A DNA stretch of 64,000 nt from Hyaloraphidium curvatum (GCA_025558095.1 JAIVFI010000027.1:62001-126000); one strand, 5' to 3'. Positions 1-64,000 are shown, numbered from the stretch's first letter. Made by a program: numbers and translations. The notes: generated by a model from the sequence alone, not told the origin.

Positions 1-162
1 GGAGGACAGTCAGCTGGACGGGCATTTGACTCATCCGAGGCGCACATCAATCCGGTGACGTGCATTCGCAAGTGGAAGCAGAAGTTGGCGGACGGCATCA
101 ACAACAGCTTTAGAAGGGGACTTCACGCCGGGCGTAAACCGAGTATTCCTCTCAAACCCCCT

Positions 163-2274
163 CTACGCCTTCCCCGCGCCCTTCCACGACAGCAGCCCAT
201 CCGCGTCCACGCTGCACCTCTCCTCGATCACCGCCTCCACCCTCTCCCTGAGCCCCACCTTCCCCCTCCCGAAACCCTCGGGCACCCTGTCGCCGAACGG
301 CCTCCGCGTCGCGAGCAGCACGTCCCGCGCCCGCTCCATCGACTTGCGGTCCGCGCGGTTGAAGTACGGGTTCTCGGTGGGCGGGGTGCCCCAGTTCAGG
401 AGGAACCTGCACCGCGCGGGGACGGTCAGCGGAGGGCCGGGCGGGCGGCACGGGCAACGCACCAGTCGACCACCTCCTCCTTGCGGAACGCGTACTCGGG
501 CGCGTCCTTGAAATCCCCCTTGACCACCGCCTCCACGTCCCGCTCCCTCGGCAGAGCGCAGACGAACCGGTGCGGGTACTCGAAGTAGGTCCGCTCCGTC
601 CGGAGCTTGAGCTCGGTGTAGCGCCTGGGCTTGCCCGCCGGGGTGAAGTAGGTCTGCTCGACGTACTTGTCCGTGATGGTGTCGATGGCGCTCAGGGGCG
701 GGGTCCAGGCGGGGTCGGGCTGCTTGGTGATGAGGACGGCGGTGACGCCGGTGGCGAGGTCGGGGGAGTTGTTCTCAAAGTCCTGTGGGCACCGGCCACC
801 CAGTTGCTGTTAACGGCAGCGCGTGCAGACGGAGTCCGGGAGGTACCCACGACGAACTCCCTGCAAAGCCTGAACTCCATCCCAAACACCTCCGCGACGT
901 CCATCTGCTCCCCCTTCCTCGCCGCCCTCAGGGACACCTTCATCGCCGTCGGCGACATCTTCTCCAGCGTCGCCAGCGTCTCGAGCGCGAACGGGGAGCC
1001 GTCCTTGCTCAGACGCTGGAGGATCTCCTCGACGGTGTTGGCGGAGAAGCACGAGTCGATGGTGCGGCGGGCGTCGCCCGAGAGGGACCACGAGAGCCAC
1101 TGCTCCTTGGTCGGCGCCTCGGCTTCCCGAAAGACGGGGCGTCAGCATCGAGCACCGGGGTAGCGGAACGGCCCACCCACCGGCAAACTCCTCCACCACG
1201 CTCTCGACGACCCCGAGGTTGCCCTCCACCTCCCCCAACCTCCTCACCAGCGCCTCCACCCTCGCGCTCGGCACGTAGTGCGTCGCGATGCCCGCGAACA
1301 GGCACTCGATCCCCTTGAGGCGCTTCCCGGTGAGCCCGAGGTAGGTCCCGATCTCGCCGTCCAGGCGCGGGAGGAAGAAGGAGCCGCCGACGTCGGGGAA
1401 GAAGCCGATGGCGGTTTCGGGCATGGCGAAGAGGGTGCGCTCGGTGGCGATGCGGATGGGGGCGTGGACCGAGAGGCCGACGCCACCGCCCACTGTGGGT
1501 TAGGGGCAGGAGCGAGTGAATGGCGGACCAGCGCTCAATCCGACAGCGAAACCCACTTGTGATCCCGTCCATGATGGAAATCACCGGGGTCTCGATGGTC
1601 GCGATCATGTGGTCGAGGATGTATTCCTCGTCGAAGAAGGCGAGCGCCGAGGCCAGGTCGCCCTTCTGGGCGTCGAGCACGACGGTCTTGATGTCGCCGC
1701 CGGCGCAGAAGGCGCGGGCGTCGGGGGCCGAGCAGATGATGATGGTCTTGGCGAGGTCCTGCTGGTTCCATTCCTGGAAGGCGATCGGCGTCAGTGATCT
1801 TCCCCCCAAAATGGGCAGGCAAGGAGGTAGGCGATGGGAGGGAACGCGTCGAAACACCATTCTGGCGGCCCGAAACACGCCATCGACCCCTCCCAGTCCT
1901 CCCCCCACCCCCGAAATGATACCCACGCCGATGAACTTTGCCATCTCGGTGCACATGCCGGTGGACAGCGCGTTCAGCGCCTTCGGCCTGTTGAGGATGA
2001 GCAGGCGCGCCGAGCCCAGCTTGCGCGCCACGACCTCCGGGTCCGTCGGCAGCACGTGCAGCGGTGAGGGCACGTCCTGCGCGGCGGCGGGCGAGGCGTG
2101 GAACATGCGGGACTGGGCGGCGGCGGGCGCGGGGGCGGGCGGGAGGTGCGCGGCTAGCGCGCGCAGGCGGCGGGCGGGCGGCGCGGGCGGCGCGGGCATC
2201 GCGGCCCCGCGGAGGCGCCCGGCGAGTGACGCGGCGCGGACGCGCGGAACCCCGAGGGACGCCGCGCGGATCAT
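163..2274 (-). CDS. 3-hydroxyisobutyryl-CoA hydrolase-like protein / mitoribosomal mS47 homologue
   Basis: Six exons read as 2274-1927, 1773-1557, 1492-1181, 1122-851, 782-463 and 406-163, all joining in frame; introns are 56-153 nt with GTGGGT or GTGCGT donors. The N-terminus ([12 protein letters not shown]) is Arg/Ala-rich like a mitochondrial presequence. The crotonase fold is clear: FCAGGDIK, then DGITMGGGVGLS spanning the second intron, then [18 protein letters not shown] enzymes hydrolyse 3-hydroxyisobutyryl-CoA in valine breakdown. The long C-terminal tail with a [12 protein letters not shown] segment and a final basic-acidic helix matches what I recall of fungal mitochondrial forms, one of which (yeast Ehd3) is ribosomal protein mS47, so either role is possible. 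It is divergent from the GFA gene with 143 bp between the starts. Confidence 0.88.
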
Positions 2275-2417
2275 CTGCCGCCCTGCGGAATACAGCGGCC
2301 CGGCTTGAAGCGACCAAACCCTTGGCGGTAAACAATCTCAAACAACGGCACGGCGCGTCGAGCTATCCAGCTTCCAAACCCAAAAGCTTGACGGGCCAAG
2401 CTCTCCAGCTACAAGCC
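2275..2417. promoter_or_regulatory. Shared divergent promoter region (mS47-like / GFA)
   Basis: This 143-bp gap separates two divergent start codons and must hold both promoters. No TATA box or repeated operator is obvious. It is inferred from gene layout only. Confidence 0.4.
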
Positions 2418-2858
2418 ATGCCCTCCATGGACGTCGACGGCTCCTGTCTGTGCGGCCGAATCACCTACCGCGCCCGCATCGACCCCACGCGCGTGCAGCT
2501 CTGCCACTGCACGCAGTGCCAGGCCTCGGGCGACACCTACCGCGCCGTCGTGCCCGTCCCCACCCCGGACTTTACCCTCCTTACGGGGACCACCAAAATC
2601 TACGTCAAAACCTCCGAATCGGGCTCCCGCCGCGCCCTGCACTTCTGCCCCGAGTGCGGGTGCCAGATCTACGGAGCCGCTGCAGAGGGCCCGAGCGCCG
2701 TCTACAGTCTGCGGATCGGGACCGTCGCGCAGAGGGCGCTGCTCCCGGCGCCGACTAGGCAGATATGGTGCCGGAGCGCGCTGCCGTGGAGCTTGGTCGC
2801 GGGGGTGACGCGGCACGAGCGGCAGCCCGAGGACGTGCTGGGGGCGCCGAAAGCCTGA
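2418..2858 (+). CDS. GFA (glutathione-dependent formaldehyde-activating type) domain protein
   Basis: Intronless, 146 aa, from the ATG that opens MPSMDVDGSCLCGRITY. The zinc-ligand pattern of GFA/CENP-V domains is complete: CLCG near residue 10, CHCTQCQ near 33-39 and CPECGC near 79-84. Family members bind two zinc ions in a small Mss4-like fold; a few act in formaldehyde-glutathione chemistry, but for most fungal members the substrate is unknown. No signal peptide is seen, so it is probably cytosolic. The family is clear, the substrate is not. Confidence 0.85.
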   Translation: MPSMDVDGSCLCGRITYRARIDPTRVQLCHCTQCQASGDTYRAVVPVPTPDFTLLTGTTKIYVKTSESGSRRALHFCPECGCQIYGAAAEGPSAVYSLRIGTVAQRALLPAPTRQIWCRSALPWSLVAGVTRHERQPEDVLGAPKA

Positions 2859-2955
2859 ACGCCCAATGTGTTTTGTTGTCTCGAAGGCTAACACTGAAGA
2901 TGACCCCGTGCTACTGCTCCGCGCCCTCCACCCTTTTTCGACCCCTGGAACCTGC

Positions 2956-4854
2956 TCACCTGCGCCCGGGCCCGCGCCTGTTGTCCAGGGGCCCGTCGCG
3001 GCGCTCGGCCATCACGGCCGTGGCGACGCCGGCGGCGGCGCTTCCGGTCGCGGCGGTGACGGCGGCTATGGAACGAACGCGCGTGAGCTTCCGATCCCCG
3101 CACCCCGCGCGACCGACTTGACGCACCGGCTCCGGCGAGGTGGTTGTTCTGCCCGGGGGTCACCGCGGCCACGACGGCCGCCTTCCCGACCACGCCCATC
3201 CCGTCCTTCTGCTGCGGCGGCGGGGCGGCGGCGGGCGGCGCGCCGACGGTCGGCGGGTTCCACTGCGTCACGGGGGGATTGACCGTCGTGTTGACGTAGA
3301 AGGTCTTGCCCGAGGCGGCGTCCACCTGCGCGATCCAGCCGGGGGGCAGCTGCGGCGCGGGGGCTGCGAGGAAGGGGATGGGGTTAGCGTGGGACAAGGG
3401 GTGTGACAGGGCATGATTGGGCTCACCGGCGACGGGGGCGGGGCCGGGCTGTGCGACCGCAGAGACCACGGCCGCGGTGGCGAGCGGGGACGGGCCGCCG
3501 GGGGTGGCCGCGGCGACTTTGTGCGGGGAGCACGGTCAGCGTGCGAAGCAGGAGCTACGAGCGTCGAGACCTACCGACGGCAGCAGTTGCAACCGGGGGC
3601 GGTCCTCCGGGGCCGGCAACGGCGGCTTCAGAAGAGCACGATCAGCACGCAACCCGACCACACTGCCCGAGGGGGCTTACCGGCAACCGCGACGGGGTGG
3701 TCGATCCCGGGCCCGCCGGGGCCGGGGTTGGCGATGTTGCTGACCACGGCCGCGGTCGCAACGGGGTGCTCGATCCCTCCGGGCTGGGCTGCGGCGGCGA
3801 CTAAGTGCGGCGAGCACGATCAGCGCAGGGAGCAAGAGAGAGAGATAGGAGGGAAAAGCAACAGGATCAGCGCTACGAACCCGGAGCGAGAGCGAAGCAT
3901 CGAGACCCACCGACGGCAGCCGTGGCGACCGGAGGAGGACCACCGGGCGTAGCGGCGGCAACAACCGCGGCGGTGGCGACCGGAGGCGGGCCACCAGGGG
4001 CCGCGACGGCAGCTTCAAGCAACAAGCACGATAAGCTTCGGATCAACGGCGCCGAGCACCGAAACCCACCGACGGCGACGGGGTTAACCGCAACAGGGGC
4101 GCTGGCCGGGGTGTTGGTGTGCACGGCGGCGGACTGTCCCTCCTCGGCGGCGCCGCGCTGGTCGTGCGAGAGCTGGTCCACGGCGACGGCGATGGCGATT
4201 ATCAGGTGCTCGTCGTAGTCGACGCCGGGCGAGATCTCGATGGTGTCTGCGCAGGGAGGATCAGGGAAGGTCGGCCAAGTGGGAGAGGGGCGGGGCCCAC
4301 AGTGGTCGACGAGGGCGATCCACTTCTTGGTGACCTCGGCGATCTGCTTCCTGCCGGGGCCGACGATGGTGTACTCGTGGTCTGGCAGGCGAATGCCGCA
4401 TCAGCGACCGATCCCTCGCGGGCGATCAGCGCGGGCGCCCACCGAGGATGTTCCCGCGGACCTCGAGGTCGGGCTTCCCACCGCGCATCTTGACCTCGTA
4501 CTCGTCGCGCACGACGTTGACCAGGTCCTTCTTGATGGTGCAGAAGGGCTCGCCCTTGCCGCCGGGGCGCTCGATGTCCATGGCCTGGCGCACCGAGACG
4601 GCCTTGCCCTGCATCTGGAGCAGCGCGGCGCCCTGCGGGGTCTCCATGACGAGGGTGTTGCGGAGGGTGATGGCCTTGCCGTCGATCTTGTAGGCCTTGC
4701 GGCCGACACCGTTCTCGATCCAGAAGTCGTCGCTGGTGGCGTCGGAGGGTAGCGGGGGGTGATCCGGGGCCGAAGGGTCGCTGGTCAGGCCCGTGCGGGC
4801 GATGGGTAGAGTCCACATGGCTGCTTACCCGATGGAGACCATGTTCTGCCTCAT
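2956..4854 (-). CDS. LURP-one-related (LOR) domain protein with Ala/Pro repeat linker and C-terminal WW domain
   Basis: Ten exons read as 4854-4829, 4780-4443, 4381-4301, 4246-4070, 4012-3911, 3800-3681, 3625-3575, 3516-3427, 3363-3127 and 3065-2956, giving 443 aa with every junction in frame. Residues 1 to about 195 form a LOR/tubby-C-like domain: MRQNMVSIG, DDFWIENGVGRKAYKIDGK, HEYTIVGPGRKQIAEVTKKW and DYDEHLIIAIAVAVDQ. A linker of repeated APGGPPPVATAAVV units follows, one or two per exon. A WW domain (LPPGWIAQVDAASGKTFYVN, closing in TQWNPP) comes next, then an Ala-rich tail. LOR proteins share the scramblase-like fold; WW domains bind proline-rich ligands. A membrane or adaptor role is only a guess. 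The start is the first ATG before a GTAAGC donor. Confidence 0.8.
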
Positions 4855-5503
4855 CTGGAGGGCGGCGAGCGGGATCAGCTCCGCGGGAGGCAGGAAACGG
4901 GCGGCGCGCGACGGACCTTGAACCGCCTGTCGCCGACCTGCCCGCCGGGGCCGCCGCCGAGGGGACCATCGCGCCTGTCGCCGAGACCCATTTCGCGTGG
5001 AATGCAGGTGTGGAGGGGCGGTAGTTGGTGTCGGGGTTTGCGGGCGGCGCGAGGACCCCGAGCTCGTGGTCCCTGCTTATATGGGAGGCGGTCGGACGAA
5101 GGACCCTGATGCCGACCTCCGACAACGAGGGGATTCGGCCGTCGATGGCGACTGAGGACCGGCAAACGTGCTCCATGATTTGCATTGAATGAGAAGGGGA
5201 CCCATGCGGTGCACGGTAGCTCTTGCATGTCGCTCCCTGCGTTGCTGCCAAGGCCAGGGACAAGGCCAGGGACCATGGGGATGAATGACAGCGACAACGG
5301 CGCGAATCCCTCCACTGCGATGAGCAGAAGAGCTTTTGAGCAGCTCGTCACGGCAGGAAAGGTTTTGATGGATTTGCATGCAAAACGCGGGCAGCCGGAC
5401 GAGGCTGCGTGAGGCGGCCTTGGAGTGGCGAGCGGAGCGCGGTGCTGTGCCCAAGCAAGTCCCACGACTGGCTTCCCGGAATCTGCAGCTTCGACGGGCC
5501 GAT
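4855..5503. other. Intergenic region between divergent genes
   Basis: About 650 bp with no supported gene. It contains a short imperfect direct repeat of CCAGGGAC type near 5250-5280. An open frame on the plus strand extends up to 5378, but its extra 42 residues look non-conserved. Promoters of both flanking genes should lie here. Confidence 0.4.
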
Positions 5504-6793
5504 ATGGCGGCCGAGGACTGCCAGGGCTCCGCGGCTGCCGACGGGACCGCGACTCCGTGCGCCGCGGAGCGCGAACGCCGGCCGACGCTGCCGGTCGAAC
5601 TGCTGGAAGCCGTTGTTTCTGCGCTCGCCGAGTCGGGCGCCGGCGCGAAATCGGCCCTCGCTGCCTTCGCCTTGGCTTCGAGATTGTGCCGCGACATTGC
5701 CTTGCCGGTGCTGCTCCGCGATTTGGACCTGACAGCGACGGGCGGGTTCCGCGACGAACGCAAGGTGTGGGCCTTTCTGGGCGACGATCCGTCGACCGCC
5801 GCCACGCCTTCCGCGAAGTGGCCCTACGGATTTCTGCTGGACCCCTGCCTCGAAACACCGCCTCCGGTCGAGGGCGCCGGCAAGTTCGCCCTTGTTCGAA
5901 AGATCCGTCTCGAGGGCATCGGATACCGTCCCTCGCGCCAGCGCGTGCTCTGGCGATGCGCGCCCTTTCTCGAGCGCATTACCTACCTGGCGGAACACAA
6001 CGACCGGCACGGGGCGGTCGAGGCGCTGGTCCGGGTATGCAGGCACGCGCCGCGCCTCCGCGTTCTGGAGACGCGCGTCGAACACGCAAATTGGGCCTAC
6101 ATTCACCCGGACAGCTCGGTTCGGTTCCCCATGGGCAACTCTGAACACGCTATTCTGCGTCTCTCGGAGCCCCAGCCCGAGCTGGACGTCTCTCGACCGT
6201 CAGCCAAGGTGTGGTTCCATCGCACCGAGATTCCGTTCTACGAATACGCCTCGCCGGACGGAGATTACCTCTGGCGAACGACCGCCGACCCTTCTCTCGC
6301 TGGCGACGATTGTTTGCTCGTTCCCCGCCCCGCCTTCCCCGTCCCCCACGGCATTCCGGGCCTCACCGTCACCAACTTCTGCCTCGCGTCGCAGGAGGGC
6401 GACCCGTCAATGTTCCCGGGCCTATTGGACAAGCTATTCGGCCTCATGCCGAAGCTCAAACGGCTCATGATCGCGGGACCCTCGGCCGCCAGCCTGCTCC
6501 CGACCGCCTCCTTCCCTCCCACGCTCCGGGTCCTCGCCCTGACCTACATCCACCCCTCCATCCCGCCCTCGCTGTTCTCTTCCCTCCGCGCGCGCCTCGC
6601 GGAGTCGAACCTCAAGCTGCTGATCGTCGACGTGTCGGCGCCGGTCTGGAAGGACGAGATGGGGAGGGCCGAGCGGGAGTTTTGGAAGTCGGTGCCCAAC
6701 GTGCTGCTCGGGGCGACGGGCGGGACGAGGATGGTGTTCGGATTGGAGGCCCAGGGCCTGCCATGGCCGCCGTCTGCGGTGTACACGGAATGA
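5504..6793 (+). CDS. F-box-like protein
   Basis: Intronless, 429 aa from ATG 5504; an in-frame ATG at 5378 would add 42 residues. Residues about 24-72 resemble an F-box: LPVELLEAVVSALAESG, then SALAAFALASRLCRDIALPV. The remaining 350 residues are leucine-rich without sharp repeats, including LMPKLKRLMIAGPSAASLLP and LRVLALTYIH, which fits the loose LRR-like C-termini of fungal F-box proteins. Such proteins usually bring substrates to an SCF ubiquitin ligase through Skp1; the target here is unknown. Its stop lies 17 bp from the proposed stop of the convergent DUF4470 gene. Confidence 0.6.
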   Translation: MAAEDCQGSAAADGTATPCAAERERRPTLPVELLEAVVSALAESGAGAKSALAAFALASRLCRDIALPVLLRDLDLTATGGFRDERKVWAFLGDDPSTAATPSAKWPYGFLLDPCLETPPPVEGAGKFALVRKIRLEGIGYRPSRQRVLWRCAPFLERITYLAEHNDRHGAVEALVRVCRHAPRLRVLETRVEHANWAYIHPDSSVRFPMGNSEHAILRLSEPQPELDVSRPSAKVWFHRTEIPFYEYASPDGDYLWRTTADPSLAGDDCLLVPRPAFPVPHGIPGLTVTNFCLASQEGDPSMFPGLLDKLFGLMPKLKRLMIAGPSAASLLPTASFPPTLRVLALTYIHPSIPPSLFSSLRARLAESNLKLLIVDVSAPVWKDEMGRAEREFWKSVPNVLLGATGGTRMVFGLEAQGLPWPPSAVYTE

Positions 6794-6810
6794 TACCTCC
6801 CCTTCCATCA

Positions 6811-9769
6811 TTACGCATCCAGGAGCCAATCCAGGAGCGACGGGTAGGCATCGCGCCTGGCACCGAGCCCTGCCATCTTCCCCGAAAGCGTCCAGCTGGT
6901 CCGTACGCACAAAGCACACGGACCACCCCTCCCTCCGCATCTTCTTCATCTCCTCCTCGTCGATCCACACCTTGGCGATCCGGCTGACCGCATCCCACTC
7001 GTACGCGCTGACGAGCTGTAACAGCTCGCCCTTGGTGTAGTCCCGCGGGAGCACGATTTCGTCGCGGATCTTGGCGGGCGGCCCCACCGCACGGGCGTTC
7101 CAGAACAGGATCCCAAGCACCTCGGCCCTGGGATTGTGGTGGCTGCCGAAGCCGGCCCGCATGATCTCCCACGCCGTGGTGGGCATGAACGTGGCGTCCA
7201 GCCCCATGCGCAGCTCGATGGGCCGCATCTCGGTCCCGCGCAGGTTGACGGGAAGCCCCAATGCGGGGATCCAGCTAGCGGCCGCGGCGCGGATGTCGGC
7301 CCGGAAAGGGGTCAGATCGAAGCTGCGCGCTGGCACGGGGTCCGACAGCGACAGCGGCGTGGGGCTTTCTTCGGGCCAGCGAGCCTGCAGCTCGGTCCGC
7401 TGCCCCGCCGCCACGACGAGGTCGACGATCGGCACCAGCAAATGCTTCGGGTATCCGATCTCCAGCAGCCCTTCGACGGCGCGGAACCAAGCGTGGATCG
7501 AGTTGGGGCAGCACTCGCGGAAGCCCTGTCTGGACTCGCGCATCGGCGGCGCTAGGATCGAGAGGAGCAGACGGGACAGCCATGTCTTGACGTCCGCGGG
7601 GGATGCGAGGTCGGCGGGGGCGAGGGGGTCCAATGCGGCGTACTTCAAGTCGTCGTATAGTTCCCCGGAAAGATGGCGGGTGCCGAGCAGCTTCGGGTAC
7701 ATGGAGTCGTCCTGGATGAGCGTCGTGGCGTTCAGGGCGTGTGCGCGGCTTTTCCAGTAGCTGTTGTTGAGGAGCACGTTGTACCTGAAGTAAGCTTTGG
7801 GGTGTCGCTTGAGGGTGCGAGCTGCGCACAGGTGGGCCACAAGACTCGAGGTGTAGTCGGGAACCTGATTTGAAGGGGATCAGCGACATTTCGACTGCCA
7901 ACGACAGACAAGACCCACGTTGCTCATGAAGATCCGGTCGAAGGAAATGCCCCCGAGCCTGCACTGCTCCAGCGTCTGCGAAAGGTCTCCAAGGACAAAC
8001 GACACCCTCCAGACGTTGCGGCATGCCGACGCGGCCTCGGCGACCTGCTTGAACCAGTGCATTGCCCAACCGAGCAGCCCGTCCGCCCGATCTTCGGGCG
8101 GCGGCGCGACGATCTAGCACATGTAGAGGCTCCTGACCGCGCTGGCGGGGTTCCAATCGAGCCCCTTGTCCTCGATCTCGGATTCCCATAACACGGGGTT
8201 CGAGACCCAGTGCTTCAGCACGAGATCGAGGGCTTGCTGCCGCGCGGCTTCGACCGCAACGACATTGAACCCGTCCGTGTCGAGGAGGTCGAGGAGCGCG
8301 ATGTGGTACGTCTTGTCCAGCTCCCGTTTGATCAGGGAAATCGGCTCGATAAGCTCCTTCGGCTCGAAGCGCAAGAGGTTCCAAGTTGGAATCAGGAACC
8401 CGCTCATGGGCTTCTGCAGAACGCAGCGGAACTCGGCTCCGACGCCGGGGAGGTCCTCAGCGAGGCAGCTCACGTACATCGCCTCGGCGATGGACCCGAA
8501 CTTTCGCCGCCTTTTCTCCCTCCATCGTGTCCCCCGGAGCTGACGCAAAGAGCTTGTCGAAGAAGCTGGCCGGGAACTCGCTGAACCGTTCCTGGAACAA
8601 CTTGGCCTCGTGCTCGATGCCTTTCTGGCGCTGCGCCTCGTAGGCGATCTTGGCGGGGGCGCCCAAGTACGTGGTGTTGGTGACCACGCTGTGCTCACGC
8701 AGACCGTCTCGGCGGAACGGATCCGGGAACGGTCCGACCAGTAGTCCCAGAGCCTCGCCAGCTCATCCGAATTCCACATGGCCTCGTCCACGAACAAGCC
8801 CGTGTAATCTTCGAGTTCCTCGGTGTCCAGGCCCCGCACGTGCTGGATCAGGGCCACGAGCTGGTCGTAGATATGTCCGGGCATCACGGCCCCGACGAAG
8901 AGGTAGGAAGCCAGGGCCGCCAGGTTTTAAGGCTACGAGTTCGTCCCCCGGCTCGAGCCAGCCCAGACGGCGGAGAATCCTCAGCATGAGCGCGAGCCTT
9001 GCGAGGACGGGGTACTTCACGTCGTTGAGTACAAAGTGTACCTTAGGGTCCTCGTACGAGTCGGGATCCTCTACGAACCTTGACATGTCCAGCAGCGAGA
9101 GCAGCATGTGCCGCGCATCGTTGCAGCCGCCGAAAAACAGCTCGAACGGCTCTTCATCGGGGCCCGGCACGGGGCATCGAGATTCGGGATCGTCCGAGAA
9201 AGGGTCAAAGCCGCGAGGTTCTCCCTCGTCGCGGTTCGGGACCTTGAGGTCGTCGCCGGCAAAGGCCGAGAAAGCTCTGTCGTGGCCAACGGTGTAGAGC
9301 TCCCTGAAGGTAGTATCTTCTTGCAGTCGAAACCAGGGCTTATCGACCAGGAGTTTCCTCTGCAGTTCGGCCGGTTTGCCGGGAGACACCGATTCGAGAG
9401 CACGCGCGTCGGACGCGAGCTTGGATGCCTCCGCGCCAGAGAGGGAGGAAGCGAGGTCCAGGCAGGCCCGAAAGTCCCCGGAAAAGAACAGCGCTTTGGC
9501 CCAGCGCAACGCTTTCTTGGTCCTGAGCGGGGAGAGATCCTGCCCCGCTTTGCTTCCTCGTCAATGAGGTCTGCCACCTGTCGCGCAGTTTCAGCCGCTT
9601 CCTTGTACCGTCCGGACTCGAACAAGGCCGCAACCGCGTTGGAAAGGTACACCGCACTCGCGTTCCGGGCGAAGGCCTCGCGGTACTTTGCGAGGGCCTC
9701 CTCGAGGTGCCTCGCGGCGTAAAGCACGTTGCCCTCGGCCTTTAGCTTTTCCGCGGTCGTCGCCATCAT
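6811..9769 (-). pseudogene. TPR-DUF4470 protein, frame-broken
   Basis: The parts line up as one protein: N-terminal TPR helices (MMATTAEKLKAEGNVLYAAR, LSNAVAALFESGRYKEAAE), then a DUF4470 region (DPKVHFVLNDVKYPVLARL), a long helical middle, and a C-terminal block with FDRIFMSNV. One good intron is seen at 7918-7865. Reading through needs single-base frame changes near 9543-9546 (plus-strand CCCC), 8925-8928 (TTTT), 8724-8726 (GGG) and 8502-8504 (TTT), plus an in-frame TAG at 8114-8116. A further frame change near 6880 gives a plausible end (PSLLDWLLDA, stop 6811). DUF4470 proteins are of unknown function and common in fungi. It is a decaying gene or a gene hit by sequencing indels; similarity is kept on both sides of each break. 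Confidence 0.65.
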
Positions 9770-9914
9770 TTCATTCAGGAAACGGGAGGTTCTGCGCGTC
9801 TGATTCGGAAACGACGCGTGAGGGCGAAGGGATCGCGCAGCCCTTTCGCCGCGTCGAGTCGGTCATTCGTTGGAGGGCCACCGAGGTCGCAGGTAGCGAG
9901 CATGAGCTGCGAAT
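9770..9914. promoter_or_regulatory. Shared divergent promoter region (TPR-DUF4470 / PHD-JmjC)
   Basis: A 145-bp gap between two divergent start codons. No TATA or CCAAT element is evident; it is inferred from layout. Confidence 0.35.
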
Positions 9915-12842
9915 ATGCTGAAGCTTAAGCTTCGCGGGCCGGCGACGGCCCCAGCGGTCTCGGAGGGCCCGGAAGAGAGGGCGAACAGCGCAGCAGCCGA
10001 GGGTCTCCCCCGCCCTTCGGACGCGGGGATTGAGGTTCCCGCGGCACCAAAGACATTGGAACAGGAGTTATTCGGGGACGAGCCCGATGTGCATGCGGGG
10101 AACGGCCACCGCGACGCTTCCGCCGAGGTGGAGGGCTCGCAGGCCAACGGCGGGGCCGAGGAGGACGTCCAGCTGTTCTGCATATGCCGTCGTCCCTACG
10201 TCGAGGGTGTTTTCATGTTCGGCTGTGATGGGCCCCCGCGGAACACTGCCATCGAGGACCTTTTCGGGGAGGAGGACGAGCCGGCACCGTCGTGTTCGAA
10301 CTGGTTCCACCCCGCGTGCCTTCTTGGGGGCCCCATGGACGCCGCCGAGTTTTCTCGCCGAGTTTCCGCATTCACGTGCCACGAATGCACCGGTACCCGG
10401 CGGGCGAGGGTCGTTTGGCGCGGTGCGGGGAAGGACGGCTCCGACAAGGTCGCCGAGATTGATCCGGCTCGGATGATTGAGCGGAAGAAGACCTTGCGCA
10501 CCACCGCGGGCACCGCCAAGCCGCCGCCCGCGACCGTGCTCACGGAGGCCGGACTGCAGGAAGCGGTGGACTACCCCGCTCTCCTGGAACAGCACTGGGA
10601 CATCGTGCAGCCGCACTCGTTCCGCGTCGTCGAATCGGGCTTCGACCTGTCGCGGGACCAGCTCAAGGAGGACGGCTTCGACGCCCCCATCCTGATCAAA
10701 TCCCTCGATGGCCTCGGGATGCGGCTACCGAGAACCCTGACCCCGCGCGAGGCCATGGAGCGACTGGGCGCCGAGTACCCGATCGGCGCGATGGACGTGC
10801 GCTTCCAGACCGCCGAGCCCATGAGCTTGGCAGACTTTGTCGCGTACATGGAAACGCCCGAGGCCGAGCGGTCGAGGGTTCTCAACTCGATCTCGGTCGA
10901 GTTCTCGGGCACGCCGATGGAGGAGCTGGTCGAACGGCCGGACGTAGTCAAGGAGCTGGATTGGGACACGCTCGGGGTGTGGGCCGGGGAGGAGAACCAG
11001 CCGAAGAAGATTGCGCTCTATTGGCTCTGCGGAGCCAAAGGGAGCTATACCGAGTAAGCTCCTTCGCGTTTGGCGCCCATTGCCCAGGACTGATTGCGAC
11101 CTCTCGATCCTAGCTTCCACATCGACTTTGGCGGCACCTCCGTCTTCTACGCCCCCATCTCCGGCCTCAAGCGCTTCCTCTTCCTGCGTCCCACGCCGAC
11201 CCTCCTCTCCCTCTATAACGGTTGGCTCGCCTCCCCGAACCAGCACGGCACCTTCCTCCCCGCCATGATCCCGCGCGGCCTCCTCGACGCCGAAGGCGGC
11301 TGCACATACGCCGACGTCGGCCCCGGCGAGTGCCTGCTGATCCCCTCGGGCTGGATCCACGCGGTCCTGACGCCCGAGGACTCGAGCGTCGTCGGGGGAA
11401 ACTTCCTGCACGTGCTCTCGTCGGCGATGCAGGCCCGCGTGGCTGCGATGGAGGAGGAGATCGGCATGCGGAGGGCGTTCAGGATGCCGGGGGGTTACGG
11501 GTGGTTCTGGCGTGCCGCGGCGTGGTATCGCGGCCGGCTTGCCGCGGGGGAGAGGTTCGGCGAGGCGGAGAGGAAGGGCATCGCGGAGCTGGTGAGGTGG
11601 TGCAAGAAGAGGGCCGAGGAGACCAGGGATCTGGAGGACGGCGGGGATCGGGAGAAGGAAAAGGCGCGGAAGATGCGCGAAGAGGTGCCGGCATGGATCG
11701 GGAGCACCAAGAAGCTGTGGAAGGAGCTGAAGCGGGAGCTCAAGCGTTCCACCGAGGACGCCGCCAGCGAGGCTGAAGAGGTGCGGGAGGGCGACCACGA
11801 GGCCGAACCCATTGGCGAAACACCTGCTCCGAACGCGTCTCCAAAGAAGGAGCTCTTTGATCTCGACGGCGCCGGCGAGTGGGTACCCGCGACGAAAGCT
11901 GGGGAGGACCAGCGGGAACTTTTCGATCTCGAAGGATCCGGGGACTGGGTCCCCGTACCGCCCGCGGACGAGCCTGTGAGCGCGAAACGAGAGCTGTTCG
12001 ACCTGGATGGGGCCGGCGACTGGGTCCCGGCGTCGCCGCCGAAACTCGAACCACCAGTCACGACTCGTGTTGTGGATCCCCTACCTCCTTCGCCGCCGAA
12101 GCTCAAGCTCAAGATCCGAGCTGCTGGTGCCGAGCCCGCTGTCTCCGACGAACCGAAAGCTGCCGCGCCTGAAGCATCGGGAGTCAGACCGATGAAGGAC
12201 AAGTTGACCAAGAAGCGGAAAGCCGCCCCCTCTTCTTCGTCGTCTTCGGGATCCGATTCCTCTTCGAGCAGCCGCGCTCCCCGCTCGAAAGCGTCAACCC
12301 GGGATTCGAAGCCTGCACCTGCGAAGCAGAAGGTCAGGCGTCGTGCCGCTTCGGGATCCTCGTCGGAAGGCAAAGGTTCCGGTTCGGACTCGGGGTCCGC
12401 GGATCTGGACTCGGAGTCCGTGGAATCCGATGCGGGCGACGAGTACGCGGAGCCCAAGCCCGCTGCGGGCAAGTCACGTCGCGCGTTTGCCGGGATGGAC
12501 CTCTCGATCGGCCCTCCGAAGGCCAAAAAGAAGAAGGCCGATGCTGAACCGCCGCTTGCGGGCCCGAGGAGTCTGATTCCCGGAAAGGACCGCGCACCGC
12601 AGAAGAAGAAGCGCAAGGCGATCCCCGCCGCAGCACCGGCGCCCGTCGCTCCCAAGCCCGCGGAGCCGGCCGGACCTGTCGTGCCCAAGCTCGGTCTCAT
12701 CGGGCTGATCGCGGCGCAGCAGACGGAGTCGGCCGCAGAAAAGAAGAAGAGGGAGGACAAGGGCAGCGTCTGGGCCAGGTTGGAAAAGAAGGCGGGGAAG
12801 CTCAAGGGCAAGGGCGACTTTGTCGGCGGGAAGAAGCGATGA
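9915..12842 (+). CDS. PHD finger-JmjC histone lysine demethylase
   Basis: Two exons, 9915-11053 and 11114-12842 (60-nt intron, GTAAGC donor), give 955 aa. A PHD finger spans about residues 88-158 (CICRRP, CNWFHPACLL split by an acidic insert, CHECTG). The JmjC core follows: YWLCGAKGSYTD joins FHIDFGGTSVFY exactly across the intron, supplying the HxD iron ligands, and later PSGWIHAVLTPE supplies the distal His. The PHD-JmjC order is that of the KDM7/JHD1 group, which remove methyl groups from histone lysines using iron and 2-oxoglutarate. The C-terminal third is disordered: three ELFDL(D/E)G repeats, a Ser-rich stretch and several Lys-rich candidate nuclear signals. It is convergent with the reductase gene, 75 bp apart. 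Confidence 0.9.
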
Positions 12843-12917
12843 GGGTCTTGTACCTCTTTTTCTCCGGAATCTTGATTACACTAGTTGCGAAAGATCCCAG
12901 GGCGAAGTCTGTCCCAT

Positions 12918-14112
12918 TCAGACTTTGACGACGACCTTGCCCAGCGCGTCGCCACCGGGCTTGAAGATGGCCATGAACGCGTCCGGCCAGGACTCCACGC
13001 CCTGGAAAAAGGTCTCCTCCGTCTTGACGAGGCCCTCGCGCCACCACTTGCTCATGTCCTCGAGGAACTTGCCGCGCTCGCCCGCCAGCCACGGCTGGCA
13101 GAAGAGGCCCTGCACGTTGAGCTGCTTGTAGATGCAGATTGCCGCATCGAGGGGGAGGTTGAGGGGTGTGTCCTCCTTGTTGTAGCCCTCGATCGCGCCG
13201 CAAACGACGATCCGGCCCTTGCTCTGCAGCGTGTTCAGGGCGGCCGTGAAGTGCGCGCCTCCGACGTTTTCAAAGTAGGCGGTAATCCCTGTCGATTGGC
13301 GGGTAAGCAACCTGGAGGATGATCGCGGGATCTGGACCGACACTAACCATCGGGCGACTGGCTCGCGACGAGCTTGGTGAGCTCGGCGGCGTCCTTGGCC
13401 TCCTTGTAGTTGAAGCACTTGTCGAACGAGAACTTGTCGACGGCAATCTTGCACTTGGCATCACTGCCCGCGCTGCCGATGACCAGCTCGGCCTTGTTTA
13501 CGTTCTTGGCGATCTGGCCGAGGACCGACCCGACGGCGCCGGTGGCGGTCGAGATCCACACCCGGTCCGTGGGCTGCAGCGCAAGAAGGTCCGCGCCGGC
13601 ATATGCGGTGCTACCAGGCATCCCGAGCAGCCCGATCCCGAGCGAAATCTCCGACTCCTTGAGGTAGGGAGTCAGGTTCCGCACGTTGCCGGACACCGCA
13701 GCGCCGGGGACGGCCTGGACGGCGACCAGCGGGAGGTTGGCGCCGAAGCGGTCGCCGGCCTTGAAGGCGGCGTTGTTGGACTTGAGCACCTTGCCCGAGA
13801 CGTACGCGTTGATGGGCTTGCCGACGGTCTGCCCGCGGCCGGGCCGCATTGTGCCCCGCAGGTACGGGTCGACCGACATGGCGAGCACCTGCAGCCCATG
13901 TAAGCGACAAGTAGACACGAAGCACCCGTGCAGATGAAGAGTAGACACGCGTAAGAGACGGGCAAACGGGTTCGACGCGGCCTCCGAACCTGGACGAGGA
14001 GCCCGTCCGCGGGGGCATCTTCCGGCGCGTCCACCTCGACGATGGCAAAGTCCTCACGCGTCGGCTCGCCGACGGGGACCTTCGCGAGCGTAACGGCCTT
14101 CGTTTTCGGCAT
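12918..14112 (-). CDS. NADP-dependent alkenal/prostaglandin reductase-like MDR oxidoreductase
   Basis: Three exons read as 14112-13990, 13888-13348 and 13288-12918, giving 344 aa. The first donor is an unusual GTTCGG; the second is GTTAGT. Hallmarks of the zinc-free medium-chain group are present: SVDPYLRGTMRP near residue 50, the nucleotide-binding TGAVGSVLGQIAK, and YFENVGGAHFTAAL. Such enzymes reduce the double bond of alpha,beta-unsaturated aldehydes and ketones with NADPH, often in detoxification of lipid peroxidation products. No targeting signal is seen. Family assignment is firm; the physiological substrate is inferred. Confidence 0.88.
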
Positions 14113-14400
14113 CCTGGAGGGAAAAAGACTCGACTTTCGTAATGGGTGACGGCCGTCGGCTAAATCCGCGGCTCTAATGGCGTGCCGGCGCCAATTTCTC
14201 TCGCGCCTTGGGCACTTTGACCGTCCACTTATACCATCACGCGGATATCCAAACCGCGCGTTGCCAACAGCAGAGTTCATCAATCACATTTTACTTATCC
14301 GAGCCTGGTTCTGCCTTCGATTGTTTGCGATGCAGTTGTCACGCCTCTCCGCTTCATCCGGCAGCAAGCTTCGTTTTCGGTCCTAGGAAAAAGGAAACGT

Positions 14401-14690
14401 CTACGGGGTCGGACACACGTTATCCATGCTGAATTTGATGCCCGCCCCCCGGACCAACGTCCACAAGCCCAAGGCGGCGGTAAGGGCCGTGACGGCAAAA
14501 GCCCGCGCGGCTCCGTAGTCGATCGCGAAGCCAAGCCACTTGCCCCTCGCCGAGGTCTCCCAGCAGGCCCAACAACGCCTCGTGGTCCGCCAACTGGGCA
14601 GTTCGCGCGTCCGCGTTGTGGGGGAGAAGCCGTAGCCATGCGGCCGCGGATCCCAAGTCCTCCGCATCCGTTCGGGGCTGATCTCTACGC
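14401..14690 (-). pseudogene. Remnant E of the CP-tail membrane protein family
   Basis: Only the C-terminal part survives: LLGDLGEG, then, after a one-base shift in a CCCC run near 14543, KWLGFAIDYGAARAFAVTAL and TLVRGAGIKFSMDNVCPTP with a stop. This matches the ends of copies A and B (VDWGVVRGLVATG, LRGAGVGVTIQSVCPA). No upstream helices of the family were found before the MFS gene, so it is a 5'-deleted, frame-shifted relic. Confidence 0.7.
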
Positions 14691-14830
14691 CGATGCGCTC
14701 GGTCGGGGCTCAGATCATTAAAACCAACGCCAGTACGTTTAGGTCGCAGAGGCGGGCGTAAAGGCGTAGACCGTCCACAGAGCTGTACGTTCTCCAGGAT
14801 CATAATCAACGTTGACGAGCTCAACAAGTC

Positions 14831-15890
14831 CTACACCTTGACAAGCATCTTCCACCCCGCCACCGACATCCTCACCCACACCAGAAAACACACCCCAACC
14901 GCGTAGATGCACCCCGCCCACAGCTGGGCGTACAAGTAGCTCGCCGACACCTTCACCCCGTCGATGTACACGGCCCCGCGGTCCACCAGCGCCCCAAACA
15001 GCGGCGCGTTGCCGAAGAAGGCGAGTGAGAAGGCGACGTACAGCGTTCCGATGGCCACGGGGAACGCTTCGATGCGCGCAAAGAGCTTGGCGACGTTGGT
15101 CCCCACCAGACCAAAGAGCGGGCCCCAGAAGAGGCCCCAGCACACCGCGAACGCGTACAGCATGGCTTCGCTGGTCCCAGCCGGCACCCAGAGCGCAAAG
15201 ATGGACAGGGCGGTGAGCGCCTGCATCAGGCAGAGCAGGTTCAGCGACCCCGCCCGGTGCACGAGCGAGCCGACCACCACGGAGGAGAGCGAGCCAACGC
15301 CGCCGTTGATGGCGAGGAGGTTGGAGCCCATCTGCGGGCTCAGCTTCATGTCGTAGGCGTAGGAGGGGAGGAAGAAAGGGGAGGGGAAGGCCCAGGCGGC
15401 GAGGAAGAGGCCGAGGAAGAGGCGGAGGAAGAGCGAGTCCTTGAACAGGGCGACGGAGAAGAAGGGTCGTTTGGGGGTGTCCGGCGACGGTTTGGGCCGC
15501 GCCGAGAGGGGGATCCGGGGGCGGAAGATGATCGCGCAAAAGCCCATGACGGCCGCGTTGACGACAGCGTAGATGCGCAGGGTCCAAGCCGGGCCGAGGC
15601 TCGCGAGCATCCTTCCCGTCGCCAGGGACCACACCAGCCCGCCGATCCCGGTGCCGCTCATCGCCAGTCCGAATGCCAGGGGGAGCTTCTTTGCGAACCA
15701 CCCCGAGGGAGCGCTGGTGGCTCCGTTGCCCGCGAACGCGCAGCCGATCCCAAACACGACGCCCTGCGTGGCCAGCACCCCGCCGACCGACGTTGTGCAG
15801 ACGAACGACGCGGCGACATTGGCCGAGACCTGCAGCGCGGCCCCCAGGAGCAGCGAAGCACGCGACCCGCTCCCTGGCCGGGGGCAAAGC
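14831..15890 (-). CDS. MFS transporter, monocarboxylate-carrier-like, 5' end missing or unresolved
   Basis: From about 15870 down, the frame encodes consecutive membrane helices: SLLLGAALQVSANVAASFVC, TQGVVFGIGCAFA, FGLAMSGTGIGGLVWSLATG, AVVNAAVMGFCAII, a charged central loop, then six more helices ending WVRMSVAGWKMLVKV. Helix order and the SGTGIGGLVW segment fit fungal MCT-like carriers of the major facilitator superfamily. The usual first helix and the GxxxDRxG-type loop are not found, and no in-frame ATG precedes the helices; the minus-strand sequence up to 16.2 kb shows no candidate first exon. It may have an undetected upstream exon or be 5'-truncated. Confidence 0.65.
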
Positions 15891-16553
15891 CGATAGTCAT
15901 ACGCCGACGAGGCTCACTCCATGCAGGATGCGTAACGATTTCACCATCCGTGGCCAACAAGCATGGGACATGTTGGGCTACAGGCGGCGGCGGTGCCGTT
16001 TGCTCGCGTCTCGCGTGACGGATGCCAAGACGGAGCCACGGATACCAAGACGGAGCCTGAAGGGAGCATGGAAAGTCAACGAGGCGATCCGAGTGAGCGC
16101 AACTTCGCAACACTCACGCTACTTCGCTGACAAGCTTCCACCAAAAATAAGAAAGCTAGGCAAGCTGCTTGATACGCAGGTTGTTTCCGTCACTTCTATG
16201 ATATGCAACTAGCTTTCGAGAACCGAGTGGCCCGAGCGCAGCAGCGCTGTAGAGTCGAGCGAAATGCACTACGGCGCGGAGCACCTGAACTGGGGCATGA
16301 CGGACGCGCTGCTTTGAGGCCGCGGGGACCTGCCCCTCGAAACTGCTGCAGATTCGACACGCGAACGTGGACGATTAGAACGCTTGTTGGCTGCTTTGGG
16401 GAGGTGGCGGGGCTGGAAATCAACACGGACCAGGTGGAGAAGAGTCTGGCGGCCGCCGTGAGCCCGACGATTGAGAAGCGGCGATCGAAGGCGCTCCGTC
16501 CCCCCGCATCGCGCCCGAAGCGCGTCCCACGCGCGCGCTACGCGGCCTCAGCG
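15891..16553. other. Region without a supported gene
   Basis: About 660 bp. I see no convincing first exon for the MFS gene and no extended start for the BTB-like gene. Open frames here lack recognisable domains and biased codon use. Confidence 0.35.
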
Positions 16554-17066
16554 ATGGCCGCGCCGAATGTGGAGGAGTTCCAGGCTGCCAGCGCCCCGCA
16601 CGACTGCGAAATCACCGCGGGCCAGGGCGACAAGGCCGTCGCGTTCAAGGCGCACCGGCTGCTGCTCCGGATGGCGTCGACGGTCATCGACCAGATGTGC
16701 GCGGACTGCGACGGTGCGGACGAGGTGGGAGGATCGGCGGCATGGCGGCTCTGCCTTGGTTGACGTGCAGGACCAGCGCCTTCCCTCTCCCGCGGTGGCT
16801 GTGGTACATTCCATACCGTGAACTGCAAATTCTTCTGCGAGGACGTGTCGGCCGTCGTGACGCGGCGGTGGAAGTTCAAGGACATCGTCAAGACCATCAG
16901 CGATCTCCCGAACGGACACGGTATCGCCGCCGACCTGAACCATCTCTACATCGAACGGATTGCCGAGGCCTATAAAAAGATCCGTGCTACCCCTCGGAAG
17001 TCCACTGCGAAGCAGGAAAGGGACCTGGTGGAGGAGCAGCTCGGCGTCATCTTTGATGGAGGATGA
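16554..17066 (+). CDS. Small BTB/POZ-like protein
   Basis: Two exons, 16554-16724 and 16842-17066, give 131 aa (GTGGGA donor; acceptor in TTCTGCGAG). The first exon carries a BTB-like opening: DCEITAGQGDKAVAFKAHRL followed by LLRMASTVIDQM, as in the strand-helix start of BTB domains. The second exon (WKFKDIVKTISDLPNGHG, LYIERIAEAYKKIR) replaces the usual remainder of the domain and is not recognised. BTB proteins dimerise and often serve Cul3 ligases; at this length the domain would be partial. It could be a truncated gene copy. Confidence 0.45.
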
Positions 17067-17413
17067 TATGCTGCCCCGCCTAGCGACAGCAGTAGCAGCA
17101 GCAGCAGTAGCAGTGACAGCGAATGACTGTACGTGCTCGATTGACAGCGAGCGGCCATAACGATCCGGGCCTCACGACGTGAACGAGCTGTCGACTTTTG
17201 AGTCTCCTGAAATCCATCCATCTCGACTATTGAGCAGCATAGAGTATCCGGAGAAACGCTCGTGCTCCGGATCCGGGAGCCGGAACAAGTTTAAGGGGGG
17301 CAGGGCTCTATCTTTCGTGTAAACTGGTGTTTGATGAACAAGTTTAGGCGCCTCGCGACTTGCCCCTGCTGACTGAGCGCCGCGATCCAGTCACCGCCCG
17401 ACCGCACCCCGCC
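17067..17413. repeat. Intergenic region with an AGC/AGT microsatellite
   Basis: A short trinucleotide-like run of AGCAGT/AGCAGC units lies at about 17087-17120 right after the BTB-like stop. The rest, up to the kinase start, shows no gene; the kinase promoter is expected here. Confidence 0.5.
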
Positions 17414-19388
17414 ATGCTCCGCGCGGCGCTCTCGTCCGCGCTGCGGCGACCGGGCACGCAGCCGGCCGTGCGGACTGCGGCTGCCCCGGCGCCCCTGCGG
17501 ACGCTGCGGCAGCCCCACCCGGCGCCGATGCCCGTGGCGCTCCGGCCGTGGCCCGCCCTCGCCGGTGCGCCGCGCTTCCGCGCGATGTCTCAGCAGGCCG
17601 CGCCGGCCGCGGGCGGGCAGCAGCAGCAGAAGGCGCGGCCGAAGCACGGCCTGCCGTTCCGTGCGGCGCGGGGATTCCTCGGCGCCGCCACCGCCGCGGG
17701 CCTCGCATACTGGTTCTACCTGTTCAAGCTGCAGGAGGAGCCGGCTGTCATGGCGCCCGACGCGCCAGACCCGCCGCCGGAGGTGTTCGTCCACCCGTAC
17801 TCGCTCAAGCCGTGGTGGTGGCGGTTCCTCTTCTCCGTCAGGCGGTCGCTATACCTGGCATGGGTCTTTTTCCCCGTCGGCGTGAGGCTCTTTTTCTCGT
17901 CGCTCTTTCCGAAATCGGAGTATTTCCGGGAGGCCCTCGTGGAGTCGTTCCTGCGGGCCATGGAGAAGGGCGGGTGCTGCTTCATGAAGCTGGGCCAGTG
18001 GATCTCGATGCGGCCGGACCTGTTCCCGCCCGACATCATCGCCGCCATGGCGACGCTCCGGACGGGCGTGCCGCCACACCCGATCGAGCACACGCGCCGG
18101 GAGATCCGGGACAGCTTCGGCCGCGACCTCGAGGACATCTTCGAGTCGTTCGAGGAGAAGCCCTCCTCGAGCGGCACCGTGGCGCAGGTCCACCGCGCCG
18201 TGCTCCGCAACGAAAAGATCGGCGGCACGGAGCAGGTGGCCGTCAAGGTCCGCCACCCCAACGCCATCGCGGAATCCTTCGTGGACCTGGACCTCATCTT
18301 CCTCTTCGTCGACACCTTCCTGCCCACCACCTACGCGCTGCCGTGCTCGCAGGACGAGCTGGCCCGGATCATCCAGCAGCAGCTCGATTTCCGCTGGGAG
18401 GCCTACAACCTGTCGGTCTTTGCCCGCAACTTCCACGCCGAGCTCAGCTCGGGCCTGATCCACTTCCCCCGCGTCACCAAATCCCTCGTCTCCGACTCTG
18501 TGCTCGTCGAATCGTGGGCCGAGGGCGACACCATCGAGACCATGTTCTCGGAGATCCACTCGTACGACGGCTCGTGGGCCAACGCGCGCAACCGGACCCT
18601 GGGCGACCGCTTCTCCGCCGCCGCGCGCGAGAAGAAGAAGCAGCTCGCCCGCCTGCTGTTCGACATCAACGCCAAGATGTTTTTGCGCGACAATATGGCC
18701 CACTCGGACATGCACGGCGGCAACCTCATCTTCTCGCCCGTCCACGGGCAGGTGACGGTGATCGACGCGGGCCTCGTGGCCACGCTGGACCCGGACGCGT
18801 ACAACGCCTTCGGCGACTTCATGCGCGGGCTGTGCGCCGGGAACGTGGACACCATCACCGAAAAGCTGCTCGAGTTCAACGTCTCGAGCTCGCCGGTCGA
18901 CGAGGGCGAGTTCCGCGCGTCGGTGCAGCGCCTGGTGGACCAGTGGAAGGCCTCGGCCACGTCGACGGCGCGGGACGAGACCGGCGCGCGGAAACCCTCG
19001 ACGCAGCCGGGCGTGGCGGAGGAGTTCGAGGAAGGGTCGTCGCCCGCCCTGGGCGACCTCGTGGGGAGCCTTCTGATCAACCTGCAAAAGTTCCGGATGA
19101 AGCTCCGCGGCGACGTGGCCGCGAGCATCATGACCATCTCGATCGCCGAGGGGCTGATCCTGCAGCTGGATCCGGATTTCGACGTCGTGTTTTCGGCGCT
19201 GCCCTACTTTGTCAAGTACAGGGTGGGTTTCTCGCGTGGGGTGAGGTTGTGACGGAGCTGACGCTTTCGACCAGGGATGGGAAAGCGCCAAGGCGGCGTG
19301 GGAAGGGACCAAGAAGAACAAACCGGCGGAGAAGAAGGCGGTGGTGGAGAGCGTCGCGGAGGGGAACGCCGTAGCCAAAGCGGCTTGA
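17414..19388 (+). CDS. Mitochondrial ABC1/ADCK-type (UbiB family) atypical kinase
   Basis: Exons 17414-19222 and 19275-19388 (52-nt intron, GTGGGT donor) give 640 aa. A long Ala/Arg-rich presequence and a hydrophobic segment (FLGAATAAGLAYWFYLF) suggest the inner mitochondrial membrane. The UbiB signature is intact: KLGQWISMRPDLFP (KxGQ), SSGTVAQVHRA in place of the Gly-rich loop, VAVKVRHPN with the catalytic Lys, DMHGGNL and VIDAGL with metal ligands. The layout resembles ADCK2-type members more than Coq8, though that subgroup call is tentative. UbiB kinases or ATPases support coenzyme Q and lipid metabolism. The second exon supplies a Lys-rich tail and avoids a premature stop. Confidence 0.9.
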
Positions 19389-19553
19389 GCTCCATCTTGA
19401 AAGCGGCCGGGAATTGCCTCGGTTTGCGGCACGAGGAACAGGAAACAGACTTAGTCGGGCTAGAACTGATTAGACTGGCAATGGAGATGATCATTTCGGA
19501 AAGTCTTGGCGACATCGAAGATACGTCGTACTCTCACTACCTGTTGAAGGCGC

Positions 19554-20702
19554 CTACAACTTCGCAGCCTCGCTGCTGGGATCCTCGGCAACGTCGATGA
19601 CGACCTTGCCGTACGACTTCCTCGACGCCAGATCCTCCAGCGCCTCCCCGACCTTGTCCAGCCCCTTGTACCTCTTCCCAAACACCAGCGGCTTGGGCTT
19701 GAGCCGGCTCGCAAACAGCCTCCCGACGCCCTCGATCGCGGGCTCCCACAACTCGGGGAACTGCGCGAACGTGCCGCCCTGGGTCACGTGGAGCACGTTG
19801 ATCTGCTTGACGAGGAGGATGTTGGTGCGCACGCGCTCGGGGGTCTGCGGGGTGCGGCCGGTGAAGCCGACGAGCATGACGCGCGAGTGGGGGGCGCAGC
19901 ACTTGAGGCCGGCCTCGAGCTGGCCGACGATGTCGACTGCGGGAAGCAAATGAACACGGGATCACGTCTGCGGCAGAAGACAAGACCCACAGAACACGTC
20001 GACTCCGGGGAACTTCTTGCCCGCCTTGACGGTGAGCTCCTTGACCTTGACCGCCCAGTCCGGGTCCGCCGAGTAGTCGAAAACGTAATCTGCCCCCAGC
20101 TGCCTGCACACCTCCATCTTCTCCGCCGACCCGCACGTCGCGACGACCGTGCAGTTGAAGTACTTTGCGATCTGCACGGCCGCGCAGCCCACGCCCCCGG
20201 CAGCTGCGTTCACGAGCACCCACTCCCCCTCCCTGATCTTGGCCCGGTCCACGAGCCCGTGCCAGCTGGTCACATAGTTGCCCCTGAACCCGCACGCCTC
20301 GCGCAAGCTGAGCTCGGGCGGCACCCGGTTCACGTCGTGCGAAGACCGCGGGACCACGGCGAGCAGCTCCCGTGCACAGCCACCGGTGATATAGGGCGCG
20401 ACGGAGCCGTAGACGCGGGTGCCGGGTTGCAGGGGGAGGAGGTGCTTCAAGTGCGGGTTCTGGGCCGCGCGCGGGCCGACCTCCGCCACGACACCACTGT
20501 ACTCGTGGCAAGGAACGAAGGGCAGCTCGGGCTTGTACTGGTACGTGCCCGCGAGCAGCAAGATGTCCGGGAAGTTGACGGAAACGTGGACGATCTTGAT
20601 GAGCAGGCCGTCCGGGGGACACGCTGGCGCCGGCACGTCCTCCACGCAGCCCGCCGCGTCCCGCGGGTTCGGCATCGCCCGGCGGATGAGAATGGCTTTC
20701 AT
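19554..20702 (-). CDS. Quinone oxidoreductase-like zinc-free MDR enzyme
   Basis: Exons 20702-19991 and 19936-19554 give 364 aa (GTGGGT donor, 54-nt intron). The N-terminal GroES-like part has SVNFPDILLLAGTYQYKPE and PFVPCHEYSGVV; the Rossmann part has NAAAGGVGCAAVQIAKY and LGADYVFDY. This matches NADPH:quinone oxidoreductase/QOR2-like proteins, which reduce quinones or enones in the cytosol; Zn-binding cysteines of true alcohol dehydrogenases are missing. It is divergent from membrane copy A with 132 bp between the starts. Confidence 0.88.
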
Positions 20703-20834
20703 GGCGCCGAGGATGCGCGCGAGATGGCCTAGTTTCGGGCCGCGCGGCTTGAGGGAGACAGTCTGGAGAAACAGCCGAAGCTAGGCGCGGAAGGCACGCG
20801 CGGAACCGGCAAACAGTGAAGTCTGAACAGAACA

Positions 20835-22343
20835 ATGGCATCGACCGACGCGCTGCCGGGCCGTTTTTCGCTCGACGCCTCGGGGCTGCTCGCTATTTTC
20901 CCCCTTCCGGTGCCTGGCAACGCTCCGCCGCCCTACCCACGTTCCCTCGGCCCCGGCGATGTCCGTTCCAAGCCCAACGATGTATTCGACACGTTGGCAG
21001 CAGGTGCTGCGCCCCTGACCCCGGTGGACGTGATTCGGCGGCTGGAGGATGCCGGCCTCAAGGCGCTGGCCATCCTGGTCCGCGCCTGCGGCACCCCCGC
21101 CGTCGCGCCCGGCCTGATCTCACTCTGCGGCATCGCGACAACCGCGTTGGTAATCGCCATCTCGGCCACGATGTTCCCGCTGAACGACGGATCCTTTGGT
21201 ACCGCGCAAATCGCGGTCGCAGTGGCGTCCGTGGGTGCACTTTTCTTGGGCGGCGCCTGCACCGTTGTCGTCGTTGTCTTCGCTCTTGCCGCGGCGCGCC
21301 GCGGTTCGTCGAACAGGCCTGCGTACAACGCCTGGTTCGCGGCGACTCTGACGCAGACTTGCCGGTGGTTGGAGCTTTGCGAGCCAGGGAGGGCAAGCAA
21401 GCTCGTGGAGCACGTCCCTGGGGATCAATACTGCACCTGCCGCGACTGCTGCGCTGGACTCCTTCGCTTGGCCGTCTGGGACCGCGTGGTTCGTCCCGGT
21501 CTCTTCCACACACTCGCCATCTTCATCTTTTTTGTCCCCCTCTGGACCCCGCTGGTGCGCTTCGGCCCGGTCTTTTGGTCCCGCTGGTACGGCATGGCCC
21601 TCGGCATTGCCTTTATCGTTGCTGAAATCGCGTGGAACCTCACGAGCGCGCTCACGCGGGTCTCGGCTTCCAGCACCGCGGACGTCCGCCTCCGCACGAG
21701 GATTTACCGCCGCGCGACCGACCTCGCGCTCCGCGATTTCCTCGCGCGAGCGCGTGCGGCGCTCCTCCACGGCACTGCGGTCGACGGTCCGGGCACTACG
21801 GAACTCTACGCCTCCCTGCATGCTGCCTACGAATCCCGCTGGCGTGCGGCACGTGCCGTCACGGCATTCTCCTCCAACGCCTTCACTACCATCATCTCAG
21901 TCCTCTACCCGCTCCTCCTGGTGGCCGGCGCCGTCGCCAACATCGCCGTGGGATCCTGCATCCCCCTGTGGCTCCTCCTCTTCCTGCTCCTCACCTTCGC
22001 GCTTCTCTTCATCGACCTCGCCCAGCTCCCCGCCGCCAACGACCAGATCGACGCCGTCCTCTCGCTCTACATCGACGCCCGTACCGCGCTCCAGTCCATG
22101 CTCGCCGAATCCGCGCGGCTGGGCACCAGAACCGCCGCGCGGGAGCTCAAGGAGCACCTTGGCCTGCTGGCGTCCTTTGGCGCCTCGGACAACCTGCGTG
22201 CGACGTTCGTTGGGATCGTGGTCACGTGGGGGCTTGCCAAGACCGCGGTGGTGACCGTAGTGACGCTGGCGGTGGCGCTGTGGAGCGTGCTCAGGGGGGT
22301 CGGCGTGGGGTTCACCGTCGAGACAGCGTGTCCTTTGGGTTGA
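20835..22343 (+). CDS. CP-tail multi-span membrane protein, copy A
   Basis: Intronless, 502 aa. I count six or seven hydrophobic blocks: near residues 95-115 (ISLCGIATTALVIAIS), 125-152, 222-243 (LFHTLAIFIFFVPLW), 252-272, 345-395 (probably two helices) and 462-488. A cytosolic or lumenal loop holds the family's cysteine motif QYCTCRDCCAG near residue 200. The end reads VTWGLAKTAVVTVVTLAVAL, a Gly-rich turn and FTVETACPLG. No known domain is recognised. It is the most complete single-exon member, and its hydrophobic layout is shared with copies B and D. Function is unknown; a channel or sensor is possible only by topology. Confidence 0.8.
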   Translation: MASTDALPGRFSLDASGLLAIFPLPVPGNAPPPYPRSLGPGDVRSKPNDVFDTLAAGAAPLTPVDVIRRLEDAGLKALAILVRACGTPAVAPGLISLCGIATTALVIAISATMFPLNDGSFGTAQIAVAVASVGALFLGGACTVVVVVFALAAARRGSSNRPAYNAWFAATLTQTCRWLELCEPGRASKLVEHVPGDQYCTCRDCCAGLLRLAVWDRVVRPGLFHTLAIFIFFVPLWTPLVRFGPVFWSRWYGMALGIAFIVAEIAWNLTSALTRVSASSTADVRLRTRIYRRATDLALRDFLARARAALLHGTAVDGPGTTELYASLHAAYESRWRAARAVTAFSSNAFTTIISVLYPLLLVAGAVANIAVGSCIPLWLLLFLLLTFALLFIDLAQLPAANDQIDAVLSLYIDARTALQSMLAESARLGTRTAARELKEHLGLLASFGASDNLRATFVGIVVTWGLAKTAVVTVVTLAVALWSVLRGVGVGFTVETACPLG

Positions 22344-22410
22344 GGTGCACAGCGGACGGTGGTTTATCGGAACGACCTTTGTATGCAGTGGACAAGATAC
22401 AGTTGCATCC

Positions 22411-23664
22411 CTAGGCAAGCTTGTTCGTCCCGCATACGTTCTTGTGCTCCTTCCACGCCGCGCGCTGGCACTCAGTTCCGCAGTACCTCGCCACGCCGCA
22501 CCGGGCGCAGCGCTTCAGCTTTCCGCCGGCGCCGCAGTTATCGCACATGTCCGCAACGGTTGTCGACAGTGTGCGCGAGAGTTTCTTGAGGAAGACCGGT
22601 ATTCCCGGATGGTGCTGATTCTCGTGCAGCCAAGATCCCACAGGCATGTTCGCCGCGACCGCTTGGGCGGCTTCCTTGCCCTTCGTAAGCACAGCGATCA
22701 TGACAGTGTTCCGGCACATTCGAAAAATGTCGCCGTTGCCAATGAATGGACCGGCAAGCGCGGCGGAGCCTTTTTCAAAAGTCTCGAAAGCCGTGGTCGC
22801 ACTTTCCATGATCGCCGTCCCTCGGCCTCCATTCAAGCTCTCTCCCAGCGTCTTTGCGTTCTGTCCGAGGATCGCCACCAACAAATCAGTTATCGTTGGA
22901 AGGAAGTCGTGCTTCTCGTCTCCCGTGGGCGAACGATCTCCGAAATCTCCACTCCTTTTCACAACCTCCCCGAAAACGGTCATGAGCGATATCAGCAGTC
23001 CGGTATCGTCCCCCAGCCTTTTCACCACAGCTTTGGAAGCAGAAGCAAGGATGAACAGGATGTCCACCGCTCTAATGCTGCAAACGGCGAAGGACATGGC
23101 GAAAGCCATGCGGACGACATCGCTCGCCGGGAGTGCTCTCGTCCAAGATGAGTTGCGCTCCGAATCGGCCAAGATGACAGCCGCGCGGCGTAGAATGTGG
23201 TACTCCGCCCGGAAAATGGTGAGAGCGAGCTCGGCCCGCAGCTTTGAAGGGCCGGCGTGCCGAGGAACTGGTCCGCCGCGGAACAAAGCCCTCTTCACAA
23301 GCAACCAATCGGAGCTCTGGTTCTCGTCCTCATTGGATGAGGAGCAGACAAACCAGCAAAGCTGATAGGTGTCCAGAAAGTCGTGCGGCAAAGGCGGTTC
23401 GGGAGAAGGTTCCGCAGGAGGACGGGACGCCGCAATATCGTCCAGGAAGGGGTAGTACGAAGCGGCGAAGGATTCCAGTAGTGTCGAGATCCGATATAAG
23501 AGAGCACTGTGGTCCAGCTTGGCCCAAGCGTCTCTGTTTTCGGCCCCCTCCCTGGGGTCGGCAACGGCGCCAGGCCCGGGCGCGGCTTCGCTCGAGAACG
23601 CCGCGCCCGACGGGACGACATCGACTCCGTCCACGGCGTCCTCCGGCGTGTTTTGCGAGTCCAT
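22411..23664 (-). CDS. MYND-type zinc finger protein
   Basis: Intronless, 417 aa from ATG 23664; the reading frame stays open upstream without a further ATG. The last 40 residues form a MYND finger: CDNCGAGGKLKRCARCGVAR, then YCGTECQRAAWKEHKNVC, with the C-C-C-C-C-C-H-C spacing. The N-terminal 370 residues are helical and resemble the armadillo-like region of many fungal MYND proteins, but I cannot name a family. MYND fingers bind proline-rich partners and often act in transcription. It is convergent with copy A, 67 bp apart. Confidence 0.8.
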   Translation of the reverse strand: MDSQNTPEDAVDGVDVVPSGAAFSSEAAPGPGAVADPREGAENRDAWAKLDHSALLYRISTLLESFAASYYPFLDDIAASRPPAEPSPEPPLPHDFLDTYQLCWFVCSSSNEDENQSSDWLLVKRALFRGGPVPRHAGPSKLRAELALTIFRAEYHILRRAAVILADSERNSSWTRALPASDVVRMAFAMSFAVCSIRAVDILFILASASKAVVKRLGDDTGLLISLMTVFGEVVKRSGDFGDRSPTGDEKHDFLPTITDLLVAILGQNAKTLGESLNGGRGTAIMESATTAFETFEKGSAALAGPFIGNGDIFRMCRNTVMIAVLTKGKEAAQAVAANMPVGSWLHENQHHPGIPVFLKKLSRTLSTTVADMCDNCGAGGKLKRCARCGVARYCGTECQRAAWKEHKNVCGTNKLA

Positions 23665-23945
23665 TTGGAAGGAGGCTGTTGTGTGCGCGTGCGAGACCGA
23701 CTGAGCCAGCTGTCGCTCAGCGGGCTTCTCGATGAGTCGATCCCATTTCACACAACACTTTTGTTCTATCAGATGGATGTATCTACAATGCGTATGTTCG
23801 CTTCAATTCCAAGTAGGGCATAGGCATACGTTCGATAGACTTATGATGGTGACGACGCTTGGTCGTGCTTTCAGACGACGATGGCGCCGACAGTTGATGA
23901 CGACGATCGGTGTTTGTTTTGACGACGATTTCCTTTGCCGCCCGG

Positions 23946-26088
23946 TCAGGCGGCGACGAGAGCCTCCGCGACGTTCTCCTCGCCCTCCTCGGCATCCCAG
24001 TCGAAGCCGTAGAGCGCCTCGGGCACGCCGTCGAACTCCTTCTCGGCCTCCCTCTCGATCTCGGCGAGCAGCTTGGGCGGGACGAGCACGTCGCCGACCA
24101 CGTGGACGACGCCGTTGGCCGCGGGGATGTCGGCGAACTTGACCGTCGTCTCGCCGTCGATCTTGATCTGGCACCGGGCGGGAAAAGGGTCAGCCCGAGG
24201 CGGCGAGCTGCGCGGGGACAGGATATACCCACGACCTTGCGGGTCTTGCCGCGCTCCTTCTCCTCCTCGACGGTCAGCGAGAGTTCCGTGCCGTCCAGCA
24301 TCCCGAGCTTGGCGGATCCGGCCTCGAACACGGGGGGCGAGTAGGCGAGGTTGGCCGAGACGTGATGCAGGAGGATCTTGCGGAGCTTGGTGAAGCCGAG
24401 TGGGCTGAGGAGGTACCGGAGCTTCTTGAATCCGAGCTGAAGAGGCGAGTCACGTCAGTATTGGGCGGGCGATGCATCATTGACGAGACGCAGACCTTCA
24501 TGAAGGCGCGGTCGGTCGGGGCAAACACGGTGATGGCCGACGAATGCACGAGGAGACCGGTGACTTCCGCACGTCGCACGGCTGCGGAGAAAAGATGGAA
24601 GAAGGGGAGGCGCGCGAGCTCGAAAACGACGGGTGCGGGGGGAATCAGAGGTCTGGTAAGCAGGGCGTGAGTTCGAAGACAACGCGGTGCAGTGCGGACG
24701 GAACTCACCCGCCAATCTCGTGGACCAAGCCGTTCGAGGCTTCGATGTCGGCGCGGCGGACCGGGGCACGGCAGTTGAGCAGGAAGACCTTGTCCTGTAG
24801 CGGAAGACCGTGAGCAAACGCATCCAACGCACCCGCGCGCTGCGGGCGAGACGTACCACAGACTCCTCGTCCTCGTCGTCGTCATCCTCACCGCCGAACG
24901 CGCAGACCTTGATCACCTGCTTGCCGCCCTTGAGGCTCTCGAGCTCCAGCGCCGTCTCGAGGAGCGAGCCGTCCTTGAGGTCCGAGGCCCCGACGGACTT
25001 GCCGAGCGCGTGGTAGAGCAGCGCCTTGTGGAGGAACTCCCTGCGGCGCTCGCTCTCGTTCTTGCCGTCGCCGAGCAGGTCCGAGAGCAGCGGGTCCTCG
25101 AAGGGCAGGGCCGGCACCGGGCCGGGGGGCCCGGGGGGACCGACGACGCCGGGAGGGCCGGGAGGACCGCGAGGAGGGAACGGGGGGCCGAGCGGAGGGC
25201 CTTCGATCGGGGGTCCAGGAGGGCCGGGCGGTCCAGGAGGCTCGAAGGGCGGGGCTCCGCCAGGGCCGTCAGGTGGGGCGGGCCTCTCCCACTCATCGCT
25301 GCTGACCACTTCGTCGCTGTCCTCGAACCAATCGGGCTTTCTTCCAGGGGGGCCGGGACGCTTGCCGAAGGGCGGGGGAGGGAACTTGCCAGGCCCACCT
25401 GGCGGCGGGGGCCCGTCGGGGGGTCCGCCAGGCCCGCGGGGAGGGCGAGGAGGTCCGCCGGGGCCGCCGTGCGGGGGAGGGGGGAACTTGCCAGGGCCGC
25501 CGGGAGGGGGGCCTCCGGGTCCACCGTGACCAGGAGGGCCGGGAGGACCGCCGTGACCAGGAGGGCCGCCGTGACCGGGAGGGCCGCCGTGACCGGGAGG
25601 ACCGCCGTGACCGGGAGGGCCGCCGTGACCGGGAGGGCCGCCGTGACCGGGAGGACCGCCGTGACCGGGAGGGCCGCCGTGACCGGGAGGACCGCCATGG
25701 CCAGGAGGACCACCGTGACCAGGAGGACCACCGCGGCCAGGAGGACCGCCGGGGCCGTGGGGGCCGTGCATCAGGATGCGGAGGATGGCGTCGTCGTTGG
25801 GGGCGAACAGGGTGAGCGGGCTGCGCAGTCCGTCAGCCCGACGCGGAACAATCGCGCCGCCGCGAGAACGCACCCGGGGCCGTCGAGCAGCTTCTTGACG
25901 TCCTCATCCTTGCCGACGATCTTGCCGAGGAGGTGCAGCTGCGGGTCGGTGTCGAGGATGCCGGCGACGGAGCGCGCGTCGGCCGCGGGGACTTCGAGGT
26001 CGGAACCGACGGTCTGCTGCGCGTACGGCAGCGCCCGCGCGACGCCGGCAAAGGCCAGCACCGCGAACGCGGCCACCGGGATGCGCAT
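23946..26088 (-). CDS. Secreted fasciclin (FAS1) domain protein with Gly-Pro-rich insert
   Basis: Six exons read as 26088-25874, 25820-24857, 24794-24709, 24652-24496, 24436-24233 and 24167-23946, giving 615 aa. A signal peptide is clear (MRIPVAAFAVLAFAGVARA). The first FAS1 domain is opened by LTLFAPNDDAIL, immediately interrupted by a GHGGPP repeat tract and a Pro-rich linker, and resumes with FLHKALLYHALG and ASNGLVHEIGG. The second FAS1 domain has LPFFHLFSAAV, ITVFAPTDRAF, LRKILLHHVSANLAY and ANGVVHVVGDVLVPP. FAS1 domains mediate cell-surface adhesion. The H1/H2-like motifs are good; the insert is unusual. No clear C-terminal GPI signal is seen. Confidence 0.85.
25500..25770 (-). repeat. 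18-bp minisatellite encoding GHGGPP units
   Basis: About 13 near-identical 18-bp units run in tandem inside exon 2 of the fasciclin gene and keep the frame, so the protein carries a collagen-like but His-containing tract. Single-base variants are mostly silent. Such a tract is prone to length change. Confidence 0.85.
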
Positions 26089-26445
26089 TGTGCTGACGGG
26101 CGGAATTCCCCGCGCGCGGCGTCGTTATGTGCAATCTCCGAACTTGCTGAGGGCGTCCCCAGCAATTCCGGCCAGCACGCGATCGGGAAAACGCGATCGG
26201 CCAACGCCAGAACCGCGGACACAGTGCACGTACGCCGGCCCTGGTGAAAGACGAAAGCATGCTCCGTTGGATTTGTCGATTTCTTTCCGCCCCAACGATG
26301 GACCGCGTTGAGGATTGTGCGAGCGGAGGCGGAGGTCTTACAGGCACAGCCACCACCCGTTGTCTCCCGAGATGGTCGCATATAGCGCGATGAAAGCGCG
26401 GAAAAGTGAAACCCGAAAAATCATGCGCAGCATTGCAACGATCGG
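26089..26445. other. Intergenic region, no gene seen
   Basis: About 357 bp between the fasciclin start and the stop of the O-fucosyltransferase-like gene on the same strand. It should contain the fasciclin promoter; no element stands out. Confidence 0.35.
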
Positions 26446-27981
26446 CTACAGCGGCAACGCCGGCACCATCCCCGTCCTCCCCCTCCTCCCCCGGCACCAC
26501 CCGTCCTCGGCCATCTCCGCGATCACCTGCGAAAAGCTGCTGTTGGGCGTGATCCAGACGGCCTCGGCGCAGGCGAGCGCCAGCTGCACCATCAGCCCCG
26601 GCAGGATGTAGGCGATGGGCCCCGCCGAGCGGCAGGATTCGGGGAGCACGGGGTCGAGGAACACCGTGCGCGGCAGGGAGGCGGCGATCAACCGCCGCTC
26701 GGTGGCGTTGCCGTCCGTTCCGACGACGGTGGGGAGGTTCGTGCCGAGCTGGGGCTCGAGCGTGGCCAGGCGGGTTATGTCCGGCCCGCAGATCTGGGGG
26801 GGAAGATCCTTCTCAAGCCAGCGCTTGTAGCTGCAGAAACCCGACAACAGGTCCTTGAGGCGAATTTGCAGCGCGTTGAAGGCCGGGATGGGCTCTTCGA
26901 GCTGGCCGGATTGAGGCGGTTCGAGGCAAGCTGCAAGTGCGGACAAGGTATGGGTGCCCGCCGACGAAAGCCCGCGCACCGCAAGACCATCGGAGTTCAG
27001 GCCGGATGCGGAAGCCAAAAAGGCGTCCAGGGAAGGCGTTCGTTTGGGAGTGGCGGACTTGCCGGCAAGAGCCAGATGCAGTGAAGACAGGGCAAGGTCC
27101 CAGAGCCAGGGATGGAACTTCATGTCCTCCTCATGCGACGTCAGGCGGTCCTTGACGCCCCTGTAGGTCGAATGTACGATAGGGTAGAAGAGGCGGAACG
27201 GCAGCGCCACGCCCAGCACGGCCAAGTCCTCCGTCGCCCCGTGCGGAGCCCAGTTCCGGGCAGCGGGCTTCCAGAGCGCGCGAGGCCAAAAGCGGGAACG
27301 CCCGCCGCGGGCGATGGCGTCCGTCGATACCCGCAGGTAGTTCCGGCACTCGTACTTGCCCTCAAAAACGTCCGAGTCGAGGTTGACGCTCCGCGTGGCC
27401 GCGCCTTTCGCCTGGCTCAGCATCCTCTGGTCCTTCCGCGCCTTCTGCCAGTAGTCCCAGTAGTCCGCGCTGGTCAGGCAGTCCATCGGCACCGGCCTGC
27501 CCGGGGTCCGCCCCAGCGCCTCGAGCACCTCGTCCTCCCGCACGAACGGCGCCCCGCGTCCCGACGCGTCGGCCTCGCCCAGCCGGCCCACCCTGACGTC
27601 GAAAAGCAGCCCGACGTCCGTGTTGGGCGTCTTCCAGTCGCCGACAAAGGCGAAGCGCGGCAGCGCCACGCGCACCGACGCGCACCGCACCCGCGCGCGC
27701 CCGCCGACCGCGCGCGACAGCTCCAGCTCGGCCCACAGCCGCCGCAGCGCCAGCATGTACCCCAGGCTGAGGTACTGGTTCGACGGCCCGTTGATCGAGA
27801 GCGGGGAAAGCGCCGTGACCAGCACGCAGTGCGGCGCCCGCGCAGGCCGCCACGCGTGAAGCGCCCACAGCGCCGCGAGCGCGAGCGGGACGAGGGCGCG
27901 GAGCAGGCGCTGGCGCATTCTCCTCGCGGCACGCGGAAGGCATGGGGTCACCGGCCGCGTGCGTCTGGAACGAGGATCCAT
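26446..27981 (-). CDS. Type II membrane protein, O-fucosyltransferase-like
   Basis: Intronless, 511 aa. A basic N-terminus precedes one hydrophobic signal anchor (LLRALVPLALAALWALHAW, about residues 25-43), the layout of Golgi glycosyltransferases. Right after it comes INGPSNQYLSLGYMLALRRL, resembling the GGxNNQ substrate-binding helix of GDP-fucose protein O-fucosyltransferases. Near the end EAVWITPNSSFSQVIAEMA resembles the conserved SSFS segment. The rest is poorly conserved, so the donor and acceptor are uncertain. An in-frame ATG 63 bp downstream would keep the anchor. Confidence 0.55.
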   Translation of the reverse strand: MDPRSRRTRPVTPCLPRAARRMRQRLLRALVPLALAALWALHAWRPARAPHCVLVTALSPLSINGPSNQYLSLGYMLALRRLWAELELSRAVGGRARVRCASVRVALPRFAFVGDWKTPNTDVGLLFDVRVGRLGEADASGRGAPFVREDEVLEALGRTPGRPVPMDCLTSADYWDYWQKARKDQRMLSQAKGAATRSVNLDSDVFEGKYECRNYLRVSTDAIARGGRSRFWPRALWKPAARNWAPHGATEDLAVLGVALPFRLFYPIVHSTYRGVKDRLTSHEEDMKFHPWLWDLALSSLHLALAGKSATPKRTPSLDAFLASASGLNSDGLAVRGLSSAGTHTLSALAACLEPPQSGQLEEPIPAFNALQIRLKDLLSGFCSYKRWLEKDLPPQICGPDITRLATLEPQLGTNLPTVVGTDGNATERRLIAASLPRTVFLDPVLPESCRSAGPIAYILPGLMVQLALACAEAVWITPNSSFSQVIAEMAEDGWCRGRRGRTGMVPALPL

Positions 27982-28163
27982 CGGGGTGGTGACCCTCTCG
28001 GGCCGAACCGGCCACCGTCCCCTACGGATCCCTCCAACGAAATATCCAAAGGACAGCCTTCAGGCGCGTTTGTCCCGCTCAGAGTCCTTCATTAAGCTAG
28101 TGGAGGAACTTTTTCCGCTGCTTTCGGGGGCGCAATGCCTTGAAAAGTCTCCTCCTCGAGCGC

Positions 28164-28948
28164 CTACTTGCTGAACCCTCCGGATCCGAACTTGCCCTGA
28201 AATCGACTGGTCAGGGTGGAGAAAAGCGCCTGGGAAAGAGAAGCACGCACCAGGAACTTGGCGTTCAGCCCCTTGAGACCCTCCCTGAGCTTGGCCCCGT
28301 CGCCGTCGGTGGGCACGTCGCCCTGCGGACCAATTCAGCTCCGTTCGATCGTCGAACGAGGAAGAAGGACCCACAAACACCCAGAAGTCGCCAAAGTCGG
28401 CGCAGCCCATGAAGCGGGCCGCGAACGGCGCGAACGACGCGTTGTGCTCCATGCAGCCCTCGACGCCCTGGTACCTGCAGCAGAACGGGTCGGATTGCAC
28501 TGCGGCAAGCGAGCGGAACGGAGGTTACCTCTCGTAGATGTGGACCTGGCGACGGGCAGACGTCAGCACCGCTCTTGATCCCACCCCCCGACGAAACCCA
28601 CCTCGGAGCCGTCGTCGGTGACGTACCACGAGTAGTCAATTGACAGCTTGTCCTTCTCGACGGCCGCGGACATCTCCTCCATCAGGGCCTCGTACTCCTT
28701 GAGCTTCCCGGGCTTGACCTTCATCTGAACATGGTACGCAACCTCCTTGCCGGTGCGGGCGGACTGCAGAGTCGTGCAAAGCGGCGGAGAGCAGTGCGAG
28801 ACCGAGAGAGGAAATCCGGCGACAAGGGGTGGCGAATCGCCGCGGGGGACATTCCGCGCGGCGGAGTCGGAAGCGCGAAGCAGCAGAGAATCCCGGCATG
28901 CCGTCAGTCCTCCCTTTGAGACGCTCAATTGGACGCGACACCCACCAT
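28164..28948 (-). CDS. Antibiotic biosynthesis monooxygenase (ABM) family protein
   Basis: Six exons: 28948-28946 (the ATG alone), 28763-28602, 28545-28529 (17 nt), 28474-28375, 28322-28251 and 28196-28164, giving 128 aa. The dimeric alpha+beta barrel pattern is visible: VAYHVQMKVKPGKLKEYEAL, IDYSWYVTDDGSE, VHIYERYQGVEGCMEHNAS and a final FLGKFGSGGFSK. ABM proteins are small cofactor-free or heme-binding enzymes of mixed function, so a substrate cannot be assigned. The ATG-only exon and the microexon make the model unusual, but every junction uses GT-AG and the family alignment runs through. Confidence 0.75.
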
Positions 28949-29093
28949 CGTGGCGCTGTCTGGGTGCTGACTTGAAGGGAAACGGACGGCCGGTCGACGG
29001 TTTGTTCCGCAGGCCGCGCCGCGATCGCGGGCGCCGCACCCACCCCCAGACCCGATCAGGGACGCGACGCCACTCCCCGTCCCTGCGGCAGAA

Positions 29094-29843
29094 ATGCGCC
29101 CAACGCGTCCAATCGTCCTCGCAGCGCTGCTGGCGGCCTTGTCCGCGGGCGCCGCCGCGCAGACCGCGTCCGCGCCCCTGCCGCTTCCCCTGAACACGAC
29201 CTTCGTCTTCGACCCTTCGCGGTTCCGCGATTTCTGCCAGGTGTACTACACGACGGTTCCCGCCAACACCTACAGGATCTTCGCCGTCTGCTCGGAGCCG
29301 GAGTGGGTCCCGCGGCACCTCCCCTCGTCTTGTCGCTCACGCCCGGCCTCCAGGTACGCGCTGGCCGCCACCTACCTCCCCTCGGAATCGATCCCCGCCT
29401 CCTCCCCGATCCCGAGCACCGTACCCTGCCACCTCCCGGAAGAAATCAGGAACGGCACGGAGCTGAAGTACCTCGCCGTCAGCTTCCCCACCGTCCCCGT
29501 CAACTCTAGCAGCACTGGGGGCATATGCCAGCGGCAGGACCAGTTCGCCGCCCCCTGCCGCACGACCAACGCGACGGTGTTCATCTCGTTCGCGTCCAGG
29601 TGGAACGCGACGTACAGCAACGGCAGCGCGGTGCCGGCGGACCTGTTCAACCCGGACTCGCCGCGCAACATCACGGTGAACCTGCTGCCGAGCCGGGAGC
29701 GGCCCGGGGAAGGGAATGCGACGGGATGCGCGGCGTTCGTGGCGACCACGACGACCAGGCCGGCGGCGGCGGGGAGGATGGCTGTCGGGTGGGCGGGGCT
29801 CGCAGCCGGCGCTGCGGCCGCGATCCTGGGCTTGACATCATGA
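29094..29843 (+). CDS. Secreted Cys-containing glycoprotein, probably GPI-anchored
   Basis: 249 aa, intronless. A signal peptide (IVLAALLAALSAGAAA) opens the protein; several NxS/T sequons (NTT, NGT, NSS, NAT, NIT) and a C-terminal hydrophobic stretch (MAVGWAGLAAGAAAAILGL) suggest a cell-surface GPI protein. Eight cysteines are scattered through the mature part. No family is recognised. Its TGA overlaps the ATG of the next open frame, remnant F (ATGA). Confidence 0.6.
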   Translation: MRPTRPIVLAALLAALSAGAAAQTASAPLPLPLNTTFVFDPSRFRDFCQVYYTTVPANTYRIFAVCSEPEWVPRHLPSSCRSRPASRYALAATYLPSESIPASSPIPSTVPCHLPEEIRNGTELKYLAVSFPTVPVNSSSTGGICQRQDQFAAPCRTTNATVFISFASRWNATYSNGSAVPADLFNPDSPRNITVNLLPSRERPGEGNATGCAAFVATTTTRPAAAGRMAVGWAGLAAGAAAAILGLTS

Positions 29844-30319
29844 GGATCCTGCAATCGCACCTGACGGCCGCCTGGCGCGGCCGCATCAACTGGTTCAACA
29901 CGGCCAGGGCCCACCTGCTCGCGCCAGCGGGCCTGCTCGACGCCGCGGGCGCCGACGCCGACCTGCTGGCGACGTATTTGGATGCGGATCGGTACACCGT
30001 CCGGTTCCTGGGGATCGTGGTGAGCTACGGGGTGATCAGGACGCTGCTGGTGACAATGGTGACACTCGCGGTGGCCCTCTTCTCGGTGCTGAATGGATTC
30101 GGGGTCACGGTGACGCTCTCTGGGGCGGGCAGGTGGACGGCGGACGTGAAACCCCATTCGCGTCGGGCTTCGAGGTCTGGGTCTGTAGAGGGTCCGTTCC
30201 GCGCGGCTCCGGATCCCAAGCGGCAGCCGATCAACCAATTTTCTAACAATGTTTATGGAAGTACGCCAGGCGGCAGCCGGTTAGCGTTGCGCAGATACAA
30301 GGTAGCAAAGTATGCTTAG
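29840..30319 (+). pseudogene. Remnant F of the CP-tail membrane protein family
   Basis: The open frame encodes FLGIVVSYGVIRTLLVTMVT and LAVALFSVLNGFGVTVTLS, matching the last helix of copy A (FVGIVVTWGLAKTAVVTVVT, LAVALWSVLRGVGVGFTV), plus a diverged ARAHLLAPAGLLDAAG helix before it. The Cys-Pro end is lost and the frame runs into unrelated sequence. All upstream helices are missing. It is a 5'-deleted copy, possibly still read as a 159-aa open frame. Confidence 0.65.
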
Positions 30320-30395
30320 CTGGCCGCGTCGCGCGTCGAGTCATCAACATCGACTCATCACCATCCACAACACCAACACTCGCGCTCCAGTCACG

Positions 30396-31089
30396 ATGTC
30401 GAAAGGAGGCAGCGGCACCCGTCCCAGCAAGCCCCTCGCCGAGGAGATGGACTCGGGGTCCACTATCTCCTCCTACACGAAGCACGAGTCCGGCAGCAAC
30501 TACACTGTGCGCGGGATGATTCGACGCTCCCCGCGGTCAAAAGTCCTGACCCCGCTCGTCTCCAGGTGCACGTCAAGGACAAGTCCGGCACCGAGCATGT
30601 GTACACCAATGTAACGAACGAGCACCTCCGCGGCTACCTCGGGCGCGACCCCGAGAACGGCGGCGGCGAGGGGGAGTCGGGCGGCGGCGGCGGGAGGGGC
30701 AGGAGCGGGAGCCACGGCGGCGGCAAGAAGGGAGAAGAGAGCCCTTTCGATTCCCGTGGGTCGCTTTGCGCTGGGGCTGCCGGCGCCGGCGTCTGATCGC
30801 CAGATCACCGCAGTGATGAAGAGCGGGGGCAAGGTCCAGGACATCAAGGAGACCAAGCGGTACGTGATCTATTGCTTCGAAGCGCGCCTTCGCTGACGAG
30901 CGAGCGATCTCCGCCGTATCGTCGTCTACCTCCGCCGCATGGTTGTCGCTCGCCGCGCTCCGGCGATGAAGGGGCACCTATGCCGTTCACGTCCTCGGGC
31001 CCGACGGCAAGACCCACAACTTCAGCAGCGTCGGTGGCGACCATCTGGAGAGCTACGGCGTCGACCTCGGCGAAGCTCAGGCTGATTGA
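30396..31089 (+). CDS. Small protein with an internal duplication, unknown function
   Basis: Four exons, 30396-30506, 30566-30755, 30814-30859 and 30972-31089, give 154 aa. Two related units appear: YTVHVKDKSGTEHVYTNVTN then EHLRGYLG, and YAVHVLGPDGKTHNFSSVGG then DHLESYGVDLG. They are separated by a Gly/Ser-rich linker. Each unit looks like a beta-hairpin followed by an HL-xx-Y helix. I do not recognise the family. The last acceptor (GATGAAG) lacks a pyrimidine tract and is the weakest junction. Confidence 0.6.
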
Positions 31090-31645
31090 TTGCGGCGCCG
31101 GAAGACGGAGGAGGTCTTGGGATCTGGGTGCGGGCATGGGCACGCCGCGGGGCGGATTCTTGCGCCAGCGCGATTGTAATGTTTCGTCCTTTTGAGTGAA
31201 TTGTACAGCAGCTTTCCGCGCCTCATGTTCCACTTGGGGATCGTGGTCCGTGCCGGCGGCCGCCTTTCCCGATTTCACGTGTGACCAATCAAATGAGCTG
31301 GCCTGTCCGCACGCCCCCGTGACCTCCGGACGATCCCATTCCTATTTCCAATACGTGCAAGTACCCGCAGTTGATCCGGGATCGCGAGCCATTAGGCGAG
31401 CGGGGCGAAACGGACGGGGGGCCTGGGAGAATGCGGGGATCGGCGGATGACGTGGCCTGCCGCACAGACAATGCAGCGTTACAATGCAGCGTCGATCACA
31501 ATAGAAAACAAAGCGGTTTCCATCCAGGGAATTCCGTCGAGAAAACGAAAGCCTCGCCATCCCGCCGCACGCCGTTCCGTTTCCACTCCCCCTCGACACG
31601 CATTTGCCCTCGCAGTCTCTCGCCGCACGCCCTCCTCGCACCGCA
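31090..31645. other. Intergenic region
   Basis: About 556 bp, less GC-rich than the genes, with no supported open frame. The final 150 bp, pyrimidine-rich on the plus strand, probably form the promoter and leader of the secreted protein that follows. Confidence 0.35.
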
Positions 31646-32644
31646 ATGTTCTCCCGCCCGCTCCGCCTCGCCCTGTTCTTCGCGCTCCTCGCGCTCTTCG
31701 CCGGCCTCGTCCGCGCACAAGGTCGGCACCTTCCGAAGCCACTGAGGCGCCTTCCGGTCGCTGACTTTGCTCTCCCTTCCCTCCCGCACAGCTGACGCCA
31801 CCGACGCCAGCCGCCCCGCCAACCTCGGCGGTGCTTCGTCCGGCCAGGGCAGCGGCTACGGCAGCGGCTCCGGCAGCCAGGGCGGCCACAACAAGCCGCA
31901 GGTCGAGACCAAGTACGTCACCGTGTACCAGACGGTGACCTCCAAGAAGTACGCCACGGGTTCGTTCCACCCGCGCCGATCTTGTTGGCGCCCCCTGACG
32001 CCCTCTTTCCTCGCAGTCACCCAGGTCGAGACCAAGTACGTCACGGTCACCAAGCCCGTCGACAAGAAGACCGTCACCGTCACGACCACTGCCTACCAGA
32101 CCGTGACCGCCAACAAGAAGTGCCCGCCCGCCTACCCGCCCAAGTGCCCTCCGGCCCCGCACCAGAAGCCCTGCCCGCCGATCATTGAGTGCGTGATCAA
32201 GCCCTACTTCACCGGCGCCGCCAAGGCCAAGTGTGCGTTCCCGTCGCACGCGGATGCGCGGGCATGCGCTGATCTCCCTCCGCCTCGCAGACCAGCAGAC
32301 CAAGGACGGCAAGTACCAGATCGACGGCGCCGGCGAGCTCTCGCCGTGTGGGCAGGTCACCATCAAGGGCGAGATCGACATCGTCGGCTCGCGCGTGTAC
32401 GGGGAGCTCTACATCACCGGCAAGAGTGGGGCGATCGCCGACTCTGCCGCCGATCGCCGCTCACCCGGCCCGTTCCCGTCCCTTTCCGCACGCAGCCTGC
32501 TCCATCAAGATCATCGTCTCCGCCGAGACCGGCGGCAAGCTCGAGGGCGAGTGGTTCTACCTCATCGTCCAGGGCGCCTCGGGCGTCGGCAACATCAAGG
32601 TCAAGGTCTCGGGCAAGTACCTCGAGATGTCGTTCGGCAAGTAG
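31646..32644 (+). CDS. Secreted Thr/Val-repeat protein, cell-wall type
   Basis: Five exons, 31646-31721, 31792-31959, 32017-32232, 32291-32425 and 32496-32644, give 247 aa; all introns are phase 1. A signal peptide (LALFFALLALFAGLVRAQ) is followed by a Gly/Ser stretch, then QVETKYVTVYQTVTSKKYAT and the related QVETKYVTVTKPVDKKTVTV, one per exon. A CPPAYPPKCPP segment leads to a C-terminal all-beta domain (DGKYQIDGAGELSPCGQVTI, GGKLEGEWFYLIVQGASG). YVTVxQTVT repeats occur in fungal wall and adhesin proteins. Function is not known; extracellular location is well supported. Confidence 0.75.
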
Positions 32645-32800
32645 GCTGTCGCGTCGGCGTGTGGATTTGTCGGGCGTCGGCTTTGGGAATGTAGCGGCTC
32701 TTCAGTATAGGGCTTTTCGTGCGAGAAAAGATAGATCTTTTGTTTGGAACTCGTGGCCGTCCAACACCTCCGGCGCCTCGACGTCCGCTGCAACCCGGCC

Positions 32801-34140
32801 TCAGAACCTCGGCTTCGCGACCTTCCCGACCACGTCCAGCGGCACCTCCCTGTTGACCCTCTCCAGCCTCTCCCTCTTGGCCTTGGCCTCGTCCCCGCCC
32901 GCGGCCTTGACCTCGGCCGCCGTCGGGAAGTCGTTGTAGTTCCCCTGGTCCCCGCCGTACGAGAACTTCTGGAACTCCTCCCACTGCGCCAGCCCTTCCC
33001 CGCCGCGCAGCCGGTCGACGAGGTCGGGCATGGTGATGAACCCACGCCCGATGCCCACCAGCGCGCACCGCGTGCGCACGGCGTCCTCGGCGCGGGAGAG
33101 GTCGGGGGTGAGGTAGCCGCCCGTGAGCATGATCAGGGTGGGCGGGCGGACGAGGGTGAGGAGGGGGATGAGGGGGGAGCGGGAGTGCGGGATGGGGGAG
33201 GTGCGCCAGCCGCCCCAAACGGGTTCCTGCGAACGCGGAGGGTGAGAGTGTGGAAGGCGGGGCAAAAGCGCAGGGGGATCCCACGGTGAACTGCAGGTAG
33301 GCCAGCGGGTACTTTTGCAGCCGGGTGAGGACGTGGGTGAAGAGCGCGGTGGGGTCGGCGTCGCGCACGCCCATGTTCCGGAAGTCGGGCGAGAGCCGGA
33401 GGGCGACCTTGGAGGGCGGAAGCTCGAGGAGGCACGCGTCGAGGACCTCGAAGAGGAAGCGGGCGCGGTTCTCGCAAGGGCCGCCGTATTGGTCCGTGCG
33501 GCGGTTGGTCGATGTGTGGAGGAACTGTACCCGACGAATGGTGAGCGCGGGGTTCGGTCAAGGCCGCCGGTCAGCCCACCTGCTCGATCAGGTATCCGTG
33601 CGCGCCGTGGATCTCGACCCCGTCAAACCCGGCCTCCTTGGCCCGCCTGGCGCCGATGCGGTACTCCTCCACAATCTCCTTGATCTCGCCCACCGACAGC
33701 GCCCTCGAAGCCGGCTTGCCCTTTGCCGACGTGTTGCCTTCCGACGCCGACACCGGCGCCTGGTTCCCCGGCTGGTACTGCGGCACCGACGCCATCCCCA
33801 CGTGCCAGAGCTGGGCAAAGATGTAACCGCCCTTCGCGTGCACCGCCTCGGTCGTCTTCTTCCACCCCGCGGCCTGCTCTTCGGTCATGATTCCCGGCAC
33901 TGCGTCGTGTGCCCGCGCGGTGGGCGAGCACCACGTGCCCTCGGAGATGAGCAGGCCGCCGGGCGTCGCGCGGGCGCCGTAGTGCTCCGCCTGCCAGCTG
34001 CCCGCGATCTCGCCGGGGGAGCGGGAGCGCGTGAGGGGCGCCATCGCGATGCGGTGCTGCAGACGCATGTCGCCGCACTTGATGGGCGAGAAGAGGGTCG
34101 GCGCGAGGAGCTCGCCGGGCGGTTTCGCTGTGGGGGACAT
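32801..34140 (-). CDS. NADH:flavin oxidoreductase, old yellow enzyme family
   Basis: Exons 34140-33580, 33524-33285 and 33226-32801 give 408 aa. OYE markers are in order: LFSPIKCGDMRLQHRIAMAP, then LTRSRS, QLWHVGM, FDGVEIHGAHGYLIEQFLH with the substrate-binding HGAH motif, and NRRTDQYGG, which forms correctly across the first intron. The C-terminal FMN-phosphate region reads ALVGIGRGFITMPDLVDRL. OYEs use FMN and NADPH to reduce activated double bonds. No targeting signal. The closest functional group appears to be class II (yeast-type) by length and motifs. Confidence 0.92.
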
Positions 34141-34478
34141 CGGGTCGTGCGGAGAGGGCGGAAGGGGGGAGGGGAGCCGGCAACAAGGAAAATTGGTCAA
34201 AAAGTGCGGTTCTCGATTTTAACGCGATCAGCAGCGCTCCAGCCGCGATGCGCCCTGAATAGGAGCCTGACGAGCGCGGAAGATCGGGATTCGAGACTGG
34301 GCAAGGGATTGGATGGACGACGCCGAGCATAACACCGTGACGGACGAGTGTGCTCGCCTGAAAGAAAGAATGCGTTATCCGGACTGATTCCGATCTCTGA
34401 TGGCGGGACTTTTGCCGCCTGCCGGATGAAGGCGCGTGGGGGCGGCGATTCTCCCTCGTCTGACGAATCCTCGCCGCG
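34141..34478. other. Divergent promoter region (OYE / copper ATPase)
   Basis: A 338-bp gap between two divergent starts. No recognisable metal-response element was spotted by eye. Confidence 0.35.
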
Positions 34479-37022
34479 ATGGCGTCCCCGCTCCGGACCG
34501 CTTTCGGGGGTTCCTTCCGCTACGAAACCGGGATGCTGCTGTGCAAAAGGACGCTACGGACGTCTGCCGTGGCGCTGCCGGCGTGGGCCGTGGCTAGGAG
34601 GCCGTCCGGCGCCCACATTCCTGTCAGCCCGTTCGTGCTGCCAGCAATTGGCCGCCGACACGCCCACGCCGCGGCCACCGACGCGGTGCTCCTCGACGTC
34701 GGCGGCATGAAGTGCGCCGGCTGCGCCGCCAACGTAAAGAAGGCGCTCGCCGCCGACGACCGCGTGGCGTCGGCGACCGTCAACCTTCTGACGCACACCG
34801 CGGCCGTCCGACTCAAGGGCGGCACCGCCGACGCCGCATCGGCGCTCGCCAAACTGCTCACGGCCCGCGGCTACCCGGCGACGGTACGGAAGCCGGACGA
34901 CGACCCGTTCCTCGCCCCCGCCGAATCCTCCCCCGAAGCGGACCGACGCAACCGCCGGGACCTCGCCCTCGCCTGGCTGCTTGCCGGCACCGTCGGCCTG
35001 CACCACGCCGGCCACCTGCTCTCCGCCCTGGGCTTCCCCTCCCTCGCCCATTCCCCACTCCTGCACGCCCTGGGCACACCCCTCGTCTCCGGGGCCGTCG
35101 GGCTCGCCGCGCTGCTCGGCCCCGGCCGCACCATCCTCCTCTCGGGCTTCCGCGCGCTCCGCCGCCGCGAGCCGGACATGGACTCCCTCGTCGCGCTCGG
35201 AACGGGCGGCAGCTTCCTCGCCGGCGCCGCGTCGATGCTGGCCCCCGCGGGGTCGCCCTTGGCGGGGCTGGCCGGGGACGCGCCGTCGTTCCTTGGGGAG
35301 CCGGCGATGCTTCTCGCGGCGGTGCTGCTCGGCCGCGCTTTGGAATCCCGCGCCCGCGCGCGTGCCGCGGCCGACCTCGGCTCCTTGGCCGCGCTCGTGC
35401 CCGCCCGCGCGAGGATCGTGCTCGACCCCGCGGATCCGAGCGCGGTGGTCGACGTTCCTGCGGGGGAGGTCCGCGAGGGTGATGCGGTGCGCGTGCTACC
35501 CGGGGAACGCATACCCGTCGACGGCATTGTGCTGTCTGGCAAGGGCTCTGCGGACGAATCGGTGCTCACCGGCGAACCCGCGGCGGTACCCAAACCCCCC
35601 GGTGCCAAGGTGTCCGCGGGCACGGTGGCCTGGGGCGCACCGATGGACGTCAGAGCGGAGAGGGCGGGCAGGGCGACGCAGCTGGCCGGGATCGCGAGGC
35701 TCGTGAGGGAAGCGCAGGCGAGGGAGGCGCCGGTCCAACGGCTGGCGGATTGGGCGGCGGGGAGGTTCTGCGCGGGGGTGATGGCTGCCGCGGCGGCGAC
35801 GTTCGGGTTCTGGAGCACGCTCGGCGCGGCGTGGTTCCCGGCCGCCGCCGGGGGCGCCGCGCTTTCGGGCCCGGCGCTGGCGACGGCGGCAAAGCTCGCG
35901 ATCGGGGTGCTCGTCGTCGCGTGCCCGTGCGCGCTGGGGCTGGCGACGCCCGCGGCGGTGCTGGTGGCGTCGGGGGCGGCGGCGAGGAGGGGTTTGCTGT
36001 TGCGGGGGGGAGGGGAGGCTGTGGAGAGGTTGGGGGGTGTGGATGCGGTGGCGCTGGACAAGACGGGGACGCTGACGGAGGGGAGGCTGGCGGTCGTGCG
36101 GATCGAGGCGGTGGGGCACGTGCGGGAGGAGGAGATGCTGGCTCTCGCGGCGGCCGCGGAGTCGACGACCAAGCACCCGCTCGCCGAGGCCATTGTGGCG
36201 GCAGCGCGGGACAGAGGCTTGGACGTGCCGGCCGCGATCCACGCCGAGGCGTCGACCGAGACGGGCGCGGGGCTCGCAGCTTCCATCAACCGCGGTGGGG
36301 AGGTGGCCGAGGTGCTCGTCGGCAGGCGGGATTGGGTGCTTTCCAAGCTCGGGATCGCTGATGAGGGACGCGGGCAAGTCGGCGAGCAGGACGACGTGGG
36401 ACACACCGAGGTCTTTGTGGCCGCGGCCGGCCGCCCCCTCGGCACCATCTTCCTCGCGGACCGGCTCCGCAGCGACGCGGCATCGACCGTCGCGGCCCTC
36501 CGCGCCATGGGCATCCGCCTCGCCATGCTCTCTGGCGACCGCCCCGCCGCCGCCCTCGCAGTTGGCACTGCCGCCGGTCTACTCCCCCATGAAATCACCG
36601 GCGGCCTCACCCCCGACGGCAAGCTCCGCGCTATCGAGTCATTGCGCTTCCAAGGCCTCAAGGTGGCCATGGTCGGGGATGGGGCCAACGACGCCCCCGC
36701 GTTGGCCGCCGCGGACGTCGGGATCGCGCTCCGCGGCGGGCTGGACGCGGCGGGGAGCGCGGCGGACGTGGTGCTCGGGGACAGGCTGGGCCAGGTGGCC
36801 GAGGCGGTGGTGCTGGGGCGCAAGACGATGGGCACGATCCGGGGCAATTTGGCGTGGGCGCTGGGGTACAACCTGGTCGGGATTCCCGTGGCGGCGGGGG
36901 CGCTGCTGCCGGCGTACGGCGTGGTGCTGCCGCCGAGCGTCGCGGGGGGTTTCATGGCGGCGTCGTCGCTGGCCGTGATGGCGAACAGCCTGCTTCTCAA
37001 GTGGAGGTTGGGGGGACGCTGA
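34479..37022 (+). CDS. Copper-type P1B ATPase with one N-terminal metal-binding domain
   Basis: Intronless, 847 aa. An HMA domain at about residues 68-135 holds GMKCAGC. The P1B core is complete: LTGEPAAVPKP (actuator TGE), ACPCALGLATPAA (transmembrane CPC), DKTGTLTEG (phosphorylation Asp), TKHPLAEAI (the HP dipeptide) and GDGANDAPAL (hinge). After the core come two helices with GYNLVGIPVAAGAL. These pumps move Cu(I) across membranes using ATP. The 60-residue Arg-rich N-terminus before the HMA domain could be an organelle-targeting or Golgi-sorting extension. It is long and intronless in an intron-rich neighbourhood, compatible with retroposition or bacterial origin. Confidence 0.93.
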   Translation: MASPLRTAFGGSFRYETGMLLCKRTLRTSAVALPAWAVARRPSGAHIPVSPFVLPAIGRRHAHAAATDAVLLDVGGMKCAGCAANVKKALAADDRVASATVNLLTHTAAVRLKGGTADAASALAKLLTARGYPATVRKPDDDPFLAPAESSPEADRRNRRDLALAWLLAGTVGLHHAGHLLSALGFPSLAHSPLLHALGTPLVSGAVGLAALLGPGRTILLSGFRALRRREPDMDSLVALGTGGSFLAGAASMLAPAGSPLAGLAGDAPSFLGEPAMLLAAVLLGRALESRARARAAADLGSLAALVPARARIVLDPADPSAVVDVPAGEVREGDAVRVLPGERIPVDGIVLSGKGSADESVLTGEPAAVPKPPGAKVSAGTVAWGAPMDVRAERAGRATQLAGIARLVREAQAREAPVQRLADWAAGRFCAGVMAAAAATFGFWSTLGAAWFPAAAGGAALSGPALATAAKLAIGVLVVACPCALGLATPAAVLVASGAAARRGLLLRGGGEAVERLGGVDAVALDKTGTLTEGRLAVVRIEAVGHVREEEMLALAAAAESTTKHPLAEAIVAAARDRGLDVPAAIHAEASTETGAGLAASINRGGEVAEVLVGRRDWVLSKLGIADEGRGQVGEQDDVGHTEVFVAAAGRPLGTIFLADRLRSDAASTVAALRAMGIRLAMLSGDRPAAALAVGTAAGLLPHEITGGLTPDGKLRAIESLRFQGLKVAMVGDGANDAPALAAADVGIALRGGLDAAGSAADVVLGDRLGQVAEAVVLGRKTMGTIRGNLAWALGYNLVGIPVAAGALLPAYGVVLPPSVAGGFMAASSLAVMANSLLLKWRLGGR

Positions 37023-37066
37023 AGGAATCCGCCCCGCCGGCCAAATGAACCATCTCATCTTTCTGC

Positions 37067-37076
37067 AATATAAAAT
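37067..37076 (+). promoter_or_regulatory. TATA-like element before the zinc finger gene
   Basis: AATATAAAAT stands out in otherwise GC-rich DNA just upstream of the coding frame. It fits a TATA box by position; no transcript data support it. Confidence 0.3.
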
Positions 37077-37087
37077 AGCACTTATTC

Positions 37088-38079
37088 GTGCTTGCTGCCC
37101 CCCGGAATTCGTTTGTGCGGGCCGGCCGGGGGAGGCGTCGGAGGCGCGTCGAGGCGTTTACCCCTCTCAGGCCCCCGCTGTTTTCCCTCCCCCATCGCGC
37201 CCGCGGCGCGGGAATCCCGCGAGTGCGCGCCACGCTGCGGCTCACGGACGAGTTCCTCGCGCGGGTGCGGGCGGCGCGGGGCGGCAAGCGGCGCATCCCG
37301 TCGCCGCCGCCGCCGGCCCCGTCGGAATACGACTCGCTGTCGGACTCGCCGCCGCCGCCGCGCCGCCCGCCGGGCCGCCCGTCCAACGCCTCGCGCGGGC
37401 TCCCCGACGCCCCGCCGCGCGCGCGCGCCAACCCGCCGAAGCCCCGGCCGCCGCCCGCGGACGACCCCTCGGAGGACGAGGAAGACGACTCGGAGGGCGA
37501 CTGGGACGAGGACGACTCGGAGCCGCGCGGGAAAAAGAAGAACAAGACGGGCAGGCCCAGCGGGAAGAAGAGCGCGCTGCCCGCGCCCAAGAGGGTCGTC
37601 GGCAAGTCGGCGCGCGACGTGGCGATCGTGTGCAGCGTGGACGGCTGCGGGGAGTCGTTCGAGACGCTGACGGCATACCGTGGGGCCGCCCGGGACTGCT
37701 GCTGGGCGCATCGGGGCTGATTATGCCCTCCCGCGACGCGTTCCGCAGAATACCACATCCGGCACTCGCACCACGAGCTCAAAAAGTTCCAGTGCGGCGT
37801 CTGCGGCAAAGGCTTCTCCAGAAACTTCGACCTGAGGCGGCATCAGAGGTGAGTTGCAAGCTCTCACCCGCTCCCGTCTCCTTACGCCTCTTTTCCATTT
37901 TCTTCGCACCCATCCCCCAAACCCCCAGGCTCCACCAGGCCGACCACAAGTTCATCTGCTCCTGCGGCGCCAAATTCGCCCGCGCGGACGGCCTGCGGCG
38001 GCACCAGAACGGCAAGGAGCACCGCGGGTTCGCCACCGTCCCCGGGTCGGGCTCGCTGTCGCCCGAGGAGATGGAGTGA
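37088..38079 (+). CDS. C2H2 zinc finger protein, start unresolved
   Basis: Exons up to 37679, 37749-37848 and 37929-38079 (donors GTGGGG and GTGAGT). Three fingers follow a disordered acidic and Lys-rich region: [20 protein letters not shown] closing in RHSHH across the intron, [18 protein letters not shown], and [20 protein letters not shown]. This is the layout of a DNA-binding transcription factor. The feature start is only the open-frame limit: I found no ATG in any frame between 37048 and 37679, so translation starts at a non-AUG codon or from an upstream exon I cannot place. An ATG at 37045 is in another frame. Confidence 0.7.
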
Positions 38080-38873
38080 TGCGCGGCGGGGGGTGGCAAA
38101 CGGCACAGGGGATGCCGTAAGATATCGGTGTATATTAGATCTAGGCGTTTTCGTTGTAGCAGGGGCTGTTGATGGACCTGAATCTTTTCCTTGACCGGTA
38201 TGGAGAGCGGGTTGTTTGGCTGGGGCGTCGTTGAGGCGTCGAAAACAACTTGCCCGCCGGCCCGGACAGACCGGCAAACGGCCAACCCACCTTTCCTCGG
38301 CAAACAAAGGCAGTCGAAGGAAGCGGTAAAGCAGCACTGGGCGGCTCTGCATTATGGCACTTTTGCGACGGCGGGTTTTGCAGGCAAAAGCTCGGTCCGC
38401 CCCGAATTACGGCAGCCAGATGAGCGACGAAATCAACTCATCCTCCAAGAATAGACCATCTATGTAGCCCATACACAATGCAAACTCGCCATGGCAGCCA
38501 ACAGTACCACGCACATCCTCTTCCGACCCTAAACAGGCCAAAAATCACCCGCCGCCGCGCCGTTACCGCGGCCTAGTACTCGTCTGCATGACGCAGATGG
38601 TCGTGATCACCACGATCGCATATAGGCGTCGTTGACACGCGATGCGGCGCGGCGACACCAACAAAGATCAGGACCCGACCCTGGCACAACCTGAGGAGCT
38701 GCTGTGGAACGAATCTGCCAGTTCTCGTCCGAAAAACGTAACGTAACTTGCGCAGATGCGGATGGGTCGCGGCTGACTGTTTACCCAGGGTGACCCAGCT
38801 GTGCAACCCCCCGGCCTGGGCTCTGCCGGTCAGCTTACGAGTAGGCGCCATGCATGTTCGTTTTTTGCATGCA
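38080..38873. other. Intergenic region with a duplicated fragment
   Basis: About 790 bp of lower GC. The only feature I can support is the 56-bp copy of the channel gene's 3' end (listed separately). Near 38850-38876 an inverted repeat of ATGCATG type around a T run could act as a 3'-end hairpin for copy B. Confidence 0.4.
38565..38620 (-). pseudogene. Fragment of the ligand-gated channel gene 3' end
   Basis: This stretch matches 40942-40998, the last codons and stop region of the channel gene, with about five differences by eye (shared core CTGCATGACGCAGATGGTCG). On the minus strand it lies just downstream of membrane copy B, so B is bracketed by direct copies of the same sequence. Confidence 0.75.
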
Positions 38874-40421
38874 TCAAGCCGGGCACACGGACTGTATCGT
38901 CACGCCCACCCCCGCGCCCCGCAGGATCCCGAACAGACCCACCCCCAGCGTCAGCCCCGTCGCCACCAGCCCCCTGACCACGCCCCAATCCACCACGAAC
39001 CCGAACATCCGCGCCAGATCCGCCCTTGCAGCGGCGTCGAACCGAGCCAGCACCTCGGCGTGGGCCCTCCACCGCGGCGCGTCGTGGTGGTCCGGCTCTC
39101 GGGCGGCGCACAGTGAGAGCTGGGTCCGGGCGCGTGAATACAGCTCCGCGATTCGGGAGACGCCGGCGTTGGCGGAGACCACCGTCACGACGACGCGCAG
39201 GAAGAAGAACACGCTGATGGCGAGTGTGCCCAGGACGTAACCAGGGAGGCAGCCGGCCGCGACCATGGAGACGCAGCCGACCAGCACGACCATCCCGACC
39301 ATGGCGGCACTGACGGAGGACGAGGTGGCTACGTTGTGGCCGAGGGTGCGCCACGCAGGTAGAAGGGAGGAGTGCAGGGGGACGTAGGGCTCTTCCTTGG
39401 GCCAGGGGATGTTTTGGGCGTCGTCCAGGGAGAGGTAGCACCTGCGAAGCAGGTCCGAGAGGGCGAGAGAAACAGCCCGAGAGCGAAGGCGGGCCTGCAG
39501 GGCGAGGAGCGCGGGGTCGCTCGATAATGCGTCCATGGCGATGCTGCAAATGGAAAAGGTGTGGTAGGCGAGCACCCAGGCAGCCAGGAGAGCACGCCAT
39601 GGGGAGTTCCACGTAATGCTGCCAAAGTAGACCATAGCGGTCCAGAACTGGAGCGGAGCCCAGATAAATAAGCCAGATGAAGCATGGAGGAAAACCGAAG
39701 TGGCCTGGAGCCACGCCGACCGGCGGACGAGAGATCCGGAGCATGATTCCGCGGGGCAGGTGCACGCGTCGTCTCCAGGGTCGTGCCTTACCAGCGGGTC
39801 TGTGCCGCCGCCCAAGCCGAGCTCGGTTGCGTCCCCGCCGGGCAACCGCAGTTGCCCTTCGCTTCCACAGAGTTGTCTCCACCTCGCGTAGCACGCGAAC
39901 GCGTGCTGATCGGGAAACTTGAGCAGTGCATGAGCGGCATTTGTTGTCATACGGGCCAGGAAGGCAGAGGGTAGCTCGAGAGCGAGGAAGACGGTTAGGC
40001 CAGTCACGATTCCCCTCGTGTTGAAGTCGCCCGAGTCCATTGCGACGGGCCACAGCGTGCAGGCAAAGAGTGCGAAACGGGGTGCCGAGTATAGCAAGAA
40101 GCGGGCGATTACGTTGCCATTGATCCCCGGGTTGTTCCACTCGACCGCCAGCAGCGCGCGGTGGACGGGCGAGCCCGCGAACGCGCGTGCCAGCCCGTCC
40201 CGGGTCAGCGACGACGCCTCACGCGCTTCCTTTGCGGGGTCGCTTTCAGCGAACCCGGGCGGGGCCCCGGTAGGGGCCGCAGAGGGCCTGGTGGCCCCCG
40301 GGAGCAGGCAGAGCCACGCGGCCGCGCTCAGGAACGGGCCGGCGGCCACCCGATCCGCGTGGTTGGTGGGGAACATGGCCGTCGCGTTGTTGGGCAATGA
40401 AGCGGATGTGAGGCCCGGCAT
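38874..40421 (-). CDS. CP-tail multi-span membrane protein, copy B
   Basis: Intronless, 515 aa; a second ATG at 40376 would remove 15 residues. Hydrophobic blocks: residues about 108-125 (LLYSAPRFALFACTLWP), 137-157 (IVTGLTVFLALELPSAFLA), 245-300 (two or three helices), 370-415 (AMVGMVVLVGCVSMVAAGC, then a second helix) and 475-500. The cysteine motif is DDACTCPAESCSG. The end reads VDWGVVRGLVATGLTLGVGL, then RGAGVGVTIQSVCPA. It is about 85% identical in DNA to copy C at the N-terminal end and nearly identical over the last 200 bp. No known domain; function unknown. Confidence 0.8.
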   Translation of the reverse strand: MPGLTSASLPNNATAMFPTNHADRVAAGPFLSAAAWLCLLPGATRPSAAPTGAPPGFAESDPAKEAREASSLTRDGLARAFAGSPVHRALLAVEWNNPGINGNVIARFLLYSAPRFALFACTLWPVAMDSGDFNTRGIVTGLTVFLALELPSAFLARMTTNAAHALLKFPDQHAFACYARWRQLCGSEGQLRLPGGDATELGLGGGTDPLVRHDPGDDACTCPAESCSGSLVRRSAWLQATSVFLHASSGLFIWAPLQFWTAMVYFGSITWNSPWRALLAAWVLAYHTFSICSIAMDALSSDPALLALQARLRSRAVSLALSDLLRRCYLSLDDAQNIPWPKEEPYVPLHSSLLPAWRTLGHNVATSSSVSAAMVGMVVLVGCVSMVAAGCLPGYVLGTLAISVFFFLRVVVTVVSANAGVSRIAELYSRARTQLSLCAAREPDHHDAPRWRAHAEVLARFDAAARADLARMFGFVVDWGVVRGLVATGLTLGVGLFGILRGAGVGVTIQSVCPA

Positions 40422-40949
40422 TTATTTCTAGCGGAGTGTGGAGCATGCAGTGTTGCCTCGGGATCCAGGGGATTCCCGCCCCAGGCCGTGGCTCGTTACC
40501 CCCGCATCGCCCTCGGAGTCACTAGCTCGGATGCTAGTGAGGTCGATCGTAGTTTGATTATTCTCTCCTGATTCAAATAGCAATTCACGTTTGTCGGGCT
40601 CCGGCCGCCGCGCGAAATGGCCGAGTCCGCTCAACAGCAACCCTCTTACCGCCTCAACGGGCACCCTCTGCACGTCTCCGTGACCCCAAACCCGTCCGGC
40701 ACCGGACATAGCACTGCGGGGCGCGTTCACCAGCGTCATTGGCTGCGTCGCGATGCCCGGCTTGCTCGGAAACCGGGCCGCACCCGTGCCCATCCACGTA
40801 GCTCTCGCACGGAGCCTCCGATCCTCCAATCAGGCCCCTGCGTGCAGTTGCACTCCGTTCGGGGGCCCCGGGAGGCCGAGGGTGCAAACGGCCGGGCCTG
40901 TCGCTTCCGCAGGGCGCAACGACCCGCCACCGCAACGGCGCACCGCGGC
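40422..40949. other. Intergenic region, no gene seen
   Basis: About 530 bp between copy B's start and the stop of the channel gene, same strand. It should contain B's promoter and the channel gene's 3' UTR. Nothing else is recognised. Confidence 0.35.
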
Positions 40950-42143
40950 CTAGGTCCTCGACTGCATGACGCAGATGGTCGTAATCACCACGATCGCAAC
41001 GACGAACTCGGTGGCCAGCGCCACGGTGTTCCAGAACCGGATGCTCTTGATGACCTCCTTCTCCTTGACCTTGTTCTTCCTGAGCTCCGCCTTGCGCGTG
41101 CGCTTCTCGTCCTCGTCCATGAGCTCCTCCTCCTCCCTGTGCGCTTCCTTCTCGTCCGCGCGGAACTCGAGGATCCGGTTGTTGTCCCAGACCACGAGAC
41201 CGAAGGTGGAGATGATCAGGAGGTAGCAGAAGACGTAGATCTCGTCCATCAGCGTGAGCCCCGAGATGACGAGGTTGGTTTGTTGCAGAAAGACGGCCGT
41301 GAGGAGCGCGGTGGCGCTCATGGCCGTGCGCACCTCGACGTACTTGGGGTGCAGCACGAGCGAGAACCACGAGGAGATGACGACGAGGCAGAGCGGGAGG
41401 AGCAGCCGCCAGATGAAGAAGTTCTGCCCGCGCTCGATGACCAGCGAGAAGCGCACGGCCGAGTACTCCTCGTCCTCGGGCGCGCCCGTGACCCCGAAGT
41501 TGCTCTCGTAGTCGTGGATCATGGTCTCGGCCTGCAGGTCCACGAGGTTCCAGCCGGGGACCACCAGGAGCGCGTCCAGCCCCGATTCGGCAAAGTCGGG
41601 GACGTACACGATGTGGTCCCGCTGGTGCACCGAATCCTCGACGTTGAGCGTGAGCCGCTGCTGGTCCAGCGGGAAGTTGCGCAGGTCGAAAGGCTGGTAC
41701 ATCAGGCCCTGGATGTGCAGCTCCTGCACGAGCATGCCGTCGGCGGCGACCGTGGGCTGCTCCGTGACCTTCTGCACGGTAAAGTCGACGTCCTGGACGC
41801 CGTTGTTGATCTCGAGCGATTTTATCGGGTCGTAGTCCGTCCCGTTGGGCCAGCGGAACCAGAGGTAGCCCGTGAGCCAGTACGTGTTTTTCGAAGTGTC
41901 GAGGTCGTAGGCGTTCATGGCGTAGAACCCGACCGAGACGACGGTCGCGTTACCCGGCGGGGCGGTCTCGGGGCGGTAGTAGCCCGGGACGGGGGCGCGC
42001 CCGGATTGGGTGCGGCGCGGGCGGCACGCGGCGCACCGCGACGCCCCGTTGAAGCGCGCGAGGCCGGCGGCGGCCGCGGGGAGCAGGCTGAGCGCGGCGA
42101 CGGCGAGGCCGAGCAGCAGGAGCGCGGGGAGGCGGCGGCGCAT
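40950..42143 (-). CDS. Pentameric ligand-gated ion channel (Cys-less Cys-loop receptor type)
   Basis: Intronless, 397 aa from ATG 42143 with a signal peptide (PALLLLGLAVAALSLLPAAA). The extracellular beta-sandwich has YWLTGYLWFRWPNGTDYDP and FDLRNFPLDQQRLTLNVED, the latter being the loop region of the superfamily but without the two bridging cysteines, as in bacterial members. Four helices follow: M1 FIWRLLLPLCLVVISSWFSL, M2 MSATALLTAVFLQQT, M3 IYVFCYLLIISTFGLVVW, M4 WNTVALATEFVVAIVVITTI. A charged loop lies between M3 and M4. Such channels gate ions on ligand or proton binding at the plasma membrane. They are known from animals, bacteria and scattered protists but not generally from fungi. 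Confidence 0.88.
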   Translation of the reverse strand: MRRRLPALLLLGLAVAALSLLPAAAAGLARFNGASRCAACRPRRTQSGRAPVPGYYRPETAPPGNATVVSVGFYAMNAYDLDTSKNTYWLTGYLWFRWPNGTDYDPIKSLEINNGVQDVDFTVQKVTEQPTVAADGMLVQELHIQGLMYQPFDLRNFPLDQQRLTLNVEDSVHQRDHIVYVPDFAESGLDALLVVPGWNLVDLQAETMIHDYESNFGVTGAPEDEEYSAVRFSLVIERGQNFFIWRLLLPLCLVVISSWFSLVLHPKYVEVRTAMSATALLTAVFLQQTNLVISGLTLMDEIYVFCYLLIISTFGLVVWDNNRILEFRADEKEAHREEEELMDEDEKRTRKAELRKNKVKEKEVIKSIRFWNTVALATEFVVAIVVITTICVMQSRT

Positions 42144-42462
42144 GGCGGGGTGCGCTGGAGGGAGGGAAGGAGTGTGGGGACTCTGAGGACCTTTTGCCGC
42201 TGACGGGCGCCACTTACGATCCTCATCAAGCACGAGGACGACGCACCTCTCGCCGCCGCGGGAGGCTGCTCTAATGCCCTTCGAGCTAAGGAATCTTGCG
42301 ACATGCCTTGAATCCGCCCGCGGCGCGGTTTCTCTGCCCTGCCTTCACGGGAGCGCCCAATCCAGACCGGTGCCGGAAGTCCGAAGCGGGCCGTCTTTTC
42401 TCCCCCATCAGGCGGAGCTGCGATCGCCCGGGTATCACATCCGGCCCCGAGCCGCCGATCCA
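42144..42462. other. Intergenic region
   Basis: About 320 bp between the channel start and the stop of the pyruvyl transferase-like gene on the same strand. No element recognised. Confidence 0.35.
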
Positions 42463-43839
42463 TTACCCCGCCGCCCCTCCCACCTGCCCAGCGAGCGGCA
42501 CCAAAGTGCCGGCTGCGATGACCACCGCGAGCGCCAGCAGGGCGCGGAACGCCTCCGGGCGGTTGGACGCCTTGCGGCGCAGGACGGCGGCGGCGGCGAG
42601 GCACTGCGCGAGAAGCACGAGGAGGGGGAGGAAAAGGCCGCTGTCGGCGGCGATCGCGCCGAGGGCAGGAAAGGATGCGCCCTGGGCGGAGGCGTCGCCC
42701 CCTGCGGCATGGCCCGCAAGTTCCGAACCCCCTGCGGCCGGACTGCCGCCGGCAAGCCGCACCACCTGCTCCCAATGCGCGTCCAGCTTCTCCCGCGCGG
42801 CCCGCGGCGGTCCCCTCCCCTTCTCCCCAAGCAACCCCGGGAGAGCCTCCAGCGCCCTCCCCCAGCTTCCGACCACCTCGTCCCGCCTGCCCATCTGCCC
42901 CGCCTGCCCCTCGAACTTGTGCAGGTACGGCACGGCGACGAGGCGCGCGGGGACACCGTACGCGGCGGCGGTGATGTGCCCGTGCAGCGACGAGGTGAGG
43001 ACGGCGGAGGAAGAGGCGATCGCGGCCGCGATGTCCTCGAGCGCGGGGGGGTCGTCGAAGGGGATGGTGCGGAGGGGGGCGGCGGCGTGAATGGCGCGCA
43101 CGGTGTGGTGGTCGCCATGGCATCGGCCCAGAGCGAGGAGGATCGCGCGGGCGCCCGAGGCGGCGAGCGCCGCGTCGAGGGCGACGGCGAAGGAGGTCGC
43201 GTTCGTACCGTGCAGGCTCCGCTCCTTGGCGTGCACGGCGACGATCGGTCCGTCGCCGACGAGCCCGAGCCGCCCGCGGATGGCCTCCCAGCGCGCCGCC
43301 AGCCTTGCTGCGGGCCAGACCAGGGGCAGGTCCAGCGCCGTGTCGGGCATCACCTGCGGCCGGATCCCGGCCCATTTCTCGAACGCGTCGGCACTCCCGG
43401 CATCGCGCACCGCCAGCCTCGCCGCGGCATCCGCCGTGCGGCGCACCCAATCCGCAGGCGGGCCCGTCCCGGCGCCGTCGGGTGCCAGCACGCCCGGCGA
43501 GTTCCAAGCCACGGGCAGCCCCGTCCGCGCCGCCATCTCCGTCGCGCCGGCCCACAGGTCCCGGTACGCCCGCGGGCCGTAGCCCGGCAGCCCGAAATCC
43601 AGCGCGTGCACGATGTTGCCGCCGCCGACCAGCACCGCCGCCAGCCCCTCCCGCGGGCGGAACCCGGCCTGCGCCTCCGGGCGCGGCGCGTCGTCGTACC
43701 CCGCGCGGCGGCCGGTGGGCGACACCGCGACGGGGGCGATGCCGTGCGGCGCGAGCCGCGCCGCGGCGACGAGGGGGAACAGCAAATCCCCGTAGTTCTC
43801 GACGTCGAAGGTGCCGAAGATGGCCACGGTGCGGGGCAT
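42463..43839 (-). CDS. Polysaccharide pyruvyl transferase-like protein with C-terminal membrane hairpin
   Basis: Intronless, 458 aa. The start (MPRTVAIFGTFDVENYGDLL) and GGGNIVHALD, VAVHAKERS, and LTSSLHGHITAAAYGVPARL with the conserved S-H-G-H block match the pyruvyl transferase family (PF04230, which includes fission yeast Pvg1 and bacterial CsaB/WcaK). These enzymes add pyruvate ketals to sugars of glycans or teichoic-type polymers from PEP. After the catalytic domain come two hydrophobic segments (LFLPLLVLLAQCLAAAAVL and ALLALAVVIAAGTLVPLAG) that Pvg1-like proteins normally lack; Golgi enzymes usually have an N-terminal anchor. It is divergent from membrane copy D. Confidence 0.82.
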   Translation of the reverse strand: MPRTVAIFGTFDVENYGDLLFPLVAAARLAPHGIAPVAVSPTGRRAGYDDAPRPEAQAGFRPREGLAAVLVGGGNIVHALDFGLPGYGPRAYRDLWAGATEMAARTGLPVAWNSPGVLAPDGAGTGPPADWVRRTADAAARLAVRDAGSADAFEKWAGIRPQVMPDTALDLPLVWPAARLAARWEAIRGRLGLVGDGPIVAVHAKERSLHGTNATSFAVALDAALAASGARAILLALGRCHGDHHTVRAIHAAAPLRTIPFDDPPALEDIAAAIASSSAVLTSSLHGHITAAAYGVPARLVAVPYLHKFEGQAGQMGRRDEVVGSWGRALEALPGLLGEKGRGPPRAAREKLDAHWEQVVRLAGGSPAAGGSELAGHAAGGDASAQGASFPALGAIAADSGLFLPLLVLLAQCLAAAAVLRRKASNRPEAFRALLALAVVIAAGTLVPLAGQVGGAAG

Positions 43840-44234
43840 CGCGGGCGCCGCGCTGCAATCACGAGGTCCGGCGGCGCGATCCGTGCCGGATGGCGCAAGA
43901 GAAGTGACGAGGGAGGAGGAGTCCCGCCGTCCCGCCGCCCGAACCCCCTGGCTGGGCCCGATGCGTCCCTCGACTCGATCCCCTGAAATTGAGCCCGCCG
44001 GACTTGGGGCCGGCAGACGTTTCCGTAGCACCACGGCATCGGTGCATCGGATCCGCACGTGCCGTGCGGTAGGCGGTTGCCGGTGTGGTATCGCAAGGGG
44101 CACCGGAAGGACACGCCGCGGGAGGATCCGCTCACGGAAACCCGAGCCTCCGAGAACGACACTGCCTTCAGGCTCATCCGGATTGACGGTCCTGCCGCGG
44201 TCCGAGCCAGGCTTCCGTCGATCATGCCGTCGCC
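43840..44234. other. Divergent promoter region
   Basis: A 395-bp gap between the pyruvyl transferase-like start and copy D. No gene and no clear element. Confidence 0.35.
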
Positions 44235-45763
44235 ATGGGGCCCAAGCTCGACCCAAGGGATTCGGCATCCGCCTTCAATAGCTCTCAAATGTCGTTCACT
44301 CCGGACGAGTGGTTCCTCTTGGTGCCGCTACCGCCTCAGGGCAACGTGTTTACCTCAGGTTCGCCCGACGACGGCGCGGCCGAGGCCCGCGCGGCCCGCC
44401 CTCTGACTCGCGCCGAGCTCCTCCGCTGGACGCGCGGCAGCGGCCTGCTGCACGCGCTGCTGCGCGCGCAATTGGAGCTCGGCCCGTGGACGGGGCGCGT
44501 GCTCCTGCGCATGTTGCTCGTGATCGCCGTGTCGATGGTGCTGCTCGTGCCGCTGTGGACGCTCAACGCGGGGCGCTTCGGCTTCCGGCAGCTTGTGGCC
44601 GGCACCGTCGCCGCCGCGCTGTTCAATGCCCTGACGCTGGCCACGTGGGCGATCGCCGCCACCTTCCGGGGCTCCTATCTGCAGTGGAAGCAGGCACCCG
44701 CCGGCCCCGCAACCCGAGATCCCGCCGCGGCGGACGCCTGCGCTCACCCGTTCGCCCCGCTGGCGCTCTGGGCCCGGCTCGCTTCCTCCGAATCGGCCCC
44801 CTCCGACTTGCTCAAGGCCCCTGACCGCGATCCGACGCGCACAGCTGCCCTCCTGGAGCACAGGGACGACGACCCGCTCTGCCCCTGCCCCAACCCCGCG
44901 TGTTCCGGCACCGCCCTGGCGCGGGCCGCCGCCGTGCGGCTGCTCGAGATGCTCGCGCGGATCGCCGTGTCCGCCGCATTCACCGTCTGCGTTGCCTGGA
45001 CGCCCATGGTCACCTTTGCCGCCGATTTCTGGACGAGCGGCTGGGCGGCGGCGGGGGCATTGCTCGGTGCGTTCCCCCCGGAGCCGTTGCTGCCGCCGTG
45101 CTTGACCCGCCCGCCCGCCAGTCGTCTCGTTCGTCAACGCCGTCGTGGTGAGCAGCATCGGCCGCTTCGGCACCAACGTCGCCGTCCTCCGCCTCGCGCT
45201 CCGCGTGCAGGCACCGCGCCGCCACCTCCGCCCTGCGCCGGCTGCTCGACCGGCTTCGGGCCGGTGCGCCGCCTCCCCACGGGGAGGAGGAACTCTACGT
45301 CCGGCTCCACGCCGCGCTGCGGACCACCTGGGAGAAGCAGTTCACCGCCGCGCTGATGACCTCGGGCGGCTACCTCGCCGGCGCCGTCTTTTCGTGCTTC
45401 CTCGCCATCGTCATCAACCTGGTGCATGCGTCACCCGCATCCCATTCTTGTTCCTTGCTGACGACGTTCGCAGATCGGCGGCTCCTGCGTCCCCGCCTAC
45501 ATCCTCTTCCACCTCCTCGGCACCCTCCTCATCCTCCTCATCGACCTGGTCAACATCGCCGCCTCCATAGGCCAGCTGGCGCAGGTGGTCGCGCTGTACG
45601 GCCTCGCGCGGCAGGAACTCCTGTTCACCGTGGCGATCGTGCTCTGGGGTGGGTCGCCGCGTTCCGCACGCCCCCCCAGGGAGGTGCTGACGCTCTGTTT
45701 GGCAGGATCATGCGGGGGTCGGGGATATTCGTCACGCCGGACGTCGCCTGCCCGTTCTATTGA
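44235..45763 (+). pseudogene. CP-tail multi-span membrane protein, copy D, one frame break
   Basis: Exons 44235-45067, 45122-45421, 45474-45652 and 45706-45763; the first three junctions fit (GTGCGT donor first), the last donor (GTCGCC) is weak. An alternative start is ATG 44289. Family features: two N-terminal helices (LLVIAVSMVLLVPLWTLN), the cysteine motif PLCPCPNPACSG, a helix AVSAAFTVCVAWTPMV, GGYLAGAVFSCFLAIVINL, the IGGSCVPAYILFHLLGTLL helix, and the end IFVTPDVACPFY. A one-base break near 45203 (CTCCGCGTG) switches frame before RAATSALRRLLDRLRAG, which aligns to copy A. Unlike A-C it has introns. Either a fresh pseudogene or a sequencing error. Confidence 0.65.
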
Positions 45764-46791
45764 CCCGCTGCTGCGGTAAAAGAATCCCCGCCATCTTCCC
45801 GCGGCCCTCCCCTCTTCTCGACGTACACGAACCTCCCCACCGCCCCGTCGTCCTGGCCCAGGCTGTACGTCGCGAGCCCCAATCCGTCCGCGGCCTCGTG
45901 CAGCCGCTTCCTCTCCTTCGAGTAGAGCCCGTGCACGGGGCCAAAGAGCTTCAGGTTTCCGTCGGCGAGGAAGCCGGACAGCAGGCGGGCGTAGTCCTCG
46001 GCCGTCGTCCTTTTCGCGAATGCGGACCGCTCGAAGTTGGGCAAATCGGAGTCGCGGGGGTCCCGCAGAGTCTCGATGACGCTGTCCAGGTCGCGCCGTT
46101 GGGGGCGGAGGACAAAATCGGAAGGGCGGGAGTTGCCGGTCTCGCGGGCCTCGCGGAGCTGCGCACCAGTCAGCGTCGCGGGAAGGAGAGCCGTGACAGC
46201 GAAACGCACCTTGGAAACCGGCACGGATTCCTCCGCCATACTCTCAAGAAGCATCTCCCACCTTTCCGCCACCGTCGTCCTCGGCATCGCCACCCGCGGG
46301 AACGGCCCCGGATCCTGCCCCAGGCACACCCGCAGCGCGGCGTCCAGAACGCGCAGCCAGTCCTTCCGAGCTTCGAGCTGCCGCAGCAGCATGAATCTGC
46401 CCGATTCGAACTCGCCCAGTGCGTCGAGCACGTCGAGCGGGGCCGAGGGGGGGCGGGAGGGGAAGCGGGTCATGGTTGGGCCGGCGGGTTCGTCGGCGAG
46501 GCGTTCGCGCACGCGGCGGAGGACGCGCATGAACGAGGCGCGGGAGCAGCCTTTCAGGTCGTCTTGCGTCACGGCGCCCGCAAAGGCCGATTCGTCGAGC
46601 GGCACGCCGCGGTAGCCGGGCAGCGCGTCCGCGACGCATTCCGGCGCGTCCGCCGTCGCGGCGCGCCACATCGGCGAAAGGTCCGCCGGGAGGCCCTCCC
46701 GCTCGACAAAGATTTCAAAGGCCACCGCAGAACGGAGACAATGGGCCAGGTGCGGGGCCACCAGCTCCGCCAGCAGCGCGAGGCGATCCAT
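45757..46791 (-). CDS. R3H-like domain protein
   Basis: Intronless, 344 aa from ATG 46791. The last 60 residues (LYSKERKRLHEAADGLGLAT then YSLG, closing in RFVYVEKR) match the R3H pattern of Arg plus His three residues apart followed by a short beta strand, a fold that binds single-stranded nucleic acid. The N-terminal 270 residues are helical and unassigned, with a stretch ERWEMLLESMAEESVPVSK. Its stop overlaps the last 7 bp of copy D on the other strand. It is divergent from copy C, 114 bp apart. Confidence 0.6.
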   Translation of the reverse strand: MDRLALLAELVAPHLAHCLRSAVAFEIFVEREGLPADLSPMWRAATADAPECVADALPGYRGVPLDESAFAGAVTQDDLKGCSRASFMRVLRRVRERLADEPAGPTMTRFPSRPPSAPLDVLDALGEFESGRFMLLRQLEARKDWLRVLDAALRVCLGQDPGPFPRVAMPRTTVAERWEMLLESMAEESVPVSKVRFAVTALLPATLTGAQLREARETGNSRPSDFVLRPQRRDLDSVIETLRDPRDSDLPNFERSAFAKRTTAEDYARLLSGFLADGNLKLFGPVHGLYSKERKRLHEAADGLGLATYSLGQDDGAVGRFVYVEKRGGPREDGGDSFTAAAGQ

Positions 46792-46905
46792 GTTGTTTAC
46801 CGAAGTCAAGGGATTTGGCCGCGCAAATTCCTGCCCATCGATCCGCGCGCGTTTCGCGAACTGCCAGGCCTCCCATCCGCCTCATTGCCCGGCAACGCCA
46901 CGGCG

Positions 46906-47781
46906 ATGTCTGGGGCCGACCAGGTCGATCGGGTGGCCGCCGGCCCGTTCCTCAGCGCGACCGCGTGGCTCTGCCTTCTCCCCGGGGCCACCAAGCCCTC
47001 TGCGGCCCCCGAAGGCGCGCCGCCCGGGTTCGCGGAAACCGACCCCGCGAAGGAAGCACGTGAGGCATTGCCGCTGACCCGGGCCGAGCTCGCACGCGCG
47101 TTCGCGGGCTCGCCCGTCCACCGCGCGCTGCTGGCGGTTGAGGGGCACAACCCGGGGATCAACGGCAACATTTTCGTCCGCTTCGTTACTTATTCGGCAC
47201 CCCGTGTCGTGCTCTTCGCCTGCACGCTGTGGCCCGTCGCCGTGGACTCGGGCGAGTTCATCAAGAGGGGAATCGTGACTGGCTTTAGCCTGTACACCGC
47301 TTTCGAGCTCGCATTCGCCATCCTGGCCCCCGTGACGACAAAGGCCACGCAAGCATTGCGACATGTTCCGGACGAGCATCCTTTTGCGTGCTATGCAAGG
47401 TGGAGGCAGCTCTACGAGGAGGGGGCAGGGCAACCGTCGTGCCCTACTGCGGACGGAACCGAACTCGGGCCTGGCGGCGGCACAGATCCCCTCGTGCGGC
47501 ACGACCCTCTGGATGACACGTGCACATGCCCCGCGGCGGCATGCTCCCGGTCCCTGGTCGACCGCTCGCCCGACGCGCCGCGGTGGAGGGCCCACGCCGA
47601 GGTGCTGGCGCGCTTCGAAGCTGCGGCGCGGGCGGATCTGGCGCGGATGTTCGGGTTCGCGGTGGATTGGGGCGTGGTCAGGGGGCTGCTGGCGACGGGG
47701 CTGACGCTGGGGGTGGGTCTGTTCGGGATCCTGCGGGGCGCGGGGGTGGGCGTGACGATACAGTCCGTGTGCCCGGCGTGA
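46906..47781 (+). CDS. CP-tail membrane protein, copy C, internally deleted
   Basis: 291 aa from ATG 46906; the upstream ATG used in copy B is a CTG here. The first 185 residues follow copy B closely (DRVAAGPFLSATAWLCLLPG, VTYSAPRVVLFACTLWPVAV, DDTCTCPAAACSRSLVDR). It then jumps directly to DAPRWRAHAEVLARFEAAAR and the shared end QSVCPA, so about 200 codons holding the middle helices are missing while the frame is kept. A protein of three or four spans would remain. It lies in the opposite orientation to B, 6.5 kb away. Confidence 0.75.
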   Translation: MSGADQVDRVAAGPFLSATAWLCLLPGATKPSAAPEGAPPGFAETDPAKEAREALPLTRAELARAFAGSPVHRALLAVEGHNPGINGNIFVRFVTYSAPRVVLFACTLWPVAVDSGEFIKRGIVTGFSLYTAFELAFAILAPVTTKATQALRHVPDEHPFACYARWRQLYEEGAGQPSCPTADGTELGPGGGTDPLVRHDPLDDTCTCPAAACSRSLVDRSPDAPRWRAHAEVLARFEAAARADLARMFGFAVDWGVVRGLLATGLTLGVGLFGILRGAGVGVTIQSVCPA

Positions 47782-47855
47782 ACGTGGCGGATGAGGCAAA
47801 CATGGAAAAGTACATGAACAGAAAAGAGAAAAGAAGATACCACGCCACAGACCCC

Positions 47856-50800
47856 TCACCGCCTCTCCACCAACCTCCACCGCACCAAGACAAAGAACAG
47901 CCCCGCCAGCCCCGCCACCCAGACCATGAGCGCGACCGCGTCGGTCCAGAACGCATCCACATTGAAACCAAAGAGCTTCGTGAGCACCGTAGAGGCGGGG
48001 ATGCTGATGGGGATCCCGCCGAGGTTGTCCGAGACCTGGGCGCCCGCGGCCTCGTTGACGGCAAGAGCCTCGGTCGCATAGCGGAAGATGGAGAGGTACT
48101 GGATCCACGAAAGGGCGGCGGGGATGTTCGCTGGCGGGAGTGCGCGATCAGGCAGGCGAAAGCGGAAGCGCGGAAGGGCAACGCACCGAGATTGATCAGG
48201 AACCCGCCAAAGAGGAGAGAGAAGAGCATGACAATGCTGGCAAGGAGGTTCGCGGTCCCCTGATTCTCGATCCCAGCGGCGACCACCATGCAAATCAAGG
48301 CGGCGGCGCAGTTGAAGAGGACGAGCACCAGCAGGAACCGCAGGAAGTTGCCGGCGGCGGGCACGAGGCCGATCATCCAGTAGGAGATGGAGCCGACGAT
48401 GAGGGCTGGGAGGATGCGGAGGGGGACGAGGTCCAGCACGAGCTTGCTTCCCGCGAAGCTGGCGGGGCCGTAGTACGAGGCGCTGCGCTCCCGCACGAAG
48501 AGCAGCCGCTCGCCGGCAAAGATGCCCAGCGCCGAGAGCGACGAGAAGGCCAGGAGGGCGAGGATGAAGACGATCCCGCCGAGCTTGTTCTGCAAGCCGC
48601 CGATGGTTGACGGCGAGCGGAAGTAGAGCCCGCCGACGAGCACGCCCAGGAAGACCGCGATGAGGAAGTGCGCGGCCATGAGCGACGGGTCCCGGAACAG
48701 GGAGCGCAGGCTGCGGGACATGACCGCTCCGAAACGGGTGAGGCCCGAGGTGCGGTTGCCTGCCGGCTTCCTGAGGCCGTGGCTGCCCTGCTCGTTCGAT
48801 CCGGAAGCCGGGGCGATGCCGCTTGTCCCAAACACGGGAAGCTGCGCGTGCCCTTCCACGCTGTACCTCGTCTCCGACCTGTCCTTCTTGTGGACCGTCG
48901 GAGCGAGGCATCGGACGGTGGCTTCCTGGGCCTGCGCATCGCCATGTTCGACGGCCAGGTCAACTGCAGGGATAACTGTGAGCACACGACCAAAGGCAAC
49001 CGGAGAGAAAGCACCCACGAAGAAAGTCGGCGACGTTGTAGTCCTGCGGGCAGATGTGACCCAGCGCCCCAAAGTAGCTCTTGGCCGCCTTGGCCTCGCC
49101 GGAGTAGATCACCCTACCCTTGGCCAGCACGACCAGGTCGTCGATGAGCTTGAACGACTCGGAGCTGGGCTGGTGGATCGACAGGACGACGGTCTTGCCC
49201 TCGGCCAGCGCCAGATCCTTGAGCGTGCGGAGGAGCGAAGCCGCCGTGTGCGCGTCGAGTCCGGAGGTCGGCTCGTCCAGCACCAGGACACCGCTGCCCG
49301 TAACCAGCTCGCAGGCGATCGACACGCGGCGGCGCTCGCCACCGCTGACGCCCCGCACGCCGCGCCCGCCGACACGGGTGTCCGCGACGTGCTCGAGCCC
49401 CAGCGTCCGCAGCACTGCCTCGACCCGGGCCTCCCGCTCGCGCGCGGGGAACGCCTCGGGGAGCCTGCACCGCGCAGAGAAGGCTACGCACTCGCGGACC
49501 GTCATGTAGGGCAGGAAATGGTCCTCCTGGTCGACGAACGAGACGAGCCTGCGCAGGTCCTCGCGGCGCACCTCGGCGCCCTCGAGAGCGGCGGTGCCGG
49601 CGACGGATCCCTCCTTGCTGCGGCCGGCGACGATGTCCAGGAGCGAGGACTTGCCGGAACCGCTGGGTCCCATGATGGCCGTGACCCGCCCGGATAGGCA
49701 CTGGAAGTCCACGCCCTGCAGGACAACCTTGGGCTTCTTCTTGTTCTTCTTCCGCCGCAGCTTGGGCAGGCTGCAGCACCGACACGGTGTCCCCTCGTCG
49801 TCCCGGCGCCGGCGCTTCTTGTTCTTCTTCTCCTTCTCGGACTTGCGGTCGCGGTTGCTCGTCGTCTGGTCCTGGTTCTCGGGTCCGTCAGCGTCCGAGA
49901 CGTCCGTGTCGTCCGTGTCCGTGCGCGCCCGAGGTTGGACTGGCGGAGCGACGGGCGGGATTGCCCCGGCAGGAACACCTATGAGTGTGGGCAGGCCCAC
50001 CGTCGCACCGGGAGCGGCGAGAGGTGCGCCGGGGGCAGTGACGCCCGATACCACCGAAACCGCGGGTCCTCCAGCAGGCGGGGTGACCGATGTCGCAGGT
50101 GCTCCGCCCGGCAGGGGAGCCGCCGGCCCGCCGATCGTGTACCCGACGCCCTTGAACCCCACATCCACCCCCGGCGTGCCGACATTCCCGACGGGCAACT
50201 TTGCGAGCTGCAGCTGCACCGACTTTGCCCACGCGAACATGCCTGTGAGCGCGATGAATGCGGAGCCGACGATGGCGCCGCCGATGCCGATCGCGATGGT
50301 GCTCGGGCCGCCAGAAGAGGGAGGTGGGGAAGTCGCAGACGAAGAGGGCGGGGCGGCGGCCGCCGCGGAAACGAGTTCTTGGTGGGCCGATGCGGAGGCG
50401 ACGCACTCCCCGTGAGCGCAGTTGGTCAGTTTCAGCCCCCGCGGCAGGATCCCGCGCAGCTGCTCCACGACAAAGGTGCACTCTGTCCCGTTGCCGTCCG
50501 GCCCGAAGGGACACTCGAGCGCAAAGGGCCCGTGGACATGCTCCAGCGCTCCCGTGAGGTCCACGAGCACCGATGGGTCGCCGCACATCATGGTGCCGCG
50601 AATGCAGGAGCAGGCGGCGGTCTGGCAGGTCCAGACGTCCGCCGAGACAGCGAGCTGCCGCGAGCAGGAGGAGAAGGAGCAACGGAAGTTGAGCTGCTGG
50701 CCGTAAAAGACCGAAGCTGACGCGGCACTGCCCGGTAGAGAGCGAGCGAGGGACGCCGTGATGCGGTCTCCCGGAAAGAGGGTCGTGAGCATCGGCTCTG

Positions 50801-52048
50801 TTGCGAGGCAGTCAGTGAATGGAGGATCGAGTCTGGGGCGCAATCAGCGTACCTTCGACTAGGCAGATACCGTTGCTCTGTCCAGCAACGACCGCGCTCC
50901 CCTTCCCGCAGACGCCCCTGGCCGGGTCCGCGCCCGCGCAGCCGGCGTCCGTGACGCAGATGTTGCAGTCCGGCCCCGCGAACCCGTTCCGGCACGCCGA
51001 CGTGCCCGTCCCCGCGGAAAGCACGGGGATCGAGGTGTTTCCCCGCCCTCCGGCGGGCGTCGTCGAGTTCATGCCCAGGGGCCGGGTGGTGCCGCCGGGG
51101 AGGGTCGGCATGGCGTACGTCGAGTTGGCTTTGGGGCCGCCGTTGGGGTCGCAGACGGCCATGGTGAAGCCGACGATCAGGTCGATGTACGGCTTGTATG
51201 ACCCTATGACGCGCGACGTGTAGACCGCGCGGTCCAAAGCCCTGACGATGGAGATGGTGCACATGGTGCAGAGGAAGCCCGGGTCCGTGAGGACAGAGAG
51301 CGCCGAGGAGAGCGCGCCTTCGGCTCCGGAGCCGCCGATGCCCGAAAGCACGGGGCCGACAGTACGGACCATGTCGAAGACGCACCAATCCTGGGCCGAC
51401 GGCGGGCGCTGGCACCCAATGTCGAGGGCGGCGAGGGCGAGGGAGGTGATGTCGGTGGAGGTGAAGCGGGTCCCGATGGGTTGGAGAAAGGTGGAGACGG
51501 TGGGGGAGATCTCGGCCTGGTGACGGTCCAGCACGGGGGCAATGTCGATGATGAACTCGTCGCCGCAGCGCGGGTTGACCACGTTTCCGTACTCGCGAAT
51601 CGTGTTCAGGCAGCTTACGCCGCAGACGCCGGGCAAGGTGTTCCGGAACGCCACGGCGGCGTCGTAATTGATCTGCAGGTTGGGAGACATGACGAGCGAG
51701 ATGCCCGAGAGCAGCGCGAACAGGTTGCAGTCAAACAGGATCCGAACGAGCTTCAGGTCCAGCAGCGCAAAGAAGCAGCCGATTGACAACCGCTTATTGA
51801 ACATGTTCCAGAAATCGGTAAAGTCGAAGCCGCGGGCCACGAGGGCGCGTTCCTCGGGCGAAGCTCGCGCGAGCCGGGCCTCGAACGCGGCCTCGAACGC
51901 GGCCTTGAACTCTGCCATTTTGACCTGCCGCAGCGCATCCTCGGTGGAATTAAATGAGGTCACGGGGAGGTCGGCGGCGGCAGCGGGCGCCACGGCGCAG
52001 AGGAGGGCGAGGAGCAAGCCGAGGAGCGCGAAGAGAGGGAGCGGCCAT
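47856..52048 (-). CDS. ABCG half-transporter with large EGF-like ectodomain (Adp1-like)
   Basis: Exons from about 52048 to 50853, then 50797-49020, 48964-48187 and 48130-47856; donors GTACGC, GTGGGT, GTGCGT. The order is signal-like segment (LFALLGLLLALLCAVAPAAA), a long Cys-containing ectodomain with EGF-like CRNGFAGPDCNICVTDAGC, one helix (IAIGIGGAIVGSAFIALTGM), a Pro/Gly and Lys/Arg-rich loop, the ABC domain (GPSGSGKSS Walker A, VSGGERRRVSIA signature, VLVLDEPTSGLDA Walker B, then the H-loop HQPSSE), and a six-helix domain. This order is that of yeast Adp1-type ABCG proteins, whose substrate is unknown. The signal-peptide frame has no ATG; ATG 52048 is one base out of frame. Confidence 0.85.
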
Positions 52049-52556
52049 GGCGGCCGCCACGGGGGCCGCAGCCCCCGCGACGCCCCGGCGCTGATTGCGC
52101 GGCGAGGCAGCGTGCCGGAGCGGGAGACAGGAGGGGCGTCAGGGGCCCGCGCGCAAGGGACGTCGCTCCGCGATTTGCTGAGGCAGTGAGATGTGGCGGA
52201 GCAGACCCACGCATGCCCCCCTCCACCCCTGCGGACATCAAGCCGGGGATATCATCCTTTGCAAGCAGAGCCAATGAATTGTTCTGCTCGAAGGCCATCA
52301 TTTGTGCCGGCGTCCGAGACGGAAGTGTTCGGGGACCAGGTGGAAGCCTCTTTGGAACGAAGTGAGCCTCTCAACCTGGCGCATCGCACAACTCGTACAT
52401 TGTGTGAACACGATCTAGCTGCAGCATTACAGTTTCGGTGACTCAGTACTGCTTCACTTCGAAGCCTTGATGACCAGCGAGCAGGTGGGGCTGGCCGATC
52501 GGCCGGTCACTCGAGCCCTGCCTCAAGGCGGGTGGACTCCTGCCTGAGTTCGGTGA
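52049..52556. other. Intergenic region, no gene seen
   Basis: About 510 bp, partly AT-richer than the genes. Open frames on the minus strand here continue to an ATG at 52301, but they are not in the frame of the transporter and carry no recognisable domain. Confidence 0.35.
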
Positions 52557-53209
52557 TCAGACCGCGCCAGCTTCCTCGTGCCGGCAGAGCTTCCGATGCT
52601 CCGGCCAGTGGGCCTTCTGGCACTCCCTCGAGCAGTAGTTCGACAGCTTGCACCCGGCGCATCGCTTGAAGGTCTCCTTCGTCCCGTGGTTGCGGCACCC
52701 GGGATTGGAGCAAACGCGCAGCGGCTCGGGAGCGTTACTGTCTTCGCCCAACCACTCCTTCTGCAGCTTGCTGAGGTGGCGCCGCGCCGTCTCGGCACAG
52801 GCCGGTCCGATGAGCACGTCGCAGGTGACCGCCACCATCCACCGGCACAAGACCCTGAGTTCCCCGCCCTCGTTTCCCTGGCAATGCATGGAGGGAAGCG
52901 TCGGCCCCGGCTTGCCCACTCCCGGCGCGAAACGAGCCCCGCACCCGAAGCAGCGCAGGTCGAGGAAGCGAGCTGGTCCTCGTACCAATCCCCGCAGACC
53001 CGCCTCACCGCCTCCCGGAGGTTGATGTCGCGGAATTCCTTGGGCACCGCGGCGCGGTTGACCGCAAACGTGCCTTCGAGGAGCCGGGGGCGCGGCTCCC
53101 CGCCGACGACCAGCTGCACGGTGAGCAGGATGGGGACTTCCTTGCGTCCCACGCGCGCGTTCGGCGCAATGGGGCCGCGCACCCGGGGCTTCTCCAGAGC
53201 GGTCTGCAT
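52557..53209 (-). pseudogene. MYND zinc finger protein with one frame break
   Basis: The start (MQTALEKPRVRGPIAPNARV) and the region to VCGDWYEDQL lie in one frame; the remainder (RFLDLRCFGCGARF, LCRWMVAVTCDVLIGPACAE, and the MYND finger CSNPGCRNHGTKETFKRCAG then CKLSNYCSRECQKAHWPEH) lies in another. One missing base near 52965 joins them into about 217 residues. MYND fingers are protein-interaction modules. Either a recent pseudogene or a sequence error. Confidence 0.65.
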
Positions 53210-53342
53210 GTCGCCGTTTCGACACGAGAGACACGAGAGGGGATTCGGGAAGTGCGGGGGAAAACGGTCCTTGTTGTTGGTGAAGTGTCGGTGAGTCGCT
53301 CTTAACGCCAGCGCATCGCACACCGAACCACATCCACACGCG

Positions 53343-53933
53343 ATGGAGCGCAGCGAAGCACACCGCCTCCGTCACTCTGATCCTCCGATGGCCACATTCC
53401 GCCGCGTCCTCGAGTTTGCCGAGCTCTCGAGCTTCCTGGACGCCAACACTGGCCGCCTCATCCCGGAGAAGCTCGCGACGGGGCCGGGGGGTTTCCCACC
53501 CGTGACCACCACCTACAAGTTCTGGGGCATCAAGACGGCCGCCGACGTGCAGAGCGTGATGGCCAGCGAGATGGAGTGGCTCATTGAGCACGCGGACCAG
53601 GCGCGGCCTCTGCTTGGGCGCCTCATTGAAGCCGGGTGGGCGTCTTCGGCCGAGATGCTGGACATGCTGCTCGCAATGTCATCGGTGGGCTCGTCTGGTG
53701 CCGTTCGGCGCCGTTGGTTTTGTTCTCACCGTACTGTGAAGCAATCCGGATCCGCTTCGGTGGGACAAGACGATCTGGCGGCCCAGATGGATCAGCTCGG
53801 CATCAACCAGCCCCTTCGGTCTGCCCTCGAGCCGCCCGGAGCCCCGCCCGCGCAGGGCAAGAAGAAGGCCCCGAGGAAGAGGCATACGAAGGGGAAGAAG
53901 AAGAACCAGCAGACGGTCCCGGATGCAGCCTGA
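53343..53933 (+). CDS. Small protein with Lys-rich tail, unknown function
   Basis: 196 aa from ATG 53343 (or shorter from ATG 53388, MATFRRVLEF). A 57-nt in-frame segment at 53685-53741 starts GTGGGC and ends AAG like a local intron; removing it joins LAMSS to QSGSASVGQDDLAAQMDQLG and gives 177 aa. The N-terminal half is helical (VQSVMASEMEWLIEHADQAR, LLGRLIEAGWASSAEMLDML). The C-terminal KKKAPRKRHTKGKKKNQQ is a candidate nuclear or RNA-binding tail. No family recognised. It is divergent from the MYND pseudogene, 133 bp apart. Confidence 0.55.
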   Translation: MERSEAHRLRHSDPPMATFRRVLEFAELSSFLDANTGRLIPEKLATGPGGFPPVTTTYKFWGIKTAADVQSVMASEMEWLIEHADQARPLLGRLIEAGWASSAEMLDMLLAMSSVGSSGAVRRRWFCSHRTVKQSGSASVGQDDLAAQMDQLGINQPLRSALEPPGAPPAQGKKKAPRKRHTKGKKKNQQTVPDAA

Positions 53934-53954
53934 AAATTGCGGGCTTCGCGAGCC

Positions 53955-54420
53955 TCACAATAGATTCGCGTCGAACGCCGCGATCTTCCAATCGATGACC
54001 GCGGCCGCCTCGGGCGGGTATCCGCCCTCCTCCTTTGCCCTGCGGAAGAACCGCTCGATCATATCCCTCCTCAGCCGCACGCCCCATCAGCCCCTCCATG
54101 TCCACCGCCTCCCCGTACCCCTCGCAGAGCCATCCGACGAAGGCGTCCACGTCCAGGCCTGGCACGTCCCAGTCGAACACGTCCAGCTCAATCGCGCCGT
54201 TCGAAGCGCGGTGACGCGGAAGTTGCTCACGCTGAGGTCACCGTGGATCACGCCGAAGTTCTCGCGTCCGGTCGGGATCGGAGGTCCTTCGGCACCGACC
54301 AGCACGCCGTGTGCGCGGCGTCCCAGCTCTGGATCCTCGCCGCGATGTCCGGGTGCTCCACAGGAGGGGCGGGACTGGCGCTCATTTACCTGCTGAGGTA
54401 CAAAAAGGTGGGGTGGAAGC
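53955..54420 (-). pseudogene. Aminoglycoside/choline kinase-like (APH family) fragment, frame-broken
   Basis: Pieces in three frames align as one C-terminal kinase lobe: DIAARIQSWDAAHTACW, then VIHGDLSVSNFRV (catalytic HGDxxxxN), then SNGAIELDVFDWDVPGLDVD (metal-binding D-W), then GLMGRAAEEG, and finally MIERFFRRAKEEGGYPPEAA with VIDWKIAAFD and stop TGA at 53955. Frame changes are needed near 54260, 54214 and 54066. The N-lobe is not identified. Such kinases phosphorylate small molecules or proteins; this copy is probably inactive. Confidence 0.6.
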
Positions 54421-54506
54421 TCCTTGCTCGGATATAGGAGCGTCAAACCAGCTCGGCGATGAAGAGACCCATGCAAATCCACCTTGTTCAATCATGAGAG
54501 GTGCGG

Positions 54507-56309
54507 TCACATTGCGATCAGTGCCAGAGACAAATATGCAATGCGGGCTATAGTGAATGACCAGCGCACCGGCATCGCAGCCGACACGCGGCTGAAGGAA
54601 GTTGTGAATGGCGTACTGATCGGCCCTGTTGGGGATACGGTCGCACCGGTGCTGGACGCCGTCGGAGCCGTGGCGGCCGGGCACGCCTCGGGGGCCCCGC
54701 CGTTCAGCACCCTCCAGGCCTCCCCGCACCATCCTTCGGCGGTCTGGGTGCACACGTAGCCCTGTAAGCCGCCGATCCCGGGCATTGGCTCGCCGGGAGC
54801 AAGTCGCATGCACGCCCCGTCGTCGAACCACGAGCACATGGTGGCGTTCGGACCCTGGCACTGCACGGTTTGCCGCTCCGGAGTGAGCCGCACGAGGACA
54901 GAGTGAGCCTTGTCGGGGCAGCTGGTGAAGCAGGTCCAGGGTCCAGGGGTGGGTGTCGATGTCGCCGTGCCCGTTGCCGTGATGCCTGTTGCCGTGCACT
55001 GGGTCGGAGCGGTCTGGTTGTTGAGGACAACGTCGGCGGCAACCTTGCACCACCCCGTGGCTGTGGAGGTGCATATGATTCCTTCCGAATCCTCCCAGAG
55101 GTACGGATTCGTGTGCGGCTCATTCGAGCCAGGAGCCAGGACGCCGCAGTTTGCGTCCGTAAAGAAGGAGCACGTCGCGGGTGCCCCAAAGAAGTCGTCC
55201 GTCCCCAGGCACACCACCGTGTCATTGGCCCTCCTGACCTGCAGGTAGAGGCCCCCGTCATTGCAGCTCCTCAGGCAAGTCCAAGGACCGAACCAGGGCG
55301 GGCCCAAGCACTCGGCGGCCGCGGTCTGATTACGGACGAGGACGTCCATAGCAGCTTTGCACCACCCGCGTATTCCTGCGTTGCACCTCAACCCGCCGGC
55401 CACGGGGGTGTTGGAACTCGTGTCCGGCCTCTTTGAGCCAGGGGCCACGATGGAGCAGTCCACATCCGAATAGAAAGTGCAGGTCACTGGTTCTTCGGCG
55501 GATGGATACGTCCCCAGGCACTCCACGAAGTTGTCAGCTGTGGTCCTCCTGACCTGCACGTAGAGCCCCCAATCATCACAGCTCTTGATGCAGGTCCACG
55601 CCCACGGGGGGCCCCACGCTGTAGAAAGGCCGAACTCCTGCTTCTCCGTCACGTCGGGACACGACACAGGTTTGATTTGCTTGACCAGATAATCGTGGGC
55701 ATCCCGACACCATGTGCCCTCCCACCCTTCGCCCGACGGGTTGCAGGCGACTCCCCCGCCTTTCTGCGGAGGCATTCCCGGGGAAATGATGGCCGTACAG
55801 AGGGGATCTGAGTACCAGGTGCACGTCCCGTTGCTCGGGCCGCGGCAACTCAGGTTGTAGTTGGAGCTGCCGCTGCTTGCATTGTAGGAATAGTCTACCC
55901 CGACCCAATTGCAGCCATTCGAGGGGCTGCGAATACAGGATCCCACGGCGGCGCACTTGTAGGGCGCCGGCTGGCGACGGTACCGGGAGTAGCTAGAAAA
56001 GTTGCCGCCCGGGCACCGTCCGATGCACTGCGCCACGCTGTCGCTTTCAGAGGGACCCGAAAGGCTGCGTGACCTTTCGCGGCACACCAGGAAACCCGTT
56101 CCGGGGTCGATGACCTCGGTTCTTGTGAAGGAGCTGCTCGAGGTCGCCGAGGCCCCGAGGGACGCTGTCGCGACCAGCGCCGCCGCCAGGGCGAGCGCAG
56201 TTCCGAATGTCCGCGTGCCGGGGCCCACGTAGGAGCGGGAGCGCCTGCTTTCCCACGGCATGGTGTCCGTAATGTCTGACTTTGAGAATGTAGTTCCGGT
56301 TGGAGTCAT
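54507..56309 (-). CDS. Secreted or anchored protein with four 8-cysteine repeats
   Basis: Intronless, 600 aa. A hydrophobic segment (FGTALALAAALVATASLGAS) about 35 residues in serves as signal peptide or anchor; ATG 56261 gives a more usual signal length. Four tandem units of roughly 90-100 residues follow, best seen in PWTCLRSCNDGGLYLQVRR with TCSFFTDANCGVLAPGS, IICTSTATGWCKVAADVV and NNQTAPTQC. Most units hold eight cysteines and an NQT sequon. The C-terminus is Thr/Ser/Pro-rich and ends hydrophobic (FTIARIAYLSLALIAM), perhaps a GPI signal. No known domain recognised; probably a wall or surface protein with disulfide-stabilised modules. Confidence 0.72.
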   Translation of the reverse strand: MTPTGTTFSKSDITDTMPWESRRSRSYVGPGTRTFGTALALAAALVATASLGASATSSSSFTRTEVIDPGTGFLVCRERSRSLSGPSESDSVAQCIGRCPGGNFSSYSRYRRQPAPYKCAAVGSCIRSPSNGCNWVGVDYSYNASSGSSNYNLSCRGPSNGTCTWYSDPLCTAIISPGMPPQKGGGVACNPSGEGWEGTWCRDAHDYLVKQIKPVSCPDVTEKQEFGLSTAWGPPWAWTCIKSCDDWGLYVQVRRTTADNFVECLGTYPSAEEPVTCTFYSDVDCSIVAPGSKRPDTSSNTPVAGGLRCNAGIRGWCKAAMDVLVRNQTAAAECLGPPWFGPWTCLRSCNDGGLYLQVRRANDTVVCLGTDDFFGAPATCSFFTDANCGVLAPGSNEPHTNPYLWEDSEGIICTSTATGWCKVAADVVLNNQTAPTQCTATGITATGTATSTPTPGPWTCFTSCPDKAHSVLVRLTPERQTVQCQGPNATMCSWFDDGACMRLAPGEPMPGIGGLQGYVCTQTAEGWCGEAWRVLNGGAPEACPAATAPTASSTGATVSPTGPISTPFTTSFSRVSAAMPVRWSFTIARIAYLSLALIAM

Positions 56310-56385
56310 CCGGGTCGGAGCTCAGCCTCAACTCAAACGGATGTAATGAGGAGCTAGCAATCCCACCATACACTTAGAAATCCCC

Positions 56386-58955
56386 CTACGCCCCAAGAAT
56401 CAGCTCCTCATCTACATTCAAACCAAAAGCGACCGGCGCGGGGGCCGGAGCGTTGACAGCGGCGGCTTCGGTGCACAGCTGAAGCCAGTGTTGGAGTTGG
56501 GCCGCGACGCCAAGAGCCCAGGCCACCGCGATCCGCTCGCGGAAGCGCCGCACAAAACGAGAGTAAAGGCCATCGAGGTCCACGGGCTGCCCATCGCGGC
56601 CGACGATCCCGGGGTACTGGATGCGCCCCATCTCCGAGGAGAAGCGCGAGAAAGTGTCAGAGACAGCGCTGTACGAAACAAAAGCAACCACGATCAGAGG
56701 GTAGAAGTTGGCGTTGAAGACGAAACGGGAGTAGTCCTTCCTGGCGGCCTCGACCCGCCGTTCGACTGCGTGGCCCGGGACCGAGAAGACCAGGCCCGTG
56801 TGCAAATGGGCCATAGAAGTGAGGGTCTTGATCTCGAGCAACCACCGTTTCCGGGTTTCGCGGTGCGTGATGAGAACGTCTCCAAGGCGGCCAGCATCCG
56901 CAGGCGTGGGCGGGGTGACAGTCTCGTAGCCATGCGCAAAGAGGTTTGGCGGCATGGGGTGCACGCGGAGGAGAAGCGCCGCGCGGATGGCCGCGCAAAT
57001 GTCGTCGTGACCAGGACTGAAGAGATCGCGGCCATAGCAGCCCGAGAACGCGTGCTCCCCCGTCAGCGACATGGCCGATCGCTTGCAGCCCCGCCGGCAG
57101 GGCAAGGAAAGACCAGGGTAGTCGGCCTCGTGCAGCAGCGGGAGGCAAAGCCGGAAGCGCACAAGTAAGCGGAAAAAGTTGTTGCGAATGTGGTTGGCAA
57201 GCAGCGCGGGAGAGGCAGTCAGGAAAGCCGACAGGCCGTCCTGCGCCTGCACAAGCCGCTTGCGCCGCTCCAGACCCGCGGAGGTGTCAGGTTGCAAAGC
57301 AATCAGAGCCACGAGGCGGCGCTGGTCCTCGAGACGCGTGAGGTCGCTCTGCAAGCAGTGCCAAACCGGCTGAGCGAAGAAACTGGCGTCTGCAGGGAGC
57401 GTACGGCGAGCTGGTGCGGCGCCCAGCGGATGGGGAGGGGGAGGATCCTCAGGAGGACGTACGTGCACCCGGGCACCTCTCCGCAAGGGAATGTTTCAGC
57501 AAGAAGATGACGACGTGGTCGGGGAAGGCCGCCAGCCACGCGTTCACCGCGTGGGCGGTCGCCTCCGCGCCCCCGTCCACCCCGTGACCCAGGTCCTCCT
57601 GCTGTTAGAGCTTCCTCAGGAGATCCTTGTACCGCGCGGCCAGGTACGAGCCCGCGAGCCGCGTGATGCCCTCCATAATGCCAATCGGCCGGAGCCCCCC
57701 CCCTCCGGCTTGAGCAAAGGAACGAGGATTTGATCCGGGAGGAGCGGCCGGAGCATGGGGGTGTCGAGTCGGCCAGTGCACACGCCGTGCACCATGGCCG
57801 CCAGCGGGCGGAGCTTCCGCCGCGTCGCGTCGTTCTCGCAGTTGTGCACGATGAAAAGTTTTGGCCATGCTGAAACCCGACATGCCGGCCCCCACGCCGT
57901 CCTTCTTCCGGCGCAACCGAGCCCAGATGTCCCCCAGGAAAGCCGCGTCCGTGTAGGCAGGACAGGGCGCGGGCGCGTTGGGGGGCAGAGACAGCCGACA
58001 CAGCGGCTCTCCCTCCCGCGGCCCTGGGTACAGCTCCTCCAGTTCCGCCTGCAGCGTGGGCGTGAAGCCAGCCGGAACGGCCTCCCCCGAGAGGGCCGCG
58101 GACGCAGCACCAGGAGCGCCCTTCAGGGCGGCAAGCACGATGGCCTTGAAGAGCTGGTAGTTGAGCGGCCGCAGCCCGTCCCGCCGCGCGCCCCGGTTGA
58201 CCTGACGGGCGGCGAAGTAGTTCTGCTCGTACATGTAATCCCCCGACATGACGTAGCCGCCAAACGCAAGGTAGGCGGTGAGAGCGCGGTGCAGGTCGGA
58301 TTCCGGTGCCGCCGGGTCCTCGTAGGCCCGTTGGAAAGACTCGCTGGCCCGGAAGGCGAGCGTGCTCCAGGTGGTGGTCCGGTAGCGGTGCTTCAGCGGC
58401 ATCGGCGGCGGCGCCCCCGCGCCCCCGCCCGGCGGCGGATCAGGCCCGGGACCCCCGGGTGGACCACCGTCGCCCGGGTCGCCCGGCTCACCGCTTTTGC
58501 CGTGCCCGCCAGCCGCGGCGTTGCCGCCCGGCGCGCGGTCGCCGCCTGGGGGATCACCGCCGTCCGGCCGCCGCCGCCAGCGCCGCCCGTTGCGCCTGGC
58601 CGTCCTGCGGGGCGTCGACCGCAACCCGGGCGGCCGCAGGGGCCGCCATCAGCGCGGGCGCGGGTGGCGAAGCACGGGGAGATGCCGAAGATGCCGCCGG
58701 TGACGCCGGTCCCTCCGCGCGTCCCGTGGCAGCCGCCCGATCGGCACGCACGCGATCGAGGAACTCGACGAGATCTGGTGGAAGCGAAGCTAAAGAAACG
58801 CCGAGTGGCGGGTTAGCTGCGTCCGGGTTGCACGAGGTGTGCTGTCCAGAAACCCCGGCACAAGAGGCGTTTGCGGCGTAGGGACGCCGGCAACCCCCGC
58901 ACCGCGCTAGCCCCATGGCGCGCAACGCATCGGCAGACAGGCGTTGCATCGCCAA
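56386..58955 (-). mobile_element. Degenerate LINE-type retrotransposon relic
   Basis: In 5'-3' order on the minus strand: a gag-like zinc finger (GLARCGGCRRPY with a downstream H and C), Pro/Gly/Ala-rich linker, an N-terminal RT-associated region (LLPDQILVPLLKPE then GGGLRPIGIMEGITRLAGSY), a fragment VDGGAEATAHAVNAWLAAFP that normally precedes the catalytic RT aspartates, then directly the C-terminal part with TGEHAFSGCYGRD, HDDICAAIRAALL and a nuclease-like RLGDVLITHRETRKRWLLEI. The RT catalytic core is deleted and the frame changes several times. The arrangement resembles LINE-like elements of chytrids and oomycetes. No target-site duplication or poly-A was identified. Confidence 0.7.
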
Positions 58956-59164
58956 CCAGTGCTCCGGGCTCCGTGTGACCCGAAGATGACCGTCCCGTTT
59001 GTTTTTGTGGGTAGTTGGCTGGAAGCGGCAACCATCGCGAATACCTCTCTGCGATCAACCCGGACGACGACCTTTTCGAAGCTGCAAATGGTCTACCAGC
59101 TCCAAGGCCCAGCTCCTGAGCGACAATGACCTCCAGACCTATCTCCAGTGGTACAGGATGACGG

Positions 59165-61932
59165 ATGCCGTGGGCGCCGTGGGACACAAGGCGACCTCCG
59201 AGTTTGTTGGCGCCGGTTGTCCCCCTTCTCGCGGCGCTGTTCACCGACCTCTCCCCCTTTTGGCGCGCCATGCTTGCGGACATCGATTTGCCGGCGGATG
59301 CGGGTCCCGCCGACCGCGATGCGCCGCCGGAAGGACGTGACCGCGGGGGACCCGTGGACCCCGTGCGCGCAGCATCGGTCGCGAATCGCGCCCGGGCGGT
59401 TCTGCGAGTGAGGCGGCGATATCCCCCTGGGTTTCTCGAGGCACTGGAACGCGCCGATGAGGAGAGAGGTGAATCTGGAGGACCGCCTGGCGCTGGGGGC
59501 CCGCGAGTCCGCCGGCGCTATCCTCCGGGCTTCCTCGACGAGCTGCTTGGGCTCGGCGAGGCCAATAATGGACCTGCAGATGCCGACGTGCTTCGACGGG
59601 GGACAATGCGATCGCCACGGACCCCGAAGACCTGAAGCAGGGGCAAACCGGACGTGCCACTGCCGCTTCTGACCCCACCCGCGACGCCGCGGCCTCGCAA
59701 GCCGCCTCCCGAGTTCGTTCCGGCCCCGCGAGAACCGATTGAGGGGATGAAGCTGGCACCCGGGATCCTTTCGTTCATCCTGACTGCCCCGACAATTCAA
59801 ACCCCGCTGCTCCAACGCGTGACGCTCTACGCGGCGTTCCTGCTCGCCGAAATGTTTCCGGCCGTGTTCGGACCGCGTCTTCGTCATCGGTCTATTGACA
59901 GCCGCTATGGTACATCCCAGGCCATTCATTCGCACCACACGGACGGCAGGCTCCTGACCAAGGAGGAGTACCTGGTGGAGTACGACCGCCAGATGGCCTA
60001 CGTACGGCGCTTTGCCAGGTGCGACGAAGCTGTTCACGGTCAACCATGGTTCCATGTGTCGGACGGTGCTCGAATCTACTTCAAGGGAGAGAACGTTACC
60101 CGCTTCGATCCTTTTGTCGGCTCTGCCCGCGAAGCGGTTCCGTTCCTGGATCTAAAGGTCCTGCTCCGGAATCCGCGGCGGGACGATGCCTTTTTCCGTT
60201 CCGCTATCGCGCAGTATGCCCAGGAGGAGGAGGTCCGACGACTAAACGGCTGTTTCAAGGTCCCAATGGCGCTGAGGACCGCAGAAGGATCGATCCGGCT
60301 GTCTTTGCCGAGGTGCGGGACCAGCTGGCGGTAATCAGGGCCGGGAAAGAACCCGCCCTGAGGTTGCCGGTGGGGATGTTCACGCCCTTGCTGGAGAGAT
60401 TCCGGGCGGCCAAATCGTGGTTGGAGAAGGCCGCCGACAGGGAGCTGGCGAAAGTCCGTGCCTGGGCAGCCCATGTCAAGTCGACATTCTTCGAGAGGCT
60501 GGTTCGCGGGGCAGCGATCCTACGCTATGCCTTCAGCAACCCTCAGGAATGGGTGGATGAAGCACTTGCCGGCATCAGGCACCTGCGGGAACCAGAACTG
60601 AAGTCATACCTCGAAGGCATGTCAATGCGCGATCTTCCGGAGAAACTGGCATGGCAATGTTCAGCCAAGATTGTCCGCTCCGCCATCAAGAAGCTGGACA
60701 AGATCGATCGAGCGTGGTCCGCATACGCGACGGCCCGCACGGAGAGCGAGATGGAGACGCACTCGACCAACGTCGCCGCCATCGCCGCCGCCCTTCGGAA
60801 CGGGAGCTCGTGCAAGGACGTGCTTCGGAACATCGAAAGGGTCGTGGAGGAGTGCGAGCGGTACGGGTTCGAGCACACCAACCGTCGCATCGACGCGCGC
60901 TTCGGGAACAGGAGCGCGCGAGACACGGAGAGGGAATGGCTTCCCAGCACCGCTGCGCGCGCCTGTGGGTTCGATTTCGCCTTCAAGGACCAGGATGCGT
61001 TCGTCGTGGAGTGCCGCGGTCGCGGCGGAGCGCCCTTGCGGGTACCCTCCATCGAGATCCAGTACTACTCGCACATTGAGGACGATACACGTGCCTTCAG
61101 CGAGGCCACGGCGCGCGGCGTCGATCGCCTTGCATATGTTCCTCGGCGTGAGGAGCGCATCGAGATCCGGATGGAGAACGCGATTTGGTCGGGTATCGAC
61201 CAGACTGTCGGGGTCAAGATCGACGAAGACGGGTCCGCACGCGTGAGCGGGTGCTTTATCCCGCACCTCGAGTTTCTGGAGCGGCTGAACCAGGACTTTG
61301 ACCACACCGTACGGACTGCGCGGGCGGGGAGAGAATGCCCCTTCTGCGGCGAGGGCGGCGAGGCGGCTGCTTCCTCCGACAAGAAGCGTTCGTGCAAATG
61401 CGCCGAGAAGTTCTCCCTCCCAAAGGCCGAGGGCGGATCTGCATCGGGTCTCACGTCGGCAAAGAGGAAGGCCGACGACGACGCGGGTTCGAATACCGAG
61501 AAGCGCCCCCGCACCGACGGCGCTCCCTCTTCGAGGGCCCTCCTCACTTTGGACTTTGGCCCCGAGGGCATGCTCGAGCTCCGCGACCCGGTCTGGAACT
61601 CCTCGAGCATCATGCAGGCCTACCTCTCCGCGGTCGGCGAGGACGAGGACATCGTGGTCCCCGCCCACGAGATCGGCGGGGAGGTGTGGAGCTTTCAATG
61701 GTGGAATGCGCTGGTGGGCGCGGTGGAGGACGGGAGGAAGCCCCGGAACGGCGCCGAGGTCGCGGGCATGCTGAGGCTGGTGCTGTTCCTGGCGGGCGAG
61801 GGCAACGGGATCGCGACCAAGGCATTTGGATCCCCGGACGGGGCGCTGGACATCGTCGCGAACATGATCGACGCGCACCTGAGCCGGGACGAGCTGCGCG
61901 CGGCTTTCGAGACGCCGCCGCCGAAGGCCTAG
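59165..61932 (+). pseudogene. Large uncharacterised protein gene with frame breaks
   Basis: Three overlapping open frames appear to be one gene. The first (from ATG 59165) carries two copies of RRRYPPGFL. The second (59654-60334, internal ATG 59747) has LTKEEYLVEYDRQMAYVRRF and YFKGENVTRFDPF. The third, to 61932, has VRDQLAVIRAGKEPALRLPV, a coiled middle, a Cys cluster (ECPFCGEGG, CKCAEK), a basic KRKADDD segment and an acidic end (VGEDEDIVVPAHEIGGEVWS). A single missing base in GAAGGATCG near 60292 joins frames two and three (TAEG to IDPAVFAEV); the first switch near 59640 is less certain. No family recognised. It may be nuclear. Confidence 0.5.
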
Positions 61933-62273
61933 TACTGGGACGTAGTATGGGACGGCAACATGTATTGAGCCGAATTCGATTCAGTGCGATACCGACCTCC
62001 ACCTCGTCCTGTTTCAGCAACGTACGCAGACTGGGGATCCGGGGAACATTTCAGTTGCCAGTGAGCTGTATGCCATACATCTATTGGAACTCTCCGCGCT
62101 GGGCTCATGGAGAGAGTGAGGACCCAGGAACGGAACGCCGCCCGCAACGAGGCGCAGCAGCAGCCTCTCCGACGGAGGTCCCCCGAGCCCTCCCACCTCC
62201 GCCCGGCAGTGGCCACGCGGGCGGTCTGCTCCACCCGCCTGCGCACCTTCCGTTGGCCTATCTCCGACCCGCG
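61933..62273. other. Intergenic region before the lipase
   Basis: About 340 bp with no gene. It should hold the lipase promoter; nothing specific is seen. Confidence 0.35.
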
Positions 62274-63884
62274 ATGGCCTTCCGCGTGGCGGCGCTGGCC
62301 CTCGCCGCCGCGATCCTGCTCGCCGCGCCGGTCTCGGCCACCGTCCCGTGCGGCGACCTCGCGCGGCTCCGCTCCTTCGCGCAGAAAGAAGTCTGGGCGC
62401 TCCCGTACCTCAACCTGGCCAGCATCGCATACACCGACGAATCTACGGGCAGCGTCGCCAGCGCGGCTGCGGACATAAACACGACGGTGAACACTGTCCT
62501 GCCCCAGCTGCCGTGCCCCTACGTCGCCACGAAGCCAAAGGTGCCCGGCCGGTGGTTTCTCGAATGGGGACCGGCCGTGTCGCGGGACAACGCCAACTTC
62601 GTCTACGCGGTTTCCTACCGTCTGAACACCAACACGACGAACGTGCCGTTCAGCGCCAACTCTTCGGCCTTTCCGCCCGTCTTCCTCGCCTTTGCGATCC
62701 GGGGCACCGATACCCTGACCAACGGTGGGTCTCGAAAGCGCCGGCCAGCAGTTGGTGTACTTACGGCAGCCCGTCTCCAGGCACCGCATTAGTCCTTCAA
62801 CTCCTCGAGGACTTCCAGCCCTTCACCACCGTCGACTGGAGCTCCAACATTGCCTCCCGTGGTCCCCTGGCTATCCGCTGCCCCCTTCCGATCGGCGGCG
62901 GCAACAACAGCAACAGCAACGTCTCGGCCCCTTTCCCGTCGCCCGCGGTGGCCTGGGGATCGTGCATCGGCCTCAAGTCCCTCATGGCGCTCACCTCCCG
63001 TCCCGCCTCCCTCGGGGGCGGGCCGGCGAACGCGCTGGGGTTCCTCAACGCCTTCGTGGCGCGGTGGGGCAGCTCTGTGCCCGTGTTGGTCACGGGACAC
63101 TCGCTCGGAGGGACCCAGACCACGATGCTGGCCATGTACCTCCAGGCCAGGGTGACGGGAGGGACGGCGGTGAAGGTCGGAGCTTTCCCTATTGCGCCGG
63201 CGACCGCTGGCAACAAACGTGGGTCATTCGAGGGACCAGAGCGTGCTCGATCTGACTCCATCGGCAGCCTTTGCCTCGCTCTTCACCTCGACCTTGGGCG
63301 CCAGGTCGCAGCTCTACATGAACACTCTCGGTGGGCCGATTGCCTCTACCATCCGCTGCAACATCATTGAACCAGCCTCCCTTGACAGACTTTGTTCCGC
63401 ACGGCTACCAATTCGTCCTCCCCACGCTGGGCCTCTGGTTCCTCTACGGCGGCCCCGCAACCCCCGCACCCCTCGTGCCCCTCACCCTCCTCGCCGCCGA
63501 CCTGATCAAGGATATCGGGTACACGCATCCGACGCCGCACAACTGGATGCGCGGGCGGTACGCGCCCGCCGCGAACCAGACCTACCCGGGCAGCCCGTGG
63601 GGCGCGCAGCTGGAGTGGCAACACTTCCCGCCCAACTACTACTCGATGATGTGTTATTACTTCAAGAAAGGGACGGGCAAGGTGCGGACGACGATGGCGG
63701 ATTACCCGCTCGGTGAGTTCCCGCAGCTTCCCACCGATCTCTGCACTCTCTCTGATCGGAACGCCGCCCGTCATCCGCAGTAAAAGGACCAGGGATGTCC
63801 CTCGCGGCGTACCCGAACTGCGCATCGGCGGTCAGCGTGTTCACCTCCCTCGACTCGCCGGGCGTCATCACCAGACCCGGTTAG
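62274..63884 (+). CDS. Secreted class 3 lipase
   Basis: Exons 62274-62724, 62781-63218, 63268-63330, 63389-63712 and 63781-63884 give 459 aa; all introns are phase 1 with GTGGGT, GTGGGC or GTGAGT donors. A signal peptide (ALALAAAILLAAPVSA) is followed by FLAFAIRGTDTL (oxyanion region) and VLVTGHSLGGTQTTMLAMYL (nucleophile elbow GHSLG), then APATAGN. The third acidic and His residues probably lie in exons 3-4 (VPHGYQF is a candidate). Several NxT/S sequons support secretion. Class 3 lipases hydrolyse triacylglycerols or related esters outside the cell. The N-terminal cap (LPYLNLASIAYTDE) is typical. Confidence 0.88.
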
Positions 63885-64000
63885 GCACAAATGTGGCATG
63901 GGCGAGCATGGATTAGGTCCGACATATATATCTCTGTGTTCTTATTTTATGGCTTTGTCGGCCATCTCGCTTCAGATTCGGCGACCTGCTCCGAGATTCG

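Follow-up and report, generated by a model that had tools for sequence, protein, structure and literature searches.

The insect taste and smell receptors (GR/OR) are tetrameric ligand-gated cation channels in which TM7 is split into 7a and 7b and the long helices TM4-TM6 extend into the cytoplasm. Two other groups of seven-transmembrane (7TM) proteins are GPCRs, with the N-terminus outside, and the PAQR/haemolysin-III receptors (PF03006), with the N-terminus inside. For the 7TMIC proteins (insect GR/OR/GRL; 7tm_7, PF08395, and 7tm_6), the TM7 motif (T/S)Yhhhhh(Q/K/E)(F/L/M) is diagnostic but not definitive (Benton et al. 2020, PMC7746228). Chytrid GRLs are known as single-copy genes only (PMC7746228); those of Spizellomyces, one per genome, keep one of the four TM7-motif positions (Benton et al. 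2020, PMC7746228), and no 7TMIC-type proteins were found in the fungi screened by Benton and Himmel (2023, PMC9998090). The Pth11-like and DUF6534 fungal 7TM families, treated as GPCRs, are lineage-expanded and presumed to be sensory, with up to ~40 Pth11-like members per genome in one survey (PMC12842992). What part chemotaxis plays when chytrid zoospores locate their hosts is little known (PMC5334607).

The family analysed here shares with the insect GR/OR/GRL proteins a predicted 7TM, N-in/C-out arrangement with short outer and long cytoplasmic loops, a conserved C-terminal helix and large size with birth and death of genes. Like the Spizellomyces GRLs it is 7TM and receptor-like and comes from what is probably a zoosporic fungus; the TM7 motif, absent here, is largely lost in them too. 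It numbers hundreds of copies against their one per genome. Lineage expansion and a presumed sensory role are shared with the Pth11-like and DUF6534 families, which differ in their GPCR orientation and carry other Pfam domains. The PAQR/haemolysin-III receptors are likewise 7TM and N-in; their motifs differ, however, and none of 21 members matched PF03006 even at E values as high as 1.

Six loci in the window and their genome-wide family

The window, the whole 64-kb stretch of DNA that was analysed, contains six loci (A to F) that the original prediction had grouped as a dispersed family of multi-span membrane proteins. We compared a profile HMM, built on 30 members across the genome that included A and none of B-F, with all six-frame segments of the window. 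The profile matched exactly these six loci, with E values from 1.6e-113 to 3.5e-16, while the next-best segment had an E value of 0.084. Hydrophobic bias is not the source of the match: the window's Cu-type P-ATPase and ABCG transporter were unmatched, and the family's invariant residues are H, C, D, R, N, W, T and G.

Copy A (20835..22343, + strand; E 1.6e-113), whose residue numbering is used throughout, is intact and encodes a predicted seven-helix member of 502 aa. Copy B (38874..40421, - strand; E 8.7e-57), also intact, encodes 515 aa and is 31% identical to A across 326 aa (E 4e-30). Copy C (46906..47781, + strand; E 4.4e-23) is an ATG-to-stop ORF with its central third gone, the missing part being equivalent to B residues 236-446 (~210 codons). 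It is an inverted near-duplicate of B. Their DNA identity is unequal along the gene, 81% over the first 690 bases versus 95% over the last 211 nt, which suggests gene conversion of the 3' end between B and C. Copy D (44235..45763, + strand) is decayed and frameshifted (E 4.2e-20, second frame 1.4e-7), its N-terminal half lying in one frame to ~45060 and its second half in another, 45152-45760. Relic E (14401..14580, - strand; E 3.5e-16) consists only of the last helix and C-terminal tail, ~60 residues, and relic F (29882..30112, + strand; E 3.2e-17) of the last-helix region, ~75 C-terminal residues without the final CP.

The varied decay described in the original prediction is borne out, with B and E now placed on the - strand and with E and F shorter than predicted. 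A CxC..C motif, claimed for all six loci, is present in A-D; E and F cannot carry it, since they are only C-terminal fragments. The predicted Gly-rich turn after the last helix corresponds to a conserved C-terminal tail, LRGxGVxFTxxxxCP. Since three widely separated clades are represented, one by A, one by B/C and one by D, the window is no recent local array, the B/C pair excepted. A direct repeat of 56-57 bp, 93% identical, lies on both sides of gene B (window positions 38565-38620 and 40942-40998); it has no further occurrence in the DNA examined and is possibly the trace of a duplication or insertion that placed B.

Genome searches with A and with B each yielded ~85 scored candidates, all highly significant, from ~700 first-look candidates. 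The C-terminal motif, written as a degenerate pattern of 26 bases, occurred 81 times, versus 6 for the reversed control. The union of the searches contains ~204 loci on 42 contigs, a few of which are chance pattern matches, and capture-recapture gives 277-463 loci, a rough figure given the non-independence of the captures. Almost every full-length member is one open frame, typically of ~500 aa; other genes of the genome have introns. No meaningful Pfam match was obtained for 21 members and none in a PDB sequence search, in keeping with the earlier view that no known domain is present; a PDB profile match to succinate dehydrogenase (E 1.2) was dismissed as chance. The family, at least ~200 predicted seven-helix membrane proteins, is previously undescribed. 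Relatives were sought in viral and prokaryotic collections and none were found, as expected of a eukaryotic family.

Median pairwise identity within the family is 26%, and dN/dS in close pairs is 0.19-0.41, indicating that the copies are maintained by purifying selection. The expansion with birth and death of genes that had been proposed is supported. The local density proposed with it holds as modest clustering, with 58 of the 140 loci on contigs of known length having a neighbour at <20 kb (39.5 expected, simulation maximum 59), and not as a local array in the window beyond B/C. Elsewhere in the genome, a local run of at least three copies (G000:C41:362738-371727; L019, L020 and L029), 71-88% identical with dN/dS ~0.28, is a recent tandem expansion. 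Retroposition, considered in view of the intronless genes and 3' relics, is unsupported as a spreading mechanism, A-tracts being found in 0 of 58 downstream flanks. Such 3' relics may just be those most readily detected.

The assembly comprises 31.9 Mb in 55 contigs, and the window has a GC content of ~66%. Several chitin synthase genes (best E 5.4e-182) and a multi-exon gene for CFA20 (BUG22-type; E 3.7e-34), a protein tied to cilia, were found in the genome, and a genome search for chlorophyll-binding (light-harvesting) proteins found none. A zoosporic (flagellated) fungus is the simplest reading of these three results, and the genome is probably that of such an organism. A radial-spoke search of the genome, which had no working control, gave no match. 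Apart from the six loci, the window carries eukaryotic genes of an ordinary sort, which encode an ABC1 kinase, a MYND-finger protein, the Cu-type P-ATPase, a pyruvyl transferase-like protein and the ABCG transporter. The heavy-metal (Cu-type) P-ATPase, with an HMA domain, occupies one 847-aa open frame (34479-37022) and is thus poorer in introns than the genome's chitin synthase genes, which are multi-exon. A tandem array of an 18-bp unit (25539-25751; 11.8 copies, 91% match) lies inside a - strand ORF (24455-25873) that has a sub-threshold Fasciclin match and probably encodes a repeat-bearing protein. Outside the window, a microbial-type (fungal) rhodopsin gene (G000:C15:695381-695795, L069) adjoins an MTP18 gene. 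No guanylyl cyclase domain was present in the pieces scanned, unlike the rhodopsin-guanylyl cyclase fusion reported from Blastocladiella.

Predicted topology and conserved residues

Topology and conservation were derived from 44 full-length aligned members, using hydropathy and the K/R density of the loops. Hydropathy predicts seven hydrophobic segments in all 44, and in every one K/R residues are enriched on the loops expected inside. The K/R density is 0.026 in EL2, 0.004 in EL3 and 0.025 in the C-tail, versus 0.09-0.12 in the inside loops; EL1 alone matches the inner loops in K/R content. The bias in 44/44 members argues for the N-in/C-out orientation, and the prediction of seven helices so oriented is well supported. 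The same method applied to Gr43a and Orco gives a similar pattern of short outer loops and long IL1-IL3, but their EL2 is longer.

The region before TM1 is poorly conserved apart from Pro23, and the outer segments are short (10, 13, 6 and 15 aa). TM1, a short outer loop and TM2 are followed by an inner loop of ~64 aa (IL1) containing RW..L and an H-D-C-C-C cluster, H193-x3-D197-x2-C200-x-C202-x2-C205 in A (21411..21449, + strand). His193, Cys202 and Cys205 are found in 44/44 members, Cys200 in 43/44 and Asp197 in 41/44, and the last spacing varies across the alignment as C202-x2/4-C205. The cluster is a candidate metal site in predicted cytoplasmic loop 1; as its cysteines are predicted to be cytosolic, a metal site would be likelier than a disulfide. 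TM3 is followed by a 13-aa outer loop with WT..V....W, and TM4 by a 72-aa inner loop with Arg289, Arg293, an amphipathic helix and then E.Y..LH......W, ahead of TM5. The six-residue TM5-TM6 turn, predicted outside, contains Cys375 (21957..21959, + strand), present in 44/44 members. Beyond TM6, a 63-aa inner loop with Asn402 and LY leads to Gly460 and TM7. Conservation within the family peaks in TM7 and the tail (22236..22340, + strand), with Thr477 in 44/44 members, Arg487 in 43/44, and Gly490, Thr494 and Cys499. The outer tail of 15 aa ends at the invariant C499-P, Cys499 (22329..22331, + strand) being present in 44/44 members. A disulfide between Cys375 and Cys499, both predicted outside, is possible. 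Both the Cys-bearing outer tail after TM7 and the cytoplasmic H-D-C-C-C cluster are absent from Gr43a and Orco.

Sequence and fold comparison with insect receptors

The GR/OR relationship was set down as a hypothesis ahead of any fold search. The GR/OR profiles used for comparison were shallow, one made from Gr43a, its ortholog and two Orcos and the other from a C-terminal alignment that adds BmGr9, and hhalign of the family profile against them returned a probability of 0.1%. A helix-by-helix profile scan gave no collinear signal and no residue-level correspondence. The TM7 motif was found in 0 of the 44 members, its Thr alone being invariant; Thr477 could be the same Thr as in the motif, in an alignment made by eye and without statistical support. 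A search of the genome with PF08395 was empty, and uninformative, as the control was equally silent. The motif and profile tests thus do not support membership in 7TMIC, and we do not claim it.

The first AF2 model, of the full-length protein (pLDDT 46), had no GR/OR match among 20 chains compared. A second model, of A residues 66-502, was built from a five-sequence alignment of window sequences only and had a mean pLDDT of 56.4 and a pTM of 0.50. At this confidence (pLDDT 56) the TM4-TM7 regions are modeled as helices of 64, 52, 52 and 57 aa, TM7 being one 57-aa helix with a confidence dip at model positions 393-397, the conserved Gly460 site. Foldseek with this model returned no significant E-value, Gr64a ranking 16th (E 1.4). 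When the Foldseek candidates were aligned by VIA-align, the top row was BmGr9 (8vc1; Z 9.3, rmsd 6.1, 252 residues), although a Z below ~13 for helical bundles may mean a common arrangement only. Insect GR/OR entries accounted for 7 of the 28 top rows. The six below BmGr9 8vc1 (Z 6.9-8.2, 244-279 residues) were OR28 (AgamOR28; Z 8.2, 267 residues), OR5-Orco (8.0, 249), BmGr9 8vc2 with fructose (7.3, 279), OR10 (AaegOR10; 7.2, 265) and two Gr64a entries (7.2 and 6.9). Nearly all other rows were soluble coiled coils, helical bundles or single ABC transporter domains, with shorter or ill-fitting alignments. The insect receptors are thus the best structural match of a low-confidence model, and a GR/OR-like fold is weakly supported.

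The same results could be produced by a new 7TM family with a fold unrelated to that of insect receptors and some other role, in signalling or as a channel; the GR/OR match would then reflect only a generic long-helix bundle. The low confidence of the model, Z values within the helical-bundle range and the lack of any GR/OR sequence similarity or Pfam match are what such a family would give. However, GR/ORs make up a very small share of the PDB and yet supply the top row and the longest sensible alignments, and an N-in/C-out layout with long IL1-IL3 is rare, so that we regard an unrelated fold as a serious but somewhat doubtful alternative.

Proposed function and remaining alternatives

The likeliest reading, which we put forward tentatively, is a lineage-specific 7TM receptor or channel repertoire that works like the insect GR/ORs. 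That the family is a true branch of the insect taste and smell receptor channel superfamily, expanded on an insect scale (several hundred genes) in a zoosporic fungus, seems to us rather unlikely.

The invariant polar and Cys residues (His193, Asp197, Cys200/202/205 and Arg293) could also make up a metal or active site if the proteins were transporters, enzymes that modify lipids or other membrane proteins of a housekeeping kind, amplified to serve metabolism or stress. This is improbable, as Pfam gives no match, the invariant H, D and R are predicted to sit in cytoplasmic loops and not within the helices, and 200-400 copies with their low median identity suit recognition more than a single chemistry. 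The surface or defence role that the original prediction had suggested, with the genes serving self/non-self recognition or surface variation, would agree with the birth-death pattern and its relics and with the converted 3' end between B and C. Beyond that pattern it found no support: the copies are under purifying selection, the short outer segments offer little surface to vary, and no link to defence genes was seen within the window. We consider it very improbable, the N-in/C-out 7TM layout pointing to a receptor or channel instead. Least probable of all is a GPCR class new to fungi, for which seven helices and the expansion of fungal GPCR-like 7TM families in single lineages (Pth11-like, DUF6534; PMC12842992) would speak, but whose N-outside orientation is the reverse of that given by the positive-inside signal in 44/44 members, which also have no Pfam GPCR match.

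If the family is a GR/OR-like repertoire, its members would be expressed in zoospores, every copy supplying a subunit to an oligomer that acts as a ligand-gated channel or as a receptor. The effector part common to all copies, the pore, would be built from the conserved last helix and tail, and ligand specificity would lie in the variable helices 1-6; the long stretches by which helices 4-6 reach into the cytoplasm may serve as an assembly domain. The H-D-C-C-C cluster would bind metal in the cytoplasm, and a Cys375-Cys499 bond would hold the tail against the TM5-TM6 turn. The likeliest use of such proteins would be chemical sensing by flagellated spores, and we propose the family as candidate chemical sensors of fungal zoospores.

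The receptors by which flagellated fungal spores find substrates and hosts are little known, and the family offers ~300 receptor-like 7TM genes for testing. Should the fold prove to be the one seen in insect receptors, this channel architecture would have expanded into a sensory repertoire outside animals. If the family is a true branch of the superfamily, fungi would possess a previously unknown repertoire of chemoreceptors.
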